Positions 1 through 64,000 of a DNA stretch of 64,000 nucleotides are shown here, piece by piece. The translations under genes were made by a program, and so were the position numbers. Positions within the stretch are counted from its first letter, which is position 1; each line of letters opens with the position of its first letter. Origin of the DNA: Isoptericola jiangsuensis (GTDB lineage Bacteria; Actinomycetota; Actinomycetes; Actinomycetales; Cellulomonadaceae); contig NZ_PDJJ01000001.1 in NCBI RefSeq assembly GCF_002563715.1, forward strand, positions 1,798,001-1,862,000. The letters are read 5' to 3'. The notes under the pieces were generated by a model. That model was not told the origin of the DNA. It was given only the letters and a program-made list of their open reading frames with translations, and did not search any database.

Positions 1-45
1 TTGGTAACTTCTTGACCAAAGAGACGGCGCGGTCGGAGGGGGATC

Positions 46-537
46 ATGGACTCGTGGTTGTGGTGGGTCGGCGGGGCGCTCGTCCTCGCCGTGGTCGAGA
101 TGCTGACGCTCGACCTCGTGTTCATCATGCTCGCCGGCGGAGCGCTGGCCGGCGCCGCGACGGCGGCGGCGGGCGGACCCGTCTGGCTGCAGTTCGTCGT
201 GGCGTGCGTCATCGCGGTGCTGCTGCTGGCCGGGCTGCGGCCCTGGCTGCTGAGCAACCTGCGCCGGCGTGAGCCGCTGGTCGAGACGAACGCCGCCGCC
301 CAGGTCGGCCGCCTCGCCGTCGTCCTGGCGGAGGTCACCGAGACCGGTGGTCGCGTCAAGCTGTCCGGCGAGGTCTGGTCGGCCCGCCTGCCCGACGACG
401 GGGTCCCCAACAGCACCGGGCGTGTGCCCGAGGGCACGGAGGTGCGGGTCGTGGCCATCGACGGCGCCACCGCCGTCGTCCAGCCCGTCGCGTCCCCGAC
501 CGGTCCCGCCGCCGACGACGGCGGCCGCGCCGTCTGA
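46..537 (+). CDS. NfeD-like membrane protein
   Basis: A 163-residue protein with hydrophobic segments at about residues 5-25 and 30-65, followed by a soluble C-terminal part (about 80-150) that fits the small OB-fold domain of short NfeD proteins. NfeD proteins work with SPFH/flotillin proteins in membrane microdomains; the next gene is an SPFH protein 48 bp downstream, which is the classic pairing and the main support for the call. The ATG follows a GGAGGGGG ribosome-binding site. No protease domain is present, so this is the short NfeD type. The exact role in this organism is unknown. Confidence 0.85.
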   Translation: MDSWLWWVGGALVLAVVEMLTLDLVFIMLAGGALAGAATAAAGGPVWLQFVVACVIAVLLLAGLRPWLLSNLRRREPLVETNAAAQVGRLAVVLAEVTETGGRVKLSGEVWSARLPDDGVPNSTGRVPEGTEVRVVAIDGATAVVQPVASPTGPAADDGGRAV

Positions 538-585
538 GCGTCGCGCCCCACCCATCCATCCGTACGACGAAAAGAGCCAGCTGCT

Positions 586-1779
586 GTGGACCTTGATCCA
601 GGAACGATCGTCCTCTACCTCGTCCTGATCGCGTTCGTGATCTTCGTGGTCACGGCCCTGTTCAAGATGGTGCGGGTCGTCCCGCAGGCGACGGCGCTCA
701 TCATCGAGCGCCTGGGCCGGTACAACAAGACGTTCGACCCGGGCCTGCACTGGCTCGTGCCGTTCATCGACAAGGTCCGGGCCGGGGTGGACCTGCGCGA
801 GCAGGTCGTCTCGTTCCCGCCGCAACCCGTCATCACGTCGGACAACCTCGTGGTGAGCATCGACACCGTCATCTACTTCCAGGTGACCGAGCCGAAGTCC
901 GCGGTGTACGAGATCGCGAACTACATCACCGGTATCGAGCAGCTGACCGTCACCACCCTGCGCAACGTCGTCGGCTCGATGGACCTCGAGCAGACGCTGA
1001 CCAGCCGTGACCAGATCAACGGCCAGCTCCGCGGCGTCCTCGACGAGGCGACGGGGCGCTGGGGCGTCCGCGTCAACCGGGTCGAGCTGAAGTCGATCGA
1101 CCCGCCCGCGTCCGTGCAGGGTGCGATGGAGCAGCAGATGCGTGCCGAGCGCGACCGCCGCGCCACCATCCTCACCGCGGAGGGTGTCAAGCAGTCGCAG
1201 ATCCTCACCGCCGAGGGTGAGAAGCAGTCGCAGATCCTGCGGGCCGAGGGTGACGCGCAGTCGCAGATCCTGCGGGCCGAGGGTGAGGCGCGCGCGATCC
1301 TCCAGGTGTTCGGCGCCATCCACGAGGGCAACCCGGACCCGAAGCTGCTGGCCTACCAGTACCTGCAGATGCTGCCGGAGATCGCGAACGGCACGTCGTC
1401 GAAGCTGTGGGTCGTGCCGACGGAGTTCACCGCGGCCCTCGGCTCCATCGCCAAGGGGTTCGGCGGGACGCCGGGGACGCCGGGCATCCCGGCCGAGCCG
1501 GTGGACGACGACGGCGACGGCGGGGCGCGTGCCGGTCTCAGGGCCGCGCTCGGCAGCACCGGTCTGCAGGACCCGGGGGAGGCGCTGGCCGAGGCGCGCC
1601 GCCAGGCGGAGGCCGCCACGGCGGACGCCACGAGCTCGGGCACCCGGTCGGGTGCGCCGTTCGACCCGACGATCGAGCGGGGGCAGCGGCCGCAGGGCGA
1701 GGCCCCGCCGGCGCCGCCCGTGCCGCCGCAGCCGCGCACGCTCGGCGAGGACGACGCACCGCCGGCGCCGCAGCCGTAG
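586..1779 (+). CDS. SPFH/Band 7 (stomatin/flotillin-like) protein
   Basis: A 397-residue protein with one N-terminal membrane helix (about 8-28), then an SPFH/Band 7 domain (about 30-210) with the typical RVVPQ, ERLGRY and VDLREQ segments. After it comes a repeated heptad-like stretch (about 200-245) with ILTAEGxKQSQ and ILRAEGxAQSQ units, normal for prokaryotic stomatins such as QmcA. The last 90 residues are Pro/Gly/Ala-rich and probably disordered. It should oligomerise on the inner membrane face and scaffold membrane domains. The start is a GTG at 586. It forms an operon with the NfeD gene. Confidence 0.9.
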   Translation: MDLDPGTIVLYLVLIAFVIFVVTALFKMVRVVPQATALIIERLGRYNKTFDPGLHWLVPFIDKVRAGVDLREQVVSFPPQPVITSDNLVVSIDTVIYFQVTEPKSAVYEIANYITGIEQLTVTTLRNVVGSMDLEQTLTSRDQINGQLRGVLDEATGRWGVRVNRVELKSIDPPASVQGAMEQQMRAERDRRATILTAEGVKQSQILTAEGEKQSQILRAEGDAQSQILRAEGEARAILQVFGAIHEGNPDPKLLAYQYLQMLPEIANGTSSKLWVVPTEFTAALGSIAKGFGGTPGTPGIPAEPVDDDGDGGARAGLRAALGSTGLQDPGEALAEARRQAEAATADATSSGTRSGAPFDPTIERGQRPQGEAPPAPPVPPQPRTLGEDDAPPAPQP

Positions 1780-1817
1780 CACGACGGCGGTCCGGGGGAC
1801 CGGGTCGCCGCAAGACT

Positions 1818-1860
1818 GCCGCAGGGCCGTCGCCCCTTCCGGGGGTGGCGGCCCTGCGGC
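1818..1860 (+). terminator. Hairpin terminator after the SPFH gene
   Basis: A 19-bp stem with two G-U wobbles and a 5-nt loop (arms 1818-1836 and 1842-1860) lies 38 bp after the SPFH stop. There is no clear T-tract, as is common in high-GC actinobacteria. It separates the NfeD/SPFH operon from the TetR/ABC exporter operon. Confidence 0.6.
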
Positions 1861-1884
1861 GTGCCCGTGCTCTCCCGTCTTGCG

Positions 1885-1900
1885 GAGTGAGTGCTCACTC
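1885..1900. promoter_or_regulatory. TetR-type operator in front of the exporter operon
   Basis: A perfect inverted repeat, GAGTGAG-TG-CTCACTC, ends 15 bp before the TetR start codon. GTGAG/CTCAC palindromes are typical TetR-family sites in front of self-regulated efflux operons. Its position suggests autorepression of the regulator and the two ABC genes by covering the promoter or start region. Confidence 0.65.
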
Positions 1901-1915
1901 ATTTAACCTCGTCGC

Positions 1916-2671
1916 ATGATCACGCCCACCGCGACCCGGGCGGCCCCCATGACCCCCGACGACCGCCGCGCGGCGATCGTCGAGGCCGTGCTGCCGCTGG
2001 TCGCCGAACGCGGCGTCGACGTGACCAGCCGCGAGCTCGCCGAGGCGGCCGGCGTCGCCGAGGGGACCGTCTTCCGTGCCTTCGGCGACAAGATGACCCT
2101 CGTCGGCGCCGTCGCCGTCGAGGGACTGCACCGCGCCTCGGGGCCGGACTCCACGCGCGACGAGCTCACCGCGATCGACCCCGGGCTGCCGCTGGAGGAC
2201 CGGATCACCGCCGTCATCGAGCTCGGGCGGCGACGCATGTCGTCGGTCGTGCGGTGGATGGGCGTCCTGCGGGCCCTGCACCAGCGCACCGGCGCCCGCG
2301 ACGAGGTGCCCCCCGCGCACGTGGTGAAGTTCCGCGCGGACCTCGCCGAGCAGCGCGACCGCCAGCGGGAGGCCACGATCGAGGGGCTCTCGGCCGTCCT
2401 CGCCCCCGACGCCCACCGGCTGCGCGTCCCCGTCGACGTCGCCGTCGCGCTCCTGGAGGCCAGTATCGCCGGCACCCACGGCCGGGTCGACCGGCTCGTG
2501 CCCGCACCGCCCGCGCACGTCGTGGCCGACGCCCTCGTGCACGGCCTCGTGTCCGACACGCGACGGCCGCCCTGCCCCGCCGCCGGCGCCGCACCGGTCG
2601 CCGCCCCCGACGACCCCGCCACACCCGCCGACGCCACCGCGCCGGGGACCCCCCACCCTCAGGAGCCCTGA
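1916..2671 (+). CDS. TetR/AcrR-family regulator of the ABC exporter
   Basis: A 251-residue regulator with an N-terminal helix-turn-helix (about residues 18-62; TSRELAEAAGVAEGTVFRAF is the recognition region). The variable C-terminal ligand-binding part ends in a Pro/Ala-rich tail. It probably represses its own operon through the palindrome at 1885-1900 and releases when a drug or lipid ligand binds. Its stop codon overlaps the start of the first ABC gene (TGATG), so the three genes are translationally coupled. The ligand cannot be told from sequence. Confidence 0.85.
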   Translation: MITPTATRAAPMTPDDRRAAIVEAVLPLVAERGVDVTSRELAEAAGVAEGTVFRAFGDKMTLVGAVAVEGLHRASGPDSTRDELTAIDPGLPLEDRITAVIELGRRRMSSVVRWMGVLRALHQRTGARDEVPPAHVVKFRADLAEQRDRQREATIEGLSAVLAPDAHRLRVPVDVAVALLEASIAGTHGRVDRLVPAPPAHVVADALVHGLVSDTRRPPCPAAGAAPVAAPDDPATPADATAPGTPHPQEP

Positions 2672-4422
2672 TGCTCGTCTCCCTGGCGCGGAGCTACCTG
2701 CGCCCCTACGCGGGCGCCGTCTGGCTGCTGGTCGCCCTCCAGCTGCTCGCGACCCTCGCCTCCCTCTACCTGCCGTCCCTCAACGCGGACATCGTCGACC
2801 AGGGCGTGACCCGCGGCGACACCGGCTACATCATGCAGGTGGGCGGCTGGATGCTGGTCGTCAGCCTCGGCCAGGTCGTGTGCGCCATCGGGGCGGTCCT
2901 CGTGGGCGCCCGCACCGCGACCGCGCTCGGCCGGGACGTGCGGCGCGACCTGTTCGACGCGGTGCAGGGGTTCTCCGCCCGCGAGCTCGGCCAGTTCGGC
3001 GCCCCGTCGCTCATCACCCGCACCACCAACGACGTCCAGCAGGTCCAGATGACGGTCCTCATGACGTTCACGATCGTCGTCATGGCGCCGATCATGCTGG
3101 TCGGCGGCGTCATCATGGCCCTCCAGGAGGACGTGGCTCTGTCCGGGCTGCTGCTGGTGGTCGTGCCCGTCCTCGGCATCGCCGTCGGCCTGCTGCTGTG
3201 GCGGATGGTGCCGTACTTCCGGGCCATGCAGAAGCGGATCGACGCGATTAACGGGGTGCTGCGCGAGCAGATCACCGGCCTGCGGGTCGTGCGGGCGTTC
3301 GTCCGCGAGCGCCGCGAGCTGGCTCGGTTCGGCGCGACGAACACCGAGCTGTACGACACGTCGCTGGCGGCCGGCAAGCTCATGGCGCTGGCGTTCCCGA
3401 TGGTCATGCTCATCATGAACGCGTCCAGCGTGGCGGTGCTGTGGTTCGGCGGCCGTCGCGTGGACGCCGGGCAGATGCAGGTGGGGGAGCTCATGGCGTT
3501 CCTCAGCTACATCATGTACATCCTCATGGCCGTCATGATGAGCACGATGATGGTCATGATGGTGCCGCGCGCGTCGGTGGCCGCGGGCCGCATCAGCGAC
3601 GTGCTCGGTACGCAGACGTCCGTGACGGAGCCGGCGTCGCCGGTCGGGCTGACGTCGCTCGCCGACGGCGAGGGGCCGCGGGGCGAGGTCCGGTTCGACG
3701 CCGTGGAGTTCCGGTACCCGGGGGCGGACGAGCCGGTGCTGCGGGACGTGTCGTTCACGGCGCCCCCGGGCGCGGTCACCGCGATCATCGGCTCCACGGG
3801 TGCCGGCAAGTCGACCCTGCTCAACCTGGTGCCGCGCCTGTTCGACGTCACCGGCGGCCGGGTGCTGCTGGACGGCGTGGACGTGCGCGACCTCGCCTCG
3901 GGCGACCTCGGGTCGCTGCTCGGCCTGGTCCCGCAGAAGGCGTACCTGTTCAGCGGCACCGTCGCGGACAACCTGCGGTACGGCAAGCACGACGCGACCG
4001 AGGACGAGATGTGGGAGGCGCTGGAGGTCGCGCAGGCCGCGGACTTCGTGCGGGCGCTGCCCGACGGGCTGCAGGCGGTGGTGGCGCAGGGCGGCACCAC
4101 GTTCTCCGGGGGTCAGCGCCAGCGGCTCGCCATCGCGCGCGCCGTCGTGCGTCGCCCCCGGGTCTACCTGTTCGACGACTCGTTCTCCGCGCTCGACTAC
4201 GCCACGGACGCCCGGCTGCGCGCCGCGCTGCGCCCCCGCACGCGGGACGCGGCGGTGATCGTCGTGGCGCAGCGCGTCGCCACGATCCGCGACGCCGAGC
4301 AGATCATCGTCCTCGACCACGGCCGGGTCGTCGGCCGCGGCACCCACGCCGAGCTGCTGGCCGGCAACGAGACCTATCAGGAGATCGTCTCCTCCCAGAT
4401 GTCCCTCGAGGAGGCGGCATGA
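2671..4422 (+). CDS. Heterodimeric ABC exporter, half with degenerate ATP site
   Basis: A 583-residue half-transporter: six-helix membrane domain (about 1-310), then a nucleotide-binding domain. Walker A GSTGAGKST lies near residue 373 and the signature FSGGQ near 478. The Walker B region reads LFDDSFSALD, so the catalytic Glu is Asp (D503), and the switch His is Gln (Q534, VAQRVAT). In family knowledge (TM287/288, BmrC/D type) these substitutions mark the non-hydrolysing site of a heterodimeric exporter. The partner is the next gene, which overlaps by four bases (ATGA). Likely substrates are drugs or lipids; regulation is by the upstream TetR. Confidence 0.9.
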   Translation: MLVSLARSYLRPYAGAVWLLVALQLLATLASLYLPSLNADIVDQGVTRGDTGYIMQVGGWMLVVSLGQVVCAIGAVLVGARTATALGRDVRRDLFDAVQGFSARELGQFGAPSLITRTTNDVQQVQMTVLMTFTIVVMAPIMLVGGVIMALQEDVALSGLLLVVVPVLGIAVGLLLWRMVPYFRAMQKRIDAINGVLREQITGLRVVRAFVRERRELARFGATNTELYDTSLAAGKLMALAFPMVMLIMNASSVAVLWFGGRRVDAGQMQVGELMAFLSYIMYILMAVMMSTMMVMMVPRASVAAGRISDVLGTQTSVTEPASPVGLTSLADGEGPRGEVRFDAVEFRYPGADEPVLRDVSFTAPPGAVTAIIGSTGAGKSTLLNLVPRLFDVTGGRVLLDGVDVRDLASGDLGSLLGLVPQKAYLFSGTVADNLRYGKHDATEDEMWEALEVAQAADFVRALPDGLQAVVAQGGTTFSGGQRQRLAIARAVVRRPRVYLFDDSFSALDYATDARLRAALRPRTRDAAVIVVAQRVATIRDAEQIIVLDHGRVVGRGTHAELLAGNETYQEIVSSQMSLEEAA

Positions 4423-6422
4423 GCACCGACCGCGCCACCACCCGGCCCGCCGCGCCCGCCGGCCGTCCGATGGGCCGCCCCGGCGGCGGCCCCCTGGGCA
4501 TGGGCGGGGCACCCGCCGCCAAGGCCCTCGACTTCAGGGGCTCGTTGCGGCGGTTCGTCGTCGTCATGCGTCCCGAGCGGACCCGCGTGGTGTGGCTGAC
4601 GCTGTGCGGCATCGTGTCCGTCGCCCTCACCGTCGTGGGCCCGAAGATCCTCGGTGAGGCCACGAACGTCATCTTCGCGGGGGTGGTGGGGCAGAACCTC
4701 CCGGCGGGCGCCACGACGGACGAGGTCGTGCAGGGGCTGCGCGCCGCCGGTGACACCACCCAGGCCGACATGCTCGCCTCGATGGACGGTGTCGTGCCGG
4801 GGCAGGGCGTGGACTTCGCCCGGCTCGGCGAGATCCTGGGCTGGGTGCTGGCGATCTACGTCGGCGCGTTCCTGTTCGGGTGGCTGCAGTCGCGCATCAT
4901 GACCGTCGCGGTGCAGAACACGATGCGGCGGCTGCGCGACGACGTCGAGGCGAAGCTGCACCGGATCCCGCTGAGCCACGTCGACAAGCAGGCGCGCGGG
5001 GAGATCCTGTCGCGGGTCACCAACGACATCGACAACGTCGCCCAGACGACCACGCAGACCCTCGCGCAGCTCGTCACCTCGGTGCTCACCGTCGTGGGCG
5101 TGCTCGCGATGATGTTCTGGATCTCGTGGGTGCTGGCGCTCGTCGCGCTGGTCACCGTGCCGCTGTCGGTGGTCCTGACGATGCAGATCGCCAAGCGGTC
5201 GCAGCCGCAGTTCGTCGCGCAGTGGGCCGCCACCGGGCGCCTCAACGCGCACGTCGAGGAGATGTTCACCGGGCACGCGCTGGTCAAGGTGTACGGCCAC
5301 CAGGCGGCCGCCGCGGAGACGTTCGCCCGCGAGAACGACGCGCTGTACGACGCGTCGCGCCGGTCGCAGTTCATCTCCGGCACGATGCAGCCGTCGATGG
5401 GGTTCCTCGCGAACCTCAACTACGTGCTGGTCGCGGTGATCGGCGGGCTGCGGGTCGCGTCCGGGCAGCTGTCCATCGGCGACGTGCAGGCGTTCATCCA
5501 GTACTCGCGCCAGTTCACGCAGCCGCTCACGCAGATCGCCTCGATGATGAACCTGCTGCAGTCGGGCGTGGCGTCCGCCGAGCGGGTGTTCGAGCTGCTG
5601 GACGCCCCCGAGCAGGAGCCGGACCCGACCGACCCGGAGCGCCTCGGCACCGTCCAGGGCCGGGTCGCGTTCGAGGACGTGTCGTTCTCCTACGTCCCGG
5701 ACGAGCCGCTGATCGAGCACCTCGACCTCGTCGCGGAGCCCGGGCGGACCGTCGCGATCGTCGGCCCCACCGGAGCCGGCAAGACGACCCTGGTCAACCT
5801 CCTCATGCGGTTCTACGAGGTCGACGGCGGCCGGATCACCCTCGACGGCGTCGACACCCGCGCCCTGACGCGGCACGACCTGCGCTCCCGCATCGGCATG
5901 GTGCTGCAGGACACGTGGCTGTTCAAGGGCACGATCGAGGAGAACCTGCGCTACGGCGTGCGCGACGACGCCGACGTCGACGCCGACGCGTTCCTCGCCG
6001 CGACGCGCGCCACCCACGTCGACCCGTTCGTGCGCACCCTGCCCGACGGGTACGACACCCTGCTCGACGACGAGGCGACCTCCCTGTCGGCCGGCGAGAA
6101 GCAGCTCCTCACCATCGCGCGGGCGTTCCTCGCCGACCCGGAGATCCTCGTCCTCGACGAGGCCACCAGCTCCGTGGACACCCGCACCGAGGTGCTCGTG
6201 CAGCAGGCCATGAACGCGCTGCGGGTCGGGCGCACGTCGTTCGTCATCGCGCACCGGCTCTCCACGATCCGCGACGCCGACCTCATCGTCGTCATGGAGC
6301 ACGGTCGCATCGTCGAGCAGGGCGACCACGACACGCTGCTCGCCGCCGGCGGCGCGTACGCCCGCCTGTACGCCAGCCAGTTCGCGGCGCCCCTGACGGA
6401 CGACGTCGAGGACGGTGACTGA
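4419..6422 (+). CDS. Heterodimeric ABC exporter, catalytic half
   Basis: A 667-residue half-transporter with a Gly/Pro/Arg-rich N-terminal extension of about 35 residues, a membrane domain (about 45-410) with an inserted periplasm-facing segment (about 85-125), and a nucleotide-binding domain. It has Walker A GPTGAGKTT, intact Walker B with Glu (LVLDEATSS, E581) and the switch His (H612, IAHRLST). Its signature is LSAGE (near 556) rather than LSGGQ. In a heterodimer that altered signature faces the degenerate Walker site of the partner, so the two genes complement each other exactly. Nothing here identifies the substrate. Confidence 0.9.
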   Translation: MSTDRATTRPAAPAGRPMGRPGGGPLGMGGAPAAKALDFRGSLRRFVVVMRPERTRVVWLTLCGIVSVALTVVGPKILGEATNVIFAGVVGQNLPAGATTDEVVQGLRAAGDTTQADMLASMDGVVPGQGVDFARLGEILGWVLAIYVGAFLFGWLQSRIMTVAVQNTMRRLRDDVEAKLHRIPLSHVDKQARGEILSRVTNDIDNVAQTTTQTLAQLVTSVLTVVGVLAMMFWISWVLALVALVTVPLSVVLTMQIAKRSQPQFVAQWAATGRLNAHVEEMFTGHALVKVYGHQAAAAETFARENDALYDASRRSQFISGTMQPSMGFLANLNYVLVAVIGGLRVASGQLSIGDVQAFIQYSRQFTQPLTQIASMMNLLQSGVASAERVFELLDAPEQEPDPTDPERLGTVQGRVAFEDVSFSYVPDEPLIEHLDLVAEPGRTVAIVGPTGAGKTTLVNLLMRFYEVDGGRITLDGVDTRALTRHDLRSRIGMVLQDTWLFKGTIEENLRYGVRDDADVDADAFLAATRATHVDPFVRTLPDGYDTLLDDEATSLSAGEKQLLTIARAFLADPEILVLDEATSSVDTRTEVLVQQAMNALRVGRTSFVIAHRLSTIRDADLIVVMEHGRIVEQGDHDTLLAAGGAYARLYASQFAAPLTDDVEDGD

Positions 6423-6451
6423 CCCAGTCGGTCCGTGGGAGGGTGTGCCCG

Positions 6452-7711
6452 ATGAGCGCGCACCCTCCCCACCACGCCGCCCCGCCCACCGGCCGCACCC
6501 CGGCGGTCCGTGACCGGACCGTCGGGAGCCCGGGCGGCGGGCGTGCCCGGCGCAGCGTCACCGTCACGGTCCTCGCCGTCGTCGCGGTCGTCCTCGCGCT
6601 CGTCGCGGTCGGGGCGCTCCTGCCCGGCGTGCCCGGCCTCGGGCACGCGGGCGCGCAGGCGTCCGCCTGGTCCGCGTGGCTCGCCGTCGCGGGTCTCGTC
6701 GTCACCCTGCTCGGCGCCCTCGCGCTCCTGCGGCACGGCTCCGTCGCGCGGTTCCTCGTCGTCGGCGCCGGGCTGGTCGCGGTCGTCTGCTCGTTCGTCG
6801 TCCTCACCCAGCAGCTCCGGGTCGCGCAGGAGCACGGTGTCGCCGTCGAGATCGCCGAGCTGTTCCGCGTCACCCCCGACCGGCGCGCCCACGACGTCGA
6901 CGTCACCTACGGCGAGCAGGACGGCGTCCCGCTCGGGATGTCGCTGTGGCTGCCCGACGGCGTGCGCCCCGACGCCGCGAGCGGGGCGCCCGTCGTCGTG
7001 CTCGTGCACGGGGGCGGCTGGACCGGCGGGCACCGCGCGCAGACCACCACCGCCGCGCACGCCACCTGGTTCGCCGACCACGGCTACCTCGTGGCCAGCA
7101 TCGACTACCCGCTCGCCTCCCGGGAAACCCCCCGCTGGGACACCGCCGAGGCGCAGGTGGCGTGCGCGCTCGTCTGGCTGGCCGAGCACGCCGCCACCCA
7201 GGGCGGCGACCCGGACCGGATCCTGCTCGCCGGGGACTCCGCCGGCGGCAACATCGCCCTCGACGTCGCCTACCGGGGCGCCGCCGGCACCCTCGAGCCC
7301 GCCTGCGACGGCGACGTGCCGGCCGTGCGCGCCGTCAGCACCCTCTACCCGGTGACGTCGCCCGTCGCGTTCCACGACAACCCCGACCTGCTCGCCGGTG
7401 ACGCCGCCCGCCGGTACGTCGAGACGTACACCGGCGGCACCCCCGACGACGTCCCCGACCACTACGCCGCCGTCTGGCCCGCCGAGCACGTCACCGCCGA
7501 CGCCCCCGCCACCCTCGTGGTGCACGGCGCCGCCGACCACCTCGTCCCGCCCGCACCCTCCACCGAGCTCGGCGACGTGCTGCGCGCCCACGGCGTCACG
7601 CACGACGTCGTGCTCGTGCCCGCCGCCGACCACGTCTTCGACCGGGCCCCCGGCAGCGTCGGCACGCAGGTGTGGCGCGAGCTCACCGCCCGGCTCCTGC
7701 CCGCGCCCTGA
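6452..7711 (+). CDS. Membrane-anchored alpha/beta hydrolase (esterase/lipase-like)
   Basis: About 419 residues. The N-terminal part (about 30-130) has three to four hydrophobic helices. A catalytic alpha/beta-hydrolase domain follows with the HGGGW oxyanion motif of the hormone-sensitive-lipase/carboxylesterase group, the nucleophile elbow GDSAGG, and a late Asp (HGAADHL) and His (AADHVFD) completing the triad. The ATG at 6452 is chosen over an in-frame GTG nine bases earlier because GGAGGG sits at the right distance. The catalytic domain is probably outside the membrane, cleaving short-chain esters; the substrate is unknown. Confidence 0.8.
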   Translation: MSAHPPHHAAPPTGRTPAVRDRTVGSPGGGRARRSVTVTVLAVVAVVLALVAVGALLPGVPGLGHAGAQASAWSAWLAVAGLVVTLLGALALLRHGSVARFLVVGAGLVAVVCSFVVLTQQLRVAQEHGVAVEIAELFRVTPDRRAHDVDVTYGEQDGVPLGMSLWLPDGVRPDAASGAPVVVLVHGGGWTGGHRAQTTTAAHATWFADHGYLVASIDYPLASRETPRWDTAEAQVACALVWLAEHAATQGGDPDRILLAGDSAGGNIALDVAYRGAAGTLEPACDGDVPAVRAVSTLYPVTSPVAFHDNPDLLAGDAARRYVETYTGGTPDDVPDHYAAVWPAEHVTADAPATLVVHGAADHLVPPAPSTELGDVLRAHGVTHDVVLVPAADHVFDRAPGSVGTQVWRELTARLLPAP

Positions 7712-7723
7712 CCCCCCGGAGCA

Positions 7724-8263
7724 TCAGGGCAGCACGAGCATCCGGGCGGGCGGCGCACCCGGGTGCTGCCACTCGAACCGTGCCTCGCCCACCACCCGCC
7801 ACCCCTTGTGCAGGTAGACGGCGTGCGCGACGCCGTCGTGCCGGTCGACGTCCAGCACGGGCGTGCGGCCCGTGGAGCGCAGGTGCGCGACCGCCGTGTC
7901 GAGCAGCAGCCCGCCCACGCCCCGGCCCTGCACGTCCGGGGCGACGAACAGCACGGACACGCAGCCGAGCTCCGCGACCGGCCGGCCGGAGCCCGCGGAC
8001 CAGATCGCACCGTGCCGGTCATCCCGCACCGTGGTCACGCTCACGTGCCCCACGGGCCGGCCTGCCACCTCCGCGACCCAGGCGGCCTCCTCGTCGGCCC
8101 GGACGACGAACTCGGCCACCGGGTACGGCAGCGGCCACCGGTGCGGGTAGCCGGACGCCGGCTGCTGGGCCGCGAGCACCTCGCCCAGCGGCGCGACGTC
8201 CGCGGGCCGGCGCGGGCGGACCCGCACCTCCTCACGGGCGACGGGGGAGGGGATCGCGGTCAC
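7724..8263 (-). CDS. GNAT-family N-acetyltransferase
   Basis: A 179-residue single-domain acetyltransferase. Motif A is clear: VLFVAPDVQGRGVGGLLLDTA (about residues 105-125), with the acetyl-CoA pyrophosphate-binding Q-x-x-G-x-G/A loop. The C-terminal YLHKGWRVVGE segment is typical of the fold. The GTG start has no strong Shine-Dalgarno sequence. It is convergent with the hydrolase and divergent from the TrmH gene. The acceptor substrate is unknown. Confidence 0.85.
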   Translation of the reverse strand: MTAIPSPVAREEVRVRPRRPADVAPLGEVLAAQQPASGYPHRWPLPYPVAEFVVRADEEAAWVAEVAGRPVGHVSVTTVRDDRHGAIWSAGSGRPVAELGCVSVLFVAPDVQGRGVGGLLLDTAVAHLRSTGRTPVLDVDRHDGVAHAVYLHKGWRVVGEARFEWQHPGAPPARMLVLP

Positions 8264-8306
8264 GACGTGATCGTGGCACAGGTGACGGACCTGGGAGAAT
8301 CACCGG

Positions 8307-9164
8307 GTGAACCATCCCGCCCTCGTCCGCGTCACGGACCCTGCCGACCCGCGCCTGCACGACTACACCGGCCTCACCGACGTCAGGCTGCGCACCGTCC
8401 GCGAGCCCGCCGAGGGCCTGTTCATGGCCGAGTCGTCCAACGTCATCCGCCGGGCGCTCGCCGCCGGGCACCGCCCCCGGTCGTTCCTCATGGCCGACCG
8501 CTGGCTCGACTCCATGGCCGACGTCCTCGCCGAGCATCCCGAGACCCCCGTGTACGTCGCCGACGAGCCCGTGCTGGAGCAGATCACCGGGTTCCACCTG
8601 CACCGTGGGGCGCTCGCGGCCATGCACCGTCCCGTCCTGCCCGACGTCGCGGGGCTCCTGGCCGACGCACGGGGCGGGCAGGGGGCGCGCCGGGTCGCCG
8701 TGCTGGAGGACGTCGTCGACCACACGAACGTGGGAGCCGTGTTCCGCAGTGCCGCCGCGCTCGGCGTCGACGCCGTCCTCGTCACCCCGCGCTGCGCCGA
8801 CCCCCTGTACCGGCGCTCCGTGCGCGTCTCCATGGGCACCGTCTTCCAGGTGCCGTGGACGCGCATCACGGACTGGCCCGTCGCCGCGACCGAGGGCGCG
8901 CTCGGCGGGGTCGACGTGCTGCGCATCCACGGGTTCACCGTCGCGGCCCTCGCGCTGAGCGACGACGCCGTCAGCCTCGACGACCTCGCCGCCGACCCGC
9001 CCGAACGTCTCGCCCTCGTCCTGGGTGCCGAGGGCGACGGGCTCAAGCCGCGCACCGTCGCGTCGGCCGACGTCGTGGTGAAGATCCCCATGGCGGGCGC
9101 CGTGGACTCCCTCAACGTGGCGGCGGCGTCGGCCGTGGCGTTCTGGGCGACCCGCACGGCCTGA
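8307..9164 (+). CDS. TrmH/SpoU-family RNA 2'-O-methyltransferase
   Basis: A 285-residue protein with an N-terminal substrate-binding domain (about 1-115) and a C-terminal SPOUT knot domain carrying the three SpoU motifs: motif 1 near DHTNVGAVFRSAAALG, motif 2 LVLGAEGDGL, and motif 3 IPMAGAVDSLNVAAASA. It should transfer a methyl group from S-adenosylmethionine to a ribose 2'-OH of rRNA or tRNA; thiostrepton-resistance-type relatives exist, but the specific nucleotide is not predictable. A GAGAAT -10-like box at 8295-8300 ends 6 bp before the GTG, which suggests a leaderless transcript. Confidence 0.9.
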   Translation: MNHPALVRVTDPADPRLHDYTGLTDVRLRTVREPAEGLFMAESSNVIRRALAAGHRPRSFLMADRWLDSMADVLAEHPETPVYVADEPVLEQITGFHLHRGALAAMHRPVLPDVAGLLADARGGQGARRVAVLEDVVDHTNVGAVFRSAAALGVDAVLVTPRCADPLYRRSVRVSMGTVFQVPWTRITDWPVAATEGALGGVDVLRIHGFTVAALALSDDAVSLDDLAADPPERLALVLGAEGDGLKPRTVASADVVVKIPMAGAVDSLNVAAASAVAFWATRTA

Positions 9165-9174
9165 CCGCGTCTGC

Positions 9175-9444
9175 TCAGACGCGCACCCAGGAGCATCCGC
9201 GGGCGGACATCACGGTGCCGTCGGGGCGCTCGACCACGACGACGAGCACGTGCTCGCACGACGCGCAGCGCACCACCGTGCCCATGGCCGTGCGGAAGAC
9301 GACGGCGGCGGCCAGCACGGCGGTGGCGCCGCACCCGGAGCAGCGGGCGACGGCGGTGGTCGCGTCGCCGGCGAGCACCCCGGCGAGCGGTCCGGCGGCG
9401 GCGTTGCCGTCCAGCGGCAGCGGGCGGGGCAGGGGAGTCGTCAC
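9175..9444 (-). CDS. DUF6510-like small Cys-pair protein
   Basis: An 89-residue protein starting at a GTG that overlaps the stop of the upstream reductase (GTGA). It begins with a DGNAAAGPL segment and carries two CxxC pairs (CSGC, CASC) about 25 residues apart, which look like a zinc ribbon. I recognise it as the DUF6510 family. It is the third gene of a tightly overlapping set with a molybdopterin oxidoreductase and a FAD/NAD reductase, so a role in assembly or electron transfer for that pair is plausible but unproven. Confidence 0.8.
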   Translation of the reverse strand: MTTPLPRPLPLDGNAAAGPLAGVLAGDATTAVARCSGCGATAVLAAAVVFRTAMGTVVRCASCEHVLVVVVERPDGTVMSARGCSWVRV

Positions 9445-10151
9445 GACGTGCCTCCGAAGCGTTCGGTCCGCACCCGGGCGGCCCGGTGGCCCAGCCCGGT
9501 GAGGAGGGTCGCGGCGTGCTCGACGAACCCGGTGGGGCCGCACACGAACACGCCCGGGGCGTCGTCGGGGCCGAACCCGGGGGCGAGCAGGTCGTCGGCG
9601 GTGAGCCGCCCGGCCGGGCGGTCCCCGTCGTCGGCGCGGGTGACGACGCGGTGCACCAGCACGCCGTCGTCGGGCACCGCGAGCTCGTCGGCGAACAGCA
9701 CGTCGGCGGCCGTGCGCACGGACAGCACGAGCCGGAACGGGGTGCCGACGCCCGCGTCGGCGCGGGCCCGCAGCATCGCGACCAGCGGGACGACGCCGGA
9801 CCCGCCGGCGACGAGCAGCACCGGCGCGGGGTCGGCGGGGTCCCAGACGAACCAGCCGCCGAGCGGCCCGCGGACCTCCATGGCGTCGCCCGGGCGGGCG
9901 ACCTCCACGAGGTAGGGCGACACCTCGCCGTCGGGCACGGCCGCCACGGCGAGCTCGACGCGTTCGTCGGTGCCCGTGGCGGCCAGCGAGTACGACCGGG
10001 ACGCCTGGTACCCGTCGGGCGCGGTGAGCCGGACGTCGACGTGCTGCCCGGGACGGGCCCCGGTGAACCCGGGGACGGCCAGGACGAGGATGCGTGACGT
10101 GGCGGTGAGCTGTCGGGCGGCGACCACCGTCGCGGCGTGCCAGGGGCTCAC
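9441..10151 (-). CDS. FAD/NAD(P)-binding ferredoxin-reductase-type oxidoreductase
   Basis: A 236-residue ferredoxin-NADP+-reductase-fold protein. The FAD domain has the RSYSLA motif (about 60-66), the nicotinamide site has LLVAGGSGVVPLVAMLR (about 115-132), and the C-terminal VFVCGPTGFVE motif is present. No 2Fe-2S domain is attached, so electrons must pass directly to a partner protein. The GTG start overlaps the stop of the molybdopterin oxidoreductase (GTGA), and the stop overlaps the DUF6510 start, so the three are one operon. The most likely partner is the Moco enzyme. Confidence 0.85.
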   Translation of the reverse strand: MSPWHAATVVAARQLTATSRILVLAVPGFTGARPGQHVDVRLTAPDGYQASRSYSLAATGTDERVELAVAAVPDGEVSPYLVEVARPGDAMEVRGPLGGWFVWDPADPAPVLLVAGGSGVVPLVAMLRARADAGVGTPFRLVLSVRTAADVLFADELAVPDDGVLVHRVVTRADDGDRPAGRLTADDLLAPGFGPDDAPGVFVCGPTGFVEHAATLLTGLGHRAARVRTERFGGTS

Positions 10152-10738
10152 GCGTACCGCTGCTCGCGCCAGGGGTCGCCGTAGGCGTGGTAGCCGTTGA
10201 CCTCCCAGAACCCGAGGTCCTCGGTCGTGGTCAGCTCCAGCTCGCGCACCCACTTGGCGCTCTTCCAGAAGTACAGGTGCGGCACCAGCAGCCGGGCCGG
10301 GCCGCCGTGCACCGGGTCGAGCGGCTCGCCCTCGAACTCGTAGGCGATCCACGCCCTGCCGTCGGTGAGGTCCTCCAGCGGCACGTTGGTCGTGTACCCG
10401 CCGTAGGCGTGCGCCATGACGAAGTCGGCGGACGTCTCGATGTCCGCCAGCAGGGTGTCCACGGACACGCCCCGCCACGTCGTGCCGAGCTTGGACCAGT
10501 GGGTGACGCAGTGGATGTCGGTCGTGACGTCCTCGGCGGGCAGCGCCTGCAGCGCCGCCCAGTCCCACCGGCGGGTGTCACCGGTCTCGGTGCGCACCTC
10601 CAGCGCCCACCGCTCGGTGTCGACGTTCGGCGTCGGCCCGGCGGACAGCACCGGGAAGTCTTCGGTGACGTACTGGCCGGGCGGGACGTGCGGATCGGCC
10701 GCACGGCGCCCGCCGAACCCGCGTGTGACGATCCCCAT
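10148..10738 (-). CDS. Sulfite-oxidase-like molybdopterin oxidoreductase
   Basis: A 196-residue protein covering only the Moco-binding domain of the sulfite oxidase/YedY family. The single conserved Cys that coordinates molybdenum is C77 in DIHCVTHWSK, and GPARLLVPHLYFWKSAKWV is the typical cofactor-site strand. It lacks a haem domain and a Tat signal, so it is a cytoplasmic, stripped-down form. Electrons probably go to or from the FAD reductase encoded directly downstream with a GTGA overlap. The substrate is unknown; sulfite, or a sulfoxide as in MsrP, are possibilities. Confidence 0.85.
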   Translation of the reverse strand: MGIVTRGFGGRRAADPHVPPGQYVTEDFPVLSAGPTPNVDTERWALEVRTETGDTRRWDWAALQALPAEDVTTDIHCVTHWSKLGTTWRGVSVDTLLADIETSADFVMAHAYGGYTTNVPLEDLTDGRAWIAYEFEGEPLDPVHGGPARLLVPHLYFWKSAKWVRELELTTTEDLGFWEVNGYHAYGDPWREQRYA

Positions 10739-10773
10739 CGCGCACCCCCGTGGCTCGTGGTGCTCCGATCAGA

Positions 10774-10947
10774 TCAGGAGGTCGGGGGCGTCGCCAGCGG
10801 AACGTCGGTGCCGGGTGCGCCGGGGACGGCGCAGACGTCGCCCTCGCACAGCGCGGCGTCGCCGCCCACGACGACGAACGGAGAGGTCGGGACGGTCGCG
10901 GCCGCCGCGGGCACCGGGTCGGTGCGGGCGGTGTCGGGCGCGGTCAC
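10774..10947 (-). CDS. Small protein with a C-x4-C pair, coupled to the DsbA-like gene
   Basis: A 57-residue ORF starting at a GTG that overlaps the stop codon of the DsbA/FrnE gene (GTGA). It has a Pro/Ala-rich first third and a central hydrophobic FVVVGGDAALCEGDVCAVP segment with Cys at 34 and 39. The overlap, the codon pattern and the paired Cys next to a thiol oxidoreductase argue that it is real. It could be a substrate, redox partner or metal-binding accessory of that protein. I do not recognise a named family. Confidence 0.6.
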   Translation of the reverse strand: MTAPDTARTDPVPAAAATVPTSPFVVVGGDAALCEGDVCAVPGAPGTDVPLATPPTS

Positions 10948-11585
10948 GCGGCCTGCTCGGTGGCCTGGCGCAGCGCCTGCGCGAACACCTCGGGCGGCTG
11001 CGCGCCGGACACGGCGAGGCGGCCGTCCAGGACGAAGAACGGCACCCCACGGATGCCGTAGGCGGCGGCCTGCGCGACGTCCTGGGCGACGTCGGCGGTG
11101 TAGGCGTCGCCGGTCAGGGCGGTGCGGACCTCGTCGGCGTCGAGCCCGACCTCGGCGGCGAGGTCGACGAGCTCGTCGAGACGGCCGACGTGGCGGCCCT
11201 GCGTGAAGTAGGCGGCGAGCAGCCGCTCCTTCATCGCGCCCTGGAGGCCGTGGGCCTTGGCGAGGTGCAGCAGGCGGTGGGCGAGCAGCGTGTTCGCCGG
11301 GTGCAGGGCCGCGTAGTCGAAGTCGAGGCCGACCTCGTGGGCGAGCCCCGTGGTGCGGGCCTCCATGCCGTGCGCGGTGTCGACGTCGACGCCCATCTTC
11401 GCGGCGAGCATCTCGGCGTGGCTGCCCGTGACGTCCTCGGGCAGGTCGGGGGAGAGCTGGAACGAGCGGTACGTCACCTCGACGTCGACGTCGCTCGCGG
11501 CGACGGCGGACTCGAAGTTCCGCTTGCCGACGTAGCAGAAGGGGCAGGCGATGTCGGACCAGATGTCGACGTGAACCGTGGGCAT
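10944..11585 (-). CDS. DsbA-family oxidoreductase (FrnE-like)
   Basis: A 213-residue thioredoxin-fold protein with a CPFC active site at residues 14-17 ([15 protein letters not shown]) and the helical insertion typical of FrnE/2-hydroxychromene isomerase-like DsbA proteins. There is no signal peptide, so it acts in the cytoplasm. FrnE relatives are disulfide isomerases or oxidoreductases linked to oxidative and metal stress. The ATG at 11585 is chosen because the conserved domain starts at once after it. The following 57-residue gene overlaps its stop codon. Confidence 0.88.
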
Positions 11586-11670
11586 GCCCGGGTCAACCGT
11601 CGGCGGGGGACGCGTGTTCCCAGGTCGCACGTGTGGCGTGGGTCACGATGGTTGCCAACCACCCGTCAGG

Positions 11671-11689
11671 CGAGGTTAGGCTTGCCTGC
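11671..11689 (+). promoter_or_regulatory. DtxR/IdeR-type iron box and promoter
   Basis: The 19 bases directly before the siderophore-interacting protein start match the DtxR/IdeR consensus TTAGGTTAGGCTAACCTAA at 13 of 19 positions. They include a TAGGCT -10-like box (11677-11682), with TTGCCA as a -35 candidate 19 bp upstream. Iron-loaded DtxR would block this promoter. The ATG follows the -10 by only 7 bp, so the mRNA is probably leaderless. Confidence 0.65.
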
Positions 11690-12691
11690 ATGACACAGAC
11701 GGCCGCCGCTGAGACCACGAGCGCGACGACCCCGTACAAGATGTTCGACGTCGAGGTCTCGCGGGTCACCCGCCTGTGTCCGTCCTTCGTCCGGATCACG
11801 TTCACCGGCGCCGACCTCGACCGGTTCGCCGACAACGGCCGCGACCAGCGCATCAAGTTCCTCCTGCCCGCCCCGTGCGGCGGCTGGGAGTACCTCGACC
11901 GGCAGAACCCCGACTGGTTCACCACCTGGCGCGAGCTGCCCGAGGAGCGCCGCAACCCGCTGCGCACCTACACCGTGCGCGCCGTGCGGCCGGACCTGCG
12001 CGAGGTCGACGTCGACATCGTGCTCCACGGCGACACCGGACCTGCGTCCCGCTGGGCCAACGGCGCCCGCCCCGGCTCCCCGCTCGTGATCATCGGCCCC
12101 GACGCCGCCCACGACGGCCCCCACGGCGGCCTCGAGTTCAAGCCGCCGGCGTCCAGCCACGCGCTGCTCCTCGCCGGCGACGAGACGGCCGTGCCCGCCA
12201 TCGCCTCCATCTGCGAGTCGCTGCCCGCCGACGCCGTCGGCGAGGTCTTCCTCGAGGTCCCGCACCCCGAGGACCGCTGGACCCTCGCCGCGCCCGCCGG
12301 GGTGCGCATCACCTGGCTCGCCCGCGAGGACCGCGAGCACGGCGACCTGCTGGTCCCCGCCGTGCAGGCCGCGGCCGACCGCATGCTCGCGCTCGGCGTG
12401 CGCGCGTCGGTCGACGAGGTCCCCGGCACGCCGGTGCCCGCCGTGACCGCCGCCGGGGTCGACCTGTCCGCCGAGGCGGAGGACGTCGACGTCGACACCG
12501 ACGTGCTGTGGGAGGTCCCCGTGGACGCCGAGGGCCGCCCGCTCGTCCAGGACACCGTGCTGTACGCCTGGTTCGCCGGCGAGGCGGGCGTCATCAAGAC
12601 GCTGCGCCGCCACCTCGTCACCCACCGCGGCGTCGACCGCAAGTCCGTGGCGTTCATGGGCTACTGGCGGCGCGGCCGCGCGGAGTGCTGA
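11690..12691 (+). CDS. Siderophore-interacting protein (ferric-siderophore reductase)
   Basis: A 333-residue flavoprotein of the ViuB/SIP family: FAD-binding domain (about 15-150) with the RTYTVR flavin motif and a C-terminal domain ending in the characteristic [13 protein letters not shown] segment. These proteins reduce ferric iron in imported siderophores inside the cell to release it. There is a somewhat longer, acidic stretch near residues 255-275. The gene stands alone, divergent from the DsbA gene, and sits behind an iron box, so expression should rise under iron limitation. Confidence 0.92.
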
Positions 12692-12697
12692 CGGGCG

Positions 12698-13285
12698 TCA
12701 GCCCCGCACGACCCCGAGGTCCGTCACGACCTCCACGCCCGGCAGCTCGCACAGCAGCGGCCCGGCCATCAGCAGCTTCGAGCGCCGCAGCCCCGAGCCC
12801 ATGAGCGCCAGCGCGCCCGGGGCGCGGAACCGCTCGTCGACGAGCACCCGCCACCCGGCGGGCAGCCCGACCGGCGTGATGCCGCCGTACTCCATGGCGG
12901 ACTCCGCCGTCGCGCGCTCCGTCGGCAGGAACGACGCCTTGCGCACGTCGAGCAGCTTGCGCACCCGGGTGTTGACGTCCGCGGACGTCGTCGCGGGCAC
13001 CACGCACGCCGCCACGCGTTCGACCTCGCCCCGCCGCCCGGCCACCACCACGCAGTTCGCCGACGCCTCCGGCGGCAGCCCGTGCACGGTGTTGAGCGTC
13101 GCGGTGTCCGCGTGGTCGGGGTCGATCTCGGCCACGGCGACGCCCGACGCGACCCGCTCGTCGACGCCCGCCCACGCGGTCAGCGCCGCGGCCACGGGGT
13201 CGGCCAGCAGGTCGGGCCGGGCGACGGCCGGCACCCAGGCGAGGTCGCCGAGCGTGGGCAGCGCCGTCGCGGCCGGGCCGCTCAC
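12698..13285 (-). CDS. YbaK/prolyl-tRNA-deacylase-like protein
   Basis: A 195-residue protein with the YbaK/aminoacyl-tRNA-synthetase-associated domain (about 60-190). Typical features are NCVVVAGR, the central VRKLLDVRKASF helix, YGGITPVGLP and the C-terminal LMGSGLRRSKL loop. Family members hydrolyse mischarged aminoacyl-tRNA such as Cys- or Ala-tRNAPro. The GTG start overlaps the stop of the YbhB-like gene (GTGA), so the two are cotranscribed. The first 55 residues are a variable extension. Confidence 0.85.
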   Translation of the reverse strand: MSGPAATALPTLGDLAWVPAVARPDLLADPVAAALTAWAGVDERVASGVAVAEIDPDHADTATLNTVHGLPPEASANCVVVAGRRGEVERVAACVVPATTSADVNTRVRKLLDVRKASFLPTERATAESAMEYGGITPVGLPAGWRVLVDERFRAPGALALMGSGLRRSKLLMAGPLLCELPGVEVVTDLGVVRG

Positions 13286-13812
13286 CGCCGGTACGTCCCG
13301 GTCAGGGTGGCGCGGGCCACGGTGTGGAAGTAGACGTTGAACGCCGCGGTCACGTTCGTGTCGTCCGTCGTCAGGCCGAGCGAGTCCACGTCCAGGGCGT
13401 GCACGGCGAACACGTACCGGTGCGCGTGGTCCCCGGGCGGCGGGCCCGCCCCCTCGAAGCCGACCCGGCCGCCGTCCGAGGCGAGCTGGAAGGCCCCGGC
13501 GGGCAGCAGCGCGCCGTCCGTCGATCCCGCGCCGCGCTTCAGCGACGTGACGTCCGCCGGGACGTCCAGCAGGTGCCAGTGCCAGTAGCCCGACGGCGTC
13601 GGCGCGTCCGGGTCGAAGCAGCTCACGACGAACGACCGCGTCCCGTCCGGGAACCCCGACCACGACAGCTCGGGGGAGGTGTTCCCGCCGTCGACCGCGT
13701 GGTCGGACGACATCGGCGCCCCGTCCGTGAGGTCGGGGCTGGTCAGGGTGAACGTCGCGGCGACGGGGAGCAGCGAGTACGGGTCCGGGGGGATCGGTCG
13801 CGTGAAGTCCAT
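13282..13812 (-). CDS. YbhB/YbcL-type Raf-kinase-inhibitor-like (PEBP) protein
   Basis: A 176-residue phosphatidylethanolamine-binding-protein fold. The signature regions are NTSPELSWSGFPDGTRSFVVSCFDPDAP (residues about 43-70) and the GYWHWHLLDVPAD anion-binding pocket. The bacterial role of this family is unclear. The ATG at 13812 follows a GGTGG-type ribosome-binding site. It is the first gene of a two-gene operon with the YbaK-like gene and is divergent from the catabolic regulon beginning at 13963. Confidence 0.88.
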   Translation of the reverse strand: MDFTRPIPPDPYSLLPVAATFTLTSPDLTDGAPMSSDHAVDGGNTSPELSWSGFPDGTRSFVVSCFDPDAPTPSGYWHWHLLDVPADVTSLKRGAGSTDGALLPAGAFQLASDGGRVGFEGAGPPPGDHAHRYVFAVHALDVDSLGLTTDDTNVTAAFNVYFHTVARATLTGTYRR

Positions 13813-13895
13813 GCGTCCACCCTGCCGTGGTCCGTGCGCCGGGGCAACGGCGGCCGGCAGGGGCGGCGGGCCTCGGGGTGCTACAGTCGGGATCA

Positions 13896-13915
13896 CAAAC
13901 CGACCAGACGGTACG
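13896..13915. promoter_or_regulatory. Operator copy 1 of the catabolic regulon
   Basis: The site reads CAAACCG-ACCAGA-CGGTACG. It fits the layout CATACCG-n6-CGGTATG of the two perfect copies at 24286 and 31453, with one change in each arm. It lies 47 bp before the SDR gene that heads the SDR-TetR-MDR-SDR operon, where the encoded TetR could regulate itself. Confidence 0.6.
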
Positions 13916-13962
13916 TCACGTGGCCGTGGCGACCGGGACGACGACGTTCGACGGGGTGACGG

Positions 13963-14703
13963 GTGCGCAGGTTCGAGGACAGGGTCACGATCATCACCGG
14001 TGCCAGCCGCGGCATCGGCCTCGCGGTGGCGCGACGCCTCGTCGCCGAGGGCGGCCGGGTGGTGCTGACGGGCCGCCACGCCGACTCCCTCGCGGAGGCC
14101 GTCGCGACGCTCGGCGAGGACCGCGCGTCGGCCGTCGCCGGGCGGGCGGACGACCCGGCGCACCGGGCGGAGGTGCTCGCGCACACCCTCGACCGCCACG
14201 GGCGGCTCGACCACCTCGTCAACAACGCCGGCATCAACCCGGCCTGGGGGCCCGCGCTCGAGGTCGAGCCGTCGGTGATCCGCAAGATCATCGACGTCAA
14301 CGTCGTGGCCGCCCTCGAGTGGACCCGCGACGCGGTCGCCGCGGGCCTGTCCGGGGCGATCGTCTCCACCGCGTCCGTCGCCGGCACGACGGCGAGCCCG
14401 CACATCGCCTTCTACGGCGTGTCCAAGGCCGCCCTGATCAACCTCACCGCGCAGCTCGCCCACGAGCTCGCCCCGCGACTGCGGGTCAACGCCGTCGCCC
14501 CTGCCGTCGTGCGGACGCGCCTCGCCGAGGCCCTGTACGTCGACCGCGAGGAGGAGGTCGCCGCGGCCTACCCCCTGCGCCGCCTCGGCGAGCCGGACGA
14601 CGTCGCCGGGCCCGTCGCGTTCCTGCTCAGCGACGACGCCGCCTGGATCACCGGGCAGACGCTCCGGATCGACGGTGGCGCGTCGATCGTGCCGGTCGGG
14701 TGA
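13963..14703 (+). CDS. SDR-family oxidoreductase
   Basis: A 246-residue classical short-chain dehydrogenase: TGASRGIG cofactor loop (about 11-18), NNAGIN motif, catalytic Ser in the VSTASVAG strand, YGVSK with the Tyr-Lys pair, and a C-terminal ITGQTLRIDGGAS segment. It should oxidise or reduce a hydroxyl/keto group with NAD(P)H. It is first in a coupled operon with the TetR gene; the downstream MDR and SDR follow with start-stop overlaps. The start is a GTG; the regulon operator lies just upstream. Confidence 0.88.
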   Translation: MRRFEDRVTIITGASRGIGLAVARRLVAEGGRVVLTGRHADSLAEAVATLGEDRASAVAGRADDPAHRAEVLAHTLDRHGRLDHLVNNAGINPAWGPALEVEPSVIRKIIDVNVVAALEWTRDAVAAGLSGAIVSTASVAGTTASPHIAFYGVSKAALINLTAQLAHELAPRLRVNAVAPAVVRTRLAEALYVDREEEVAAAYPLRRLGEPDDVAGPVAFLLSDDAAWITGQTLRIDGGASIVPVG

Positions 14704-14714
14704 AGGATGTCCTC

Positions 14715-15299
14715 ATGAAGACCACCCACGTCGCGGACGCCGTGCTCCAGGCCGCCCTGGACCTGTTCTCCACCCAGGGGTACGCCACCACCAGCGTCCA
14801 GCAGATCGTCGAGGCCGCGGGCGTCACCAAGGGCGCCATGTACCACTACTTCCAGTCCAAGGACGACCTGCTGTTCGCGATCTACGACCGGATCCTCACG
14901 CTGCAGAAGCAGCACCTGGACGAGATCGTCGCCGCGGGCGGCGAGACCGTGGCCGTGATCCGCGCCGTGTGCGTCGACGTCGTCGAGACCTCGATCGACC
15001 TCATGCCCGAGGGCACCGTGTTCTTCCGGAGCATGCACATGCTCTCCCCGGCGCGGAACCTGGAGGTCACCCGCCGGCGGCGCGAGTACCACGACGAGTT
15101 CGCGGCGCTGATCGCCCGGGCGCAGGCGGAGGGGACCGTGCGCACCGACGTGCCGCGCCCGGTGCTCATCGCCCACTTCTACTCCGACGTGCACTACCTG
15201 TCGTACTGGTACTCGCCGTCGGGCCCCGAGTCCAAGTCCGAGGTGGCGCACCAGCTCGCCGACCTCTTCCTGCGAAGCATCACCGTGGAGGACGGATGA
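14715..15299 (+). CDS. TetR/AcrR regulator, probable master of the catabolic regulon
   Basis: A 194-residue TetR protein. The helix-turn-helix covers about residues 22-52, with QQIVEAAGVTKGAMYHYF as recognition region and the YHYFQSKDDLL segment common to FadR/KstR/PaaR-like lipid and acyl-CoA sensors. It is the only regulator encoded inside an operon that carries the palindrome seen four times in this cluster, so it is the best candidate for binding all four. An acyl-CoA ligand is likely by family and context. The ATG at 14715 has AAGGA at good spacing; an earlier in-frame GTG (14700) overlaps the SDR stop. Confidence 0.85.
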   Translation: MKTTHVADAVLQAALDLFSTQGYATTSVQQIVEAAGVTKGAMYHYFQSKDDLLFAIYDRILTLQKQHLDEIVAAGGETVAVIRAVCVDVVETSIDLMPEGTVFFRSMHMLSPARNLEVTRRRREYHDEFAALIARAQAEGTVRTDVPRPVLIAHFYSDVHYLSYWYSPSGPESKSEVAHQLADLFLRSITVEDG

Positions 15300-16288
15300 C
15301 CACCCGCACCACCCAGGCCTGGCGCGTGCACCGCACCGGCGAGCCCACCGAGGTCATGCGCCTCGACGACGTGGAGGTCCCCGCCCCGGGACGGGGGGAG
15401 GCCGTCGTGCGGGTGCTCGCCGTCGCCGTCAACTTCCCCGACGTGCTGCTGGCGCGCGGGCAGTACCAGGTGCGCCCGGAGCCGCCGTTCGTGCCCGGCA
15501 TCGAGCTGTGCGGCGAGGTGGTCGAGGTCGGCGAGGGCGTGGACCGCGTGCAGGTCGGCGACCGGGTCGTGGGGTCGCACATCGGGGTGCTCGCCGGACG
15601 GGTGGTCCTGCCCGCGGCCCTGCTGCACCCGGCTCCCGCGGAGCTCGACGACGCGCAGGCCGCGGCCCTCACGGTCGCCTACCAGACCGCCTGGTTCGCC
15701 CTGCACCGGCGGGCCCGGGTCGCCGCCGGGGAGACCGTGCTCGTGCACGCGGCCGCCGGCGGGGTGGGCACGGCCGCCTGCCAGCTCGCCGCCGCGGCCG
15801 GCGCCCGGGTGATCGGCGTCGTCGGCAGCGAGGCCAAGGCGCCCGTCGCCCGGGCCGCGGGTGCCGGGACGGTGCTCCTGCGGTCCGACGACGTGGCCGC
15901 CCGCGTCAAGGAGCTCACCGCCGGCGCCGGCGCCGACGTCGTCCTGGACCCCGTGGGCGGGTCGTCGTTCGAGGCGTCCACGAAGTGCGTCGCGTTCGAG
16001 GGGCGCATCGTGGTGATCGGCTTCGCGAGCGGTGAGATCCCGCCGGTGCGCGCCAACCACGCGCTGGTGAAGAACTACGGGGTGCTCGGCCTGCACTGGG
16101 GCCTGTACGCGCAGCGCGACCCCGCCCTGGTGGACGCCGCCCACGCCGAGCTGGTCGCGCTCGCCGCCGCCGGCGTCCTGCGGCCGGTCGTGGAGGACGT
16201 CGTGGCGTTCGAGAAGGCGCCGGAGGCGATCGAGCTGCTGGCGTCCGGCGCGACGACGGGCCGGCTGGTCGTGCAGGTCGCCTCGTGA
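15296..16288 (+). CDS. NADPH:quinone oxidoreductase-family MDR protein
   Basis: A 330-residue medium-chain dehydrogenase/reductase of the zinc-free quinone oxidoreductase/enoyl reductase group. It shows VNFPDVLLARGQYQ at the substrate site, the VHAAAGGVGTAACQLA nucleotide-binding motif (about 148-163) and no structural-zinc Cys cluster. Such enzymes reduce alpha,beta-unsaturated carbonyls or acyl-CoAs. The ATG overlaps the TetR stop (ATGA) and its stop overlaps the next SDR start (GTGA), so it belongs to the regulated operon. Confidence 0.88.
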   Translation: MTTRTTQAWRVHRTGEPTEVMRLDDVEVPAPGRGEAVVRVLAVAVNFPDVLLARGQYQVRPEPPFVPGIELCGEVVEVGEGVDRVQVGDRVVGSHIGVLAGRVVLPAALLHPAPAELDDAQAAALTVAYQTAWFALHRRARVAAGETVLVHAAAGGVGTAACQLAAAAGARVIGVVGSEAKAPVARAAGAGTVLLRSDDVAARVKELTAGAGADVVLDPVGGSSFEASTKCVAFEGRIVVIGFASGEIPPVRANHALVKNYGVLGLHWGLYAQRDPALVDAAHAELVALAAAGVLRPVVEDVVAFEKAPEAIELLASGATTGRLVVQVAS

Positions 16289-17040
16289 CGGGCGCCGCGC
16301 GGCGGCTCTTCGACCTGGACGGCCGGGTCGCCCTCGTGACCGGCGGTGCGCGCGGCATCGGTGCCGCGTACGTGCGTGCGCTGCACGACGCCGGGGCGCG
16401 CGTCGTCGTCGCCGACGTGCTGGAGGACCCGGGCGCGGCGCTCGCCGCCGAGCTGGGGGAGCGCGCCGTGTTCGCGCGGCTGGACGTCACCGACGAGGAC
16501 GGCTGGGCCGCGGTGGTGCGGGACGTCGCGGCGACCTGGGGCGGCCCGGACGTGCTGGTCAACAACGCGGGCGTCGCCAACGCGGGCCCGATCGAGCACT
16601 ACCCGCGGGCCAAGTGGGACGCGGTGATCGCGGTGAACCTCACCGGGGTGTACCTCGGCTGCCGCGCCGTGGTCGGTGCCATGCGGGAGCGGGGCGGCGG
16701 CTCGATCGTCAACGTGTCCTCGGTCGAGGGGATGCGGGGGAGCACGCACCTGCACGGGTACGTCGCCTCCAAGTTCGGGGTGCGTGGCCTGACGAAGTCG
16801 CTGGCCGTCGAGCTGGGCGCCGACGGCATCCGGGTCAACTCGATCCACCCGGGCTTCGTCGAGACCGAGATGACCGCGCGGATCGACCCGAGCGGACTGC
16901 CGATCCCCCTGCGTCGGGCCGGCCGTCCCGAGGACCTCACGGGCACAGTGCTGTACCTGGCGAGCGACGCCTCGGCCTACGTCACGGGCGCCGAGTTCGT
17001 CGTGGACGGCGGCATGATCAACGGCGTCGGCCACCTCTGA
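16285..17040 (+). CDS. SDR-family oxidoreductase (hydroxysteroid-dehydrogenase-like)
   Basis: A 251-residue classical SDR: TGGARGIGAAY cofactor loop, VNNAGVAN, Ser in VNVSSVEG, Tyr-Lys in YVASK, and a C-terminal YVTGAEFVVDGGM segment. Its overall look (GGARGIG, SSVEGMRG) resembles 3-alpha/20-beta-hydroxysteroid dehydrogenases, though that does not fix the substrate. The GTG start overlaps the MDR stop. It ends the operon; the Liv transporter promoter follows. Confidence 0.87.
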   Translation: MTGAARRLFDLDGRVALVTGGARGIGAAYVRALHDAGARVVVADVLEDPGAALAAELGERAVFARLDVTDEDGWAAVVRDVAATWGGPDVLVNNAGVANAGPIEHYPRAKWDAVIAVNLTGVYLGCRAVVGAMRERGGGSIVNVSSVEGMRGSTHLHGYVASKFGVRGLTKSLAVELGADGIRVNSIHPGFVETEMTARIDPSGLPIPLRRAGRPEDLTGTVLYLASDASAYVTGAEFVVDGGMINGVGHL

Positions 17041-17104
17041 GCCGTTGCCCGGGCGGGGCGCCCGGACCCGGCACGTCACGACGGTGCAACATTCTTGAGA
17101 ATGA

Positions 17105-17124
17105 CATACCGGCCAGTCGGTTTT
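17105..17124. promoter_or_regulatory. Operator copy 2 and promoter of the Liv-type operon
   Basis: The site CATACCG-GCCAGT-CGGTTTT has a perfect left arm and a partly conserved right arm. It ends 5 bp before a TAGGGT -10 box (17130-17135), where a repressor would block transcription. Just upstream (17083-17104) lies GGTGCAACATT...GAATGA, which contains the palindrome CATTCT-TG-AGAATG. The same block recurs in front of the acyl-CoA dehydrogenase at 26531. Confidence 0.6.
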
Positions 17125-17162
17125 TGGGCTAGGGTGTGAGCACCCGACACGAAGAGGTGCCG

Positions 17163-17890
17163 ATGTCCAGCCAGGTCCCACGTCTCGAGGTCGACGGGCT
17201 CACCGTCACCTTCGGAGGGCTCACCGCCCTCGACGACGTCAGCTTCTCCGTCGGCGACGGCCGGACCGTCGCCCTCATCGGCCCCAACGGGGCCGGCAAG
17301 ACCACCGCGTTCAACGCCGTCTGCTCCCTTGTCCGGCCCACCGCCGGGACCGTGCGGATCGCCGGCCGGGCCGCGCCCGCCTCGCCCACCCGGCTCCTCG
17401 AGCGCGGCGTCGCGCGCACCCTCCAGGGGCTCGGCCTCTTCGAGGCCATGACCGTCCTCGAGAACGTCGTCGTCCCCCTCACCGGCCGCCCCGGACGCAC
17501 CGACGCCCACCGCGCGACCGCCCTGGCGACGCTCGACCGGCTCGGCCTCGCGCAGCACGCGCACGCCCCCGTCGGGGCGCTGCCGTACCCCGAGCGCAAA
17601 CGCGTCGCGCTCGCCCGGGCGCTCGTGACCGGACCCCGTCTGCTCCTGCTCGACGAGCCCGCCGGGGGCCTCGGCGCCGAGGACATCGACGAGCTCGCCG
17701 ACGTCGTGCGCCGGCTCGCCGCCGACGGGTGCGCCGTCCTGCTCGTCGAGCACCACATGGACTTCGTCATGGGCCTCGCCGACGAGATCGTCGTCCTCGA
17801 CTTCGGTAGGGTCGTCGCCAGCGGCACCCCCGACGCCGTGCGCGCCGACCCCGCCGTCGAGGCCGCCTACCTCGGGCTCGAGGCGGCCGC

Positions 17891-17894
<4 letters not shown>
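17163..17894 (+). CDS. Branched-chain-type ABC transporter ATPase (LivG-like)
   Basis: A 243-residue ATPase: Walker A GPNGAGKTTAFN (about 41-52), Q-loop region TLQGLGLF, a degenerate signature (LPYPERKRVALARAL in place of LSGGQ), Walker B LLLLDEPAGGL, and the switch region VEHHMDFVM. The altered signature PYPERK is unusual but occurs among LivG-like proteins. The ATG at 17163 is preferred over a GTG at 17136 because GAAGAGG precedes it at the right spacing and the GTG abuts the -10 box. It is first of five coupled transporter genes. Confidence 0.88.
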
Positions 17895-18648
<754 letters not shown>

Positions 18649-18649
<1 letters not shown>

Positions 18650-19527
18650 TGGACCGACTCGCCTTCCTCCTCGCCACCGGCCTCGCCCGAGGCCTCGTCG
18701 TCGCGCTGTTCGCGCTCTCCCTCGTCATCATCTGGCGCGCCGCGCGCCTCGTGAACTTCGCCCAGGCCGCCATGGCCGTCGTCGCCGTCTACGTCGCCCA
18801 CGCGATCACCGGCCTCACCGGGTCGTTCTGGCTCGGCCTCGTCGCGGCCGTCGTCGCCGGGGCCGTCGTCGGGCTGGTCGTCGAGCGCGGGCTCGTCCGC
18901 CTCGTCCCCGGCGGCACGCCCCTGCCCGGCATGATCGTCGCGATCGGCCTGGTCATGGTGCTCCAGTCGGCCCTCGGCATCGCGTTCGGCCCCCAGCACC
19001 GACCCCTGCGGGCACCGCTGTCCCAGCAGCCGTTCGTCGTCGGCGGCGTCCCCGTGCTGTCGCCCTACGACCTGTTCGTCCTCCTCGTCGCCCTCGCCGT
19101 CGTCGGCGGCCTCGCGCTGCTGTTCAACGCCACCACCCTCGGGCTGCAGATGCGGGCCTCCGCCACCGCGCCCGAGGTGTCCCGGCTCCTCGGCGTGCGG
19201 GTGCCCCGCATGGTCACGCTCGGCTGGGCGCTGTCGGGCGGGGTGGCGGCGCTCGCCGTCATGCTGCTCGTCCCCACCGAGCTCGGGCTCAACGCGCACA
19301 GCGGCGACATGCTCTTCGTCCACGCGTTCACCGTCGCCGTCCTGGGCGGGCTCGACTCGCCGGTCGGAGCCCTCGTCGGCGGCGTCGTCGTGGGCGTCCT
19401 CGTCAGCCTCGTCACCGGGTACCTCGGCGCCGGGCTCGCCCCGCTGGCGGTGCTCGCCCTGCTCACCCTCGTCCTGCTCGTGCGACCCGGCGGGATCTTC
19501 GCCGTCAAGGAGGCCCGGACCGCATGA
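18649..19527 (+). CDS. Branched-chain-type ABC permease (LivH-like)
   Basis: A 292-residue inner-membrane permease with about eight hydrophobic helices and the motifs VNFAQAAMAV near the N-terminus and GGLDSPVGALVGGVVVG near the C-terminus that mark LivH proteins. It forms the membrane channel with the LivM-like protein. The stop overlaps the LivM start (ATGA). Confidence 0.9.
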
Positions 19528-20591
19528 CCACCGACCGCCGACGGGTGCGCCGGACCCTGCTGCGCGCCGCCCTGCTCACCCTCCTCGCCGTGGGGGCCAC
19601 GTTCCTGCTCGACGACTACCGCAACTACCAGCTCGCGGTCGTCGCCGCCGTCTTCTGCGCCACCGCCGGCCTCACCCTGCTCGTCGGGCTCACCGGACAG
19701 CTCTCCCTCGGCCACGCCGTCCTCATGGCCGCCGGCGGGTACGGCTACGCCCTCGCCGCGGCACCGGCCGCCGCCGCCGGCCTCGGCGGACCGGCACGGT
19801 TCGCCGTCGGCGTCGCCGGGGCGCTCGCGCTCGCCGGGGCCGTCGGGATGCTGCTCGGCCTCGCCGGTGCCCGCCTCAAGGGCCCCTACCTCGCCGGACT
19901 CACGCTCGCCCTCGTCATCGCGCTGCCGGCGATCACCACGGAGGTGCCCGGCCTCGGCGGCGGCCAGGGCCTCGGCGTCCCCTTCGAGGGGGTGCCCGAC
20001 GCCCTGCGCGGCGTCGTCGGCGTCGAGCAGTGGCACGCCTGGATCGCCGTCGCCGTCGCAGCCGCCGCCGTCACGCCGCTCGCCCTGCTGCGCAGCGGCC
20101 GCGCCGGCACCCGGATGCGCGCCGTGCACGGCGACGAGACCGCCGCCCGGCTCGCCGGGATCTCCCCGGCCCGGGTCAAGACCGGCGCCTTCGCGGCCGG
20201 GGCGCTCGCGGCCGGCCTCGGCGGTGCCGTCCTGGCCGTCGTCACGCAGAACGTCAGCCACGGCGCGTACGACCTCGCGTTCTCCCTCCTGCTGCTCGTC
20301 GCCGTCGTCGTCGGCGGGCTCGGCAGCATCGGCGGTGCCGCCGTCGGCGCGGTGCTCGTCGTCCTGCTGCCCTGGTGGATCGACCTGGTCGTGGCGGGGG
20401 TCGGGCTGCCCGCGGACGTCGAGCAGCGGCTGGCCGGCAACGCCGCCGTCCTCGTCTTCGGTGTGCTGCTCGTCGCGGTCACCGTCGTGTGGCCGGGAGG
20501 GCTCTCGCACGCCCTCGGCGGCCGCGTCAGCTCCCTCGCCCGCCGGTTCCGACCGGCCCCGCACGTCCCGCCAACGCTCACAGAGAGGTGA
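19524..20591 (+). CDS. Branched-chain-type ABC permease (LivM-like)
   Basis: A 355-residue permease with about ten hydrophobic segments. The LivM hallmarks are GLTGQLSLGHAVLMAAGGYGYA (about residues 55-76), RLKGPYLAGLTLAL, and the loop RSGRAGTRMRAVHGDETAARLAGISPARVK, followed by GGLGSIGGAAVGAVLVV. It is the second half of the translocation channel. Six bases separate it from the binding-protein gene. Confidence 0.9.
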   Translation: MTTDRRRVRRTLLRAALLTLLAVGATFLLDDYRNYQLAVVAAVFCATAGLTLLVGLTGQLSLGHAVLMAAGGYGYALAAAPAAAAGLGGPARFAVGVAGALALAGAVGMLLGLAGARLKGPYLAGLTLALVIALPAITTEVPGLGGGQGLGVPFEGVPDALRGVVGVEQWHAWIAVAVAAAAVTPLALLRSGRAGTRMRAVHGDETAARLAGISPARVKTGAFAAGALAAGLGGAVLAVVTQNVSHGAYDLAFSLLLLVAVVVGGLGSIGGAAVGAVLVVLLPWWIDLVVAGVGLPADVEQRLAGNAAVLVFGVLLVAVTVVWPGGLSHALGGRVSSLARRFRPAPHVPPTLTER

Positions 20592-20596
20592 ACCCC

Positions 20597-21874
20597 ATGC
20601 GGACCACCACCACCCCCCGCCCCCGGGCGCGCGCCACCGTCGCGACGCTCGGCGCCGCGGCCCTCGCCCTGACGCTCGCCGCCTGCGGCGGGGCCGACGA
20701 GGCGACCCCCGGCGTCACCGCCGAGACCGTCACCATCGGCACCCACCAGCCCCTGACCGGACCGGCCGCCGCCGGGTACTCGTCGATCTCGGCGGCGACG
20801 CAGGCGTACTTCGACCACGTCAACGCCCAGGGCGGCGTCCACGGGCGGCAGATCGAGTACGTCGTGAAGGACGACGGCTACAACCCGGCGAACACGCAGA
20901 CCGTCGTGCGCGAGCTCGTCCAGCAGGACGACGTCTTCGCGGTCGTCAACGGGCTGGGGACGCCGACGCACTCCGCTGTGCTCGACTTCCTCAACCAGAA
21001 CGAGGTGCCGGACCTGTTCGTGTCGTCCGGGTCGACCGCCTGGGACGACCCCGAGGCGTACCCGTACACGTTCGGCTACAACGCGGACTACCACGTCGAG
21101 GGGGCGGCCCTCGGCCGGTACGCGGCCGACGAGCACCCCGGCGAGACCGTGTGCCTGCTCGGGCAGAACGACGACTACGGCGAGACCCTCCTCGAGGGCG
21201 TGCAGATCGCGCTCGGCGAGGACGGCGTCGCGGCCCACGAGACCTACGAGACCGCCAACCAGGACGTCACGGCGCAGATCGGCGCGCTCCAGGGCGCCGG
21301 GTGCGAGGTCGTGGTGCTGGGCACCGTCAACGGCTTCACCGCGCTCGCCGTGGGCACCGCCGCCCAGATGGGCTTCACCCCCACCTGGATGGCGGCCTCC
21401 GCCGGCGGCGACTACCCCACCCTCGTGGGATTCCTCGGCGAGGACCTCGCCCCGGTCCTGCTCCAGGGGTTCGTGTCCGTCAACTACCTGCCCTTCGGTC
21501 CCGGCGGCGACTGGGTCGAGCTGTTCTCGGCCGTCAACGACGAGTACAACGCCGGCGCGCCGTTCGACGGCAACACCGTGTTCGGCATGAGCGTCGGCTA
21601 CACGTTCGTCGAGGCCCTGGCCCGGGCGGGGGAGGACCCGACCCGCGAGTCCCTCGTGGCGGCGCTGGAGTCCGGCGACGTGGTCGGCAACGGCCTCGCG
21701 CCCCTCGCCTACTCGGCCGACGACCACGCCGGGTTCACGACCGCGGGGATCACCGTGGTCGACGACGGCGTCCAGGACTTCGTCGGCACCACCTACCGGC
21801 TCGACGGCGAGACCGTCACGACGACCGAGCCGCAGGTGCCCGCCGTCGAGGGCGAGGGCGTCCCCACCGAGTGA
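20597..21874 (+). CDS. Lipoprotein substrate-binding protein of the Liv-type importer
   Basis: A 425-residue periplasmic-binding-protein fold (LivK/AmiC type). The N-terminal signal peptide ends in a lipobox (LTLAAC, Cys near residue 31), so it is anchored to the outer face of the membrane. The mature part carries VTIGTHQPLTGPAAAGYSS and the conserved NDDYGETLLEGV hinge region. The start follows AGAGAGG. In this family substrates include amino acids, amides, short fatty acids and aromatic acids; the neighbouring acyl-CoA genes suggest a carboxylic acid rather than leucine. Confidence 0.9.
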   Translation: MRTTTTPRPRARATVATLGAAALALTLAACGGADEATPGVTAETVTIGTHQPLTGPAAAGYSSISAATQAYFDHVNAQGGVHGRQIEYVVKDDGYNPANTQTVVRELVQQDDVFAVVNGLGTPTHSAVLDFLNQNEVPDLFVSSGSTAWDDPEAYPYTFGYNADYHVEGAALGRYAADEHPGETVCLLGQNDDYGETLLEGVQIALGEDGVAAHETYETANQDVTAQIGALQGAGCEVVVLGTVNGFTALAVGTAAQMGFTPTWMAASAGGDYPTLVGFLGEDLAPVLLQGFVSVNYLPFGPGGDWVELFSAVNDEYNAGAPFDGNTVFGMSVGYTFVEALARAGEDPTRESLVAALESGDVVGNGLAPLAYSADDHAGFTTAGITVVDDGVQDFVGTTYRLDGETVTTTEPQVPAVEGEGVPTE

Positions 21875-21878
21875 CGGA

Positions 21879-21950
21879 CCTCCGGGCGGGGGCGGCGCCC
21901 CCCGCCCGGAGGCGAGATCGACAGGACCCGGCGCGCCCCCCGCGCCGGGT
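21879..21950. terminator. Double hairpin between convergent genes
   Basis: There are two perfect stem-loops: a 14-bp stem with 6-nt loop at 21879-21912, and a 10-bp stem with a CCCCC loop at 21926-21950. They fill the gap between the binding-protein gene and the converging acyl-CoA dehydrogenase and probably terminate both transcripts. Confidence 0.7.
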
Positions 21951-21968
21951 CCCGTCGTCGTGCCGTGC

Positions 21969-23171
21969 TCAGCGCCCCAGCTGCGCCCGTCCCAGGGAGG
22001 CGAGGTGGACCTCGTCGGGGCCGTCGGCGATGCGCAGCGACCGGATGCCGGCGAACATCTCGGCCAGCGGCTGGTCGCCCGAGACGCCCGCGGCGCCGAA
22101 GAGCTGCACCACGCGGTCCAGGATGCGCTGCACGGCGCGCGGCACGGCGATCTTGATCGCCTGGATCTCCGTCATCGCCCGCCGGTTGCCGACGGTGTCC
22201 ATCAACCAGGCGGCCTTGAGCACCAGCAGGCGCAGCGCCTCGATCTCGACGCGCGCCTCGGCGACCCACTCGCGGACCACGCCCTGGTGGGCCAGGGGCA
22301 CGCCGAACGTCGACCGTTCCTGCGCCCGTCCGACGGCCAGGGCGAGCGCCCGCTCCGCGGTGCCGAGGGCGCGCATGCAGTGGTGGATGCGGCCCGGCCC
22401 GAGCCGGGCCTGGGCGATCGCGAACCCGCCGCCCTCGACGCCGAGCAGGTTCGCGGCCGGCACGCGGACGTCGTCGAACACGATCTCGGCGTGCCCGCCG
22501 TGGTCGCGGTCGTCGTAGCCGAACACCGTCAGGGGCCGCACGACCCGCACGCCGGGGGTGTCGCGCGGGACGAGGATCATCGACTGCCGGCGGTGCCGCT
22601 CGGCGTCGGGGTCGGTCTTGCCCATGACGACCAGGAGCGTGCAGTCGGGGCTCATCGCGCCCGTCGACCACCACTTGCGCCCGGTGACGACGTACTCGTC
22701 ACCGTCGCGGCGGATGCGGGTGCCGATCTGGGAGGCGTCCGAGGACGCGACGTCCGGCTCGGTCATGCAGAACGCGGAGCGGGCGCGGGCGTCGAGCAGC
22801 GGGTCGAGCCAGCGCTCCTGCTGCTCGGGCGTGCCGAACTCGGCGAGCAGCTCCATGTTGCCGGTGTCCGGGGCCGCGCAGTTCATCGCGACGGGGGCCA
22901 GGCGCGGGCTCCAGCCCGACAGCTCGGCGAGCGGTGCGTACTGGAGGTTGGTCAGGCCGGCGCCGCGCGCGGACGGCAGGAACAGGTTCCACAGCCCGTC
23001 GGCGCGCGCCGTGGCACGCAGGTCGTCGACGACGGGCCGGAACGTCCACACGTCGGGGGTGGCGGCGAGCTGGGCGTCCAGGACGGGCTCGGCCGGCAGG
23101 ACGTGGTCGTGCACGAAGGCGCGCACCCGCTCGGTGAGGTCGGCGGTGCGCGGGTCGGGGGCGAAGTCCAT
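21969..23171 (-). CDS. ACAD10/11-like acyl-CoA dehydrogenase
   Basis: A 400-residue acyl-CoA dehydrogenase. The segment NCAAPDTGNMELL (about 97-109) and the C-terminal DGPDEVHLASLGR are the signatures of the ACAD10/ACAD11 subgroup; EPDVASSDASQIGT is the FAD/acyl-CoA loop. In that subgroup an APH-fold kinase acts with the dehydrogenase on 4-hydroxyacyl-CoA: phosphorylation of the 4-hydroxyl, then elimination to an enoyl-CoA (mammalian ACAD11; LvaA/LvaC in levulinate use). The kinase here is encoded just upstream and ends two bases before this ATG. The substrate assignment is inference. Confidence 0.88.
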   Translation of the reverse strand: MDFAPDPRTADLTERVRAFVHDHVLPAEPVLDAQLAATPDVWTFRPVVDDLRATARADGLWNLFLPSARGAGLTNLQYAPLAELSGWSPRLAPVAMNCAAPDTGNMELLAEFGTPEQQERWLDPLLDARARSAFCMTEPDVASSDASQIGTRIRRDGDEYVVTGRKWWSTGAMSPDCTLLVVMGKTDPDAERHRRQSMILVPRDTPGVRVVRPLTVFGYDDRDHGGHAEIVFDDVRVPAANLLGVEGGGFAIAQARLGPGRIHHCMRALGTAERALALAVGRAQERSTFGVPLAHQGVVREWVAEARVEIEALRLLVLKAAWLMDTVGNRRAMTEIQAIKIAVPRAVQRILDRVVQLFGAAGVSGDQPLAEMFAGIRSLRIADGPDEVHLASLGRAQLGR

Positions 23172-23172
23172 C

Positions 23173-24234
23173 TCAGGCGCTCCTGGGTCGGGCGGACGCC
23201 CGGGCGAGACCGTCGTCCGCGAGGGGGGCGACGAGGTCGCCGATGGTGTCGAACCCGTCGCCGACGGTCTCCCCGGCGCGGTGGCGGAAGTGGATCCCCT
23301 CGAGGATCACGGCGAGCTTGTAGGCCGCGAAGGCGCGGTACCACCACAGGTCGGGCACGGCGGTGCCGGCGCGGGCGGCGTAGGTGTCGACGACCTCGTC
23401 GAACGTGGGGTAGCCCGCGTCGGCGACGACGGCGGACACGACGGTCTCGTGCGGCGTGAGGTCGCGGATCTCCCAGTAGAGGCCGAGCAGGCCGAGGTCC
23501 ACCAGGGGGTCGCCGAGCGTCGCCATCTCCCAGTCGAGGACGGCGGCCACGGTGGGGTGGTCGGGGGTCCCGGCGACCAGCGCGTTGTCGAGGCGGTAGT
23601 CGCCGTGCACGATCCCGTGGCGCGACGTCCGCGGGACGTGGGCGCCGAGCCGGTCCTGGAGCGCGTCGAGCGCGGGCAGGTCCCGCGAGCGGGATGCGTC
23701 GTACTGGCGTCGCCAGGTGGTGAGCTGTCGGTCGAGGTAGCCGCGGGGGCGGCCGAAGTCATCGAGCCCGACGTCCTCGGGCGCGACGGTGTGGAGGTCG
23801 GCGAGCGTCGTCGCCAGGGTGGTGCCGAGCCGGTGCAGCCCGGCAGGGGTGTAGGCGGCGTTCTGCTCGGGGCGGGACAGCACCTCGCCCTCGACGCGCT
23901 CCATGACGAGGAACGTCGTGCCGGTGACCTCGCCCGTGGCGGTGTCGTCGACGACGTCGACGGTGGCGGGCACGGGCACCGGGCTCGGTCCGAGCGCGGA
24001 GATGACGCGGTGCTCGCGGCGCATGTCGTGGGCGCTGGACAGGACGTGCCCGAGGGGCGGGCGGCGGAGGACCAGGGGGCGGGCGGCGCCGTCGACGCGG
24101 TAGGTGAGGTTGCTGCGTCCGCCGGCGATCACCCGGGCGGTGAGACCCACCCCGAGCGCGGGGGCGAGCGACGGGTGCTCGCGGGCGAGCCAGCGGGTCA
24201 GGCCGTCGCGGTCCAGTCCGGGCACATCGGTCAT
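23173..24234 (-). CDS. APH-fold phosphotransferase, probable 4-hydroxyacyl-CoA kinase
   Basis: A 353-residue aminoglycoside-phosphotransferase-fold kinase: GGRSNLTYRV nucleotide loop (38-47), catalytic HGDYRLDN (H210, D212, N217) and metal-binding DWEMATLGDPLVDLG (D234). It resembles the kinase half of ACAD10/11 and LvaA, not antibiotic kinases. It is in an operon with the ACAD10/11-like gene downstream. The ATG at 24234 is preceded by GGAGCGAGG. A perfect regulon palindrome overlaps its promoter (TATGCT -10) about 52 bp upstream. Confidence 0.85.
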   Translation of the reverse strand: MTDVPGLDRDGLTRWLAREHPSLAPALGVGLTARVIAGGRSNLTYRVDGAARPLVLRRPPLGHVLSSAHDMRREHRVISALGPSPVPVPATVDVVDDTATGEVTGTTFLVMERVEGEVLSRPEQNAAYTPAGLHRLGTTLATTLADLHTVAPEDVGLDDFGRPRGYLDRQLTTWRRQYDASRSRDLPALDALQDRLGAHVPRTSRHGIVHGDYRLDNALVAGTPDHPTVAAVLDWEMATLGDPLVDLGLLGLYWEIRDLTPHETVVSAVVADAGYPTFDEVVDTYAARAGTAVPDLWWYRAFAAYKLAVILEGIHFRHRAGETVGDGFDTIGDLVAPLADDGLARASARPRSA

Positions 24235-24285
24235 CGGCGACCTCGCTCCTTCGCTCAGGGTCGGCGTCGGTGCCGACGCCGTGAG

Positions 24286-24305
24286 CATACCGCGCGGTCG
24301 GTATG
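24286..24305. promoter_or_regulatory. Operator copy 3 (perfect palindrome) between kinase and repeat-protein genes
   Basis: A perfect inverted repeat, CATACCG-CGCGGT-CGGTATG. On the minus strand it contains a TATGCT -10 box for the kinase/dehydrogenase operon, the same arrangement as at 31453. The divergent gene at 24362 has its own -10-like TACGAT (24350-24355). A second perfect palindrome, GGCGTCGG-TG-CCGACGCC, lies alongside at 24263-24280. Confidence 0.75.
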
Positions 24306-24361
24306 TCGTGCGAGACGGCCGACCGCCCCCCGCGGCCCCGACGCGGTCCTACGATGCTGGT

Positions 24362-25324
24362 GTGACCCGGATCACCGAGTGGCTGCTCGCGACCGACCCC
24401 GCCCTGCGCTGGCAGGTCGAGCGCGACCTGCTCGGCCTGGACGACGACGTCTGGCGGGCCACCCGGGCGCGGGTGGCCACCGAGGGGTTCGGCGCCCGCC
24501 TCCTCGCCCACCAGGACGCCGACGGCCGCTGGGCGCAGGGCGCGTTCTTCCCCGGGGGCCAGGCCTGGTTCGACGTCCAGGACGAGCGCCCCCAGCCCTG
24601 GACGGCGACGACCTGGTCGCTGTCGTCGCTGCGGGAGTGGGGCCTCGACCCGGCCGTCCTGCAGGCCCGCGACACCGCGGGCCTGCTGGCCCGCCACTGC
24701 CGCTGGGAGTACGACGACCTGCCCTACTGGGGCGGCGAGGTCGACTGCTGCATCAACGCCTTCACCCTCGCCAACGGCACCTGGCTCGGGGTGGACGTCT
24801 CGACCGTGCGCGACCGCCTGGTCGACGGGCGGATGGCGGACGGCGGCTGGAACTGCTGGTGGGTCGACGGCGCCACCGTGTCCTCCTTCCGGTCCACGCT
24901 CAACGTGGTCCGGGGCCTGCTCGCGCACGAGCAGCTCGTCGGCGGGGACGAGCGGGTGCGCGCGGCCCGGCACACCGGCGAGGAGTACCTGCTGGCGCGC
25001 CGGCTCATGTACCGGCTGTCGACGGGCGAGCTCGTCGGCGAGTGGGTGCACCGGTCCGAGTACCCGTTCCGCGGCGACTACAGCCTGCTGCGGGCCGCCG
25101 ACCACTTCCGCCGGGCCGCCCTGCACGACGGCGTCGCCCCGGACGAGCGCCTGCGGGACGCGGTCGAGGCGGTCCGGTCCGCACGCCGCGAGGACGGCAC
25201 CTGGGCGCGCACCCACCGGCACGCCGGTGACGTCTGGTTCGAGGTCGACGTCCCGGTGGGGGAGGCCTCGCCGTGGCTCACGCTCACCGGGACGCTGCTG
25301 CTGCGCTGGTGGGACCGGGCCTGA
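24362..25324 (+). CDS. Squalene-cyclase/prenyltransferase-like alpha-barrel repeat protein
   Basis: About 320 residues, rich in Trp, with QDADGRWAQGAFF and DGGWNCWW-type units that resemble the QxxDGSW repeats of squalene-hopene cyclases and prenyltransferase beta subunits. The DxDD catalytic motif of cyclases is not visible, so it is probably a non-cyclase alpha/alpha-barrel protein. The start is a GTG 6 bp after a TACGAT -10 box, suggesting a leaderless mRNA. It lies divergent from the kinase gene and shares the operator region. The function is unknown. Confidence 0.75.
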   Translation: MTRITEWLLATDPALRWQVERDLLGLDDDVWRATRARVATEGFGARLLAHQDADGRWAQGAFFPGGQAWFDVQDERPQPWTATTWSLSSLREWGLDPAVLQARDTAGLLARHCRWEYDDLPYWGGEVDCCINAFTLANGTWLGVDVSTVRDRLVDGRMADGGWNCWWVDGATVSSFRSTLNVVRGLLAHEQLVGGDERVRAARHTGEEYLLARRLMYRLSTGELVGEWVHRSEYPFRGDYSLLRAADHFRRAALHDGVAPDERLRDAVEAVRSARREDGTWARTHRHAGDVWFEVDVPVGEASPWLTLTGTLLLRWWDRA

Positions 25325-25331
25325 GGCGGCG

Positions 25332-25748
25332 TCAGGCCTCGGGCGTGCCGAGCTGCTCGACGACGGCGGCCCGGATCGCTGCGGGCACCGGCACCGGGCG
25401 CTGCGTGACCGCGTCGACGAAGACGTGCGTGAACCGGCCCACGGCGACCGGGTCGTGCCCGCCCGCGCGCGTGATGGGCAGGTCCCACGTGATGCTCGTC
25501 GTGCCGACGCGGGCGACCCCGACCAGGACCTCCAGGTCGTCCGCCGGGTAGGACACCGGGGCCCGGAACTCGCACGACGAGGCGACGCAGTACCCGCGGA
25601 CGTCGCCGGCCGGGTCGAGCCCGGCCTCGCGGATCATCCAGGTGTTCACAGCGGTGTCCATGGCCTGGTAGTAGACGGTGTTGTTGACGTGCCCGTACTG
25701 GTCGTTGTCGTTCCAGCGCAGGGCGAAGGGGTGGCGGGCGCGGGGCAT
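25332..25748 (-). CDS. Acyl-CoA thioesterase (4HBT hotdog fold)
   Basis: A 138-residue hotdog-fold protein with the RWNDNDQYGHVNNTVYYQAMDTA motif (about 11-33) that marks 4-hydroxybenzoyl-CoA-thioesterase-type enzymes; the Asp is the catalytic candidate. It should release CoA from small acyl-CoAs and would suit the surrounding acyl-CoA genes. The start follows GAGAGGA. It is transcribed after the QsdR-like TetR gene on the same strand, 47 bp away. Confidence 0.88.
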   Translation of the reverse strand: MPRARHPFALRWNDNDQYGHVNNTVYYQAMDTAVNTWMIREAGLDPAGDVRGYCVASSCEFRAPVSYPADDLEVLVGVARVGTTSITWDLPITRAGGHDPVAVGRFTHVFVDAVTQRPVPVPAAIRAAVVEQLGTPEA

Positions 25749-25795
25749 GGGGTCCTCTCGGGCGGGGCGGGGTGCGGCCGGGCGCGCGTCCGCGG

Positions 25796-26434
25796 TCAGA
25801 CGCGCAGCAGGTGCCGGAACGCGGACGCGGCGGTGTCCGGGCTCGGCGGCTCGCCGGCGATGAGGTCGGCGTAGGTGAAGGACTCCGACACGCGCACGAG
25901 GAGGTAGGCCAGGGCGTGCGCGTCGATGGCGCCGCCGAACGGGGCGCGACCGAGATGGGTGCGCACGAGGTGCTCGACCGTGGCGACGTAGCGGTGCTGG
26001 ATGGGGCTGGCCGTCGTGGTGAGCAGGCGCAGGGCGCGCGCCGGTTCGCGGGCGAGGAAGTCGCGGAAGTAGTCGGCCCGGATGAGGTCGGTCGCGAAGT
26101 GCGTCAGCAGCGTGGCGACGTGCTCGGCGCCGTGGTGCCGGGCGTCGTCGGCGGCGCGGGCAGCCTGGACGAGCGTGGGCACGGCCAGCGACCACAGCAC
26201 CTCGGCGAGGAGGGCGTCGCGGTTGCCGACCCAGCGGAAGACGGAGGTCCGGTCGACGCCGAGCTCGACGGCCAGCGCGCCCATGTCGATCCGGCGGCCC
26301 GAGACGAAGGTCGCCCGGGCGGCCTCGAACGCGCCGAGCGCGTCGGGGTGGACCCCGGGCACCAGGCGGGCGGACAGCCGGGTCGGGGCGGCCCGGAGGC
26401 CGACGTCGGCGATCTCGCCGGTCGCGGTGAGCAT
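25796..26434 (-). CDS. TetR-family regulator (QsdR-like)
   Basis: A 212-residue TetR protein with an N-terminal helix-turn-helix (about 47-72, MGALAVELGVDRTSVFRWVG). The C-terminal region with RVSESFTYADLIAGEPP resembles the QsdR group, whose founding member controls a quorum-quenching lactonase gene; that resemblance is from memory. It is divergent from the acyl-CoA dehydrogenase/thiolase operon and may bind the TGCAACA repeats in the shared intergenic region. Confidence 0.8.
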   Translation of the reverse strand: MLTATGEIADVGLRAAPTRLSARLVPGVHPDALGAFEAARATFVSGRRIDMGALAVELGVDRTSVFRWVGNRDALLAEVLWSLAVPTLVQAARAADDARHHGAEHVATLLTHFATDLIRADYFRDFLAREPARALRLLTTTASPIQHRYVATVEHLVRTHLGRAPFGGAIDAHALAYLLVRVSESFTYADLIAGEPPSPDTAASAFRHLLRV

Positions 26435-26466
26435 GGGGGCAGCCTAGCCGGGTCCGGGGTCGGTGG

Positions 26467-26493
26467 TGCAACATTTCCCAGAATGATGCAACA
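26467..26493. promoter_or_regulatory. TGCAACA direct repeats in the TetR/dehydrogenase intergenic region
   Basis: TGCAACA occurs at 26467-26473 and again exactly 20 bp later at 26487-26493. The wider block GGTGCAACATT...GAATGA is also found at 17083-17104 before the Liv operon. This looks like a regulatory site shared by the two operons; the divergent QsdR-like regulator is the nearest candidate to bind it. Confidence 0.5.
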
Positions 26494-26530
26494 CTGGGTG
26501 CACGAGATCGACGACGATCGGAGACGACAG

Positions 26531-27754
26531 ATGACCATCACCGCACCGGCAGGGTCGGCCGCCGACCCCGGGACGCACCCCCTGGAACGCCTGGAGGCCG
26601 ACTTCTACGGCTTCCAGGACCTCCTCACCCCCGTCGAGCAGGACGCCGTCGCGCGGGTCCGCGACTTCATGGAGCGCGAGGTGCGCCCCGTCGCCGACGA
26701 CTACTGGGAACGCGCCGAGTGCCCGGTTCACCTGTTCAAGCCCTTCGCGGAGCTCGGCTCGGTCGGCGCCGCCTGGCCCGAGACCGCGCAGTTCGAGAGC
26801 TCGGCCGTGTTCCGCGGCTGGGTCGGCATGGAGCTGGCCCGGGTCGACTCGTCGTTCTGCACCTTCATCGGCGTCTCCAGTGGCCTCGCGATGAGCTCCA
26901 TCGGCCTCGGGGGCTCCCCCGAGCAGCGGGACCGCTGGCTGCCGCCGATGGCCCGCGGCGACCTCATCGGCGCGTTCGGGCTCACCGAACCGCTGTCCGG
27001 CTCGGACACGGCTCGCGGCCTGCGCACCACCGCCACCCGTCACGGCGACACCTGGGTGCTCAACGGTGCCAAGCGGTGGATCGGGAACGCGACGTTCGCC
27101 GACGTCGTCGTGGTGTGGGCCAAGGACACCGCCGACGACCAGGTCAAGGGCTTCCTCGTGCGCCGGGGCGCGCCGGGCTTCACCGCCACCAAGATCGAGC
27201 GCAAGCAGTCGCTGCGGATCGTGCAGAACGCCGACATCACGCTGGTCGACGTCGAGGTCGCCGAGGCCGACCGGCTGCAGCGCATCGACAGCTTCCGCGA
27301 CCTGGCGAACGTCCTGCGGGTTACCCGCGACGGCGTCTCCTGGCAGGCGCTGGGCACGATGATCGGCGCCTACGAGGCCGCGGTCCGGTACACCAAGGAG
27401 CGCGAGCAGTTCGGCCACCCGATCGCCTCCTACCAGCTGGTCCAGGACAAGCTCGCCACCGCGCTCGGCAACATCACCGCCAGCCTGGGCATGTGCGTGC
27501 GCGTCGCGCAGATGCAGGACGCCGGCACCCAGCGCGACGAGCACGCCGCGCTCGCCAAGGCCTTCGTCACCACGCGGATGCGCGAGACCGTCGCGCTGGC
27601 CCGCGAGGTCTGCGGGGGCAACGGCATCACGCTGGACACCGGCGTGGCCCGCTACTTCGCCGACGCCGAGGCCGTCTACACCTTCGAGGGCACCCGCGAC
27701 ATGAACCACCTCATCGTCGGCCGTTCCGTCACGGGCCACGCGGCCTTCGTCTGA
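26531..27754 (+). CDS. Acyl-CoA dehydrogenase (glutaryl-CoA-dehydrogenase-like)
   Basis: A 407-residue flavoenzyme with the FGLTEPLSGSD motif (about 157-167), NGAKRWIGNATFAD, EREQFGHPIASYQLVQ, and the catalytic Glu in YTFEGTRDMNHLIVGR near the C-terminus. It resembles the glutaryl-CoA dehydrogenase/plant ACX4 branch, but whether it decarboxylates cannot be said. It makes the 2-enoyl-CoA for the MaoC hydratase and thiolase nearby. The ATG follows CGGAGA. It is cotranscribed with the thiolase 23 bp downstream. Confidence 0.9.
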   Translation: MTITAPAGSAADPGTHPLERLEADFYGFQDLLTPVEQDAVARVRDFMEREVRPVADDYWERAECPVHLFKPFAELGSVGAAWPETAQFESSAVFRGWVGMELARVDSSFCTFIGVSSGLAMSSIGLGGSPEQRDRWLPPMARGDLIGAFGLTEPLSGSDTARGLRTTATRHGDTWVLNGAKRWIGNATFADVVVVWAKDTADDQVKGFLVRRGAPGFTATKIERKQSLRIVQNADITLVDVEVAEADRLQRIDSFRDLANVLRVTRDGVSWQALGTMIGAYEAAVRYTKEREQFGHPIASYQLVQDKLATALGNITASLGMCVRVAQMQDAGTQRDEHAALAKAFVTTRMRETVALAREVCGGNGITLDTGVARYFADAEAVYTFEGTRDMNHLIVGRSVTGHAAFV

Positions 27755-27777
27755 GACCACACCACAGGAGGACTTCC

Positions 27778-29001
27778 ATGACCGAGGCCTACATCGTGGC
27801 CATGGCGCGCTCGCCGATCGGGCGCGCGCACAAGGGGTCGCTGCGCGAGGTGCGCGCCGACGACCTCGCCGCGCGGATGGTCCGCGCGGCGCTGGACCAG
27901 GTGCCCTCCCTCGACCCGTCGCGCGTCGAGGACCTCGTCCTCGGCTGCGGGCTGCCGGGCGGGGAGCAGGGCATGAACATGGGGCGGGTCGTCGCCGTCG
28001 CGCTCGGCCTGGACGGCGTGCCCGGCACCACCGTGACCCGGTACTGCGCGTCCAGCGTGCAGTCGACCCGCATGGCGTTCCACGCGATCAAGGCGGGCGA
28101 GGGGGACGTGTTCGTCTCCGCCGGCGCCGAGTCCGTCAGCGGGATGCGCGCGGGGTCGTCGGACCACATCGTCGGTCAGCAGCTGGAGAACCCCCGGTTC
28201 GCGGAGGCCGTCGAGCGGACCGCGAAGCGGGCGGTCGGCGGCGCCGCGCCGTGGACGGACCCCCGTGCGGACGGGGCCCTGCCGGACCCGTACATCGCCA
28301 TGGGGCAGACCGCGGAGAACCTCGCGTCGCTGTGCGGGATCACGCGGCAGGAGCAGGACGAGTTCGCCGCCCGTTCCCAGCAGCGTGCCGAGAAGGCCCT
28401 CGCGGACGGGTTCTGGGCGCGGGACATCACGCCGGTCACGCTCGACGACGGCACGGTCGTGGCCGCCGACGACGGACCGCGCGCCGGGACCACCGCGGCG
28501 CGGCTCGCGACGCTCGAGCCGGTGTTCCGGCCCGACGGCACCGTGACCGCGGGCAACGCCTGCCCGCTCAACGACGGCGCCGCGGCGCTGGTGATCGTCT
28601 CCGGGCGCGTCGTCGACGAGCTCGGGCTGCAGCCGGTCGCCCGGATCGTGTCGACGGGCGTCACCGGGCTGTCGCCGGAGATCATGGGCCTCGGCCCCGT
28701 CGAGGCGAGCCGGCAGGCGCTGCGGCGGGCGGGGCTGACGATCGAGGATATCGACCTGGTGGAGATCAACGAGGCGTTCGCCGCCCAGGTGATCCCGTCG
28801 GCCCGCGAGCTCGGCGTCGACCCCGACCGGCTCAACGTGCACGGCGGCGCCATCGCCGTCGGGCACCCGTTCGGGATGACCGGGGCGCGCATCACCTCCA
28901 CGCTCGTGCACGGGCTGGAGGCCACCGGCGGCCGGTTCGGCCTGGAGACCATGTGCGTCGGCGGCGGCCAGGGCATGGCGATGGTGCTCGAGCGCGTCTG
29001 A
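27778..29001 (+). CDS. Acetyl-CoA C-acyltransferase (thiolase)
   Basis: A 407-residue thiolase with the acyl-accepting Cys in TRYCASSVQSTR (about 91), the VEINEAFAAQ segment, GGAIAVGHPFGMTGAR with the active-site His, and the C-terminal CVGGGQGMAM with the second Cys. It should cleave 3-ketoacyl-CoA to acetyl-CoA plus a shortened acyl-CoA. It has a strong AGGAGG ribosome-binding site and ends at a long terminator. It is the last step of the pathway encoded here. Confidence 0.92.
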   Translation: MTEAYIVAMARSPIGRAHKGSLREVRADDLAARMVRAALDQVPSLDPSRVEDLVLGCGLPGGEQGMNMGRVVAVALGLDGVPGTTVTRYCASSVQSTRMAFHAIKAGEGDVFVSAGAESVSGMRAGSSDHIVGQQLENPRFAEAVERTAKRAVGGAAPWTDPRADGALPDPYIAMGQTAENLASLCGITRQEQDEFAARSQQRAEKALADGFWARDITPVTLDDGTVVAADDGPRAGTTAARLATLEPVFRPDGTVTAGNACPLNDGAAALVIVSGRVVDELGLQPVARIVSTGVTGLSPEIMGLGPVEASRQALRRAGLTIEDIDLVEINEAFAAQVIPSARELGVDPDRLNVHGGAIAVGHPFGMTGARITSTLVHGLEATGGRFGLETMCVGGGQGMAMVLERV

Positions 29002-29015
29002 CACCGGGCGCGGCA

Positions 29016-29058
29016 GCACGGCGGCGGGCGGCTCCGGGAGAGCCGCCCGCCGCCGTGC
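29016..29058. terminator. Strong hairpin after the thiolase
   Basis: A perfect 19-bp stem with a 5-nt CGGGA loop (arms 29016-29034 and 29040-29058), 14 bp after the thiolase stop. The converging MaoC gene ends 33 bp further on, so it may act in both directions. Confidence 0.8.
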
Positions 29059-29091
29059 GTCCGGGTCCGTCCGGCGTCCCCGGCGCCGGGC

Positions 29092-29547
29092 TCAGCCGCC
29101 GGGGACGTACAGCGCCAGCGTCTGCGCGACGAGCGCCGGGCGCTCGGCGCCCTCCAGCTCGACCGTGACGGTCGAGGAGAGCCGCACGCCGTGGCCCGCC
29201 GGCTCCGCGCCGGTGATCTCGACCGTCGCGCGGACGCGGCCCCCGGCCGGCACCGGGGTGAGGAACCGGACCGTGTCGAGCCCGTAGTTGACGGCCATCG
29301 CGGTGCGCCCGACGTCGAGCAGCTCACCGGTGAGCCGCGGCAGGAGCGCCAGGGTGAGGTACCCGTGCGCGATGGTGCCCCCGAACGGGCCGTCGGCGGC
29401 CCGCTCCACGTCCAGGTGGATCCACTGGTGGTCCTCCGTGGCGTCCGCGAACGCGGTGATGCGCGGCTGGTCGACGGTGAACCAGTCGCCGGTGGCGCGC
29501 TGCCCGACGGCGTCGGCGAGCGCGGCGGGGCTCTCGACGGTGATCAC
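29092..29547 (-). CDS. MaoC-like (R)-enoyl-CoA hydratase
   Basis: A 151-residue hotdog hydratase with the hydratase-2 signature: Asp and His in FADATEDHQWIHLD (about 33-46), then FGGTIAHGYLTLALLP. It should hydrate trans-2-enoyl-CoA to (R)-3-hydroxyacyl-CoA, which the SDR encoded directly upstream could oxidise. The GTG start overlaps the SDR stop (GTGA). It is the last gene of the ADH-SDR-MaoC operon. Confidence 0.9.
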   Translation of the reverse strand: MITVESPAALADAVGQRATGDWFTVDQPRITAFADATEDHQWIHLDVERAADGPFGGTIAHGYLTLALLPRLTGELLDVGRTAMAVNYGLDTVRFLTPVPAGGRVRATVEITGAEPAGHGVRLSSTVTVELEGAERPALVAQTLALYVPGG

Positions 29548-30305
29548 GCCTTCGGCCCACCGGCCACGTAGAGGACCTGGCCGTTGGTGAACCCGGCCTC
29601 CTGCGAGCAGAAGAACGACACGGCCGCGGCGATGTCCTCCGGCTGCCCGACCCGGCCGACGGGCACGTCGGCGGCCATGTGCGCGAGGAAGTCCTCCAGG
29701 GGCACACCGACCCGTCGCGCGGTCTCCGCGATCATCTCGGTGGCGACGACACCCGGCGCGACGGCGTTCGCCGTGACGCCGAACTTGCCGAGCTCGACGG
29801 CGAGCGTCTTGGTGAACCCCTGCATCCCGGCCTTGGCGGCGGCGTAGTTGGCCTGCCCGCGGTTGCCGAGCGCCGAGGTGCTCGACAGGTTGACGACGCG
29901 GCCCCAGCCCGCCTCGACCATGCCGCCCTGCACCGCGCGGGTCATGAGGAACGCGCCGCGCAGGTGCACGGAGAGCACCGCGTCCCAGTCGTCGGTGGAC
30001 ATCTTGAACAGCAGGTTGTCGCGCAGGATGCCGGCGTTGTTGACCAGGATCGTCGCGGCACCGAGCTCGGCGGTGACGCGGGCGACGGCGTCGGCGACGG
30101 ACTGCTCGTCCGCGACGTCCACGCCGACGCCGATCGCCCGGTGGCCGTCGGCGGCGAGCCGGGCCGCCGTCTCGGCCGCGACGTCCTCGAGCAGGTCGAG
30201 CACGGCCACGGCGTGCCCGTCCGCGGCGAGGCGGGCGGCGGTGGCGGCACCGATGCCGCGGGCGCCGCCGGTGACGATCGCGACACGTGCGGGGGAGGCT
30301 GTCAT
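29544..30305 (-). CDS. FabG-like SDR (3-hydroxyacyl-CoA dehydrogenase candidate)
   Basis: A 253-residue classical SDR, close to FabG/PhaB in motifs: TGGARGIGAATA, NNAGILRDNLLFKM, Ser in VNLSSTSALGN, YAAAKAG, and PGVVATEM. NNAGIxRDxxxxKM is shared with acetoacetyl-CoA and 3-oxoacyl-ACP reductases. With the MaoC hydratase it would make a 3-ketoacyl-CoA for the thiolase. Its ATG overlaps the ADH stop (ATGA). Confidence 0.9.
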   Translation of the reverse strand: MTASPARVAIVTGGARGIGAATAARLAADGHAVAVLDLLEDVAAETAARLAADGHRAIGVGVDVADEQSVADAVARVTAELGAATILVNNAGILRDNLLFKMSTDDWDAVLSVHLRGAFLMTRAVQGGMVEAGWGRVVNLSSTSALGNRGQANYAAAKAGMQGFTKTLAVELGKFGVTANAVAPGVVATEMIAETARRVGVPLEDFLAHMAADVPVGRVGQPEDIAAAVSFFCSQEAGFTNGQVLYVAGGPKA

Positions 30306-31423
30306 GCGGGGTTCCTCTCGTCGAAGGTGATGAGCTGGCGCAGCTCCTCGCCGGCGGCGAGGGCGTCCAGCGCTCGGGGGAGCTCGTCGAGCCCGATGCG
30401 GGCCGAGACGAGCCGTTCCAGCGGCAGTCGTCCTGCGCGCCAGAGTTCCACGTATCGGGGGATGTCGCGGCCCGGTACCGCGGAGCCCAGGTAGGAGCCG
30501 ACGACGGTCCGCGCCTCGGCGGTCAGCGTCAACGGGGCCAGCGTGGCCCGGTCGGCGGGACCGGGCAGACCGACCGTCACCGTGGTCCCGCCCGGCGCGG
30601 TGAGGGCGTACGCCGTCTCGAACGCCCGGGCCGAGCCGGCAGCCTCGACGACGACGGGTGCCCGGACGCCGGCCGCGACGGCCTCGTCGGGCGTGAGCGC
30701 CCGGGCGGCACCGAGCTCGCGGGCCAGGGCCAGCTTGCCGGGCACGGTGTCGACCCCGGTCACCTCGTGCCCGAGGGCGCGGGCCACGAGCAGCGCGGCC
30801 ATGCCGACCCCGCCGAGCCCGACGACGGTGACGGGGTCGCCGGGCGCGGGCCGCCCGGCGTTGAGGACGGCGCCGCCGCCAGTGAGGACCGCGCAGCCGA
30901 GCAGGGCGGCGACGTCGGCCGGGACGTCGTCGGGCACCGCCACGACGGACGTGGCGGAGACCACGGCGTGGGTGGCGAACGCGCTCACGCCCAGGTGGTG
31001 GTGGACGTCCTGGCCGGCGCGGTGCAGCCGGCGGACGCCCCCCACGAGCTCCCCGGCCGCGTTCGCGGCGGAGCCGACGCTGCACGGCAGGCGGCCGTCG
31101 GTGGCGCAGGCGGCGCACGCCCCGCAGCGGGGGAGGAAGGTCATGACGACGCGGGCGCCCACCGGGACGGCGGTGCCCGGCCCGACGTCCTCGACGATGC
31201 CGGCGGCCTCGTGCCCGAGGAGCATCGGGGTGGGACGCACCCGGTTGCCGTCGACGACGGAGAGGTCGGAGTGGCACAGCCCGGCGGCCTCGATCCGGAC
31301 GGCGACCTCGCCGGGTCCGGGCGGGTCGAGCTCGAGCGGTCCGACGGTGATCGGGCTCGCCCTGCTCCAGGGCGCGGGCGCTCCGCAGCGTTCCAGCACG
31401 GCACCGGTGATCTGCACGGTCAC
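30302..31423 (-). CDS. Zinc-dependent alcohol dehydrogenase (class III-like MDR)
   Basis: A 373-residue MDR enzyme with catalytic-zinc residues GLCHSD and GHEAAG, a structural-zinc cluster C-x2-C-x2-C-x7-C (CGACAACATDGRLPC), and the VVGLGGVGMAAL NAD loop. It resembles aryl/alkyl alcohol and mycothiol- or S-hydroxymethyl-type dehydrogenases. The GTG start has a very good GAGGAGG ribosome-binding site. It heads the ADH-SDR-MaoC operon and has the regulon palindrome over its promoter. It could oxidise an alcohol substrate before CoA activation. Confidence 0.88.
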   Translation of the reverse strand: MTVQITGAVLERCGAPAPWSRASPITVGPLELDPPGPGEVAVRIEAAGLCHSDLSVVDGNRVRPTPMLLGHEAAGIVEDVGPGTAVPVGARVVMTFLPRCGACAACATDGRLPCSVGSAANAAGELVGGVRRLHRAGQDVHHHLGVSAFATHAVVSATSVVAVPDDVPADVAALLGCAVLTGGGAVLNAGRPAPGDPVTVVGLGGVGMAALLVARALGHEVTGVDTVPGKLALARELGAARALTPDEAVAAGVRAPVVVEAAGSARAFETAYALTAPGGTTVTVGLPGPADRATLAPLTLTAEARTVVGSYLGSAVPGRDIPRYVELWRAGRLPLERLVSARIGLDELPRALDALAAGEELRQLITFDERNPA

Positions 31424-31452
31424 GACCTCCTCGTCGTCGACGGTGCGCCCAG

Positions 31453-31472
31453 CATACCGACCGCGCGGTATG
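31453..31472. promoter_or_regulatory. Operator copy 4 (perfect palindrome) over the ADH promoter
   Basis: CATACCG-ACCGCG-CGGTATG is the exact reverse complement of the site at 24286-24305. Read on the minus strand it contains TATGCT (-10), with TCGACG 17 bp upstream as -35, so a bound repressor would block the ADH-SDR-MaoC operon. Confidence 0.75.
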
Positions 31473-31555
31473 CCGTCGACCAGGGTGTCTCCACCCCGTG
31501 CCCCACCCCGCGTCCAGGGCCTCGCGCCGCGCCCGCGAGGCCGTCACCAGCGCGG

Positions 31556-31608
31556 TTGACACCCGTCCGGGCGAGGCGTGTACTTGATCTGTTCGAACAC
31601 GCGTTCGA
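31556..31608 (+). promoter_or_regulatory. SOS-regulated promoter of the mutasome operon
   Basis: A consensus -35 TTGACA (31556-31561), 17-bp spacer and TGTACT (31579-31584) are followed at 31593-31608 by TCGAAC-ACGC-GTTCGA, a perfect actinobacterial LexA box. LexA bound there would cover the transcription start; cleavage after DNA damage would switch on imuA', imuB and dnaE2. Confidence 0.88.
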
Positions 31609-31663
31609 ACACGAACGAACTGCTGTGGTCCTGCTGACGGCTCGACCGCCGGAGGGGGGCAGC

Positions 31664-32416
31664 ATGACCGTCGCCGTCGAGGAGCGTCGGACCCGACCGG
31701 CGTCGGACACCGCGCGGGCCCGGGCGCTCGCCGCGCTCGCCGCGGGGGAGCAGGGCAGACGTCGTGCCCCGCTCGTGGTGCCCGCGGACCAGCCTCCGCC
31801 GCGCGCCACCCTGCCGGTCCACCCGGCCCTGGCCGCGCTGCTGCCCGGCGGCGTGCTGCCCCTCGGGGGCGTCCTCGCCGTCCAGGGGTCCACCAGCCTG
31901 CTGCTCGGGCTGCTCGCCGCACCGTCCCACGGCGGCGCCTGGACCGCCCTCGTCGGCGCTCCCGCGGTCGGGCTGCTCGCCGCCGCCGACGCCGGCCTGG
32001 ACCTGACCCGCACGGCCGTCGTCCCCGCCCCCGGCCCGGACGCCCCCGCCGTGCTCGCCGCGCTCCTCGACGGGATGGACGTCGTCGTCGTCGGGCCGGG
32101 CGTCGCGCTCGCGGACACCGACCGGCGCCGGCTCGCCGCCCGGGCCCGTCAGCGTGACGTCGTGCTCGTGGCCACGCAGCGCTGGCCCGGCGCGCACGTC
32201 GTCCTCGACGCCCGCGGCGGCACCTGGGCCGGTGCGGACGCGGGCGCCGGCTGGCTGCGGCGCCGCACCCTGCGCGTGCTGCGCACCGGGCGCGGCGCGG
32301 TCGCGCGGCCCGTGGAGATCGACGTCGAGGTCCCGCTCGGGGCCGTCGAGAGCCTCCCGCCGTCCCCGCCCGAGGAGGAGCGGGCGCCGGGCGGGCGGCA
32401 CCTGCGCGCGGCATGA
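31664..32416 (+). CDS. imuA': ImuA' mutasome accessory protein
   Basis: A 250-residue protein in the first position of the SOS-controlled imuA'-imuB-dnaE2 cassette. It has the RecA-like core outline of actinobacterial ImuA' (HPALAALLPGGVLPLGGVLAV, then a degenerate P-loop-like GSTSLLLGLL near residue 85), but no intact Walker A. In mycobacteria ImuA' interacts with ImuB and is needed for damage-induced mutagenesis. The ATG follows GGAGGGGGG. Its stop overlaps the start of a 60-codon repeat ORF that separates it from imuB. Confidence 0.85.
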   Translation: MTVAVEERRTRPASDTARARALAALAAGEQGRRRAPLVVPADQPPPRATLPVHPALAALLPGGVLPLGGVLAVQGSTSLLLGLLAAPSHGGAWTALVGAPAVGLLAAADAGLDLTRTAVVPAPGPDAPAVLAALLDGMDVVVVGPGVALADTDRRRLAARARQRDVVLVATQRWPGAHVVLDARGGTWAGADAGAGWLRRRTLRVLRTGRGAVARPVEIDVEVPLGAVESLPPSPPEEERAPGGRHLRAA

Positions 32417-32578
32417 GCGCGAGGAGCCCCCGCGCAGGGGCGCCGAGGGACGAGGTGCACCCGGAGCGGGGCACCGCAGGGCGCGTGCAGGTCCAGCACG
32501 GCATGAGCGCGAGGAGCCCCCGCGCAGGGGCGCCGAGGGACGAGGTGCACCCGGAGCGGGGCACCGCAGGGCGCGTGC
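32409..32578 (+). repeat. Tandem 80-bp direct repeat between imuA' and imuB
   Basis: Two identical 80-bp copies (32409-32488 and 32499-32578) with a 90-bp period. Each begins CGGCATGAGCGCGA, and the first 14 bases occur a third time at the imuB start (32588-32601). Each copy contains a stem-loop GGTGC(A)CCCG-GAG-CGGGGCACC with one bulged A (32454-32475 and 32544-32565). This looks like a REP-like element that was inserted or duplicated by slippage at the ATGAGCGCGA start sequence. Confidence 0.9.
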
Positions 32579-32595
32579 GGAGGGACACGGCATGA
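32413..32595 (+). CDS. 60-codon ORF made of the two repeats (doubtful gene)
   Basis: An ORF of 60 residues lies exactly between imuA' and imuB. Its ATG overlaps the imuA' stop and its stop overlaps the imuB ATG (ATGA at both ends). The protein is two copies of a 30-residue unit beginning MSARSPRAGAPRDEVHPERG. A good ribosome-binding site (GGAGGG) is seen only before imuB. It may merely pass ribosomes from imuA' to imuB by coupling; a real peptide function is unproven. Confidence 0.35.
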   Translation: MSARSPRAGAPRDEVHPERGTAGRVQVQHGMSARSPRAGAPRDEVHPERGTAGRVRRDTA

Positions 32596-34208
32596 GCGCG
32601 ACCCGCACGGCGGTGCTGTGGGTGCCGGACTGGCCGGTGGTGGCCGCGCTGACGACGGCGGGGCTGGACGCGCACGTCCCGGCCGCGGTGCTGGGCGCCC
32701 GGTCGGGGGGCGGCACGCGGGCGGGGCGCAGCGTGGTGGCGACGTCCGCGGTGGCGCGCACCGCGGGGGTGCGGCGCGGGATGCGTCGGCGGCAGGCGCA
32801 GGAGGCGTGCCCGGACCTGGTGCTGCTGGACGCCGACGACGCCCGGGACGCGCGCGCGTTCGAGCCGGTGGCGCTGGCCGCGGAGACGGTGGTGGCGGGC
32901 CTCGAGGTCGCGCGGCCGGGGCTGCTGCTCCTGCCGGCGGACGGCGCGGCCCGCTACCACGGGTCGGAGCGGGCGCTCGCGGAGCGGCTGGTCGCGGCGG
33001 TGGCGGAGACGGGGCACGAGTGCCAGGTGGGGGTGGCGGACGGTCTGCTCGCCGCGGTGCTGGCGGCGCGGGAGGACGCGGTCGTGCCGCCGGGGGAGTC
33101 GGCCGCGGCGCTGGCGGGCCGTGGCGTGGGCGAGCTGGTGCACGCCGTCTGCGACCCGGGCGTCGTGGCGGCGGTGCGGGAGGCGGCGGGGCTGTGGTGG
33201 CGGCTGGGGCTGCACACCCTCGGCGACCTGGCGGCGCTGCCCCCGGCGAGCGTCGCCGCGCGGTTCGGGGAGCTGGGCACGTGGGCGCACCGGCTGGCCC
33301 GCGGCCTGGACGAGCGTCCGCCCGCACGGCGACGTCCCGAGGCGGACCTCGCCGTGGCGACGGACCTGGACCCGCCCGCCGACCGGGTGGACGTCGCCGC
33401 GTTCGCCGCGCGCCGGCTCGCCGAGGAGCTGCACGTCCTGCTGGTGGGCCGCGGCCTGGCGTGCTCGCGGCTGCGCATCACGGCCCGCACCACCGAGGGC
33501 GAGCTGGAGCGGCTGTGGCGCACGGAGGCGGTCGCGGGCGGCCTGGACGCGGCGAGGCTCACCGACCGGGTGCGCTGGCAGCTGGAGGGCTGGCTCACCG
33601 ACGCGGCCCTGCGGCGCACGGGCACCGGCGGCTCGCCGCACGTCGCGCCGCTGGTGCACCTCGCGCTCGCCGCGGAGGACGTCGCGCCCGCGGGGACGCA
33701 CCAGCCGAGCCTGTGGGGTCCCGACGCGGGCGGGGACACCCGCGCCCGGCAGGCGCTGGACCGGGTGCAAGGGCTGCTCGGCGGGCAGGGCGTGCTGGCC
33801 GTGCGGCTCCAGGGCGGGCGGGACGCCCGCAGCCGGGTGGCGCTCGTCCCCTACGGGGAGGAGGCCGAGCCCGCCCGTCCCGCCGACCGGCCGTGGCCCG
33901 GCGCGCTGCCCAGCCCGGCGCCCGCCACCGTGCTGCCCGAGCCGCTGCCCGCCCGCGTCCTGGACGCGGCCGGGCGCGACGTCGTCGTCGACGCGCGGCT
34001 CGCCGCGAGCGGCGACCCGGCGAGCGTGCGCTGGGAGCACGGCGCGGGCGCCGTCACGGACTGGGCCGGACCCTGGCCGCTGGCCGAGCGCTGGTGGACG
34101 GACGGCGGGACGCGACGCGTGCACCTGCAGGTCGTCCTCGACGACGGCCGCGGGCTGCTGCTCGCGCAGACGGCCGGCACCTGGACGGTGGAGGCCTGCT
34201 ATGACTAG
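32592..34208 (+). CDS. imuB: ImuB, Y-family polymerase-like mutasome scaffold
   Basis: A 538-residue DNA-polymerase-Y-fold protein. The usual catalytic acidic motifs are absent: the first motif reads VPDWPVVAAL and the palm motif PADGAARYHGSE. This fits known ImuB proteins, which are inactive polymerases that bring DnaE2 to the beta clamp. A clamp-binding motif QPSLWG is at residues 371-376. The start follows GGAGGG. Its stop lies 8 bases inside dnaE2, so the two are translationally coupled. Confidence 0.92.
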   Translation: MSATRTAVLWVPDWPVVAALTTAGLDAHVPAAVLGARSGGGTRAGRSVVATSAVARTAGVRRGMRRRQAQEACPDLVLLDADDARDARAFEPVALAAETVVAGLEVARPGLLLLPADGAARYHGSERALAERLVAAVAETGHECQVGVADGLLAAVLAAREDAVVPPGESAAALAGRGVGELVHAVCDPGVVAAVREAAGLWWRLGLHTLGDLAALPPASVAARFGELGTWAHRLARGLDERPPARRRPEADLAVATDLDPPADRVDVAAFAARRLAEELHVLLVGRGLACSRLRITARTTEGELERLWRTEAVAGGLDAARLTDRVRWQLEGWLTDAALRRTGTGGSPHVAPLVHLALAAEDVAPAGTHQPSLWGPDAGGDTRARQALDRVQGLLGGQGVLAVRLQGGRDARSRVALVPYGEEAEPARPADRPWPGALPSPAPATVLPEPLPARVLDAAGRDVVVDARLAASGDPASVRWEHGAGAVTDWAGPWPLAERWWTDGGTRRVHLQVVLDDGRGLLLAQTAGTWTVEACYD

Positions 34209-37200
34209 GTTCGCGGAGCTGCACGCGCACTCGGCGTTCAGCTTCCTCGACGGCGCCTGCCACCCGGCGGAGCTCGCCGCGGAGGCGGCACGGCTCGGGC
34301 TGGAGGCCCTCGCCCTGACGGACCACGACGGCCTGTACGGGGTGGTGCGGTTCGCGGAGGCCGCGCGCGCGGTGGGGCTGCCCACCGTGTTCGGCGCAGA
34401 GCTGCACCTGCCCGCCCCGGTGCCAGGCGGCGCCCCCGTGCTCGACGAGCCCACCGGCGTCCCCGACCCGCGGGCCACGCACCTGCTCGTCCTGGCCCGC
34501 GGCGCCGACGGCTACCGGCACCTGTCCCGCGCCATCGCCACCGCCCACCTGGAGGCCGGGGTCAAGGGCAAGGCGCGCTACGACCTGGACCGGCTCGGCC
34601 AGGAGGCCGACGGGCAGTGGCTCGTCCTCACCGGCTGCCGCAAGGGGGCCGTGCGGCGCGCCCTGGACGGCGGAGGGCCGGACCCGCTGCGGGCCGCGCG
34701 CGCCGAGCTCGACCGGCTGACGGCCGTCTTCGGGCGGGACAACGTCGCCGTGGAGATCACCGCGACCGGCGACCCGCGCGACGCCGACCGGCACACCGCC
34801 CTCGCGGGACTCGCCCGCGACACCGGGCTCCCGCTGGTCGCGACCACCGCCGCGCACTACGCCCGCCCGCGCGACGCCGACCTCGCCGCGGCGCTCGCGG
34901 CGGTGCGCGCCCGGTCCTCCCTGGACGACCACGACGGCTGGCTGCCGGGCGCCCCGACGGCGCACCTGCGCTCGGCGGCGGAGATGGTGCGGCTGCACCA
35001 CCGGCACCCGCAGGCGGTGGCCACGGCCGCCGAGCTGGCGGCCGAGTGCACGTTCGACCTCCACCTCGTCGCGCCCCACCTGCCGCCGTACCCGGTGCCG
35101 GCGGGGCACGACGAGGCGTCCTGGCTGGCCGAGCTGGTGCGCCGCGGCGCCACGGAGCGCTACGGACCGCGGGACGCGGAACGGGTACCGGGCGCGTGGG
35201 CGCAGATCGACCACGAGCTGCGCGTCATCACGGACCTGGGGTTCGCCGGCTACTTCCTCGTCGTCTACGACCTGGTGGAGTTCTGCCGCCGCGAGGGCAT
35301 CCTTTGCCAGGGGCGGGGCAGCGCCGCCAACTCGGCGGTCTGCTACGCGCTGGGCATCACCGCGGTGGACGCGGTCACGCACGGCCTGCTGTTCGAGCGC
35401 TTCCTCGCCCCGGAGCGGGACGGTCCGCCCGACATCGACGTCGACATCGAGTCGGTGCGGCGCGAGGAGGTCATCCAGCACGTGTACGCCCGGTTCGGGC
35501 GGACGCACGCCGCGCAGGTCGCGAACGTCATCTCCTACCGGCCGCGCTCGGCGGTGCGCGACGCCGCCCGCGCGCTGGGGTACGACGTCGGGCAGGCGGA
35601 CGCGTGGAGCAAGTCCATCGAGCGCTGGGGGTCGCTGCGCGGGCCGGACCCGACCAGCCCGGCCGCGGACCGGGCCGCCGGTGCGGCGCGCGCTGCTGCG
35701 GGGGCCCCGGGGCGGACGGCCGCGGGCGACGAGGGACCGCGCGCGGGCTACCATCCGGCCGCTCGTTCCTCGCGGCCTCCCGCCAGGCCGGCCACGCCCG
35801 CGCGCGACACCCCGCCCCTCACACCCTCGCAAGGTCGTCCCGGTTCCGCGGGCGGCGCCGTCTCCGTCCCGGTCACGCGGCGGGACGTCAAGGCGGCGCA
35901 CGTCGCACGCCTCTGGGAGGGGCGGCCGACGGCTGAGCCCGTCGTCGACCCGCTGGCCGTCGACGCCGAGGGCTCCGGCGCGCTGCGGCGCGCCGACGAC
36001 GCGCACGACGTCGTGCCGCGGCACACGCCCGCGCCGGCGGAGCAGGAGGGTGACATCCCCGCCGCGGTGGTGGACCTCGCCGACCGGTTCCTGCGACTGC
36101 CGCGCCACCTGGGCATCCACTCGGGCGGGATGGTGATGTGCGACCGGCCCGTCATCGAGGTGTGCCCGGTGGAGTGGGCGCGGATGGAGGGCCGCACGGT
36201 CCTGCAGTGGGACAAGGAGGACTGCGCGGACGCCGGGCTGGTGAAGTTCGACCTGCTGGGGCTCGGGATGCTCACCGCCATCCGGTACGCGTTCACGTCC
36301 GTGCGGGACACCGGCGGCCCGGAGCTGGCGTTGCACACCCTGCCGGAGGACGACCCGCGCGTGTACGACCTGCTGTGCGCCGCCGACACCGTCGGAGTGT
36401 TCCAGGTGGAGTCCCGCGCCCAGATGGCGACCCTGCCGCGGCTGCGGCCCCGCACCTTCTACGACGTCGTCGTGGAGGTCGCGCTCATCCGGCCCGGCCC
36501 CATCCAGGGGCAGTCCGTGCACCCGTACATCGAGCGCTCCCGGGGGCGTCAGCCCGTCACCTACCTGCACCCGCTGCTGGAGCCGTCGTTGAAGCGCACC
36601 CTCGGGGTGCCGCTGTTCCAGGAGCAGCTCATGCAGATGGCGATCGACGTCGCCGGGTTCACCCCCGCGGAGTCGGACCGGCTGCGCCGCGCCATGGGGT
36701 CGAAGCGGTCGGTGGAACGCATGGAGGCGCTGCGCGGGCGCCTGTACGCCGGGATGACGGAGCGCGGCGTCCCGCCCGACGTCCAGGAGCAGATCTACGA
36801 CAAGCTCAAGGCGTTCGCGGACTTCGGGTTCCCCGAGTCGCACGCCTACTCGTTCGCGTTCCTCGTCTACGCCTCGGCGTGGCTCAAGGTGCACGCCCCC
36901 GAGGCGTTCTACGCCGGGCTGCTCGCCGCCCAGCCGATGGGGTTCTACTCCCCGGCGTCGCTGGTGGCCGACGCCCGCCGGCACGGGGTGCGCGTGCTGC
37001 GCCCGGACGTCAACGCGTCCACCGCGCTGGCCGGCGTCGAACGGACGGGGGAGGGCGACGGCCCGGCAGGTCCCGCCGCCGACGACGCCCCCACCACCGT
37101 CGACCGTGCCGACACGGCCCGTCCGGGGGAGCGGACGGGCCGTGACGACGAGAGCGCCGAGGGGAGCGACGGCCCGGGCGGGGTCGGCCTCGTCGCCCTG

Positions 37201-37920
37201 GACGTCGACCCGCACCTGGCCGTCCGGCTCGGGCTCGCCTCGGTGCGCGGGCTCGGCGACGACGTCGCCGAGCGGATGGCCGCCGCCCGGGCGGCCGACG
37301 GGCCGTTCCGTGACCTGCACGACCTCGTCCGCCGGGTCAACCTGACCACCGCCCGCCTGGAGGCGCTCGCCACCGCCGGCGCGCTGGCCTCGCTCGGCGT
37401 CACCCGCCGGGAAGGCCTGTGGGCCGCCGGCGCGCTCGGCCAGGAAGGGCCGGACACCCTGGCCGGGGTCAGCGTCGGGGTCGCCGCGCCACCCCTGCCG
37501 GACATGGACCCCCTGGAGGTGGACGTCGCCGACGCGTGGGCCACCGGCGTCACCCCCGGTTCGACCTCCCCGGTGGAGCACGTGCGCCCCGGCCTGGACC
37601 GCCAGGGCGTCCTCACGGTGGACGCCGCGACCCGCGTGGAGGAGGGCCGCCGCGTCGCCGTCGGCGGGGTCGTCACCCACCGCCAGCGCCCCGGCACCGC
37701 GGGCGGGGTGACGTTCCTGTCCCTGGAGGACGAGACGGGGCTCCTCAACGTCATCTGCTCGCCCGGCCTGTGGCGGCGCTACCGCACGGTGGCGCGCGGC
37801 GCCCCCGCCCTCGTGGTGCGGGGCCGGGTGGAGCGGGCCGACGGGTCGGTCAACCTGCTCGCCGAGCACCTCGCCGTGCTGCGTCTGCCGGTGACGACCC
37901 GCTCGCGGGACTTCCACTGA
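34201..37920 (+). CDS. dnaE2: Error-prone DNA polymerase III alpha subunit DnaE2
   Basis: A 1239-residue C-family polymerase: N-terminal PHP domain (HAHSAFSFLDGA, LTDHDGLYG), palm with the acidic pair PDIDVDIE (near residues 414-421), thumb/finger region, helix-hairpin-helix (SVRGLGDDVAERM) and a C-terminal OB domain (VTFLSLEDETGLLNVI). It performs translesion synthesis with ImuA'/ImuB after damage. It is about 140 residues longer than usual DnaE2. The excess sits in two Pro/Ala/Asp-rich inserts near residues 480-617 and 945-1000; the second contains a perfect 12-bp hairpin (37114-37143). The conserved blocks continue in frame after both. Confidence 0.93.
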   Translation: MTRFAELHAHSAFSFLDGACHPAELAAEAARLGLEALALTDHDGLYGVVRFAEAARAVGLPTVFGAELHLPAPVPGGAPVLDEPTGVPDPRATHLLVLARGADGYRHLSRAIATAHLEAGVKGKARYDLDRLGQEADGQWLVLTGCRKGAVRRALDGGGPDPLRAARAELDRLTAVFGRDNVAVEITATGDPRDADRHTALAGLARDTGLPLVATTAAHYARPRDADLAAALAAVRARSSLDDHDGWLPGAPTAHLRSAAEMVRLHHRHPQAVATAAELAAECTFDLHLVAPHLPPYPVPAGHDEASWLAELVRRGATERYGPRDAERVPGAWAQIDHELRVITDLGFAGYFLVVYDLVEFCRREGILCQGRGSAANSAVCYALGITAVDAVTHGLLFERFLAPERDGPPDIDVDIESVRREEVIQHVYARFGRTHAAQVANVISYRPRSAVRDAARALGYDVGQADAWSKSIERWGSLRGPDPTSPAADRAAGAARAAAGAPGRTAAGDEGPRAGYHPAARSSRPPARPATPARDTPPLTPSQGRPGSAGGAVSVPVTRRDVKAAHVARLWEGRPTAEPVVDPLAVDAEGSGALRRADDAHDVVPRHTPAPAEQEGDIPAAVVDLADRFLRLPRHLGIHSGGMVMCDRPVIEVCPVEWARMEGRTVLQWDKEDCADAGLVKFDLLGLGMLTAIRYAFTSVRDTGGPELALHTLPEDDPRVYDLLCAADTVGVFQVESRAQMATLPRLRPRTFYDVVVEVALIRPGPIQGQSVHPYIERSRGRQPVTYLHPLLEPSLKRTLGVPLFQEQLMQMAIDVAGFTPAESDRLRRAMGSKRSVERMEALRGRLYAGMTERGVPPDVQEQIYDKLKAFADFGFPESHAYSFAFLVYASAWLKVHAPEAFYAGLLAAQPMGFYSPASLVADARRHGVRVLRPDVNASTALAGVERTGEGDGPAGPAADDAPTTVDRADTARPGERTGRDDESAEGSDGPGGVGLVALDVDPHLAVRLGLASVRGLGDDVAERMAAARAADGPFRDLHDLVRRVNLTTARLEALATAGALASLGVTRREGLWAAGALGQEGPDTLAGVSVGVAAPPLPDMDPLEVDVADAWATGVTPGSTSPVEHVRPGLDRQGVLTVDAATRVEEGRRVAVGGVVTHRQRPGTAGGVTFLSLEDETGLLNVICSPGLWRRYRTVARGAPALVVRGRVERADGSVNLLAEHLAVLRLPVTTRSRDFH

Positions 37921-38296
37921 CCCCGCCCGTCCGGCGGCGCTCGCGGCGACCGCGCGCGACCTCGGTCCCCAGGGCGTCGAGCGGCTGGGCGAACGGGTCG
38001 GTGAACGTCGCCAGCCAGGTGCGGGCGGCGTCGATCCCGGCGGGTTCGACGGCGTACAGCCGGCGGGTGCCGTCGGGGCGGACCCGCACCAGGCCGGCCT
38101 CGCGGAGCACCCGCAGGTGCTGGGACACGGCGGGCTGCGAGATGGCGGTGGCGGCCCGGACGGCGGCGACGAGGCTGCCCACGGTCGCCTCTCCCGCGTC
38201 GTGCAGCAGCAGGAGCAGGCGGCGGCGGACCGGGTCGCCCAGCGCGGCGAACACCGCGTCGGGCGACCCGGGCGCCGTCGTCGTCCGGGTGGTCAC
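37850..38296 (-). CDS. ArsR-family regulator
   Basis: A 148-residue winged-helix protein: FAALGDPVRRRLLLLL, then AVRAATAISQPAVSQHLRVLREAGLV (recognition helix) and a wing RPDGTRRLYAV. No metal-binding Cys motif is seen, so it belongs to the non-metal ArsR group that often pairs with SRPBCC proteins. It is the second gene after the SRPBCC gene, 1 bp apart. Its last 71 bases overlap the end of dnaE2 on the opposite strand. The likely operator is at 38953-38966. Confidence 0.88.
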   Translation of the reverse strand: MTTRTTTAPGSPDAVFAALGDPVRRRLLLLLHDAGEATVGSLVAAVRAATAISQPAVSQHLRVLREAGLVRVRPDGTRRLYAVEPAGIDAARTWLATFTDPFAQPLDALGTEVARGRRERRRTGGVSGSPASGSSPADAARRGARRAG

Positions 38297-38297
38297 G

Positions 38298-38942
38298 TCA
38301 CGCCTCGGGGACGGTCGTGTAGAAGGCGACGGTGCGCTCGGCCGCGGCGTGCGCGTCGGCGGGGTCGTCACCGTCGCCCACGGCGGCCTCGGCCCACCCG
38401 AGCGCGGACGCGCCGACGAAGGCCTTGCCCTCATCCGACACGGTCCAGGCCTGGGCGGCGGCCGGGTCGACGGCGTCCCCGGAGGCGAGGTGCAGGCCGA
38501 GGCCCATGAGCCCCAGGTCCCACCCGACGCCGACGGCGCCGGGACCGAACTGCTCCCAGAACTCCGGCTCGACCGGCGACTCGTGGACGAGCTCGAGCAC
38601 GGTGCCGCCGTCGTGCGGGTGCAGGGTGACGGTCACCCAGGACACGCCGCCGCCCATCTCCCACGTGACGGCGAACGCCTCGGGCGCCTGGCAGCGCAGC
38701 ACGGTGCCGCCGGCGTTGCCCTCGAGCTGGTACCGGCCGCCCTCGACGAGGTCGCCGCTGACGGGCAGGAACCAGCGGGGGATGCGGTCGGGGTCGGTCA
38801 GGGCGTCCCAGACGTCGCCGCGCGCGGCCGTGTAGTCGCGGCGGGCGACGGCGATCTTCGTCGGGCTGCCGTCGCGCTCGCCGCTGCGGACCTCACGGGT
38901 GACCAGCCCGGCGACGGCGACGGGGTCGATGTCGATGCTCAT
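38298..38942 (-). CDS. SRPBCC/AHSA1-family protein
   Basis: A 214-residue START-like protein with the typical VWDALTDPDRIPRWFLPVSGDLVEGGRYQLEGNAGG block (about 44-78) and a later WTVSDEGKAFV segment. Such proteins bind small hydrophobic ligands or act as Hsp90-activator-like factors; the role is generally unknown. It forms a two-gene operon with an ArsR regulator, a very common pairing. The ATG is 10 bp from the palindromic operator. Confidence 0.87.
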   Translation of the reverse strand: MSIDIDPVAVAGLVTREVRSGERDGSPTKIAVARRDYTAARGDVWDALTDPDRIPRWFLPVSGDLVEGGRYQLEGNAGGTVLRCQAPEAFAVTWEMGGGVSWVTVTLHPHDGGTVLELVHESPVEPEFWEQFGPGAVGVGWDLGLMGLGLHLASGDAVDPAAAQAWTVSDEGKAFVGASALGWAEAAVGDGDDPADAHAAAERTVAFYTTVPEA

Positions 38943-38952
38943 GGCGACTCCT

Positions 38953-38966
38953 TAAGTAGATACTTA
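38953..38966. promoter_or_regulatory. ArsR-type operator of the SRPBCC/ArsR operon
   Basis: TAAGTA-GA-TACTTA, an AT-rich perfect palindrome in very GC-rich surroundings, 10 bp upstream of the SRPBCC start. ArsR-family repressors typically bind such ATAAGTA/TACTTAT sites, so this is probably the autoregulatory site. Confidence 0.75.
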
Positions 38967-39032
38967 TAGACAACCATCGTCGGCCCGACCGTGCAAGGGG
39001 TGCGTGTCGCCGGCCCGGCCTACCCTGCACGC

Positions 39033-39479
39033 ATGGCCTACCGGATCGAGCCGGCCACCACGGAGCGGTTCGACGACGTCGTCACCCTGCTCGACCCACA
39101 CGGCCGCGTGGAGGCGTGCTGGTGCCTGCACCGGCGCCAGGCGCCCGGCCCGCCCGTCGGCGGGCCGGCCGACTGGCCGACCACCTGGGTCGTGCGCTGC
39201 TTCGTCGTGCGGGTCGGGTACCGACGCCGCGGCGTCGCCCGTGCCCTGCTGCGCGGCGCCGTCGAGCACGCCCGCGCCCGCGGCGGGCACGTCGTCGAGG
39301 GGTTCCCCGTCGAGCCGGAGCCGGGTGGCCGGGTGCCCGTCGGCGCCGCGTTCGTCGGCACGGTCCCGCTGTTCGAGGCCGAGGGCTTCGAGAACGTCGG
39401 CCTGACCCTCGCCACCAGCGGCCGGCTGCCACGCACGCACCTGCGCCGCGACCTGCGATCCCGCGGCGCCGGCCGATGA
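39033..39479 (+). CDS. GNAT-family acetyltransferase, internally shortened
   Basis: A 148-residue GNAT. The N-terminal block MAYRIEPATTERFDDVVTLLDP and ACWCLHRRQ, and the later VVRCFVVRVGYRRRGVARALL motif A, match a common actinobacterial GNAT group that is usually near 190 residues. The stretch between (normally strand beta-3/4 with a VGW motif) is missing: the text jumps from CLHRRQAPG to WPTTWVVRC. The frame is kept, so it may be functional with an altered pocket or be a decaying copy. Confidence 0.75.
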   Translation: MAYRIEPATTERFDDVVTLLDPHGRVEACWCLHRRQAPGPPVGGPADWPTTWVVRCFVVRVGYRRRGVARALLRGAVEHARARGGHVVEGFPVEPEPGGRVPVGAAFVGTVPLFEAEGFENVGLTLATSGRLPRTHLRRDLRSRGAGR

Positions 39480-39532
39480 ATCCCACCACCGAACCCGGTC
39501 GGAACGACCGACAGCACGAACCGGAGGGCACC

Positions 39533-40186
39533 ATGGACGAGACATCCCGGGACGCCGCGCAGGCACCGACGTTCGACACCGCCGCCGCCGTGACCCGCTC
39601 CCTGCTCGGCTGGGGCGTCGTCGCGGGGCCGCTCTACCTCGGCGTCGGGCTCGCGCTCGCACTGACCCGCGACGGGTTCGACCTCGCCGAGCACCAGCTC
39701 AGCCTGCTGATGCTCGGCGACGGCGGCTGGATGCAGCGCGCCAACCTCGCCCTGTCCGGGGTGCTCGTCCTCGTCGCCGCCGTCGGGGTCCGACGGGCGG
39801 CCGACGCCCGCCGGACCCGCGCCGCCGCCTGGATGGTCGGCGTCATGGCGGTCGGCCTCCTCGGCAGCGCCGCCTTCCCGCCCGACCCGATGGCCGGGTT
39901 CCCGCCCGGAGCCGCCGAGACGACCACGGTGGGCGGCACGCTGCACCTCGTCCTCGGCCTCGTCACGTTCGGGGCGGCCGGCGCCGCCGCGCTGACGTTC
40001 CCCGCGCGGTGGTCCACACTCGTCGGCGTGGTGATCCTGGCGGGGTTCCTCGGCGGGGCCGTGCTCGCGACGTCCGCCGCGGGCGTCGCCCTGCTGTGGG
40101 TCGCCGTCGTCGCGTCGTACGCCTGGCTCGCTGCCGCCTCCGTCGTCCTGTACCGCCGGGTGCCGCACCCCGACGGCACCCGCTGA
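39533..40186 (+). CDS. DUF998 membrane protein
   Basis: A 217-residue protein with about six hydrophobic helices (from residue 25 onward) and the DUF998 hallmark FDLAEHQLSLLMLGDGGWMQRANLALSG (about 50-77). The function of this family is not established. The ATG has a CCGGAGGG ribosome-binding site. It lies 53 bp after the GNAT gene on the same strand and may be cotranscribed. Confidence 0.85.
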   Translation: MDETSRDAAQAPTFDTAAAVTRSLLGWGVVAGPLYLGVGLALALTRDGFDLAEHQLSLLMLGDGGWMQRANLALSGVLVLVAAVGVRRAADARRTRAAAWMVGVMAVGLLGSAAFPPDPMAGFPPGAAETTTVGGTLHLVLGLVTFGAAGAAALTFPARWSTLVGVVILAGFLGGAVLATSAAGVALLWVAVVASYAWLAAASVVLYRRVPHPDGTR

Positions 40187-40193
40187 CGACCGG

Positions 40194-41060
40194 TCACCAG
40201 GCCTGCGCGAACACCTCCGCGAACAGGGCGTCCACGTCGACCTCCAGCCCGCGCGCCGCGAACCACGCGCCCATGTTCCGGCAGTCGCGGTGCAGCAGCT
40301 CCGCGCCGAACGGGTTCGCCACGAGGTCCACGACCTGCGGCAGGTCGATGACGACCAGCCGCTCGCCGTCGGCGAGCACGTTGTACGGCGACAGGTCGCC
40401 GTGCGCCCAGCCGAGGCGGGCCAGGACACCCATCGCGGACCGGACCTGCTCGAACCAGTCGGCCAGCAGGTCGGTGTCGGGCCGCGTCTGCGCCAGACGG
40501 GGTGCGGCGACGGCCGCCCCGGCGTCGTCGACGTGTCCGACGAACTCCAGCAGCAGCTCGGTGCCGTCGATCTGCACCGGGTAGGGGACCGGCGCGCCGG
40601 CCTCCCACAGGGCGCACAGGGTGGCGAACTCGGCGTCCGCCCACTGCGTGGCCCGCACCGACCGGCCCCACGCCGAGTGGCGGTCCTGGGTGGCGCGCTG
40701 GTCGCGGCTGCGACGCTCGCGACGACCCTCGGTGTACGTGCCGGCGCGGTGGAACTGGCGGTGGTCGGTGTCGCGGTAGCGCTTGGCCGCCAGGAGGACG
40801 GCACGGTCGGGGTCGTCGGGGACGGCGCGCTCGACGAGGAAGACGTCCGCCTCCTTGCCGGTCTTGAGGACGCCCAGCTCGGTGTCGAGGGCGGCGGCCG
40901 CCGTGACGACCCAGTCGGGGTGCGGGTGCGGGCCGCGCTGGCCCTTGGCGATGCTCGGCCAGGTGGACCACCGCTGGTCGGGTCCGGGCTCGACGGCGTC
41001 GACGCCGGTGTCCAGGGTGAGGATCTGGCGGGTGGGGTGGTCGGGGGTGTGCTGAGGCAC
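40194..41060 (-). CDS. RIO1-family serine protein kinase/ATPase
   Basis: A 288-residue RIO kinase: nucleotide-binding VLKTGKEADVFLVER (about 63-77), catalytic loop HGDLSPYNVL (Asp, Asn) and metal-binding VIDLPQVVD. In archaea and eukaryotes RIO1 works in small-ribosomal-subunit maturation; bacterial members are poorly known. Start is a GTG at 41060. Upstream lies a 19-codon ORF with a strong ribosome-binding site and a hairpin that could control this gene. It converges on the DUF998 gene. Confidence 0.9.
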   Translation of the reverse strand: MPQHTPDHPTRQILTLDTGVDAVEPGPDQRWSTWPSIAKGQRGPHPHPDWVVTAAAALDTELGVLKTGKEADVFLVERAVPDDPDRAVLLAAKRYRDTDHRQFHRAGTYTEGRRERRSRDQRATQDRHSAWGRSVRATQWADAEFATLCALWEAGAPVPYPVQIDGTELLLEFVGHVDDAGAAVAAPRLAQTRPDTDLLADWFEQVRSAMGVLARLGWAHGDLSPYNVLADGERLVVIDLPQVVDLVANPFGAELLHRDCRNMGAWFAARGLEVDVDALFAEVFAQAW

Positions 41061-41065
41061 GGTGG

Positions 41066-41102
41066 GGCTCCAAGGAAGGGGGAGGAGCCTCGGTGGCTCC
41101 TC
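41066..41102 (-). promoter_or_regulatory. Putative attenuator hairpins before the RIO kinase gene
   Basis: On the minus-strand transcript GAGGAGCC-ACCGA-GGCUCCUC forms a perfect 8-bp stem (41082-41102), followed by a pyrimidine run. Its 3' arm GGCUCC can alternatively pair with GGAGCC at 41066-41071, which is the likely ribosome-binding site of the kinase. The two structures exclude each other, and the first overlaps the stop codon of the small upstream ORF. Confidence 0.45.
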
Positions 41103-41160
41103 AGTGGTGAGGGTCCGTCGCCCGTCCCGTGGGGAGGGCGTGCACGGCGAAGACGTCCAT
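41101..41160 (-). CDS. 19-residue putative leader peptide
   Basis: The ORF encodes MDVFAVHALPTGRATDPHH and is preceded by an unusually strong GGAGGGCGAGGAG ribosome-binding region. A promoter candidate lies upstream on the minus strand: TGGACG at 41243-41238, 18-bp spacer, CAGGAT at 41219-41214, with an AT-rich GAATTA just beyond the -35. Its stop codon overlaps the 5' arm of the hairpin in front of the RIO kinase gene, the layout of translational or transcriptional attenuation. Confidence 0.45.
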   Translation of the reverse strand: MDVFAVHALPTGRATDPHH

Positions 41161-41325
41161 CTCCTCGCCCTCCTTCCTCGTGCCGACGCGCCCGGCGCGC
41201 GTCTCCGGGGTCGATCCTGCGTCCGGACCCGCGGCCGCGTCCAGCGAATTACCGGACGTGCCGCGGCGGGCTTCCCGGGGCGGTCCGTCGTGTCCGGGCG
41301 GGCGGCGTCCGGCTACGGTGTCGAC

Positions 41326-42147
41326 GTGAGCCTCCAGGTGGTCGCCGACGGCGTGCTGGTCGCCGTGAGCCGTCGCCTCGCGACCACGACGACCCTCGTG
41401 GTGGGGTCCACGGGCCCGGCCGGACGGGCCGGTCTGCTGGTCGACCCGGCCTGGGAGCCGGACGAGCTCGCCGCCCTCGCGCGTCAGGCGCGGGACGACG
41501 GCGTCGACGTCGTGGCGGGGTTCGCGACGCACGCGCACCACGACCACGTGCTGTGGCACCCGGCGCTGGGGGACGTGCCGCGCTGGGCGAGCGCGACGGC
41601 CGCGGGCGTCGCGCAGCGGGAGCGGACGCGGCTGCTGGCCGAGGCGCGCCTCGACGCCGCGCGCTACGGCGGGGCGGACCACACGCCGGAGGTGCTGGCG
41701 CTCCTGGGGCGGGTGCGGCCGCTGCCGGCGGGGGAGCGCCAGGTCCCGGACGCCGACGGGGCGCTGCCCGTGGTCGAGGTGGTCGAGCACGCGGCCCACG
41801 CGCCGGGGCACGCCGCCCTCTGGCTTCCCGGACCGCGGGTCCTGCTGGCGGGCGACCTGCTCAGCGACGTCGAGGTCCCGCTGCCGTTCGACGAGATCAC
41901 GGGCGCGGGCGACCTCGCCGGCTACCGCGCCGGGCTGGAGCGCCTCGCGCCGTACGTCGCGCGGGCGGCGGTGCTGGTGCCGGGGCACGGCACGCCGACG
42001 CGGCGTCCCGCCGACCGGCTCGACGCCGACCTGCGCTACCTCGACGCCGTCGCCGCCGGACGTGCGCCCGCCGACCCGCGCCTGGCCGACCCGGACGTCG
42101 CGGCCGAGCACGCCCGCACCGTGCGCCGCGTCCGGGCCGGGCGCTGA
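41326..42147 (+). CDS. MBL-fold metallo-hydrolase
   Basis: A 273-residue metallo-beta-lactamase-fold protein with the zinc motif THAHHDH (near residue 64), the second metal ligand region HAPGHAALW, LLAGDLLSD (bridging Asp) and PGHGTPT. It should hydrolyse an ester, thioester or lactone; the substrate is not predictable. The GTG start is 6 bp after a TACGGT -10-like box (41314-41319), so the mRNA may be leaderless. It is divergent from the RIO kinase leader. Confidence 0.85.
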   Translation: MSLQVVADGVLVAVSRRLATTTTLVVGSTGPAGRAGLLVDPAWEPDELAALARQARDDGVDVVAGFATHAHHDHVLWHPALGDVPRWASATAAGVAQRERTRLLAEARLDAARYGGADHTPEVLALLGRVRPLPAGERQVPDADGALPVVEVVEHAAHAPGHAALWLPGPRVLLAGDLLSDVEVPLPFDEITGAGDLAGYRAGLERLAPYVARAAVLVPGHGTPTRRPADRLDADLRYLDAVAAGRAPADPRLADPDVAAEHARTVRRVRAGR

Positions 42148-42151
42148 GGCG

Positions 42152-42976
42152 TCAGCCGAGGGCGCCGGCGAGGAGCGTCGTCGCGTCCTGCCACACGCCC
42201 AGGGTGTCGAACCCCATCTGGTCGAGCATCGCCCAGGCGACGCCGGCGAGCGCGTAGAGGCTGACCGGGGTCATGAGCACCCACTCCCGCCACGACCCGG
42301 CGTCGCCGAGGATCGGCAGCGACAGGTTGCCCTTCGGGCTCCACATGTCGTCGAACGGCAGCCAGCGGTGCCGCCGCACCCAGCGCGGCGAGCGGAACCG
42401 CAGCGGCCACAGCAGCGGCACGCCCCGGGTGGTGAGGAAGTCACCGAGGATGTGGACGGCGCAGCCGAGGCCGACGCAGAACGGCATCCAGTACCACTCC
42501 TCGGGGGCGAACACCGCGACGAACGCCGCCAGCGCGATGGACAGGGTCCACGTCCACCAGCGCTGCTGCCCGGTGAGCTTGAGGGCGCGGACCGCGAACG
42601 CGATGAGCAGCACCGCCATGATGCCGGGGCCGACGAGCACGTCCCCGAACGTCTCCGTGTGGAACGACAGCTTGCCCACCAGCCACGCGATCACGGTGAA
42701 CGCGGCGATGCCGAGCAGCGAGTGCGTGCCGTTGCGGTGCCCGCCCGACAGGCTCGACACGAGCTTGGTGACGGCCTCCGACACCGGCGGCAGGGAGTGC
42801 GAGATGGTGCCGTTGTGGTGGTCGGCGTCGGGCAGCAGCGCGGCGCCCGCGCACACCAGCGCCCCCGTCATCACCCCCACCTCGGACACGGGGTACCAGC
42901 CGAACGCGATCGGGGTCGTGGAGGTGACCGCCACCCAGGCGGCCGCCCCGGAGGCGGCGTGGTGCCCACCCATCAT
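42152..42976 (-). CDS. YdjM-like membrane-bound metal-dependent hydrolase
   Basis: A 274-residue integral membrane protein beginning MMGGHHAASGAAAWVA, with LLPDADHHNGTISHSLP and GHRNGTHSLLG segments whose His/Asp residues match the YdjM/LexA-binding hydrolase family. Several hydrophobic helices and AVHILGDFLTTRGVPLLWP follow. In E. coli the relative YdjM is SOS-regulated; no SOS box is visible here. The start has AAGGAG about 10 bases upstream. Confidence 0.85.
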   Translation of the reverse strand: MMGGHHAASGAAAWVAVTSTTPIAFGWYPVSEVGVMTGALVCAGAALLPDADHHNGTISHSLPPVSEAVTKLVSSLSGGHRNGTHSLLGIAAFTVIAWLVGKLSFHTETFGDVLVGPGIMAVLLIAFAVRALKLTGQQRWWTWTLSIALAAFVAVFAPEEWYWMPFCVGLGCAVHILGDFLTTRGVPLLWPLRFRSPRWVRRHRWLPFDDMWSPKGNLSLPILGDAGSWREWVLMTPVSLYALAGVAWAMLDQMGFDTLGVWQDATTLLAGALG

Positions 42977-43039
42977 GGCGTGCGTGCTCCTTCGTCCGGT
43001 CTGCGACGCCGTGACCGATTGGTCCGGGTCGCCAGCACG

Positions 43040-43516
43040 CTACACGCCGCCGCCGACGCTCCGTGAACCTGCCCGCGCCAGCACCCCCGCGACGTCCGGG
43101 GGACGCCACCCGGCGGGCTTGAGCACCTTGCCGTCGGCGCGGCGCACGGCGGTGCCGTCGGGGCCGAGCTTGGCCAGGTTCGAGGCGTGCACCTCGGTGA
43201 ACACCTCGTCGCCCGGGATGCCGCACTCCAGCTCCAGGCCGTGCAGGACGTAGCGCAGGTCGACGGTCGCGTCCGCCGTCGCGACGAGGTCCGCGCCGTC
43301 GGTCGGGCCGGCGACGACCTCCTCGACCGCACGCTCGACGACGGAGCGCGCGGCCGGCCCCAGGATCGCGCCGGTGAGCTCGGCGAACTCCTCGGCGACC
43401 AGCCGGTAGCGCATCCGCAGCCGGTCGTCGGGCAGGGTCAGGTCCGGCGGGCCGGTCGACACCGGCACGTCGAACGCCTCGTGGAACTCCCGCACCAGCT
43501 CTCGTTCGTCGACCAT
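43040..43516 (-). CDS. MazG/PRA-PH-like nucleotide pyrophosphohydrolase
   Basis: A 158-residue all-alpha NTP-pyrophosphohydrolase-type protein. It has the metal-binding VAEEFAEL and the later DATVDLRYVLHGLELECG pair that complete the MazG-like ExxE/ExxD site, then an HASNLAKLGPDG segment common to phage and bacterial PRA-PH-like proteins. It probably hydrolyses a non-canonical nucleoside triphosphate. The gene is monocistronic and lies 16 bp after the GH15 gene on the same strand. Confidence 0.78.
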   Translation of the reverse strand: MVDERELVREFHEAFDVPVSTGPPDLTLPDDRLRMRYRLVAEEFAELTGAILGPAARSVVERAVEEVVAGPTDGADLVATADATVDLRYVLHGLELECGIPGDEVFTEVHASNLAKLGPDGTAVRRADGKVLKPAGWRPPDVAGVLARAGSRSVGGGV

Positions 43517-43532
43517 GCCCGTACTGTCGCAC

Positions 43533-45380
43533 TCACCGGGGCGGTTGCCCGCGCATCCCCGCCAGGAGCGTCGCGGGCCCGTGGTCGCCGGACAGGATGC
43601 GGGCGGAGTTCACCAGCCCGACGTGGCTGAACGCCTGCGGCACGTTCCCCAGCTGGCGGCCCGCGACGACGTCGTACTCCTCGGCGAGCAGACCCAGGTC
43701 GTTGCGCAGCCCGAGCAGCCGCTCGAACAGCGCCCGGGCCTCGGCGACGCGGCCCACCCCGTGCAGCGCGTCCACCAGCCAGAAGCTGCACACGAGGAAC
43801 GTGCCCTCGTCGCCGGGCAGCCCGTCCACGCCGTCGTCGGCGGGCGTCCGGTAGCGCAGCAGCAGGCCGTCGTGGCTCAGCTCGCGCTGCACCGCGTCCA
43901 CCGTGCCGACGATGCGGTGGTCGGTCCACGGCAGGAACCCGACCCGGGGCAGGAGCAGCAGCGACGCGTCGAGCCCGTCCGACCCGTAGAACTGGGTGAA
44001 CGTGTTCCGCTCGGCGTCGTAGCCGTGCCGCAGCACGTCCGTGCGGATGTCGTCGCGCAGCGCCCGCCAGCGGTCCACCGGACCGTCCAGCCCGGCCGTC
44101 TCGTGCGCGCGCACCATCGCCGCGACGCCCGCCCACGCCATCACCCGGGAGTGGACGAACGCCCGCCGGGGCCCGCGCACCTCCCACAGGCCGTTGTCGA
44201 CGTCGTCCCAGTGGCCCTCGAGGAAGTCCAGGAGGGCCTTCTGCAGCGTCCAGGTGTCGGCGTCGTCCTCGACACCGTCCGAGCGGGCGAGGTGCAGGGA
44301 CACCAGGACCTCGCCCCACACGTCGAGCTGGAGCTGCTCGGCCGCGGCGTTGCCGACCCGTACCGGCGCGCTGCCCTCGTAGCCGGGCAGCCAGTCGAGC
44401 GTCGCCTCCGGGATGCGGCGGCGACCGTCGAGCCCGTACACGATGCGCAGCCGCGCCGGGTCGCCCGCGACGGCGCGCAGCAGCCACTCCCGCCATGCGC
44501 GGGCCTCGGACGTGTGCCCGGTGCTCAGCAGCGCGAGGAGCGTGAACGACGCGTCCCGCAGCCAGCAGTAGCGGTAGTCCCAGTTGCGGACCCCGCCGAC
44601 CTGCTCGGGCAGCGACGTCGTGGCCGCCGCGGCGATGCCCCCGGTGGGGTCGTAGACCAGGGACTTCAGGGTGATGAGCGAACGCCGCACGGCGTCGGGC
44701 CACTCGCCGTCGTACCGCGTCCCGCCGATCCAGTCCTCCCAGAACGCGAGGGTGTCGGCGAGCGCCTGGTCGGCGTCGCACGGCTCCGGGCCGAGGTCGT
44801 GCGACCGGTGATGGGTGAGGACGAACGCCACCCGGTCTCCCGCGGCGACGTCGAAGCGCGAGCGCACGGCCCCGTCGGCCAGGGAGATCTCCTGCGGGAC
44901 CGGAGCGGTGAGGGTGAGGGTGTCCGGGCCGGCCACCGCCGCGACCGTGCCCGCGCCCAGGTGGCCCAGCAGCGTGCCCTCCCGGTCCGTCAGCCAGGGC
45001 ACCACGTTCCCGTGGTCGAAACGCGGCACGGTCTCGCTGACCACGGTGACCCGCCCCGACAGCCCCTCCACGATCCGCACGAGCGTCGGGTTGCCCCGCC
45101 GCGGCGGCATGAGGTCGGTCACCCGGACGTGCCCGTCCGGGGTCTCCCACTCCGTCTCCAGCACCAGCGACTCGCCCCGGTACCGGCGGCGGGTGCACAG
45201 GCCCTCCGTCGCCGGCGCCAGACGCCAGAAGCCGTGACGGTCGTCCCCCAGCAGTGCCGCGAAGCAGGCCGGGTCGTCCAGGTCCGGCAGGCACAACCAG
45301 TCCACCGACCCGTCCCGCCCCACGAGCGCGGTGGTCCGCAGGTCGCCCACGACCCCGTAGTCCTCGATGCGCAGCGCCAT
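43533..45380 (-). CDS. GH15 family glycosidase (trehalase/glucoamylase-like)
   Basis: A 615-residue cytoplasmic GH15 protein: N-terminal beta-sandwich (MALRIEDYGVVGD...SVDWLCLP) and a C-terminal (alpha/alpha)6 barrel with GGVRNWDYRYCWLRDASFTL, EATLDWLPGYEGSAPVRVGNAAAEQLQLD and GTFLVCSFWLVDAL, which hold the catalytic acids. Actinobacterial members of this type include trehalases. The ATG at 45380 fits the conserved start; a GTG lies 9 bases earlier. No signal peptide is present. It faces the tRNA-Leu gene. Confidence 0.9.
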   Translation of the reverse strand: MALRIEDYGVVGDLRTTALVGRDGSVDWLCLPDLDDPACFAALLGDDRHGFWRLAPATEGLCTRRRYRGESLVLETEWETPDGHVRVTDLMPPRRGNPTLVRIVEGLSGRVTVVSETVPRFDHGNVVPWLTDREGTLLGHLGAGTVAAVAGPDTLTLTAPVPQEISLADGAVRSRFDVAAGDRVAFVLTHHRSHDLGPEPCDADQALADTLAFWEDWIGGTRYDGEWPDAVRRSLITLKSLVYDPTGGIAAAATTSLPEQVGGVRNWDYRYCWLRDASFTLLALLSTGHTSEARAWREWLLRAVAGDPARLRIVYGLDGRRRIPEATLDWLPGYEGSAPVRVGNAAAEQLQLDVWGEVLVSLHLARSDGVEDDADTWTLQKALLDFLEGHWDDVDNGLWEVRGPRRAFVHSRVMAWAGVAAMVRAHETAGLDGPVDRWRALRDDIRTDVLRHGYDAERNTFTQFYGSDGLDASLLLLPRVGFLPWTDHRIVGTVDAVQRELSHDGLLLRYRTPADDGVDGLPGDEGTFLVCSFWLVDALHGVGRVAEARALFERLLGLRNDLGLLAEEYDVVAGRQLGNVPQAFSHVGLVNSARILSGDHGPATLLAGMRGQPPR

Positions 45381-45505
45381 CGGGCTCACGCTAGGTCAGG
45401 GCCGTGACCTGCGCCACCGTCCGGTGATTTGTAGTTCGGGGTCCGTGCCGTGCTATGTTTTTCCAGCACCAAGACGAGGCGGGAACGCCTCGCCGAGGTC
45501 CACCT

Positions 45506-45589
45506 GTCCGGGTGGCGGAATGGCAGACGCGCTAGCTTGAGGTGCTAGTGCCCGTTAAGGGCGTGGGGGTTCAAGTCCCCCTCCGGACA
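45506..45589 (+). tRNA. tRNA-Leu (anticodon GAG)
   Basis: An 84-nt cloverleaf: acceptor GTCCGGG/TCCGGAC (one G-U), anticodon stem CTAGC/GCTAG with loop TTGAGGT giving anticodon GAG (45539-45541), a long variable arm typical of Leu (TGCCCGTTAAGGGCG), and the T arm GGGGGTTCAAGTCCCCC. CCA is not encoded. It stands at the left border of the accessory island. Confidence 0.97.
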
Positions 45590-45610
45590 CTCGTTGAGAC
45601 AGCGACGACG

Positions 45611-45642
45611 AAGGCCTCCTGGGTCCACAACCAGGGGGTCTT
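45611..45642 (+). terminator. tRNA-Leu terminator
   Basis: AAGGCCTCCTGG-GTCCACAA-CCAGGGGGTCTT folds into a 12-bp stem (two G-U pairs) with an 8-nt loop 21 bp after the tRNA. Confidence 0.75.
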
Positions 45643-45685
45643 CTGTCGTATCCGGCCTCTTCCTCGGCAGGGGAGGTTCCCGAGA

Positions 45686-45727
45686 GTGTTCCCACGGGAG
45701 GGGCTCTGTGTTCCCGTGGGTGTTCCC
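45686..45727 (+). repeat. GTGTTCCC repeats between tRNA-Leu and the transposase remnant
   Basis: GTGTTCCC occurs at 45686-45693, 45708-45715 and 45720-45727, and GTTCCC again at 45676-45681, giving spacings of 12, 22 and 12 bp. CCCACGGG and CCCGTGGG form an inverted pair within. No gene is seen between 45590 and 45891. The cluster could be protein-binding sites left from an integration event, or chance. Confidence 0.4.
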
Positions 45728-45891
45728 AGGTGCCTCGGCGGGCGGCGTTGGCCCAGGTGGGGGCGGTGTCCGGAGGGGGACGGGCGCCCCACCCGGGACG
45801 AGGTTCAGCGCCCGCGTCCTCAGGTCGGCGCGCCGCTGCGAGGCGAGGAGGTCTCGCCGACTGTGTCCGCGCGGCTCGGTCCCGCCGGCAG

Positions 45892-46480
45892 CACGCCGGT
45901 CTCGTCGAGGCCGTGGCCGCGAACCTGCCCGGCGCCACGTGGCAGCGATGCCGCACGCACTACGCCGCCGACCTGATGAGCATCTGCCCCAAGAGCATGT
46001 GGCCCGCCGTGAAGGCGATGCTGCACTCGGTCTACGACCAGCCCGACGCCAAGGCGGTGCAGGCCCAGTTCGACCGGCTGCTCGACTACGTCGGCGGCAA
46101 GCTGCTCGAGGTCGCCGAGCACCTGGACGCCGCCCGCGCCGACATCCTGGCGTTCACCGACTTCCCGAAGGACGTGTGGACCCAGATCTGGTCGAACAAC
46201 CCGACCGAACGGCTCAACCGCGAGATCCGCCGCCGCACCGACGCCGTGGGCATCTTCCCCAACCGAAGCGCGGTGGTGCGCCTGGTCGGGGCCGTGCTGG
46301 CCGAACAGACCGACGAATGGGCCGAAGGCCGCCGCTACCTCGGCCTCGAAGTCCTCGCCCGATGCCGCCTGAGCCCGGTCACCAACACGTCGACGGAGGT
46401 GAACACCGACCCCATGCTCGAACTCAGCGCGTAACCCAAGAAGGATCACCGAGCGCTACACCACTCCCAGGGGCTTGACC
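45892..46480 (+). mobile_element. IS256-type (mutator) transposase remnant with right end
   Basis: From 45892 to 46434 the frame encodes the C-terminal 180 residues of an IS256-family transposase, starting at [24 protein letters not shown] and running through [35 protein letters not shown] to the normal C-terminus. The N-terminal half, with most of the DDE site, is missing; only the final catalytic Glu region remains. The bases near 46455-46480 (GCTACACCACT...) look like the usual right-end sequence of this family. It is a decayed insertion marking the island border. Confidence 0.85.
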
Positions 46481-46840
46481 CCCGGACGGGACGGTGCGCG
46501 GGGTGTCGCTCAACCACGACGCCTCGGTTGCGTCGACGACTGGCTCTACTGACGAATTGCCGGTCTCTGGCCGACAACGTCCGGGTGACGCCGCGTGCGG
46601 GTCGAGCCGGACAGCCACGCGAGGGTGGCCCGCCGCACACGTCGGCCCCCCCGCGGACCGCCTCGCGGTCGAATGGCGCCGTGACGGCGCGGTCGCCATT
46701 GTCGGCGTGCTCCATGGGATCGCCGTCGAGTTCGTCGCGGACGACAGCCCGCTCGCGCCGATCGCGGGGGTGGGTTCGCTGACGGGGGCGGCCACCAGTG
46801 CGCTTCGGTGCACCAGCAGTGCAACAGAGGCGCTTGGAGA
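46481..46840. other. 360 bp without a recognisable gene
   Basis: Between the IS right end and the flavoprotein gene I see no convincing gene. A plus-strand frame from 46494 stays open, with LAVEWRRDGAVAIVGVLHG and VEFVADDSPLAPIAG, and runs into the antisense of the next gene; it matches no family I know and may be a gene fragment from the insertion event. Confidence 0.4.
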
Positions 46841-48493
46841 TCAGTGTGCGGACCGGCCCATCAGCCGCGCGGCGCGGAGGCCGAACACGGCGGCGGGTCC
46901 GATGGTCGCGCCGGGACCGGGGTAGGTGCGGCCCATCACCGAGGCGGAGTTGTTTCCGGAGGCGAACAGGCCCTCGATGACGGTCCCGTCCTCCCGGAGC
47001 GCCCTCCCGTCGGCGTCCGTGACCACGCCACCCTTGGTCCCGAGGTCGCCGACGACCAGGCGGTACGCGGTGAACGGTCCGTGCTCGAGCGGGGCAAGGG
47101 TGGGGTTGGGGCGGACGGTGGGATCGGCGTAGTACCGGTCGTAGGCGGAGTTGCCGCGACCGAAGTCGCCGTCGACACCGCCGCGGGCGAAGCCGTTGAA
47201 GCGTCGGACGGTGTCGTGCAGGGTCCGGTGGTCGATGCCCATGGCTCCCGCGAGCTCGGCGAGGGTCCGGCCCCGGACCTGGATGCCTGCGTCCTTGATC
47301 GCCCGGACGAACCGGGGGTCCATGGAGAAGGTGCGGAAGTAGCGCCACGGGTACCGGCCGTCCACGATCATCCAGTAGGGTCCCTTGCCGCCGTCGTGGG
47401 CGAGCATGTGGTGGCCGAGGTCGACGTACGACTCGGACTCGTTGGCGAACCGGTGGCCGTGGGAGTCCACGATGAGGGAGTGCGGCATCGACCGTTCCCC
47501 GACGACGAAGGTGCCGCTCCTGGTGCCAGGTAGGGGCGCGATGGAGGCGCCCCACCAGGCGTCGTCCATGAGCTCGAGGGCCGCTCCCACCTCCTGCGCG
47601 GCCGCGATCGGGGTGCCCAGGTTGCCGGGGTTCCCGGACGGCGCCCCGTCGATCCCGTGGTACTTCTGGCGCCACTCGGGGTTCGACTCGAACCCGCCGC
47701 CTGCCAGCATCACGCCCTGGCGGGCGCGCACCGTCACGGTCTCCTGGCCGCGCTCCACACGGACGCCGACGACCCGACCCTCCTCGACCACGAGGCTCTC
47801 CAGAGGTGAGCTCAACCACAGCGGGACGCCGCCGTCGACGAAGACCGCTTTGCCGAAGGCGGTCGCCCACGCGGTGCCGATGCCGACGAGACGCTTGCCC
47901 CGCACGAGACCGCCTGCGATCCGTCCGACGACCTGGGCGCCGCGCACCATCCCCGAGAGCGTCGACCACGCACGATTGAGCAGCCAGACGTCGTTGGTCA
48001 TCGCGGGGAGCGCGACGGTCACCCGCAGGGTGTCCCAGAGGTCCCCGAGAACCTTCGAGTCCAAGGGTTTGACCTCGATGGCGCGCCCGATCTTGCCTCC
48101 GGGGAGCTCCGGGTAGTAGTCGGGGGTGTCGGTGGCGCGAGCGAAGACGACGCCGTACTTCTCGGCGGTCGCGACGAAGTCGTCGATGCCGTCGACGAAC
48201 GCCTCCTTGCGCGTCCGGTCGGACGCGCGCCCCACGCTCCCCACGCTGGCCTCGAGGTAGTCGAGCGCCTCGGCCCGGGAGTCGGCCACGCCGTCACGCT
48301 GCATGAGCGCGTTGTTCGGGAACCACATGCCGCCACCCGACATCGCGGTGCTGCCGCCCCACTTGTCCGTCGACTCGAGTACGAGCACGGACAAGCCTTC
48401 GTCGATGGCTCCGAGCGCTGTGGCGAGGGCGGCGCCCCCCGAACCCACCACGACGACGTCGAAGGTCTGTTCCGTAGCGTGGCCGGTCTGCAT
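46841..48493 (-). CDS. FAD-dependent dehydrogenase, 3-ketosteroid-Delta1-dehydrogenase-like
   Basis: A 550-residue flavoprotein of the KstD/fumarate-reductase group: FAD loop VVVVGSGGAALATALGA (about 12-28), GGSTAMSGGGMWFPNN, ALELMDDAWWG, then VVGDLGTKGGVVTDADGRALR and a C-terminal SASVMGRTYPGPGATIGPA, which holds the Tyr and Gly that fix the C3 oxygen in KstD. It probably introduces a double bond next to a keto group in a steroid or terpenoid-like ring. AAGGAG precedes the ATG. The TetR gene 110 bp upstream is on the same strand. Confidence 0.82.
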   Translation of the reverse strand: MQTGHATEQTFDVVVVGSGGAALATALGAIDEGLSVLVLESTDKWGGSTAMSGGGMWFPNNALMQRDGVADSRAEALDYLEASVGSVGRASDRTRKEAFVDGIDDFVATAEKYGVVFARATDTPDYYPELPGGKIGRAIEVKPLDSKVLGDLWDTLRVTVALPAMTNDVWLLNRAWSTLSGMVRGAQVVGRIAGGLVRGKRLVGIGTAWATAFGKAVFVDGGVPLWLSSPLESLVVEEGRVVGVRVERGQETVTVRARQGVMLAGGGFESNPEWRQKYHGIDGAPSGNPGNLGTPIAAAQEVGAALELMDDAWWGASIAPLPGTRSGTFVVGERSMPHSLIVDSHGHRFANESESYVDLGHHMLAHDGGKGPYWMIVDGRYPWRYFRTFSMDPRFVRAIKDAGIQVRGRTLAELAGAMGIDHRTLHDTVRRFNGFARGGVDGDFGRGNSAYDRYYADPTVRPNPTLAPLEHGPFTAYRLVVGDLGTKGGVVTDADGRALREDGTVIEGLFASGNNSASVMGRTYPGPGATIGPAAVFGLRAARLMGRSAH

Positions 48494-48603
48494 GGGAGCT
48501 CCTTCTGCCTCCAGTACCGGACATCAGTGTCCGGCAATGGCGTTCAGGATGCCCTCGGGCGGTGGCGGTGTCAACTGGTCCTCGCCTGCGGAACGAGGGT
48601 CGC

Positions 48604-49251
48604 TCAGCCGTCCGACTGCTGGTCGACCGCCGGCGTCGCGATCAGACGCATGAACACCTCGAGGAGCGGCAGCACGTCACGGTCGGGGTCCATGAGCGCC
48701 TGGATGCGGAGGCCGTCGATCATCGCCTGGAGCATCGTGACCTTGTCGTCGGCGCTGAGCTCGTCGCCGTCGTCGGCGGTGCCGAACCGCCTGCTCGACA
48801 GGTAGCCCCGCATCCGTTCTCGCCGGGCGGCGAAGAAGTCGTGGGCAGGGTGTTCGGGGTTCGTCGCGGCGACGGAGACGGCCAACCAGTTGCGTCCCTG
48901 CTCGGGACGCGAGAAGTCGTCGGCCAGGACGCCGGAGAGCACGCGTTCCGGCGGCACCTGGGCCTCGATGATGTGACGCGCGAACTCCTCGTCGTCGGCG
49001 TCCCTCTGTGCCAGGGCTGCCACCAGCAGGTCGTCCTTGCTCGCGAAGTGCCGGAGCAGCGCGGCGTGGGTGACGTCCGCACGAGCGGCGATGTCGCGCA
49101 GGGAGGACCGTTCGTAGCCGTGCTCGGCGATGCTCGCCAGGGCCGCGCGCACGATCTGGGCCCGGCGCGCCGGTGTTGACGCGTTCGGGCCGCGCCGACG
49201 CGCGCGGGGTGCGGCGGGGGTCTGCGCCGCTGCTGGATCCGAGCTCTTCAT
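48604..49251 (-). CDS. TetR-family regulator of the glycoside island
   Basis: A 215-residue TetR protein (ATG at 49251; an in-frame GTG lies at 49257). The helix-turn-helix is around residues 40-65 (LRDIAARADVTHAALLRHF). The C-terminal TetR_C part resembles the BetI/sugar-linked type, but not specifically enough to name a ligand. It is divergent from the symporter/GH78/GH1 genes, and two palindromes in the shared intergenic region are its likely targets. Confidence 0.83.
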   Translation of the reverse strand: MKSSDPAAAQTPAAPRARRRGPNASTPARRAQIVRAALASIAEHGYERSSLRDIAARADVTHAALLRHFASKDDLLVAALAQRDADDEEFARHIIEAQVPPERVLSGVLADDFSRPEQGRNWLAVSVAATNPEHPAHDFFAARRERMRGYLSSRRFGTADDGDELSADDKVTMLQAMIDGLRIQALMDPDRDVLPLLEVFMRLIATPAVDQQSDG

Positions 49252-49297
49252 GTCCACCTGTCCGAGTCTGGCACCACCTGGAAGCGGCTTGCCAAAT

Positions 49298-49343
49298 AGT
49301 AACCACCATGGTTACTATCTGTCACTGTAACCACGGTGGTTAC
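49298..49343. promoter_or_regulatory. Tandem TetR operators
   Basis: Two palindromes with the same core: AGTAACCA-CCA-TGGTTACT (49298-49316) and GTAACCA-CGG-TGGTTAC (49327-49343), centres 28 bp apart. They sit between the TetR and symporter genes, in an AT-rich stretch that should hold both promoters, so the TetR protein probably represses both directions. Confidence 0.8.
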
Positions 49344-49402
49344 TTTTATCGGCCGGTCGGTGTCCTCGGGCAGCGTGGTCGTGACGGGCAGTGGAGGAGT
49401 CG

Positions 49403-50740
49403 ATGGTGACCAGGGGGACGCCGGCCGCGGACGGAACGGCGTACGGCTCGGGCGTCGCGTGTTCCGAGGCCGCCACGGAGGAACGATCCTCGTCCGCGCC
49501 GGTCGTGACGCCGCCTCTGACGTCCGGCGACATCTGCTGGCTCATGCTCGCCACGTTCGGCGCATCGATGGCCGTGATGGTGCCGCTCTCGTACGGCGTC
49601 GCCGTGCGTGTCACCGAGCTCGCCCCCGGGCGTGACGAGATGCTCGGCTTCGTCATCGGCGCGGCGCAGCTCGTCTACCTCCTGGCCAGCCCTCTCGTCG
49701 GGATCTGGAGCGACGGCACACGTTCCCGCTGGGGGCGTCGGACGCCGTTCCTGTACCTCGGCGCCGCCGTCGGTCTCGTTGGTGTGGTGATCGTGGGTGC
49801 CGCCCCGAGCCTCCTGGTCCTCGGTTTCGGCTGGGTGCTCGGCATGTCGGGCTGGTCGATCGTCGGCGCCGCGCTGCAGAACCTCCAGGCCGACAAGCTT
49901 CCCGAGGCGCAGCGGGGCAAGGTCTCGGCGCTCACCGGACTCATGTCCCAGGTCGGGCCGGTGATCGGCATCGGCATCGCGTACGCCGTGTCGTCGAGCA
50001 CGATGCTCGTCCTTGTCGTCCCGGGCGTGATCGGAGCGCTCCTGATCGCCGCCTTCCCGCTGGTCAAGGCGGAAGGCAGCTCCCTGGAGCTCCCCCGGCG
50101 TGCCCCCGCCACCGTGAGGTCGATCGTCCTCAGCTACGGCTTCAGCGTGCGCAGGTACCCTGACTTCGCCTGGGTCTGGGTCGGACGGTTCGTCTTCTTC
50201 GTCGGCCTGTACTTCAACACCACGTTCGGCACCTTCTTCTACGCCCAACGCCTGGGGTTGACGGTGCGCGACGTCGCGGGCGTCGTGGCCGCCATCGGCC
50301 TGGTCGGCGTGGTCGCCGCTGCCACGGGCTCCCTCGCCGGCGGCTTCCTCTCCGACCGGCTGCGGCGGCGTCGGCCCTTCGTGCTGGTCGCAGCGCTCCT
50401 GTTCGCCGGTGGCTCGGTGGTCCTGGCGACCGCGTGGTCGCTGCCCCACATCGTCGCCGGGTCCATGCTCGTGCAGCTCGCGATCGCCATGTACGCCACG
50501 GTCGACCAGGCGATCGCCTACGCGGTGCTCCCCGAACGGGACCAGGCAGGCCGGTACATGGCCGTCCTGCAGTTCGCGCAGCGGATCCCGAGCGCGGTGG
50601 CGCCTGTCGTCGCGGGTGTCGTGATCACCGTCGGTTCTGCGGGCGACGTCAAGAACTTCACGCTCCTCTACCTGACCGGCGCCGTCTTCGCGCTGCTGGG
50701 CGGACTGATCGTCCTGCTCAAGGTCAAGGCCGCCCGCTGA
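49403..50740 (+). CDS. MFS/GPH-type glycoside symporter
   Basis: A 445-residue transporter with about 12 hydrophobic helices. The cytoplasmic-loop motif SPLVGIWSDGTRSRWGRRTPFL (after helix 2) is typical of sucrose/GPH-like symporters, and a matching GFLSDRLRRRRPF loop is found in the second half. The first 45 residues are a hydrophilic extension. The ATG at 49403 has GGAGGAG upstream. The gene leads the operon with GH78 and GH1, so it likely imports rhamnosylated or glucosylated compounds. Confidence 0.85.
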   Translation: MVTRGTPAADGTAYGSGVACSEAATEERSSSAPVVTPPLTSGDICWLMLATFGASMAVMVPLSYGVAVRVTELAPGRDEMLGFVIGAAQLVYLLASPLVGIWSDGTRSRWGRRTPFLYLGAAVGLVGVVIVGAAPSLLVLGFGWVLGMSGWSIVGAALQNLQADKLPEAQRGKVSALTGLMSQVGPVIGIGIAYAVSSSTMLVLVVPGVIGALLIAAFPLVKAEGSSLELPRRAPATVRSIVLSYGFSVRRYPDFAWVWVGRFVFFVGLYFNTTFGTFFYAQRLGLTVRDVAGVVAAIGLVGVVAAATGSLAGGFLSDRLRRRRPFVLVAALLFAGGSVVLATAWSLPHIVAGSMLVQLAIAMYATVDQAIAYAVLPERDQAGRYMAVLQFAQRIPSAVAPVVAGVVITVGSAGDVKNFTLLYLTGAVFALLGGLIVLLKVKAAR

Positions 50741-50765
50741 TCCGTCCACCGGAGGAAACCTCACC

Positions 50766-53423
50766 ATGGTGCGCAACGCCCCCTGCTCCCTCGCCGTCGA
50801 CGGCGGCGGCGACGAATTCACCGTCACCGGGGCCCGGCCCCGCCTGTCGTTCACGAGCGACGACTCATCCCCACACGTCCTCGAGGCGAGCATCGACGGC
50901 GCAGCGCCCGAGACCGCCGAGCTCACTGGGCACCGTTTCGTCGAGTGGCCCTTCGCCCCGTTGCGTAGCACGAGCCGCGTGACGTGGCGCGTCCGACGGT
51001 CTGGGCCGGACACCGAGTGGTCCGAGCCCTCGACGTTCGAGGTGGGACTCCTCGACACCGACTGGTCGGCCGACTGGATCTCGCCCGCGGAGGCCGCGGA
51101 TCCCGGGTACGGGGAACGACCTGCGCACGTGCTGACCGGTAGCTTCACGCTGTCCGAGGAGATCGTCTCGGCCCGCCTGTACGCGACGGCGCTCGGCCTC
51201 TACACGGCGACCGTCAACGGACACCGTGCGGGCGGCGACGAGCTCGCCCCCGGGTCGACCTCCTACGACCGCACCCTCTACGCCCAGGCGCACGACGTCA
51301 CCACGCTGCTCGAGGTCGGGGCGAACAGGCTGGAGCTCGAGCTCTCCGACGGCTGGTACCGCGGCCAGGTCGGCGCCTTCCGGCTGCCTGCCGGGTGGGG
51401 CACGACCCTGGGTGTGCGGGCCGAGCTGCACGTGCGCCTCGCCGACGGGTCGGAGCGGGTGATCGGCAGCGACGCGAGCTGGACGAGCGCGCCGTCGACG
51501 ACCACCCGGGCTGACCTCATGGCCGGCCAGACCGTCGACCTCACGGCGGCCGCAGCCACCTCGAAGCCGGTGCGCGTCGGCGTGGTCGTCGACGCACCCC
51601 CGATCGACTGGTCCCCGGCTCCGCCGGTCCGCGTCGTCGAGTCGCGCGCGCCGGTCTCGGCGACCGAGCTCGGGGGCGGCGTGACGGTCGTCGACTTCGG
51701 CCAGAACGCCTCCGGATGGGTGCGCCTCACGGATCTTGGCGCCCCCGGTACTCGAACTGTGATCGAGTACGGCGAGTTCGTGGACTCCTCCGGCGACCTG
51801 TCGACCTCGCACCTGGACTCCGAGCGGCCCGAGGGGCGCAAGGCCTTCGTGCAGCGTGACGAGGTGGTCGCAGGTGCCCACGGCGAGGTGTTCGAGCCGC
51901 GCCACACGGTGCACGGGTTCCAGTACGCCCGCATCACCCGCGCCGGTGCGCCGCTGGACGTCGGAGCCGTCACCATGCAGGTCGTGCACAGCGACCTGAC
52001 GCGCACGGGGACGTTCGAGAGCAGCGACACCGACCTCAACCGGTTGCACGAGATCGCCGAGTGGAGCTTCCGCGGCAACGCCGTCGACGTGCCGACGGAC
52101 TGCCCGACCCGCGAGCGCCTGGCGTGGACCGGCGACTACCAGGTGTTCGCGCCCACGGCCACGCGCCTCTACGACGTGCTGGGCTTCACCCGCAAGTGGT
52201 TGCGCGCGGTGCGCGACGACCAGCTCGACGACGGCCGCATCGCGAACTTCTCGCCCGACGGCCGCCGCATCAAGCACCATCTCGACGACCAGTTCGCGAT
52301 GATGACCGGCTCGGCGGGCTGGGGCGACGCCATCGTCGCCGTCCCGTGGGAGATGTACCTCTCGTACGGGGACCGCCTCGTGCTCGAGGAGAACTACGAC
52401 GCGATGGTGCGGTGGGTCGAGTGGGCGCTCGAGAAGGCCCGCACCTCCCGGCATCACGCTCGCATGCAGTCCTCGCCCGAGCCCGAGGCCTTCGAGGAGT
52501 ACCTGTGGGACGGCACGTTCCACTGGGGCGAGTGGACCGAGCCGAAGGAGCGCGACGCCGACGGCCGGCCGATCGACCCGATCAAGCACAACCCGATGGC
52601 CTGGTTCATGGCCGACAAGGGCGAGGTCGGTACCGCCTACCTGCATCGTTCGACGGCGACGCTGGCGCGTATCGCCGGCATCCTGGGGCGGGCCTCGGAT
52701 GCCGAGACCTACGCATCGATCGCGGAGCGCGTCGCCGACGCCTGGCGGCAGGCGTACCTGAACGAGGACGGCACGACCTCGACGGACAGCCAGGCGGCGT
52801 ACGTGCGCGCCCTGTCGTTCGGTCTCGTCCCCGACGCGCTGCGCCCGGCCGCGGCCGAGCGTCTGGTCACACTGATCCGCGAGGCGGGGACGCACCTGGG
52901 CACGGGGTTCCTCGCCACCGGGGATCTGCTGCCCGTCCTCACCGACACCGGCCACGCCGATGTCGCCCATGAGCTGCTCGCGCAGCGCACGGCGCCGTCG
53001 TGGCTGTACATGGTCGACCGTGGCGCGACGACCATCTGGGAGGACTGGGAGGGCATCGACGAGCACGGTGTCGCCCACGAGTCTCTCAACCACTACAGCA
53101 AGGGCGCTGCCATCCGCTTCCTGCACACCCACACGTTGGGGCTGCGGCAGGACGTCGACTCGGTCGCCTGGGAGAAGGTCGTCATCGCCCCCGTCCCGGC
53201 GCCAGGCATGACCTGGGCGCGGGGCTCGCACACCGGCCCGCAGGGCGAGATCACCGTCGAGTGGCGCATCGAGGACGACCGCTTCCGCATCACCGCCGAC
53301 ATCCCGGCCGGAACCCGCGCACGCGTGGTCTTCCCCGATGGCGCCGTCCGCGACGCCTACCCCGGCCGGTTCGACCAGGCCGCAGCTCTGGCGGCTTCCG
53401 ACCACACCGTGCCCGCACGGTGA
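50766..53423 (+). CDS. GH78 alpha-L-rhamnosidase
   Basis: An 885-residue enzyme with N-terminal beta-sandwich/carbohydrate-binding domains (about 1-380), an (alpha/alpha)6 catalytic barrel and a C-terminal beta domain. GH78 motifs are DVPTDCPTRERLAWTGD (D445, E450 as general-acid candidates) and TTIWEDWEGID (E759/E762 base region), with SLNHYSKGA after. No signal peptide is visible, so it acts in the cytoplasm. It removes terminal alpha-L-rhamnose from plant glycosides. 25 bp follow the symporter gene; GH1 starts 34 bp later. Confidence 0.92.
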   Translation: MVRNAPCSLAVDGGGDEFTVTGARPRLSFTSDDSSPHVLEASIDGAAPETAELTGHRFVEWPFAPLRSTSRVTWRVRRSGPDTEWSEPSTFEVGLLDTDWSADWISPAEAADPGYGERPAHVLTGSFTLSEEIVSARLYATALGLYTATVNGHRAGGDELAPGSTSYDRTLYAQAHDVTTLLEVGANRLELELSDGWYRGQVGAFRLPAGWGTTLGVRAELHVRLADGSERVIGSDASWTSAPSTTTRADLMAGQTVDLTAAAATSKPVRVGVVVDAPPIDWSPAPPVRVVESRAPVSATELGGGVTVVDFGQNASGWVRLTDLGAPGTRTVIEYGEFVDSSGDLSTSHLDSERPEGRKAFVQRDEVVAGAHGEVFEPRHTVHGFQYARITRAGAPLDVGAVTMQVVHSDLTRTGTFESSDTDLNRLHEIAEWSFRGNAVDVPTDCPTRERLAWTGDYQVFAPTATRLYDVLGFTRKWLRAVRDDQLDDGRIANFSPDGRRIKHHLDDQFAMMTGSAGWGDAIVAVPWEMYLSYGDRLVLEENYDAMVRWVEWALEKARTSRHHARMQSSPEPEAFEEYLWDGTFHWGEWTEPKERDADGRPIDPIKHNPMAWFMADKGEVGTAYLHRSTATLARIAGILGRASDAETYASIAERVADAWRQAYLNEDGTTSTDSQAAYVRALSFGLVPDALRPAAAERLVTLIREAGTHLGTGFLATGDLLPVLTDTGHADVAHELLAQRTAPSWLYMVDRGATTIWEDWEGIDEHGVAHESLNHYSKGAAIRFLHTHTLGLRQDVDSVAWEKVVIAPVPAPGMTWARGSHTGPQGEITVEWRIEDDRFRITADIPAGTRARVVFPDGAVRDAYPGRFDQAAALAASDHTVPAR

Positions 53424-53457
53424 CGATCCACTGCACCAACTGAAAGAGGAGACAGCA

Positions 53458-54705
53458 ATGACCAGCTTTCCCGACGGATTCCTCTGGGGCGCGGCGACCG
53501 CCGGCCACCAGATCGAGGGCAACAACGTCAACAGCGACTGGTGGGCCCGTGAGCAGATGATGCCCGGGATGGAGTCCTCTGGCGACGCCGTCGACAGCTA
53601 CCACCGCTACCGCGAGGACATCCAGCTGCTCGCCGACGCAGGGCTCACCTCGTACCGCTTCAGCCTGGAGTGGTCGCGCATCGAGCCCATCCGTGGTCAG
53701 TTCTCCAAGGCCGAGCTCGCGCACTACCGTCGCATGATCGACTTCTGCCTGGAGCTGGGCGTGACACCGGTCGTCACCCTGCAGCACTTCACCACGCCGC
53801 AGTGGTTCGCGGGCCTCGGCGGGTGGGACGCGCCGGAGGCTCAGGAGCTCTTCTGCGCGTTCGTGGAGCAGGCCTGCACGATCCTCGACGGCGTCGAGTG
53901 GGTGGCCACCATGAACGAACCCAACATGCAGGCCGCCATCATGACGGCGATGCGCCAGCTCGCTGCGTCCGGCGGAGACTGGACCAGCCCCACGGTGGAG
54001 AGCACGGGCGAGAGCGCCGGCGACGACCTGAAGGACAAGCAGCACGGCCAGTTCCTCACTTACGCCGACCCCGAGATCGGCCGGAAGTTCGTGCGCATCC
54101 ACCATGCCGCGCGTGAGATCGTGCGCGCCCGCACGAAGGCGAAGGTCGGGTGGACCATCGCCGCCGGCGCGCTCACCGCGGCTCCCGGCGGGGAACAGAA
54201 GCTCCTCGAGATCCGTCACGGCAAGGAGGACGTCTACTGGGAGGGAAGCCGCGGCGACGACTTCGTCGGCGTGCAGGCCTACTCCAGCCAGGAGGTCGAT
54301 GCGAACGGCCTCGTGCCGCACCCGCCGCACCCCGACAACACCCTGGTCGGCACGGCGTACCGCCCCGACTCGCTCGCGATGGCCGTGCGCCACGCGTGGG
54401 AGGTCAGCGAGCATACGCCGATCGTCATCACCGAGAACGGCATCGCGACCGCCGACGACGCGCAGCGCATCCGCTACACCGACGAGGCGCTGCAGGGACT
54501 GCTCGGCACCGTCGCGGAGGGCATCGACGTGCGCGGCTATCTGCACTGGTCCCTGCTCGACAACTTCGAGTGGGGCCACTGGGAGCCGACCTTCGGCCTC
54601 ATCGCCGTCGACCGCGACACCTTCGAGCGCACACCCAAGCCGAGCCTCGGCTGGCTCGGGGAGGTCGCCCGGCGCAACGCCCTCGGAGCGGGGGCTCTCG
54701 CATGA
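53458..54705 (+). CDS. GH1 beta-glucosidase
   Basis: A 415-residue single-domain GH1 enzyme: N-terminal FPDGFLWGAATAGHQIEG, acid/base Glu in TMNEPN (E154), nucleophile in ITENG (E326) and the C-terminal YLHWSLLDNFEW aglycone region. It is a little short for GH1 but complete. There is no signal peptide. With the GH78 enzyme it would strip glucose after rhamnose from a rhamnosyl-glucoside. It has a good AAAGAGGAG site. Its stop overlaps the SDR start (ATGA). Confidence 0.92.
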   Translation: MTSFPDGFLWGAATAGHQIEGNNVNSDWWAREQMMPGMESSGDAVDSYHRYREDIQLLADAGLTSYRFSLEWSRIEPIRGQFSKAELAHYRRMIDFCLELGVTPVVTLQHFTTPQWFAGLGGWDAPEAQELFCAFVEQACTILDGVEWVATMNEPNMQAAIMTAMRQLAASGGDWTSPTVESTGESAGDDLKDKQHGQFLTYADPEIGRKFVRIHHAAREIVRARTKAKVGWTIAAGALTAAPGGEQKLLEIRHGKEDVYWEGSRGDDFVGVQAYSSQEVDANGLVPHPPHPDNTLVGTAYRPDSLAMAVRHAWEVSEHTPIVITENGIATADDAQRIRYTDEALQGLLGTVAEGIDVRGYLHWSLLDNFEWGHWEPTFGLIAVDRDTFERTPKPSLGWLGEVARRNALGAGALA

Positions 54706-55535
54706 GTTTCCCGTTCGCCGATGTCTCCGAGCGGTCGCTGATCGATCTGCTGTCTCTTGCCGGTCGTCGTGCGGTGGTCACGGGCGCCGCCCAAGGGCTC
54801 GGCAAGGCGATCGCCGCACGACTCGCGGAAGCCGGCGCGAATCTGCTCCTCGTCGACCTCAACGAGGAGGGCGCGCGCGCTGCGGCAGCGGAGCTGGGCG
54901 AGCGGCACGGGGTCCGTGCGCTGAGCACGCGAGCCGATGTCACCGAGACGTCGTCGGTCGCTGCGGCGGCCGACCACGCGGTGGCGGAGCTCGGTGGCAT
55001 CGACATCTGGGTCAACAACGCCGGGATCTTCCCCAACGCTCCCGTGACGACAATGCCCGACGAGATGTGGGACACGACCTTCGCGGTGAACGCGCGCGGC
55101 GTGTTCCTGGGTTCGCGCGAGGCCGCACGCCGCATGTCGCCGGACGGCCCGGGCGCCGTGATCGTCAACGTCATCTCGACCGCGGGCGTGCAGGTGGCCT
55201 TCCCGGGGATGGCCGCCTATGTCGGTTCGAAGCACGCCGCCCTCGGCATGACGAAGTCCCTCGCTGTGGATCTCGCACCGCTCGGCATCCGCGTGCTCGG
55301 TGTGGCGCCGAGCTTCGTCCCCACGGAGGGCAACATCGCCGCCGCGAAGGCGGGGGCCGAGGCGGCTGCCGCCGCCGGCGTCGAGATGCCGCCGCTCGAC
55401 GTCATGAGCAGCAGCAGGATCGGTCGCCTCGGTACCCCGGACGACATCGCTCGCGTCGTCCTGTTCGCCGCGAGCGACCTGTCGATGGTCATGACAGGGA
55501 GCACCCTGCTCGCCGACGCGGGTGAGACGGTCTGA
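54702..55535 (+). CDS. SDR-family oxidoreductase
   Basis: A 277-residue classical SDR with a 15-residue N-terminal extension, TGAAQGLGKAIA cofactor loop (about 28-39), VNNAGIFPN, VNVISTAG (Ser) and YVGSKHAALG (Tyr, Lys). The GMAAYVGSK and PSFVPTEGN segments are ordinary for the family. It is coupled to GH1 by ATGA, so its substrate is probably the released sugar or aglycone. A hydroxysteroid-like role would fit the flavoprotein at 46.8 kb; sugar dehydrogenation is the alternative. Confidence 0.87.
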   Translation: MSFPFADVSERSLIDLLSLAGRRAVVTGAAQGLGKAIAARLAEAGANLLLVDLNEEGARAAAAELGERHGVRALSTRADVTETSSVAAAADHAVAELGGIDIWVNNAGIFPNAPVTTMPDEMWDTTFAVNARGVFLGSREAARRMSPDGPGAVIVNVISTAGVQVAFPGMAAYVGSKHAALGMTKSLAVDLAPLGIRVLGVAPSFVPTEGNIAAAKAGAEAAAAAGVEMPPLDVMSSSRIGRLGTPDDIARVVLFAASDLSMVMTGSTLLADAGETV

Positions 55536-55539
55536 CGAC

Positions 55540-56412
55540 ATGTCCACGACGCCTCAGCGGCCTCTGCGTGCCATCCAGCAGATCCAGATCGGCCGTCTGA
55601 CGTCCACGGATGACCAGGCGCGCGAGGTCCTCGCGCGCCTGGTCTCTGCCGGGTTCGAAGCCATCGAGCTCAACGGCTTCATGACGCGCCCGACGCCGAT
55701 GCTCGTCCGCGCACTCACGAAGGCGGCGGGTATGCCGGTCGGCAGCGGTGGACGCCTGGACTGGGCACGCCTCGTGGCCGAGTCGGGCCTGGCCGTCGCG
55801 GCGTTCCACGAAGACCTGGGCACGATCGAGTCCCGTCCGGCGGAGGTCGCGGCACGCGCCCGCCAGTTCGGCGCCCGAAACGTCGTGGTCACCGGCATGT
55901 ACCGGTTCGACTACGGCGACGACACCGCCGTCGCCGGACTGGCAGAGCGCCTGGATGCGGCGGCTCGTGCGCTGGCGGGGGAGGGGATGCGCCTGCTGTA
56001 CCACAACCACACCGCCGAGTTCCGGCGCCTCCGGTCCGGTGCCACCGCGTTCGACGTGCTGGTGGAGCGGACGGATCCTGACGCGCTCGACTTCGAACTT
56101 GACTGCTTCTGGGCCGCCACCGCCGGCGTCGACCCCCTGGGCGTGATGGACAGGCTCGGCGAACGTCTGCGTCTCCTCCATCTCACCGACCGCGGCTCCC
56201 GCATCTCGGGCAGCACGATGACGCCCGTCGTGAAGGTCGACAGCGTCGAGCTGGGCGCAGGGAACATGGCCGTCGACGCCATCGTCGCGCGCGCCGCGGC
56301 GCTGGGCGTGGAGGCGGTCATCCTCGAGACGCACAAGAACTGGATCGACAACTCGCCGCTGCGCAGCGCCGAAGTGAGCGCGGACGTGCTGCGGCGCCTA
56401 CTTCCCGACTGA
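55540..56412 (+). CDS. Sugar phosphate isomerase/epimerase-like TIM barrel
   Basis: A 290-residue xylose-isomerase-like (AP-endonuclease-2) barrel. Metal-site features are FEAIELNGF (Glu), AAFHEDL, the LLYHNHTAEFR motif, FELDCFW and VILETHKNW. This group includes isomerases, epimerases and the lyases/hydrolases that act on 3-keto-glycosides; its place among glycosidases and SDRs permits either reading. The ATG at 55540 is preferred; an in-frame GTG lies at 55522 within the SDR end. Confidence 0.82.
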   Translation: MSTTPQRPLRAIQQIQIGRLTSTDDQAREVLARLVSAGFEAIELNGFMTRPTPMLVRALTKAAGMPVGSGGRLDWARLVAESGLAVAAFHEDLGTIESRPAEVAARARQFGARNVVVTGMYRFDYGDDTAVAGLAERLDAAARALAGEGMRLLYHNHTAEFRRLRSGATAFDVLVERTDPDALDFELDCFWAATAGVDPLGVMDRLGERLRLLHLTDRGSRISGSTMTPVVKVDSVELGAGNMAVDAIVARAAALGVEAVILETHKNWIDNSPLRSAEVSADVLRRLLPD

Positions 56413-56424
56413 CAAGGAACCCTG

Positions 56425-57225
56425 ATGAACATCTCCGACAAGACCTTCGTCGTCACCGGCGCCGGCAACGGCATCGGTCGTGAGGTGAGCCTTCACCTGC
56501 TCGACGCCGGGGCGCGCGTCGCCGGCGTGGACCTCGATGCATCCGGTCTGGCTGCGACCGCCGAACGTGCCGCCGCCGGCGAGCGATTCTCCGTGCACGT
56601 CGTGAACATCACCGACCGAGAAGCCGTGGAGGCCCTGCCGGCCGAGGTGACCGCAGCCCACGGCGGCGTCGACGGCGTCATCAACGTCGCCGGGGTCATC
56701 CAGAAGTTCGTCCGCGTGAACGACCTGCCCTACTCGGAGATCGAGAAGGTCATGAACGTCAACTTCTGGGGAACCCTGAACATGTGCAAGACGTTCCTGC
56801 CGGAGCTGCTGACCCGCCCGGCAGCAGCACTGGTGAACGTCGCGAGCATGGGTGCGTACGCGCCGGTGCCCGGGCAAGCCGTCTACGGAGCGTCGAAGGC
56901 TGCCGTGAAGGTGCTCACGGAAGCGCTGTACGCGGAACTCCTCGGCACGAAGGTCGCCGTCACCGTCGTGTTCCCCGGCGCGATCGGGACGGACATCGCC
57001 GCGAACTCCGGTGTCGCCCTCGCCGGTGAGTCCTCGGCACAGGCCCCTGCCTACAAGACCTCGACCCCGTCCGCCGCCGCTCGCGTGATCGTCGAGGCGC
57101 TGCGCAAGGGCAAGTACCGGGCCACCATCGGCCACGACGCCGCAGTGATGGACAGGCTCTCGCGGCTGAGCCCGAAGCGTGCCACGACCGTGATCGCGCG
57201 GCAGATGCGCGGCTTGCTCGGCTGA
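56425..57225 (+). CDS. SDR-family oxidoreductase
   Basis: A 266-residue SDR: TGAGNGIGREVS cofactor loop, a NVAGV in place of NNAGV, VNVASMG (Ser) and YGASKAAV (Tyr, Lys), with an extended C-terminus (about 205-266) rich in basic residues that resembles lipid- or steroid-metabolising SDRs. AAGGAA precedes the ATG, 12 bp after the isomerase stop. It closes the GH78-GH1-SDR-isomerase-SDR operon. Confidence 0.86.
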   Translation: MNISDKTFVVTGAGNGIGREVSLHLLDAGARVAGVDLDASGLAATAERAAAGERFSVHVVNITDREAVEALPAEVTAAHGGVDGVINVAGVIQKFVRVNDLPYSEIEKVMNVNFWGTLNMCKTFLPELLTRPAAALVNVASMGAYAPVPGQAVYGASKAAVKVLTEALYAELLGTKVAVTVVFPGAIGTDIAANSGVALAGESSAQAPAYKTSTPSAAARVIVEALRKGKYRATIGHDAAVMDRLSRLSPKRATTVIARQMRGLLG

Positions 57226-57255
57226 GCGAGTCCACGGATGGACTCGTGCTCAGTG

Positions 57256-57285
57256 TCTTCTAGTCATGGCTCTCCTCTTCTAGTC
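57256..57285 (+). promoter_or_regulatory. Direct repeats TCTTCTAGTC before the GPH symporter
   Basis: TCTTCTAGTC occurs at 57256-57265 and 57276-57285, a 20-bp (two helical turns) spacing typical of AraC-family activator sites. A TAGGGC -10 candidate follows at 57321-57326. The AraC-type regulator at 58967-60262 is the obvious candidate. No gene is seen between 57226 and 57387. Confidence 0.6.
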
Positions 57286-57387
57286 GGCGGGATGTCGCCC
57301 GGCTTACCTTTGCGGTCGTCTAGGGCAGTGTCCGGCGGAACGACCCGCTGAGAGCCGTAGATTTGATCCCGAAGGAGTGATGACGCG

Positions 57388-58884
57388 ATGGCGCGTTTGC
57401 CCAAGCTGACAGCGAGCGAAGTCGATGGCGTGAACTACCGCCGCGCCCGCACGTGGGAGATCGCGTTCTCCCAGCTGAACAACGGCTCGGCGATGATCTT
57501 CTACGTCCTGGTCGGCCTGATGAGCTACCTGCAGAACGCCGGCTACGGCATCGCGGTTGCGGTCGCGGGAGTCATCCTGACCCTCACTCGCGTGCTGGAC
57601 GGTGTGATCGACCCGCTGCTCGCGCTGGTGATCGAGAAGGTCCGCTTCCGCTTCGGCAAGCTCCGCCTGTTCATGCTCACCGGCTGGGCGATCCGTTCGG
57701 TCGCGGTCGTCATGCTGTTCGTGTGGGGATCCGACAAGGGTCTCGGCGCCGGGTTCTTCGTCGGCATGTACGTCGTGTACGTCATCGGCTCGTCGATGAA
57801 CGATATCGCCGGGCAGATGACGGCGCCGATCCTCACCAACGACCCCCGCCAGCGGCCCACCGTCCAGGTCTGGGCGACGGTCTACGCCTACTTCTTCCCC
57901 GCGCTCTTCTCGATCGTCTCGACCGTCCTGATCCTTCCTCGGCACGGGAACGAGTTCACCGTGGAGATGCTCAGCGAGACCGCGGTCGTCTTCGTCGCCT
58001 GCTCCTTCGTCTTCCAGGTCCTCGCCTGCCTCGGAGTGGCACGCATCGACAAGCCGGAGAACTTCACCCACATCGACGTCTCGAAGGAGAAGGCCGAGGT
58101 CACGGTGCGTGACATGTGGAACCTGGTCGCCGACAACGGTCCGTTCAAGCGCTACCTGATCAGCGGCGCCTCCGACAAGCTCGCCCAGGTGGTGAAGTCG
58201 CAGGCCGTGATCGGGACGCTGATGTGGGGGATCCTGCTCGGCAACATGCAGCTCGGCACCACCCTCGGGATGATGGCCATCCTGCCGGGCATCGTGTTCG
58301 CGATCTTCGGTGCCCGCTACACGGGCAAGCACGGTTCGAAGGGCGCGACCGTCACCTGGACGTGGATCTGCCTGGGCCTCGCCGTCCTGCTCGCTGCTTT
58401 CTGCCTGTCGGTCGACCTGCAGTCCGTGCTCGGCAGCGTGCCGCTGACCGTCGTGTTCTTCCTCGTCTACCTGCTGCTCAACGGTTCGGCGATGGTGGTC
58501 ACCGTGGCCTCCGGGGCGATGCGCGCCGACATCGTCGACTACGAGCTCGACCGTTCGGGCAAGTTCCTCCCGGCGACCGTCACGGCCGCCTACAACCTCG
58601 TCGACCAGATCATCTCGTCGCTCGGCTCCACCCTCGCACTGGGTGCGGTCGCACTGATCGGGTTCACCGCCGTCATGCCGCAGCCGACCGACAGCCCGAC
58701 CACGTCGATCCTCTTCATGACGTTGGCGCTGTTCTTCGGCCTGCCGATCCTGGGCTGGATCTGCACTCTGGTCGCGATGCGAGGCTACAAGCTGGATCGC
58801 CACGAGATGATCGAGGTCCAGAAGCGGGTGGCGGGACGCAAGGCAGAGCTGGAGCCGGTGCAGCCCGAGGCGGCCCTCACCTGA
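57388..58884 (+). CDS. GPH-family glycoside/hexuronide:cation symporter
   Basis: A 498-residue transporter with about 12 helices and the MelB/GPH outline: TWEIAFSQLNNGSAM at the start, TRVLDGVIDPLLALVIEKVRFRFGKLR (cation-site Asp residues), and GAMRADIVDYELDRSGKFLPATVTAAYN in the second half. The family moves disaccharides, pentosides and glucuronides with Na+ or H+. The ATG at 57388 has GAAGGAG at 57371-57377. It converges on the AraC gene and probably supplies the GH2 enzyme with substrate. Confidence 0.9.
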   Translation: MARLPKLTASEVDGVNYRRARTWEIAFSQLNNGSAMIFYVLVGLMSYLQNAGYGIAVAVAGVILTLTRVLDGVIDPLLALVIEKVRFRFGKLRLFMLTGWAIRSVAVVMLFVWGSDKGLGAGFFVGMYVVYVIGSSMNDIAGQMTAPILTNDPRQRPTVQVWATVYAYFFPALFSIVSTVLILPRHGNEFTVEMLSETAVVFVACSFVFQVLACLGVARIDKPENFTHIDVSKEKAEVTVRDMWNLVADNGPFKRYLISGASDKLAQVVKSQAVIGTLMWGILLGNMQLGTTLGMMAILPGIVFAIFGARYTGKHGSKGATVTWTWICLGLAVLLAAFCLSVDLQSVLGSVPLTVVFFLVYLLLNGSAMVVTVASGAMRADIVDYELDRSGKFLPATVTAAYNLVDQIISSLGSTLALGAVALIGFTAVMPQPTDSPTTSILFMTLALFFGLPILGWICTLVAMRGYKLDRHEMIEVQKRVAGRKAELEPVQPEAALT

Positions 58885-58916
58885 CCGGGCCCGGGTCGAA
58901 CGACCCGAACCGCCGC

Positions 58917-58972
58917 CGATGACCGGGCCGCGGACGCGCGCAGGTGTGGGCGCGTCCGCGGCCCGGTCATCG
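58917..58972. terminator. Very long bidirectional terminator
   Basis: A perfect 23-bp stem with a 10-nt loop (arms 58917-58939 and 58950-58972) between the convergent symporter and AraC genes. The AraC stop codon lies within the right arm. Confidence 0.85.
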
Positions 58973-60262
58973 TGCGTGGAGGTCGCGGTACGCCGTCGGC
59001 GTCGTGCCGTACTGGGCGCGGAAGACCTTGACGAAGTAGTTGGCGTCGTCGTACCCGACGTACAACGCGATGTCGCGGACGCTCTGGGACGTCGTCGAGA
59101 GCAGCCGCGCAGCGCGTTCGGCGCGTCGGCGAGCGACGTAGCCGGCGATGGTGGTGCTCGTCGCCTCCTTGAACTGCCGCGCCAAGGTGGAGGCGGACAC
59201 CCCCATCTCCTCGGCCAGAGCCGGCGTCGAGATGTCCTGGCTGAGATGCAGGTCGATCTGATCGGTCACCCGTCGCACGAGCATCGGGTAGTCGTGCTGT
59301 CGGTGCCGCCTGACGGCCGTGCAGAAGTCGGAGACCATCTGCGACGTGAACCCGAGCATGCGTCGGGGGTCGGAGGTGTGGCCCACCCGATGCAAGCGCT
59401 GTGCGTACTCCTGCGAGATCGCGTCGATCGTCGCGGGGGGCAGGCCGCCCTGCTGGGCGGCGACGCGCGCCATGATCCGCAGGATCGTCGCTCCGAGGAA
59501 CGGCGTGGACAGGTACCCGATGGTGCGCGGCATCCCGGAGAGCCTCTGCAGAGCCTCCAGCGCATCATCGGCGGAACCGTCGGCGACAGCATCCATGAAG
59601 TCCTGCTCGTGACGGTATCGATCCTCGATGACGGTGAACGAGGCCGACTGCGGTGCTTCGCCCTGGCCTGGTGCGATCGTTCCGCCCTCTGCCTTGATGT
59701 GCTGCAGGGTGCCGAGCGAGTCCTCGCTCCCGGCAGCGCGCAACAGAGCCGCCGCGCTGCGGTGCACGTACTCCGCGTCCACGATCGCATACCGGGTGCG
59801 GTAGAGCTTGTACGGCGAAAGGAATGCGGTCGGGACGGAGAGCCGGCTCAGCACCTCTTCCGCGACGCCCGGGTACATCGGCGCGTGCGTGTACGGCCCG
59901 ATCAGGAGCAGCCGGTCGTCCCAGCGCGCCAGCGTCACCGCCATGCCGAGCGGCTCCTCCACCTCGTGGATCACCTGGGGAGGCATCGAGTGGACGAACT
60001 CTCGCAGACTCCGGGCGGTGAAGGCGGGCTGGATCCCGACGTCGAAGCAGTGCATCTCCTGGAACACCGCCAACGTCGTGCCGGGATCGTCGGTGATCGT
60101 CACGGGGCAGCTCAGCACCCCGGCGAGAGCTTCGACGACGGCGACGAGCGGGTCGTCGACGGCAGGCATGGTTCCCGATCGGTCGAGGGAGGGCACCGAC
60201 TCTCCCTCCGTACCTCCGACGGGGTCGGCGTGGGTGCGCGCCCGCCCAGTCGTTCCGCTCAT
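58967..60262 (-). CDS. AraC-family transcriptional regulator
   Basis: A 431-residue regulator. The C-terminal 100 residues hold two helix-turn-helix units (TPALAEEMGVSASTLARQFKEAT, then SVRDIALYVGYDDANYFVKVFRAQYGTTPTAYR). The long N-terminal part (about 35-320) has a PocR/GAF-like sensor region (PLVAVVEALAGVLSCPVTITDD...) followed by a helical part. It is divergent from the GH2 gene and convergent with the symporter gene. It likely activates both in response to a sugar or glycoside. Confidence 0.88.
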   Translation of the reverse strand: MSGTTGRARTHADPVGGTEGESVPSLDRSGTMPAVDDPLVAVVEALAGVLSCPVTITDDPGTTLAVFQEMHCFDVGIQPAFTARSLREFVHSMPPQVIHEVEEPLGMAVTLARWDDRLLLIGPYTHAPMYPGVAEEVLSRLSVPTAFLSPYKLYRTRYAIVDAEYVHRSAAALLRAAGSEDSLGTLQHIKAEGGTIAPGQGEAPQSASFTVIEDRYRHEQDFMDAVADGSADDALEALQRLSGMPRTIGYLSTPFLGATILRIMARVAAQQGGLPPATIDAISQEYAQRLHRVGHTSDPRRMLGFTSQMVSDFCTAVRRHRQHDYPMLVRRVTDQIDLHLSQDISTPALAEEMGVSASTLARQFKEATSTTIAGYVARRRAERAARLLSTTSQSVRDIALYVGYDDANYFVKVFRAQYGTTPTAYRDLHAR

Positions 60263-60411
60263 TGTTGCCGCCTCATCCGCTTCCCGTCGACGATCGGTAC
60301 GAGAAAAGTACTACTCGCGCCCTACCGGTTCTAACCGGAGGCTGTGACCTGCTCCTAGGGTCAGGGCACCGGCAACCGCCGGCCTGCCGTGCGCCGAAGG
60401 AGACCACCACC
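60263..60411. promoter_or_regulatory. Divergent AraC/GH2 promoter region
   Basis: It contains ACCGG-TTCTA-ACCGG (60323-60337), where TTCTAACCGG resembles the TTCTAGTCGG end of the repeats at 57276. A TAGGGT -10 box follows at 60356-60361 for the GH2 gene. A GTACGAGAAAAGTAC block at 60299-60313 is AT-rich and could serve the AraC gene. Confidence 0.5.
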
Positions 60412-62649
60412 ATGCCGCAGCCTGTCGTCCCCGTCGTCCGCCGAGTGACCCCGATCCTCGACGGGTGGGCGTTCGCGCCGTCGGCACTTCCGGCGGCGAC
60501 CTGGGACCAGGTCGCCGCCGAAGGCTCGACCGTGACGCTGCCGCACACATGGAACGCCGTCGACGGACAGGCCGGTGGCGGGTACCGGCGTGGTCGCTCC
60601 ACGTACGCCCGACGCGTGGTCGCCGACGCGGGTGCCGCGGAGACCTGGGTCGAGTTCGCCGGCGTGAACTCCTCCGCCGAGGTGTTCGTGGACGGACAGC
60701 TCCTCGCTCGGCACGACGGTGGGTACTCGACGTTCCGCGTGAACCTCACGGAACGTCTCGACGAGGGTGTGGCGACCGTCGTGGTCGTGGTGGACAACTC
60801 TGCGAACGAGACCGTCTACCCGCAGCAGGCGGACTTCACCTTCTACGGCGGCATCTACCGTGACGTGACCCAGATCAGCGTCGGCGCGACCCACTTCGCG
60901 CTCGATGGGCACGGTGGCCCGGGGCTGACCGTGACGCCGCACCTCGACGGAGACCGTGCCGACGTCGCGATGAGCGCGAGCGTTACCGGCGTCGATGCGA
61001 CATCCGTCCGGTTCCTCGTCGACGGCGTGACCTCGGCGACCGTTCCGGTCGTCGAGGGCGGTGCGAGCGCCGACCTGCAGATCGAGCAGGTGCGTCGGTG
61101 GCGCGGTCTGCGAGACCCCCACCTGTACGTCGCTCGGGCCGAGCTGCTCGACGGCGAACAGGTCGTCGACGTGGTCGAGTTGCGTTTCGGGTGCCGCGAG
61201 TTCGCCGTCGACCCGCAGCGCGGCTTCTTGCTCAACGGTGAGGAGTACCCGCTGCGAGGGGTCTCGCGTCACCAGGACCACGAGGGTGTGGGCAACGCGA
61301 TCACCGAGGAGATGAAGCAGACGGACCTCGCGCTGCTGCACGAGATCGGCGCCACCACCGTGCGCCTCGCGCACTACCAGCACGACCAGCGGTTCTACGA
61401 CCTGTGCGACGAGGCAGGGTTCGTCGTGTGGGCCGAGGTCCCTCAGATCACGGTGTTCCTGCCGGGCGCCGTCGACAACGCCCGCGACCAGCTCACCGAG
61501 CTGATCGTGCAGAACCGTCACCACGCGAGCATCGTCTGCTGGGGCCTGTCGAACGAGATCACCCTGGCGGGTGCCGGCGAGGAGGTGGTCGCCGCGCACC
61601 GCGAGCTGAACGACCTGGCGCACCGACTCGACCCGGAGCGTCTGACGGCGATGGCTAACCTGTTCCTGCTCGAGACGGATCACGCCCTCGTGACCGTGCC
61701 CGACGTGATGTCGTACAACCTGTACTTCGGTTGGTACGTGGGGGAGTCGGCCGACAACGACACCTGGCTCGACGACTTCCACGCCGCCTACCCCGAGATC
61801 GCGATCGGGCTGTCGGAGTACGGTGCGGACGCGAACCCGCAGTACCAGTCGGCCGACCCCGCCAAGGGTGACTACACCGAGAGCTACCAGGCGCTCTACC
61901 ACGAGCACATGGTCACCATGATCGAGGAGCGGCCGTGGCTGTGGGCCACCCATGTCTGGAACCTCGCCGACTTTGGCTCCGCCGGGCGTGACGAGGGCGG
62001 CGTGGCGGGACGCAACCAGAAGGGGCTGGTGACCTTCGACCGCGGCCTGAAGAAGGACGCGTTCTACGTCTACAAGGCGGCGTGGGCGACGGAGCCGTTC
62101 GTCCACGTGGCGGGTCGCCGCCGCGCGGAGCGGTTCGAGGACGTGACCGAGGTCGTCGTGTACTCCAACCAGCCGGAGGTGACCCTGTCGGTCGACGGGG
62201 CCGTGGTCGGCAAGGTGGCCGGCGGTCGCGTGTTCCGCTTCGAGGTCCCGTTGACCGGTGAGCACGAGGTCACCGCGCAGGCGGGTGACGTCGTCGACAC
62301 GATCAGCCTCCGCAAGGTCGACGAGGTGGCTGCGGCGACCGTGATGCCGACGACCACGATCTCGAACTGGTTCGACGAGGCGCCGCTCCCGACCCCCGCG
62401 GGCTTCTTCTCGATCGAGGACTCCCTCGGCGACATCAAGCAGTCCGAGGAGGGCGCACGCCTGATCGCCTCGGTCTTGGACGCCGTCTCGACGAGCCGCG
62501 GCGAGGTGGGCCGCGGGGTCGAGATCCCCCCGGCGATGCAGGCCATCGTCGACCGCATGAGTGTGGCGAAGCTGATCAAGCAGGCTGGGGGAGTGCCGGC
62601 GGAACAGGTCGCAGCCCTGAACGCCCAGCTCAACCTCATCGCCAAGTGA
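60412..62649 (+). CDS. GH2 beta-galactosidase/beta-glucuronidase
   Basis: A 745-residue GH2 enzyme: sugar-binding jelly-roll (1-165), Ig-like domain, TIM barrel with acid/base Glu in GLSNEI (E382) and nucleophile in GLSEYGAD (E469), then further beta and helical C-terminal parts. No signal peptide. A RNQKG segment matches the N-x-K carboxylate-reading motif of beta-glucuronidases, but similar N-x-K segments also occur in GH2 beta-galactosidases, so specificity is open. Glucuronate use is favoured by the following UxuA and UxuB-like genes. GAAGGAG precedes the ATG. Confidence 0.88.
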   Translation: MPQPVVPVVRRVTPILDGWAFAPSALPAATWDQVAAEGSTVTLPHTWNAVDGQAGGGYRRGRSTYARRVVADAGAAETWVEFAGVNSSAEVFVDGQLLARHDGGYSTFRVNLTERLDEGVATVVVVVDNSANETVYPQQADFTFYGGIYRDVTQISVGATHFALDGHGGPGLTVTPHLDGDRADVAMSASVTGVDATSVRFLVDGVTSATVPVVEGGASADLQIEQVRRWRGLRDPHLYVARAELLDGEQVVDVVELRFGCREFAVDPQRGFLLNGEEYPLRGVSRHQDHEGVGNAITEEMKQTDLALLHEIGATTVRLAHYQHDQRFYDLCDEAGFVVWAEVPQITVFLPGAVDNARDQLTELIVQNRHHASIVCWGLSNEITLAGAGEEVVAAHRELNDLAHRLDPERLTAMANLFLLETDHALVTVPDVMSYNLYFGWYVGESADNDTWLDDFHAAYPEIAIGLSEYGADANPQYQSADPAKGDYTESYQALYHEHMVTMIEERPWLWATHVWNLADFGSAGRDEGGVAGRNQKGLVTFDRGLKKDAFYVYKAAWATEPFVHVAGRRRAERFEDVTEVVVYSNQPEVTLSVDGAVVGKVAGGRVFRFEVPLTGEHEVTAQAGDVVDTISLRKVDEVAAATVMPTTTISNWFDEAPLPTPAGFFSIEDSLGDIKQSEEGARLIASVLDAVSTSRGEVGRGVEIPPAMQAIVDRMSVAKLIKQAGGVPAEQVAALNAQLNLIAK

Positions 62650-62677
62650 CCCGAGGGTCCGGGGACAGGAGACTGCA

Positions 62678-63802
62678 GTGAAGATGGGCTTCCGCTGGTA
62701 CGGCGAGGGCAACGACACGGTCACGCTCGACCACGTCCGGCAGGTGCCGGGCGTCGAGACCATCGTGTGGAGCCTGCACCACAAGCAGGCCGGCGAGGTC
62801 TGGGAGCAGGCCGAGATCGACGCGGAGGTCGCGCACATCACCGGGCTGACGGACGAGGCGCGGGCGCGCGGGATCACGCGCACCTTCGACGCCGACGTCG
62901 TGGAGTCGGTCAACGTGCACGAGTCGATCAAGCTCGGCCGCACGGTGCTCGGGATGAGCAGGGACGAGGCGATCGAGAACTACCGCACCACGATCCGGCG
63001 TCTCGGCCGGGCCGGGGTGAAGGTGGTCTGCTACAACTTCATGCCCGTCTTCGACTGGCTGCGCACGGACCTGTGGCACCCCCTGCCCGACGGGTCGACG
63101 GCCCTGTACTTCGAGAAGGCCGTCGTGGACCGCATGACCCCCGAGTCCCTGATCGCGGACATGGCCGCCGGTTCGCACGGCCTCACCCTGCCCGGCTGGG
63201 AGCCCGAGCGGCTCGCCGGGTTCACCGAGCTGAACGCCGCCTACGCCGGCGTCACGCACGAGGACATGTACGCCAGCTACCGGTACTTCCTGGACGCGGT
63301 GATCCCGGTGTGCGAGGAGTCGGGCGTCAAGCTGGGTGTGCACCCCGACGACCCGCCCTTCGACGTGTTCGGCTGGCCGCGGGTGGTGTCCTCCCACGAC
63401 GACCTGGCGCGCGTGCTGGACCTGCACCCGAGCCCGTACCACGGCCTGACGCTGTGCCTGGGGAGCTTCTCGGCGAACCCGCAGGCCGACGCGGTGGCCG
63501 CGGTCGAGGCGTACATGGACCGCATCCACTTCTCGCACGTGCGCAACATCAAGCACTTCCCGAACGGCGACTTCACCGAGGTCGCGCACCGGGCGTGCGA
63601 GGGCGACGTCGACACCGTCGGCATCATGAAGGCGTACGCCCAGGCCGGGTACACCGGCTACCTCAGGCCCGACCACGGCCGTCACCTGTGGGACGAGAAC
63701 ACCACGAACAAGCCGCGCCCCGGCTACGGCCTGTACGACCGTGCGCTGGGCATCCAGTACCTGCTCGGCGTCTGGGACGCCGTGCACCACACCGGGCGCT
63801 GA
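62678..63802 (+). CDS. uxuA: Mannonate dehydratase
   Basis: A 374-residue TIM-barrel enzyme of the UxuA family: MGFRWYGEGNDTVTLDHVRQVPGV, the VCYNFMPVFDWLRTDL block, metal-site HPDDPPFD, CLGSFSANP and HFSHVRNIKHFPNGDF, and YLRPDHGRHLW. It dehydrates D-mannonate to 2-keto-3-deoxygluconate, the third step of glucuronate breakdown. The GTG at 62678 has AGGAGA five bases upstream. It lies 28 bp after the GH2 gene and 4 bp before the UxuB-like gene. Confidence 0.93.
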   Translation: MKMGFRWYGEGNDTVTLDHVRQVPGVETIVWSLHHKQAGEVWEQAEIDAEVAHITGLTDEARARGITRTFDADVVESVNVHESIKLGRTVLGMSRDEAIENYRTTIRRLGRAGVKVVCYNFMPVFDWLRTDLWHPLPDGSTALYFEKAVVDRMTPESLIADMAAGSHGLTLPGWEPERLAGFTELNAAYAGVTHEDMYASYRYFLDAVIPVCEESGVKLGVHPDDPPFDVFGWPRVVSSHDDLARVLDLHPSPYHGLTLCLGSFSANPQADAVAAVEAYMDRIHFSHVRNIKHFPNGDFTEVAHRACEGDVDTVGIMKAYAQAGYTGYLRPDHGRHLWDENTTNKPRPGYGLYDRALGIQYLLGVWDAVHHTGR

Positions 63803-63806
63803 CGTC

Positions 63807-64000
63807 ATGACACCCGTCGCGGCTCCCGCTCGGCTCTCGCGGTCCGCCCTCGGTCTCCCGATGCCACCGGAACGCATCGTGCACTTCGGGCTCGGTGCCT
63901 TCCACCGCGCCCACCAGGCCTGGTACACCGCGCGCGCCTCCGACGCCGCGGAGTGGGGCATCGTGGCGTTCACCGGCCGCAGCCGCGATCTCGTCGACCG
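63807..64000 (+). CDS. Mannitol dehydrogenase-family protein (fructuronate-reductase-like), cut by window end
   Basis: The first 64 codons are visible: after a short leader the Rossmann start IVHFGLGAFHRAHQAWYT is the hallmark of the mannitol/fructuronate/tagaturonate dehydrogenase family. Directly after uxuA the likely identity is fructuronate reductase (UxuB), which makes the D-mannonate used by UxuA. The rest lies outside the window, so neither length nor active site (Lys/Asn/His) can be checked. Confidence 0.82.
   Translation, partial: MTPVAAPARLSRSALGLPMPPERIVHFGLGAFHRAHQAWYTARASDAAEWGIVAFTGRSRDLVD

What the first reader, a model, noticed from the sequence alone, without database searches (positions are those of the whole stretch)
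13896..31472. One 20-bp palindrome marks a 17-kb catabolic regulon
CATACCG-n6-CGGTATG is perfect at 24286 and 31453 (exact reverse complements of each other) and recognisable at 13896 and 17105. All four lie in front of transcription units of the same acyl-CoA-type gene set: SDR/TetR/MDR/SDR, Liv importer, kinase/ACAD, ADH/SDR/MaoC. At the two perfect sites the minus-strand -10 (TATGCT) lies inside the palindrome. The core ACCG-nnCGnn-CGGT resembles, from memory, PaaR-type TetR sites. The set has no obvious known counterpart and no CoA ligase in the window, so the substrate is open.
Basis: partly seen in the sequence, partly recalled or inferred. Interest (0 to 1): 0.72.

Follow-up and report, generated by a model that had tools for sequence, protein, structure and literature searches.

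The report
TetR regulon for 4-hydroxy-acid catabolism
Four copies of one DNA switch, probably read by a repressor protein encoded beside them, control a set of bacterial genes that look built to break down 4-hydroxy fatty acids, and a fifth copy sits elsewhere in the genome in front of a substitute for the one enzyme the set lacks.

Summary
In the 4.04 Mb genome (genus Isoptericola) the 20-mer with at most 2 mismatches occurs at 5 places; 4 are the reported ones. The sites recur before the same transcription units in relatives. In 80 named TetR loci, 155 of 155 strong sites lie at 5' ends of cluster genes. All 16 genomes with the TetR gene have strong sites; 10 of 10 searched without it have no match below E 0.12. 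The window's TetR (14715-15299) is the likely reader; binding is not shown.

The predicted missing ligase exists. In 10 of 16 TetR genomes an AMP ligase follows the ACAD gene. The other six, one sub-clade with the window, lack it there, but in 6 of 6 a different ligase elsewhere has the operator. That ligase's orthologues have none in 8 of 8 genomes with the operon ligase and 5 of 5 without TetR.

A second box, TGCAACATT-n6-AATG, occurs exactly twice in the genome: beside the second TetR gene and abutting the Liv operator.

The parts
13896..13915 (+). TetR1-type operator O1 before SDR1-TetR1-MDR1-SDR2 (asymmetric CAAACCG-n6-CGGTACG); -10-like TACAGT at 13882-13887 lies just upstream
13963..14703 (+). 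SDR1, short-chain dehydrogenase/reductase
14715..15299 (+). TetR1, TetR-family regulator (TetR_N + TetR_C_24), likely reader of the palindrome
   Evidence: AlphaFold mean pLDDT 93.1, all-helical
15296..16288 (+). MDR1, quinone-oxidoreductase-like medium-chain dehydrogenase/reductase (best NCBIfam PIG3 family, below cut-off)
16285..17040 (+). SDR2; best NCBIfam score, below cut-off, to trans-4-hydroxycyclohexanecarboxylate dehydrogenase
17085..17103 (+). TetR2-type box TGCAACATT-n6-AATG in the Liv promoter, immediately upstream of O2
17105..17124 (+). TetR1-type operator O2 before the Liv operon (CATACCG-n6-CGGTTTT); -10-like TAGGGT at 17130-17135
17163..21874 (+). LivG, LivF, LivH, LivM, LivK: Liv-type ABC importer with substrate-binding protein (LivF named from its place and translation only, not scanned)
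21969..23171 (-). ACAD1, ACAD10/11- and LvaC-type acyl-CoA dehydrogenase (phospho-elimination type)
   Evidence: residues in PMC12440821
23173..24234 (-). APH-family kinase, ACAD11 kinase-domain/LvaA type
24286..24305 (-). TetR1-type operator O3 (perfect arms) before kinase-ACAD1; minus-strand -10-like TATGCT at 24284-24289 overlaps it
25796..26434 (-). TetR2, TetR-type regulator with TetR_C_36 (PF18598) C-terminal domain
26467..26490 (.). TetR2-type box TGCAACATTTCCCAGAATGATGCA between divergent TetR2 and ACAD2
26531..29001 (+). ACAD2 (26531-27754) and thiolase (27778-29001); no TetR1-type site in front
29092..31423 (-). ADH (30302-31423), SDR3 (29544-30305) and MaoC hydratase (29092-29547)
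31453..31472 (-). TetR1-type operator O4 (perfect arms) before ADH-SDR3-MaoC; minus-strand -10-like TATGCT at 31451-31456 overlaps it

Best explanation
TetR1 (14715-15299) is a dimeric repressor of one dispersed catabolic regulon. It binds CATACCG-n6-CGGTATG-type operators that overlap the core promoter of its own operon, the Liv importer, the ACAD11-like kinase/ACAD pair and the ADH-SDR3-MaoC unit, plus an acyl-CoA ligase locus elsewhere (C1:2644785-2644804). A pathway metabolite, most likely a CoA thioester made by the ligase, releases it. The pathway imports a small carboxylate, activates it with the ligase, brings carbon 4 to the hydroxy state with SDR/MDR/ADH enzymes, phosphorylates the 4-hydroxyacyl-CoA with the kinase and eliminates phosphate with ACAD1 to give a 2-enoyl-CoA. 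MaoC, SDR3 and thiolase then carry out beta-oxidation. A second regulator, TetR2, controls ACAD2-thiolase through a different box and probably co-controls the importer here. Shown by sequence: sites, their conservation, co-occurrence with TetR1, enzyme families and key residues. Inferred: binding, repression, ligand, substrate, import, and the direction of the SDR/ADH steps.
For: Genome-wide only 5 places at 2 mismatches or fewer, 4 of them here. In the stretches fetched around TetR1 in 15 further genomes the sites hold orthologous positions, with the exceptions told in the full report. Each has a recurring place relative to a -10-like hexamer: TATGCT in 15 of 15 kinase promoters, TA starting at the 6th base after the site in 16 of 16 Liv promoters, TATGCT in 9 of 12 ADH or SDR3 promoters (read off). 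79 of 80 named TetR1 loci have a site scoring 20 or more, 155 in all, and 155 of 155 lie at cluster gene starts; 30 column-shuffled matrices give mean 0.07, maximum 1. A kinase gene read on the opposite strand to the Liv operon has a site in 8 of 9 cases; following LivK in the same direction 0 of 19. Model R1: best E 0.0098 or lower in 16 of 16 TetR1 genomes, 0.12 or higher in 10 of 10 without TetR1. G031 has TetR1 and the four sites but no TetR2 at E 1e-25. ACAD1 and kinase match ACAD11 chains (E 1.5e-126 and 1e-42) and share D220, N225, R176, R626, H634, R637, D753 and the HCMR motif. Ligase operator.
Against: No binding or expression data exist. R1 and the matrix were trained on sites from TetR1 genomes, including the window, so the contrast is partly circular; the 69 other named loci are not training contigs. 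G013 and G020, without TetR1, have weak matches (E 0.12, 0.13) that I did not inspect. The ligase operators score 21.2-25.3 bits, below the lowest training site (25.6). The six genomes with a ligase operator are one group, so this is one event, not six. In three Microbacterium genomes that lack the operon ligase no ligase of the two known types lay beside the weaker sites looked at. TetR2 is present in 15 of 16 TetR1 genomes, so co-occurrence alone barely separates the two. ACAD2 and thiolase carry no TetR1 site here. The kinase residue R86 named in PMC12440821 could not be placed. 4-hydroxyacyl-CoA is inferred from relatives and residues only.
Confidence: 0.82

Rival explanations
1. TetR2 (25796-26434), not TetR1, binds the CATACCG palindrome.
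For: It is encoded in the same cluster and is present in 15 of 16 TetR1 genomes.
Against: G031 lacks TetR2 at E 1e-25 yet keeps all four palindromes. TetR2 has its own distinct box at its divergent promoter; the two loci checked that have ACAD2 but no TetR2, L064 and L179, have no such box. The matrix finds no CATACCG-type site in the window's TetR2-ACAD2 intergenic region.
Confidence: 0.06
2. The palindrome belongs to a global regulator of acyl-CoA metabolism encoded elsewhere, and TetR1 is only a neighbour.
For: An ACCGACCGGTCGGT repeat is also tied to PaaR, so the core is shared. G013 and G020, without TetR1, have weak matches at E 0.12-0.13 that I did not inspect.
Against: The 10 searched relatives without TetR1 have no match below E 0.12. 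In this genome the rows listed down to about E 0.13 name only five places, all next to acyl-CoA, SDR or Liv genes of the set or the ligase locus. The site before TetR1's own operon is present in 76 of 79 scorable named loci.
Confidence: 0.08
3. The regulon is right but the substrate is not a 4-hydroxy acid: the kinase/ACAD pair acts on another hydroxylated or cyclic acyl-CoA.
For: SDR2's best family score is a 4-hydroxycyclohexanecarboxylate dehydrogenase, below cut-off. There are several extra dehydrogenases, and the Liv-type importer differs from the ActP-like transporter of the Pseudomonas lva cluster.
Against: The residues that PMC12440821 ties to 4-hydroxy- and 4-phosphoacyl-CoA chemistry and that could be placed are conserved, and the operon in relatives reads kinase-ACAD-ligase.
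Confidence: 0.2

Closest known systems
lvaABCDE levulinate operon of Pseudomonas putida (PMC6692424, passages read; the primary paper, Rand et al. 2017, not read)
   Same: Kinase (LvaA-type), ACAD (LvaC-type), a reductase and, in most TetR1 genomes searched, an acyl-CoA ligase in one regulated set that turns 4-hydroxyacyl-CoA into a beta-oxidation intermediate. A phylogenetically different ligase (LvaE2) is also reported in P. citronellolis.
   Different: Regulator is TetR-type instead of the sigma54-type LvaR; importer is Liv ABC instead of an ActP-like symporter; no gene lies between kinase and ACAD where lvaB could sit (23173/23171); several dispersed units; in this sub-clade the ligase is elsewhere in the genome.
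ACAD10/ACAD11 of mammals (PMC12440821 and PMC11342911, passages read)
   Same: Same two domains; catalytic Asp of the kinase, catalytic Asp of the ACAD, the Arg/His/Arg set and the HCMR motif are conserved.
   Different: Two separate proteins here; no HAD domain as in ACAD10.
PaaR regulon of Burkholderia cenocepacia (PMC2770484, passages read)
   Same: TetR-type negative regulator of dispersed acyl-CoA operons; inverted repeat ACCGACCGGTCGGT between putative -35 and -10.
   Different: Outer arms CAT/ATG and asymmetric variants here; no paa genes among the annotated cluster genes; the two proteins were not compared.
QsdR/qsd operon of Rhodococcus erythropolis (PMC6262395, passages read)
   Same: TetR2 has the TetR_C_36 C-terminal domain; that QsdR has it is recalled. 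qsd pairs a lactonase with an acyl-CoA ligase, a neighbouring chemistry.
   Different: No lactonase was identified in the cluster; TetR2 and QsdR were not aligned here.

Membership tests
TetR-family local repressor with its own regulon | N-terminal HTH and TetR C-terminal domain | tested here: met
   PF00440 E 4.1e-19 and PF17932 E 2.9e-21; model pLDDT 93.1, all-helical
TetR-family local repressor with its own regulon | Palindromic operator at its own promoter, overlapping the promoter core | tested here: met
   O1 in the window; site before SDR1 in 76 of 79 scorable named loci; a TANNNT hexamer just upstream in 16 of 16 rows (read off). The consensus promoter scan found none at the operators
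TetR-family local repressor with its own regulon | Protein binds the operator and ligand releases it | not testable with these tools
   none
ACAD10/11-LvaA/LvaC enzyme pair | Kinase catalytic Asp (mouse ACAD11 D220) with N225 and CoA-pocket R176 | tested here: met
   identical in the alignment with the ACAD11 chains; numbering fits with an offset of one; residues named in PMC12440821
ACAD10/11-LvaA/LvaC enzyme pair | Kinase CoA-pocket R86 next to the helix-C Glu | tested here: inconclusive
   with that offset position 86 is not Arg in the chain; an Arg beside the Glu is conserved (RE in both)
ACAD10/11-LvaA/LvaC enzyme pair | ACAD catalytic Asp (D753) with R626, H634, R637 and the HCMR motif | tested here: met
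   RLGPGRIHHCMR and ADGPDEVH identical at these residues to 8v3u
ACAD10/11-LvaA/LvaC enzyme pair | Converts 4-hydroxyacyl-CoA to 2-enoyl-CoA | not testable with these tools
   none
lva operon | lvaB-like small gene next to lvaA | tested here: not met
   kinase and ACAD1 are contiguous (23173/23171), no gene between; no search for lvaB elsewhere was run
lva operon | acyl-CoA ligase in the operon | tested here: not met
   no homologue of the two ligases studied in the window; present after ACAD1 in 10 of 16 TetR1 genomes
PaaR regulon | paa ring-cleavage genes in the regulon | tested here: not met
   no such family among the 18 of 19 cluster genes scanned; LivF not scanned
PaaR regulon | ACCG-n6-CGGT operator core | tested here: met
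   a short core, so weak
QsdR (for TetR2) | TetR_C_36 C-terminal domain | tested here: met
   PF18598 E 2.8e-39; that QsdR bears it is recalled
QsdR (for TetR2) | Homoserine-lactone-type ligand | not testable with these tools
   none

The most novel reading that the evidence does not exclude
An actinobacterial 4-hydroxy-acid regulon in which one Isoptericola lineage replaced its lost operon ligase by putting a different, already present acyl-CoA ligase locus under the same repressor through the gain of a new operator, while a second TetR with its own box is interlocked with the first at the importer promoter. This would be a visible case of operator gain making good a gene loss inside a regulon.
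Probability: 0.55. Interest if true: 0.72.

Novelty: new variant of a known kind. Interest (0 to 1): 0.58.

Why it matters
It turns an anonymous motif into a testable regulon found in many actinobacterial genera. It predicts a 4-hydroxy-acid (levulinate or gamma-lactone type) catabolic route with a different regulator and importer from the Pseudomonas lva operon, and shows bacterial relatives of ACAD10/11 in a native regulated gene set. It also offers a case of regulatory rewiring: the same ligase gene has an operator only in the sub-clade that lacks the operon ligase.

Tried and rejected
The core ACCGNNCRNNCGGT as a regulon marker: rejected, no excess over chance in the window and dozens of matches genome-wide. 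TetR2 as reader: judged less likely. Consensus sigma-70 scan of 13700-31700: found nothing at the operators, so promoter statements rest on conserved -10-like hexamers only. Fold comparison of TetR1 with solved structures: did not run, the machine was busy at three tries. PA3973 of Pseudomonas aeruginosa as an analogue: rejected, a different motif (PMC9736018 passages). Search of plasmids for TetR1: one distant match, 42% identity. Replication of the ligase swap in Microbacterium: not seen in 3 genomes; a fourth locus asked for, L212, was not held. Kinase residue R86: could not be placed, dropped from the list of met residues on recheck. Extra sites in sister Isoptericola at a carboxylesterase locus and at PucR/LuxR regulators: seen; the model did not list them in the window's genome, so they are left out of the regulon given here. 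Literature: the listings showed no title describing this regulon; most of these listings were capped, and nothing wider is claimed.
Full report
CHECK. Genome-wide, CATACCG-n6-CGGTATG with at most two mismatches occurs at five places in 4,041,252 bases; four are the reported ones and the fifth has a broken core. At the two perfect sites the minus-strand TATGCT shares four of its six bases with the palindrome. No homologue of the two ligases studied here is in the window.

CONSERVATION. TetR1 (14715-15299) has an orthologue in 16 of 58 genomes searched, the own genome included. In stretches fetched around it in the other 15 the sites stand in front of SDR1, LivG, the kinase and ADH (or SDR3) in conserved variants. 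The 80 named loci (the best 80 of 502 candidates; Isoptericola, Cellulomonas, Microbacterium, Agromyces, Glycomyces, Leifsonia, Promicromonospora and others) hold 155 sites of 20 bits or more in 1,520,974 bases, all 155 at the 5' end of a cluster gene, counted as 420 bp before to 60 bp inside it; 79 of 80 loci have at least one, L214 none. Thirty column-shuffled matrices gave a mean of 0.07. Eleven of the 80 loci have the contig lengths of training stretches; the other 69 hold 131 sites in 68 loci. Among genes with enough upstream sequence a site precedes SDR1 in 76 of 79, LivG in 66 of 66, and the kinase in 8 of 9 when it is read on the strand opposite to Liv but 0 of 19 when it follows LivK in the same direction. 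The sites therefore track transcription units.

PROMOTER GEOMETRY. Three layouts recur. At kinase promoters the right arm runs into TATGCT (15 of 15), at ADH or SDR3 promoters in 9 of 12 (read off). At LivG an invariant TA of a -10-like hexamer begins at the 6th base after the site (16 of 16). At SDR1 a TANNNT hexamer lies just before the site (16 of 16, read off). All fit block of RNA polymerase by a bound dimer; that is inference, and a consensus promoter scan found none of them.

WHICH REGULATOR. A sequence-only model of 39 sites gave best E-values of 0.0019-0.0098 in 16 of 16 genomes with TetR1 and 0.12-3.4 in 10 of 10 without it; training came from TetR1 genomes. TetR2 occurs in 15 of those 16 plus one genome without TetR1. 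G031 keeps the four sites without TetR2. Between TetR2 and ACAD2 lies a different palindrome, TGCAACATTTCCCAGAATGATGCA (26467-26490). The motif TGCAACATT-n6-AATG occurs exactly twice in the whole genome: there and at 17085-17103, directly upstream of the Liv operator. Of 27 stretches scanned with up to 3 mismatches (counted by me), 18 have both TetR2 and ACAD2 and 18 of 18 have a box beside TetR2 or ACAD2; 4 have TetR2 without ACAD2 and 2 of 4 have a box (L224, L232; not L226, L243); 5 have no TetR2 and 0 of 5 have a box, two of these (L064, L179) having ACAD2. At Liv promoters the box passes that threshold only in the window, L056, L057 and L059, so the meeting of two regulators at the importer is a local feature rather than a general one.

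CHEMISTRY. The kinase and ACAD1 are the two halves of ACAD11. PMC12440821 (passages) names kinase D220, N225, R86 and R176 and ACAD R626, H634, R637, D753 and an HCMR motif. With a numbering offset of one, seven of these eight residues fall on the expected letters of the solved chains (N225 being the first letter of its row) and are identical in the window proteins; R86 could not be placed. In that work and in PMC11342911 (passages) such pairs turn 4-hydroxyacyl-CoA, through a 4-phospho intermediate, into 2-enoyl-CoA. With MaoC, SDR3 and thiolase beside them, 4-hydroxy acids or their lactones or 4-keto forms are the likely substrates. The exact substrate, and what the Liv importer carries, stay open.

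THE LIGASE. In 10 of 16 TetR1 genomes an AMP ligase of about 530 residues follows ACAD1, and 53 of 80 named loci show it; of the other 27, 17 show no ACAD1 in their stretch and 10 have ACAD1 without it, four of these from the window's sub-clade and one cut off by its contig end. It is therefore probably ancestral. The own genome and five sisters lack it at the locus. At C1:2644785-2644804, between a different AMP ligase and a divergent acyl-CoA dehydrogenase, lies a site of 25.0 bits; in 40 Mb of simulated sequence no site reached 25 and one reached 24. The ligase's orthologues (19 genomes) have such a site in 6 of 6 genomes that lack the operon ligase and have TetR1, in 0 of 8 with TetR1 and the operon ligase, and in 0 of 5 without TetR1. 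Two TetR1 genomes (G031, G033) had no orthologue at that threshold. The six fall in one strongly supported group with G002, which lacks TetR1 and the site (100/100); the six without G002 are weakly supported (50/88), so the order of gain and loss is open and this is one evolutionary event. The divergent pair exists without the site in G002, G020 and G026. The two ligases are 36% identical. The operator could serve the ligase, the divergent dehydrogenase or both. In three Microbacterium genomes without the operon ligase no comparable ligase site was seen, so the swap is not a general rule.

VERDICT. A real, widely conserved regulon; a new variant of known parts (TetR control, lva/ACAD11-type enzymes). 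Binding and substrate need the bench.

Noticed in passing
31593-31608: Perfect SOS/LexA-type box TCGAACACGCGTTCGA (the type is recalled) between the ADH operator and the apparent imuA-imuB-dnaE2 genes (names from reading the translations); with one mismatch allowed 12 of 100 shuffles also have a match.
   Followed up: partly
32409-32601: 90-bp tandem repeat, 2.2 copies, 94% matches, near the start of the imuB-like gene.
   Followed up: no
24362-25324: 320-residue open frame next to the kinase operator without any Pfam or NCBIfam match; in the fetched stretches it was seen only in L051, L052, L053 and L054.
   Followed up: no
L129-L133: Five sister genomes have a strong TetR1-type site; in L131 it stands before a COesterase-family gene (only L131 scanned), with no homologue at E 1e-20 found in the own genome. 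It could be an ester or lactone entry step.
   Followed up: partly
L068, L134-L138: TetR1-type sites between PucR-type and LuxR-type regulator genes in other Isoptericola genomes, with a second site near a TetR-type gene in L068, L135 and L136 (TetR_C_36 confirmed in L068 only).
   Followed up: partly
L179:17325, L062 near ACAD2: A weaker CATACCG-like site stands before ACAD2 in a stretch that lacks TetR2, and a similar sequence lies beside the TetR2 box in L062: possible exchange of control between the two regulators.
   Followed up: no
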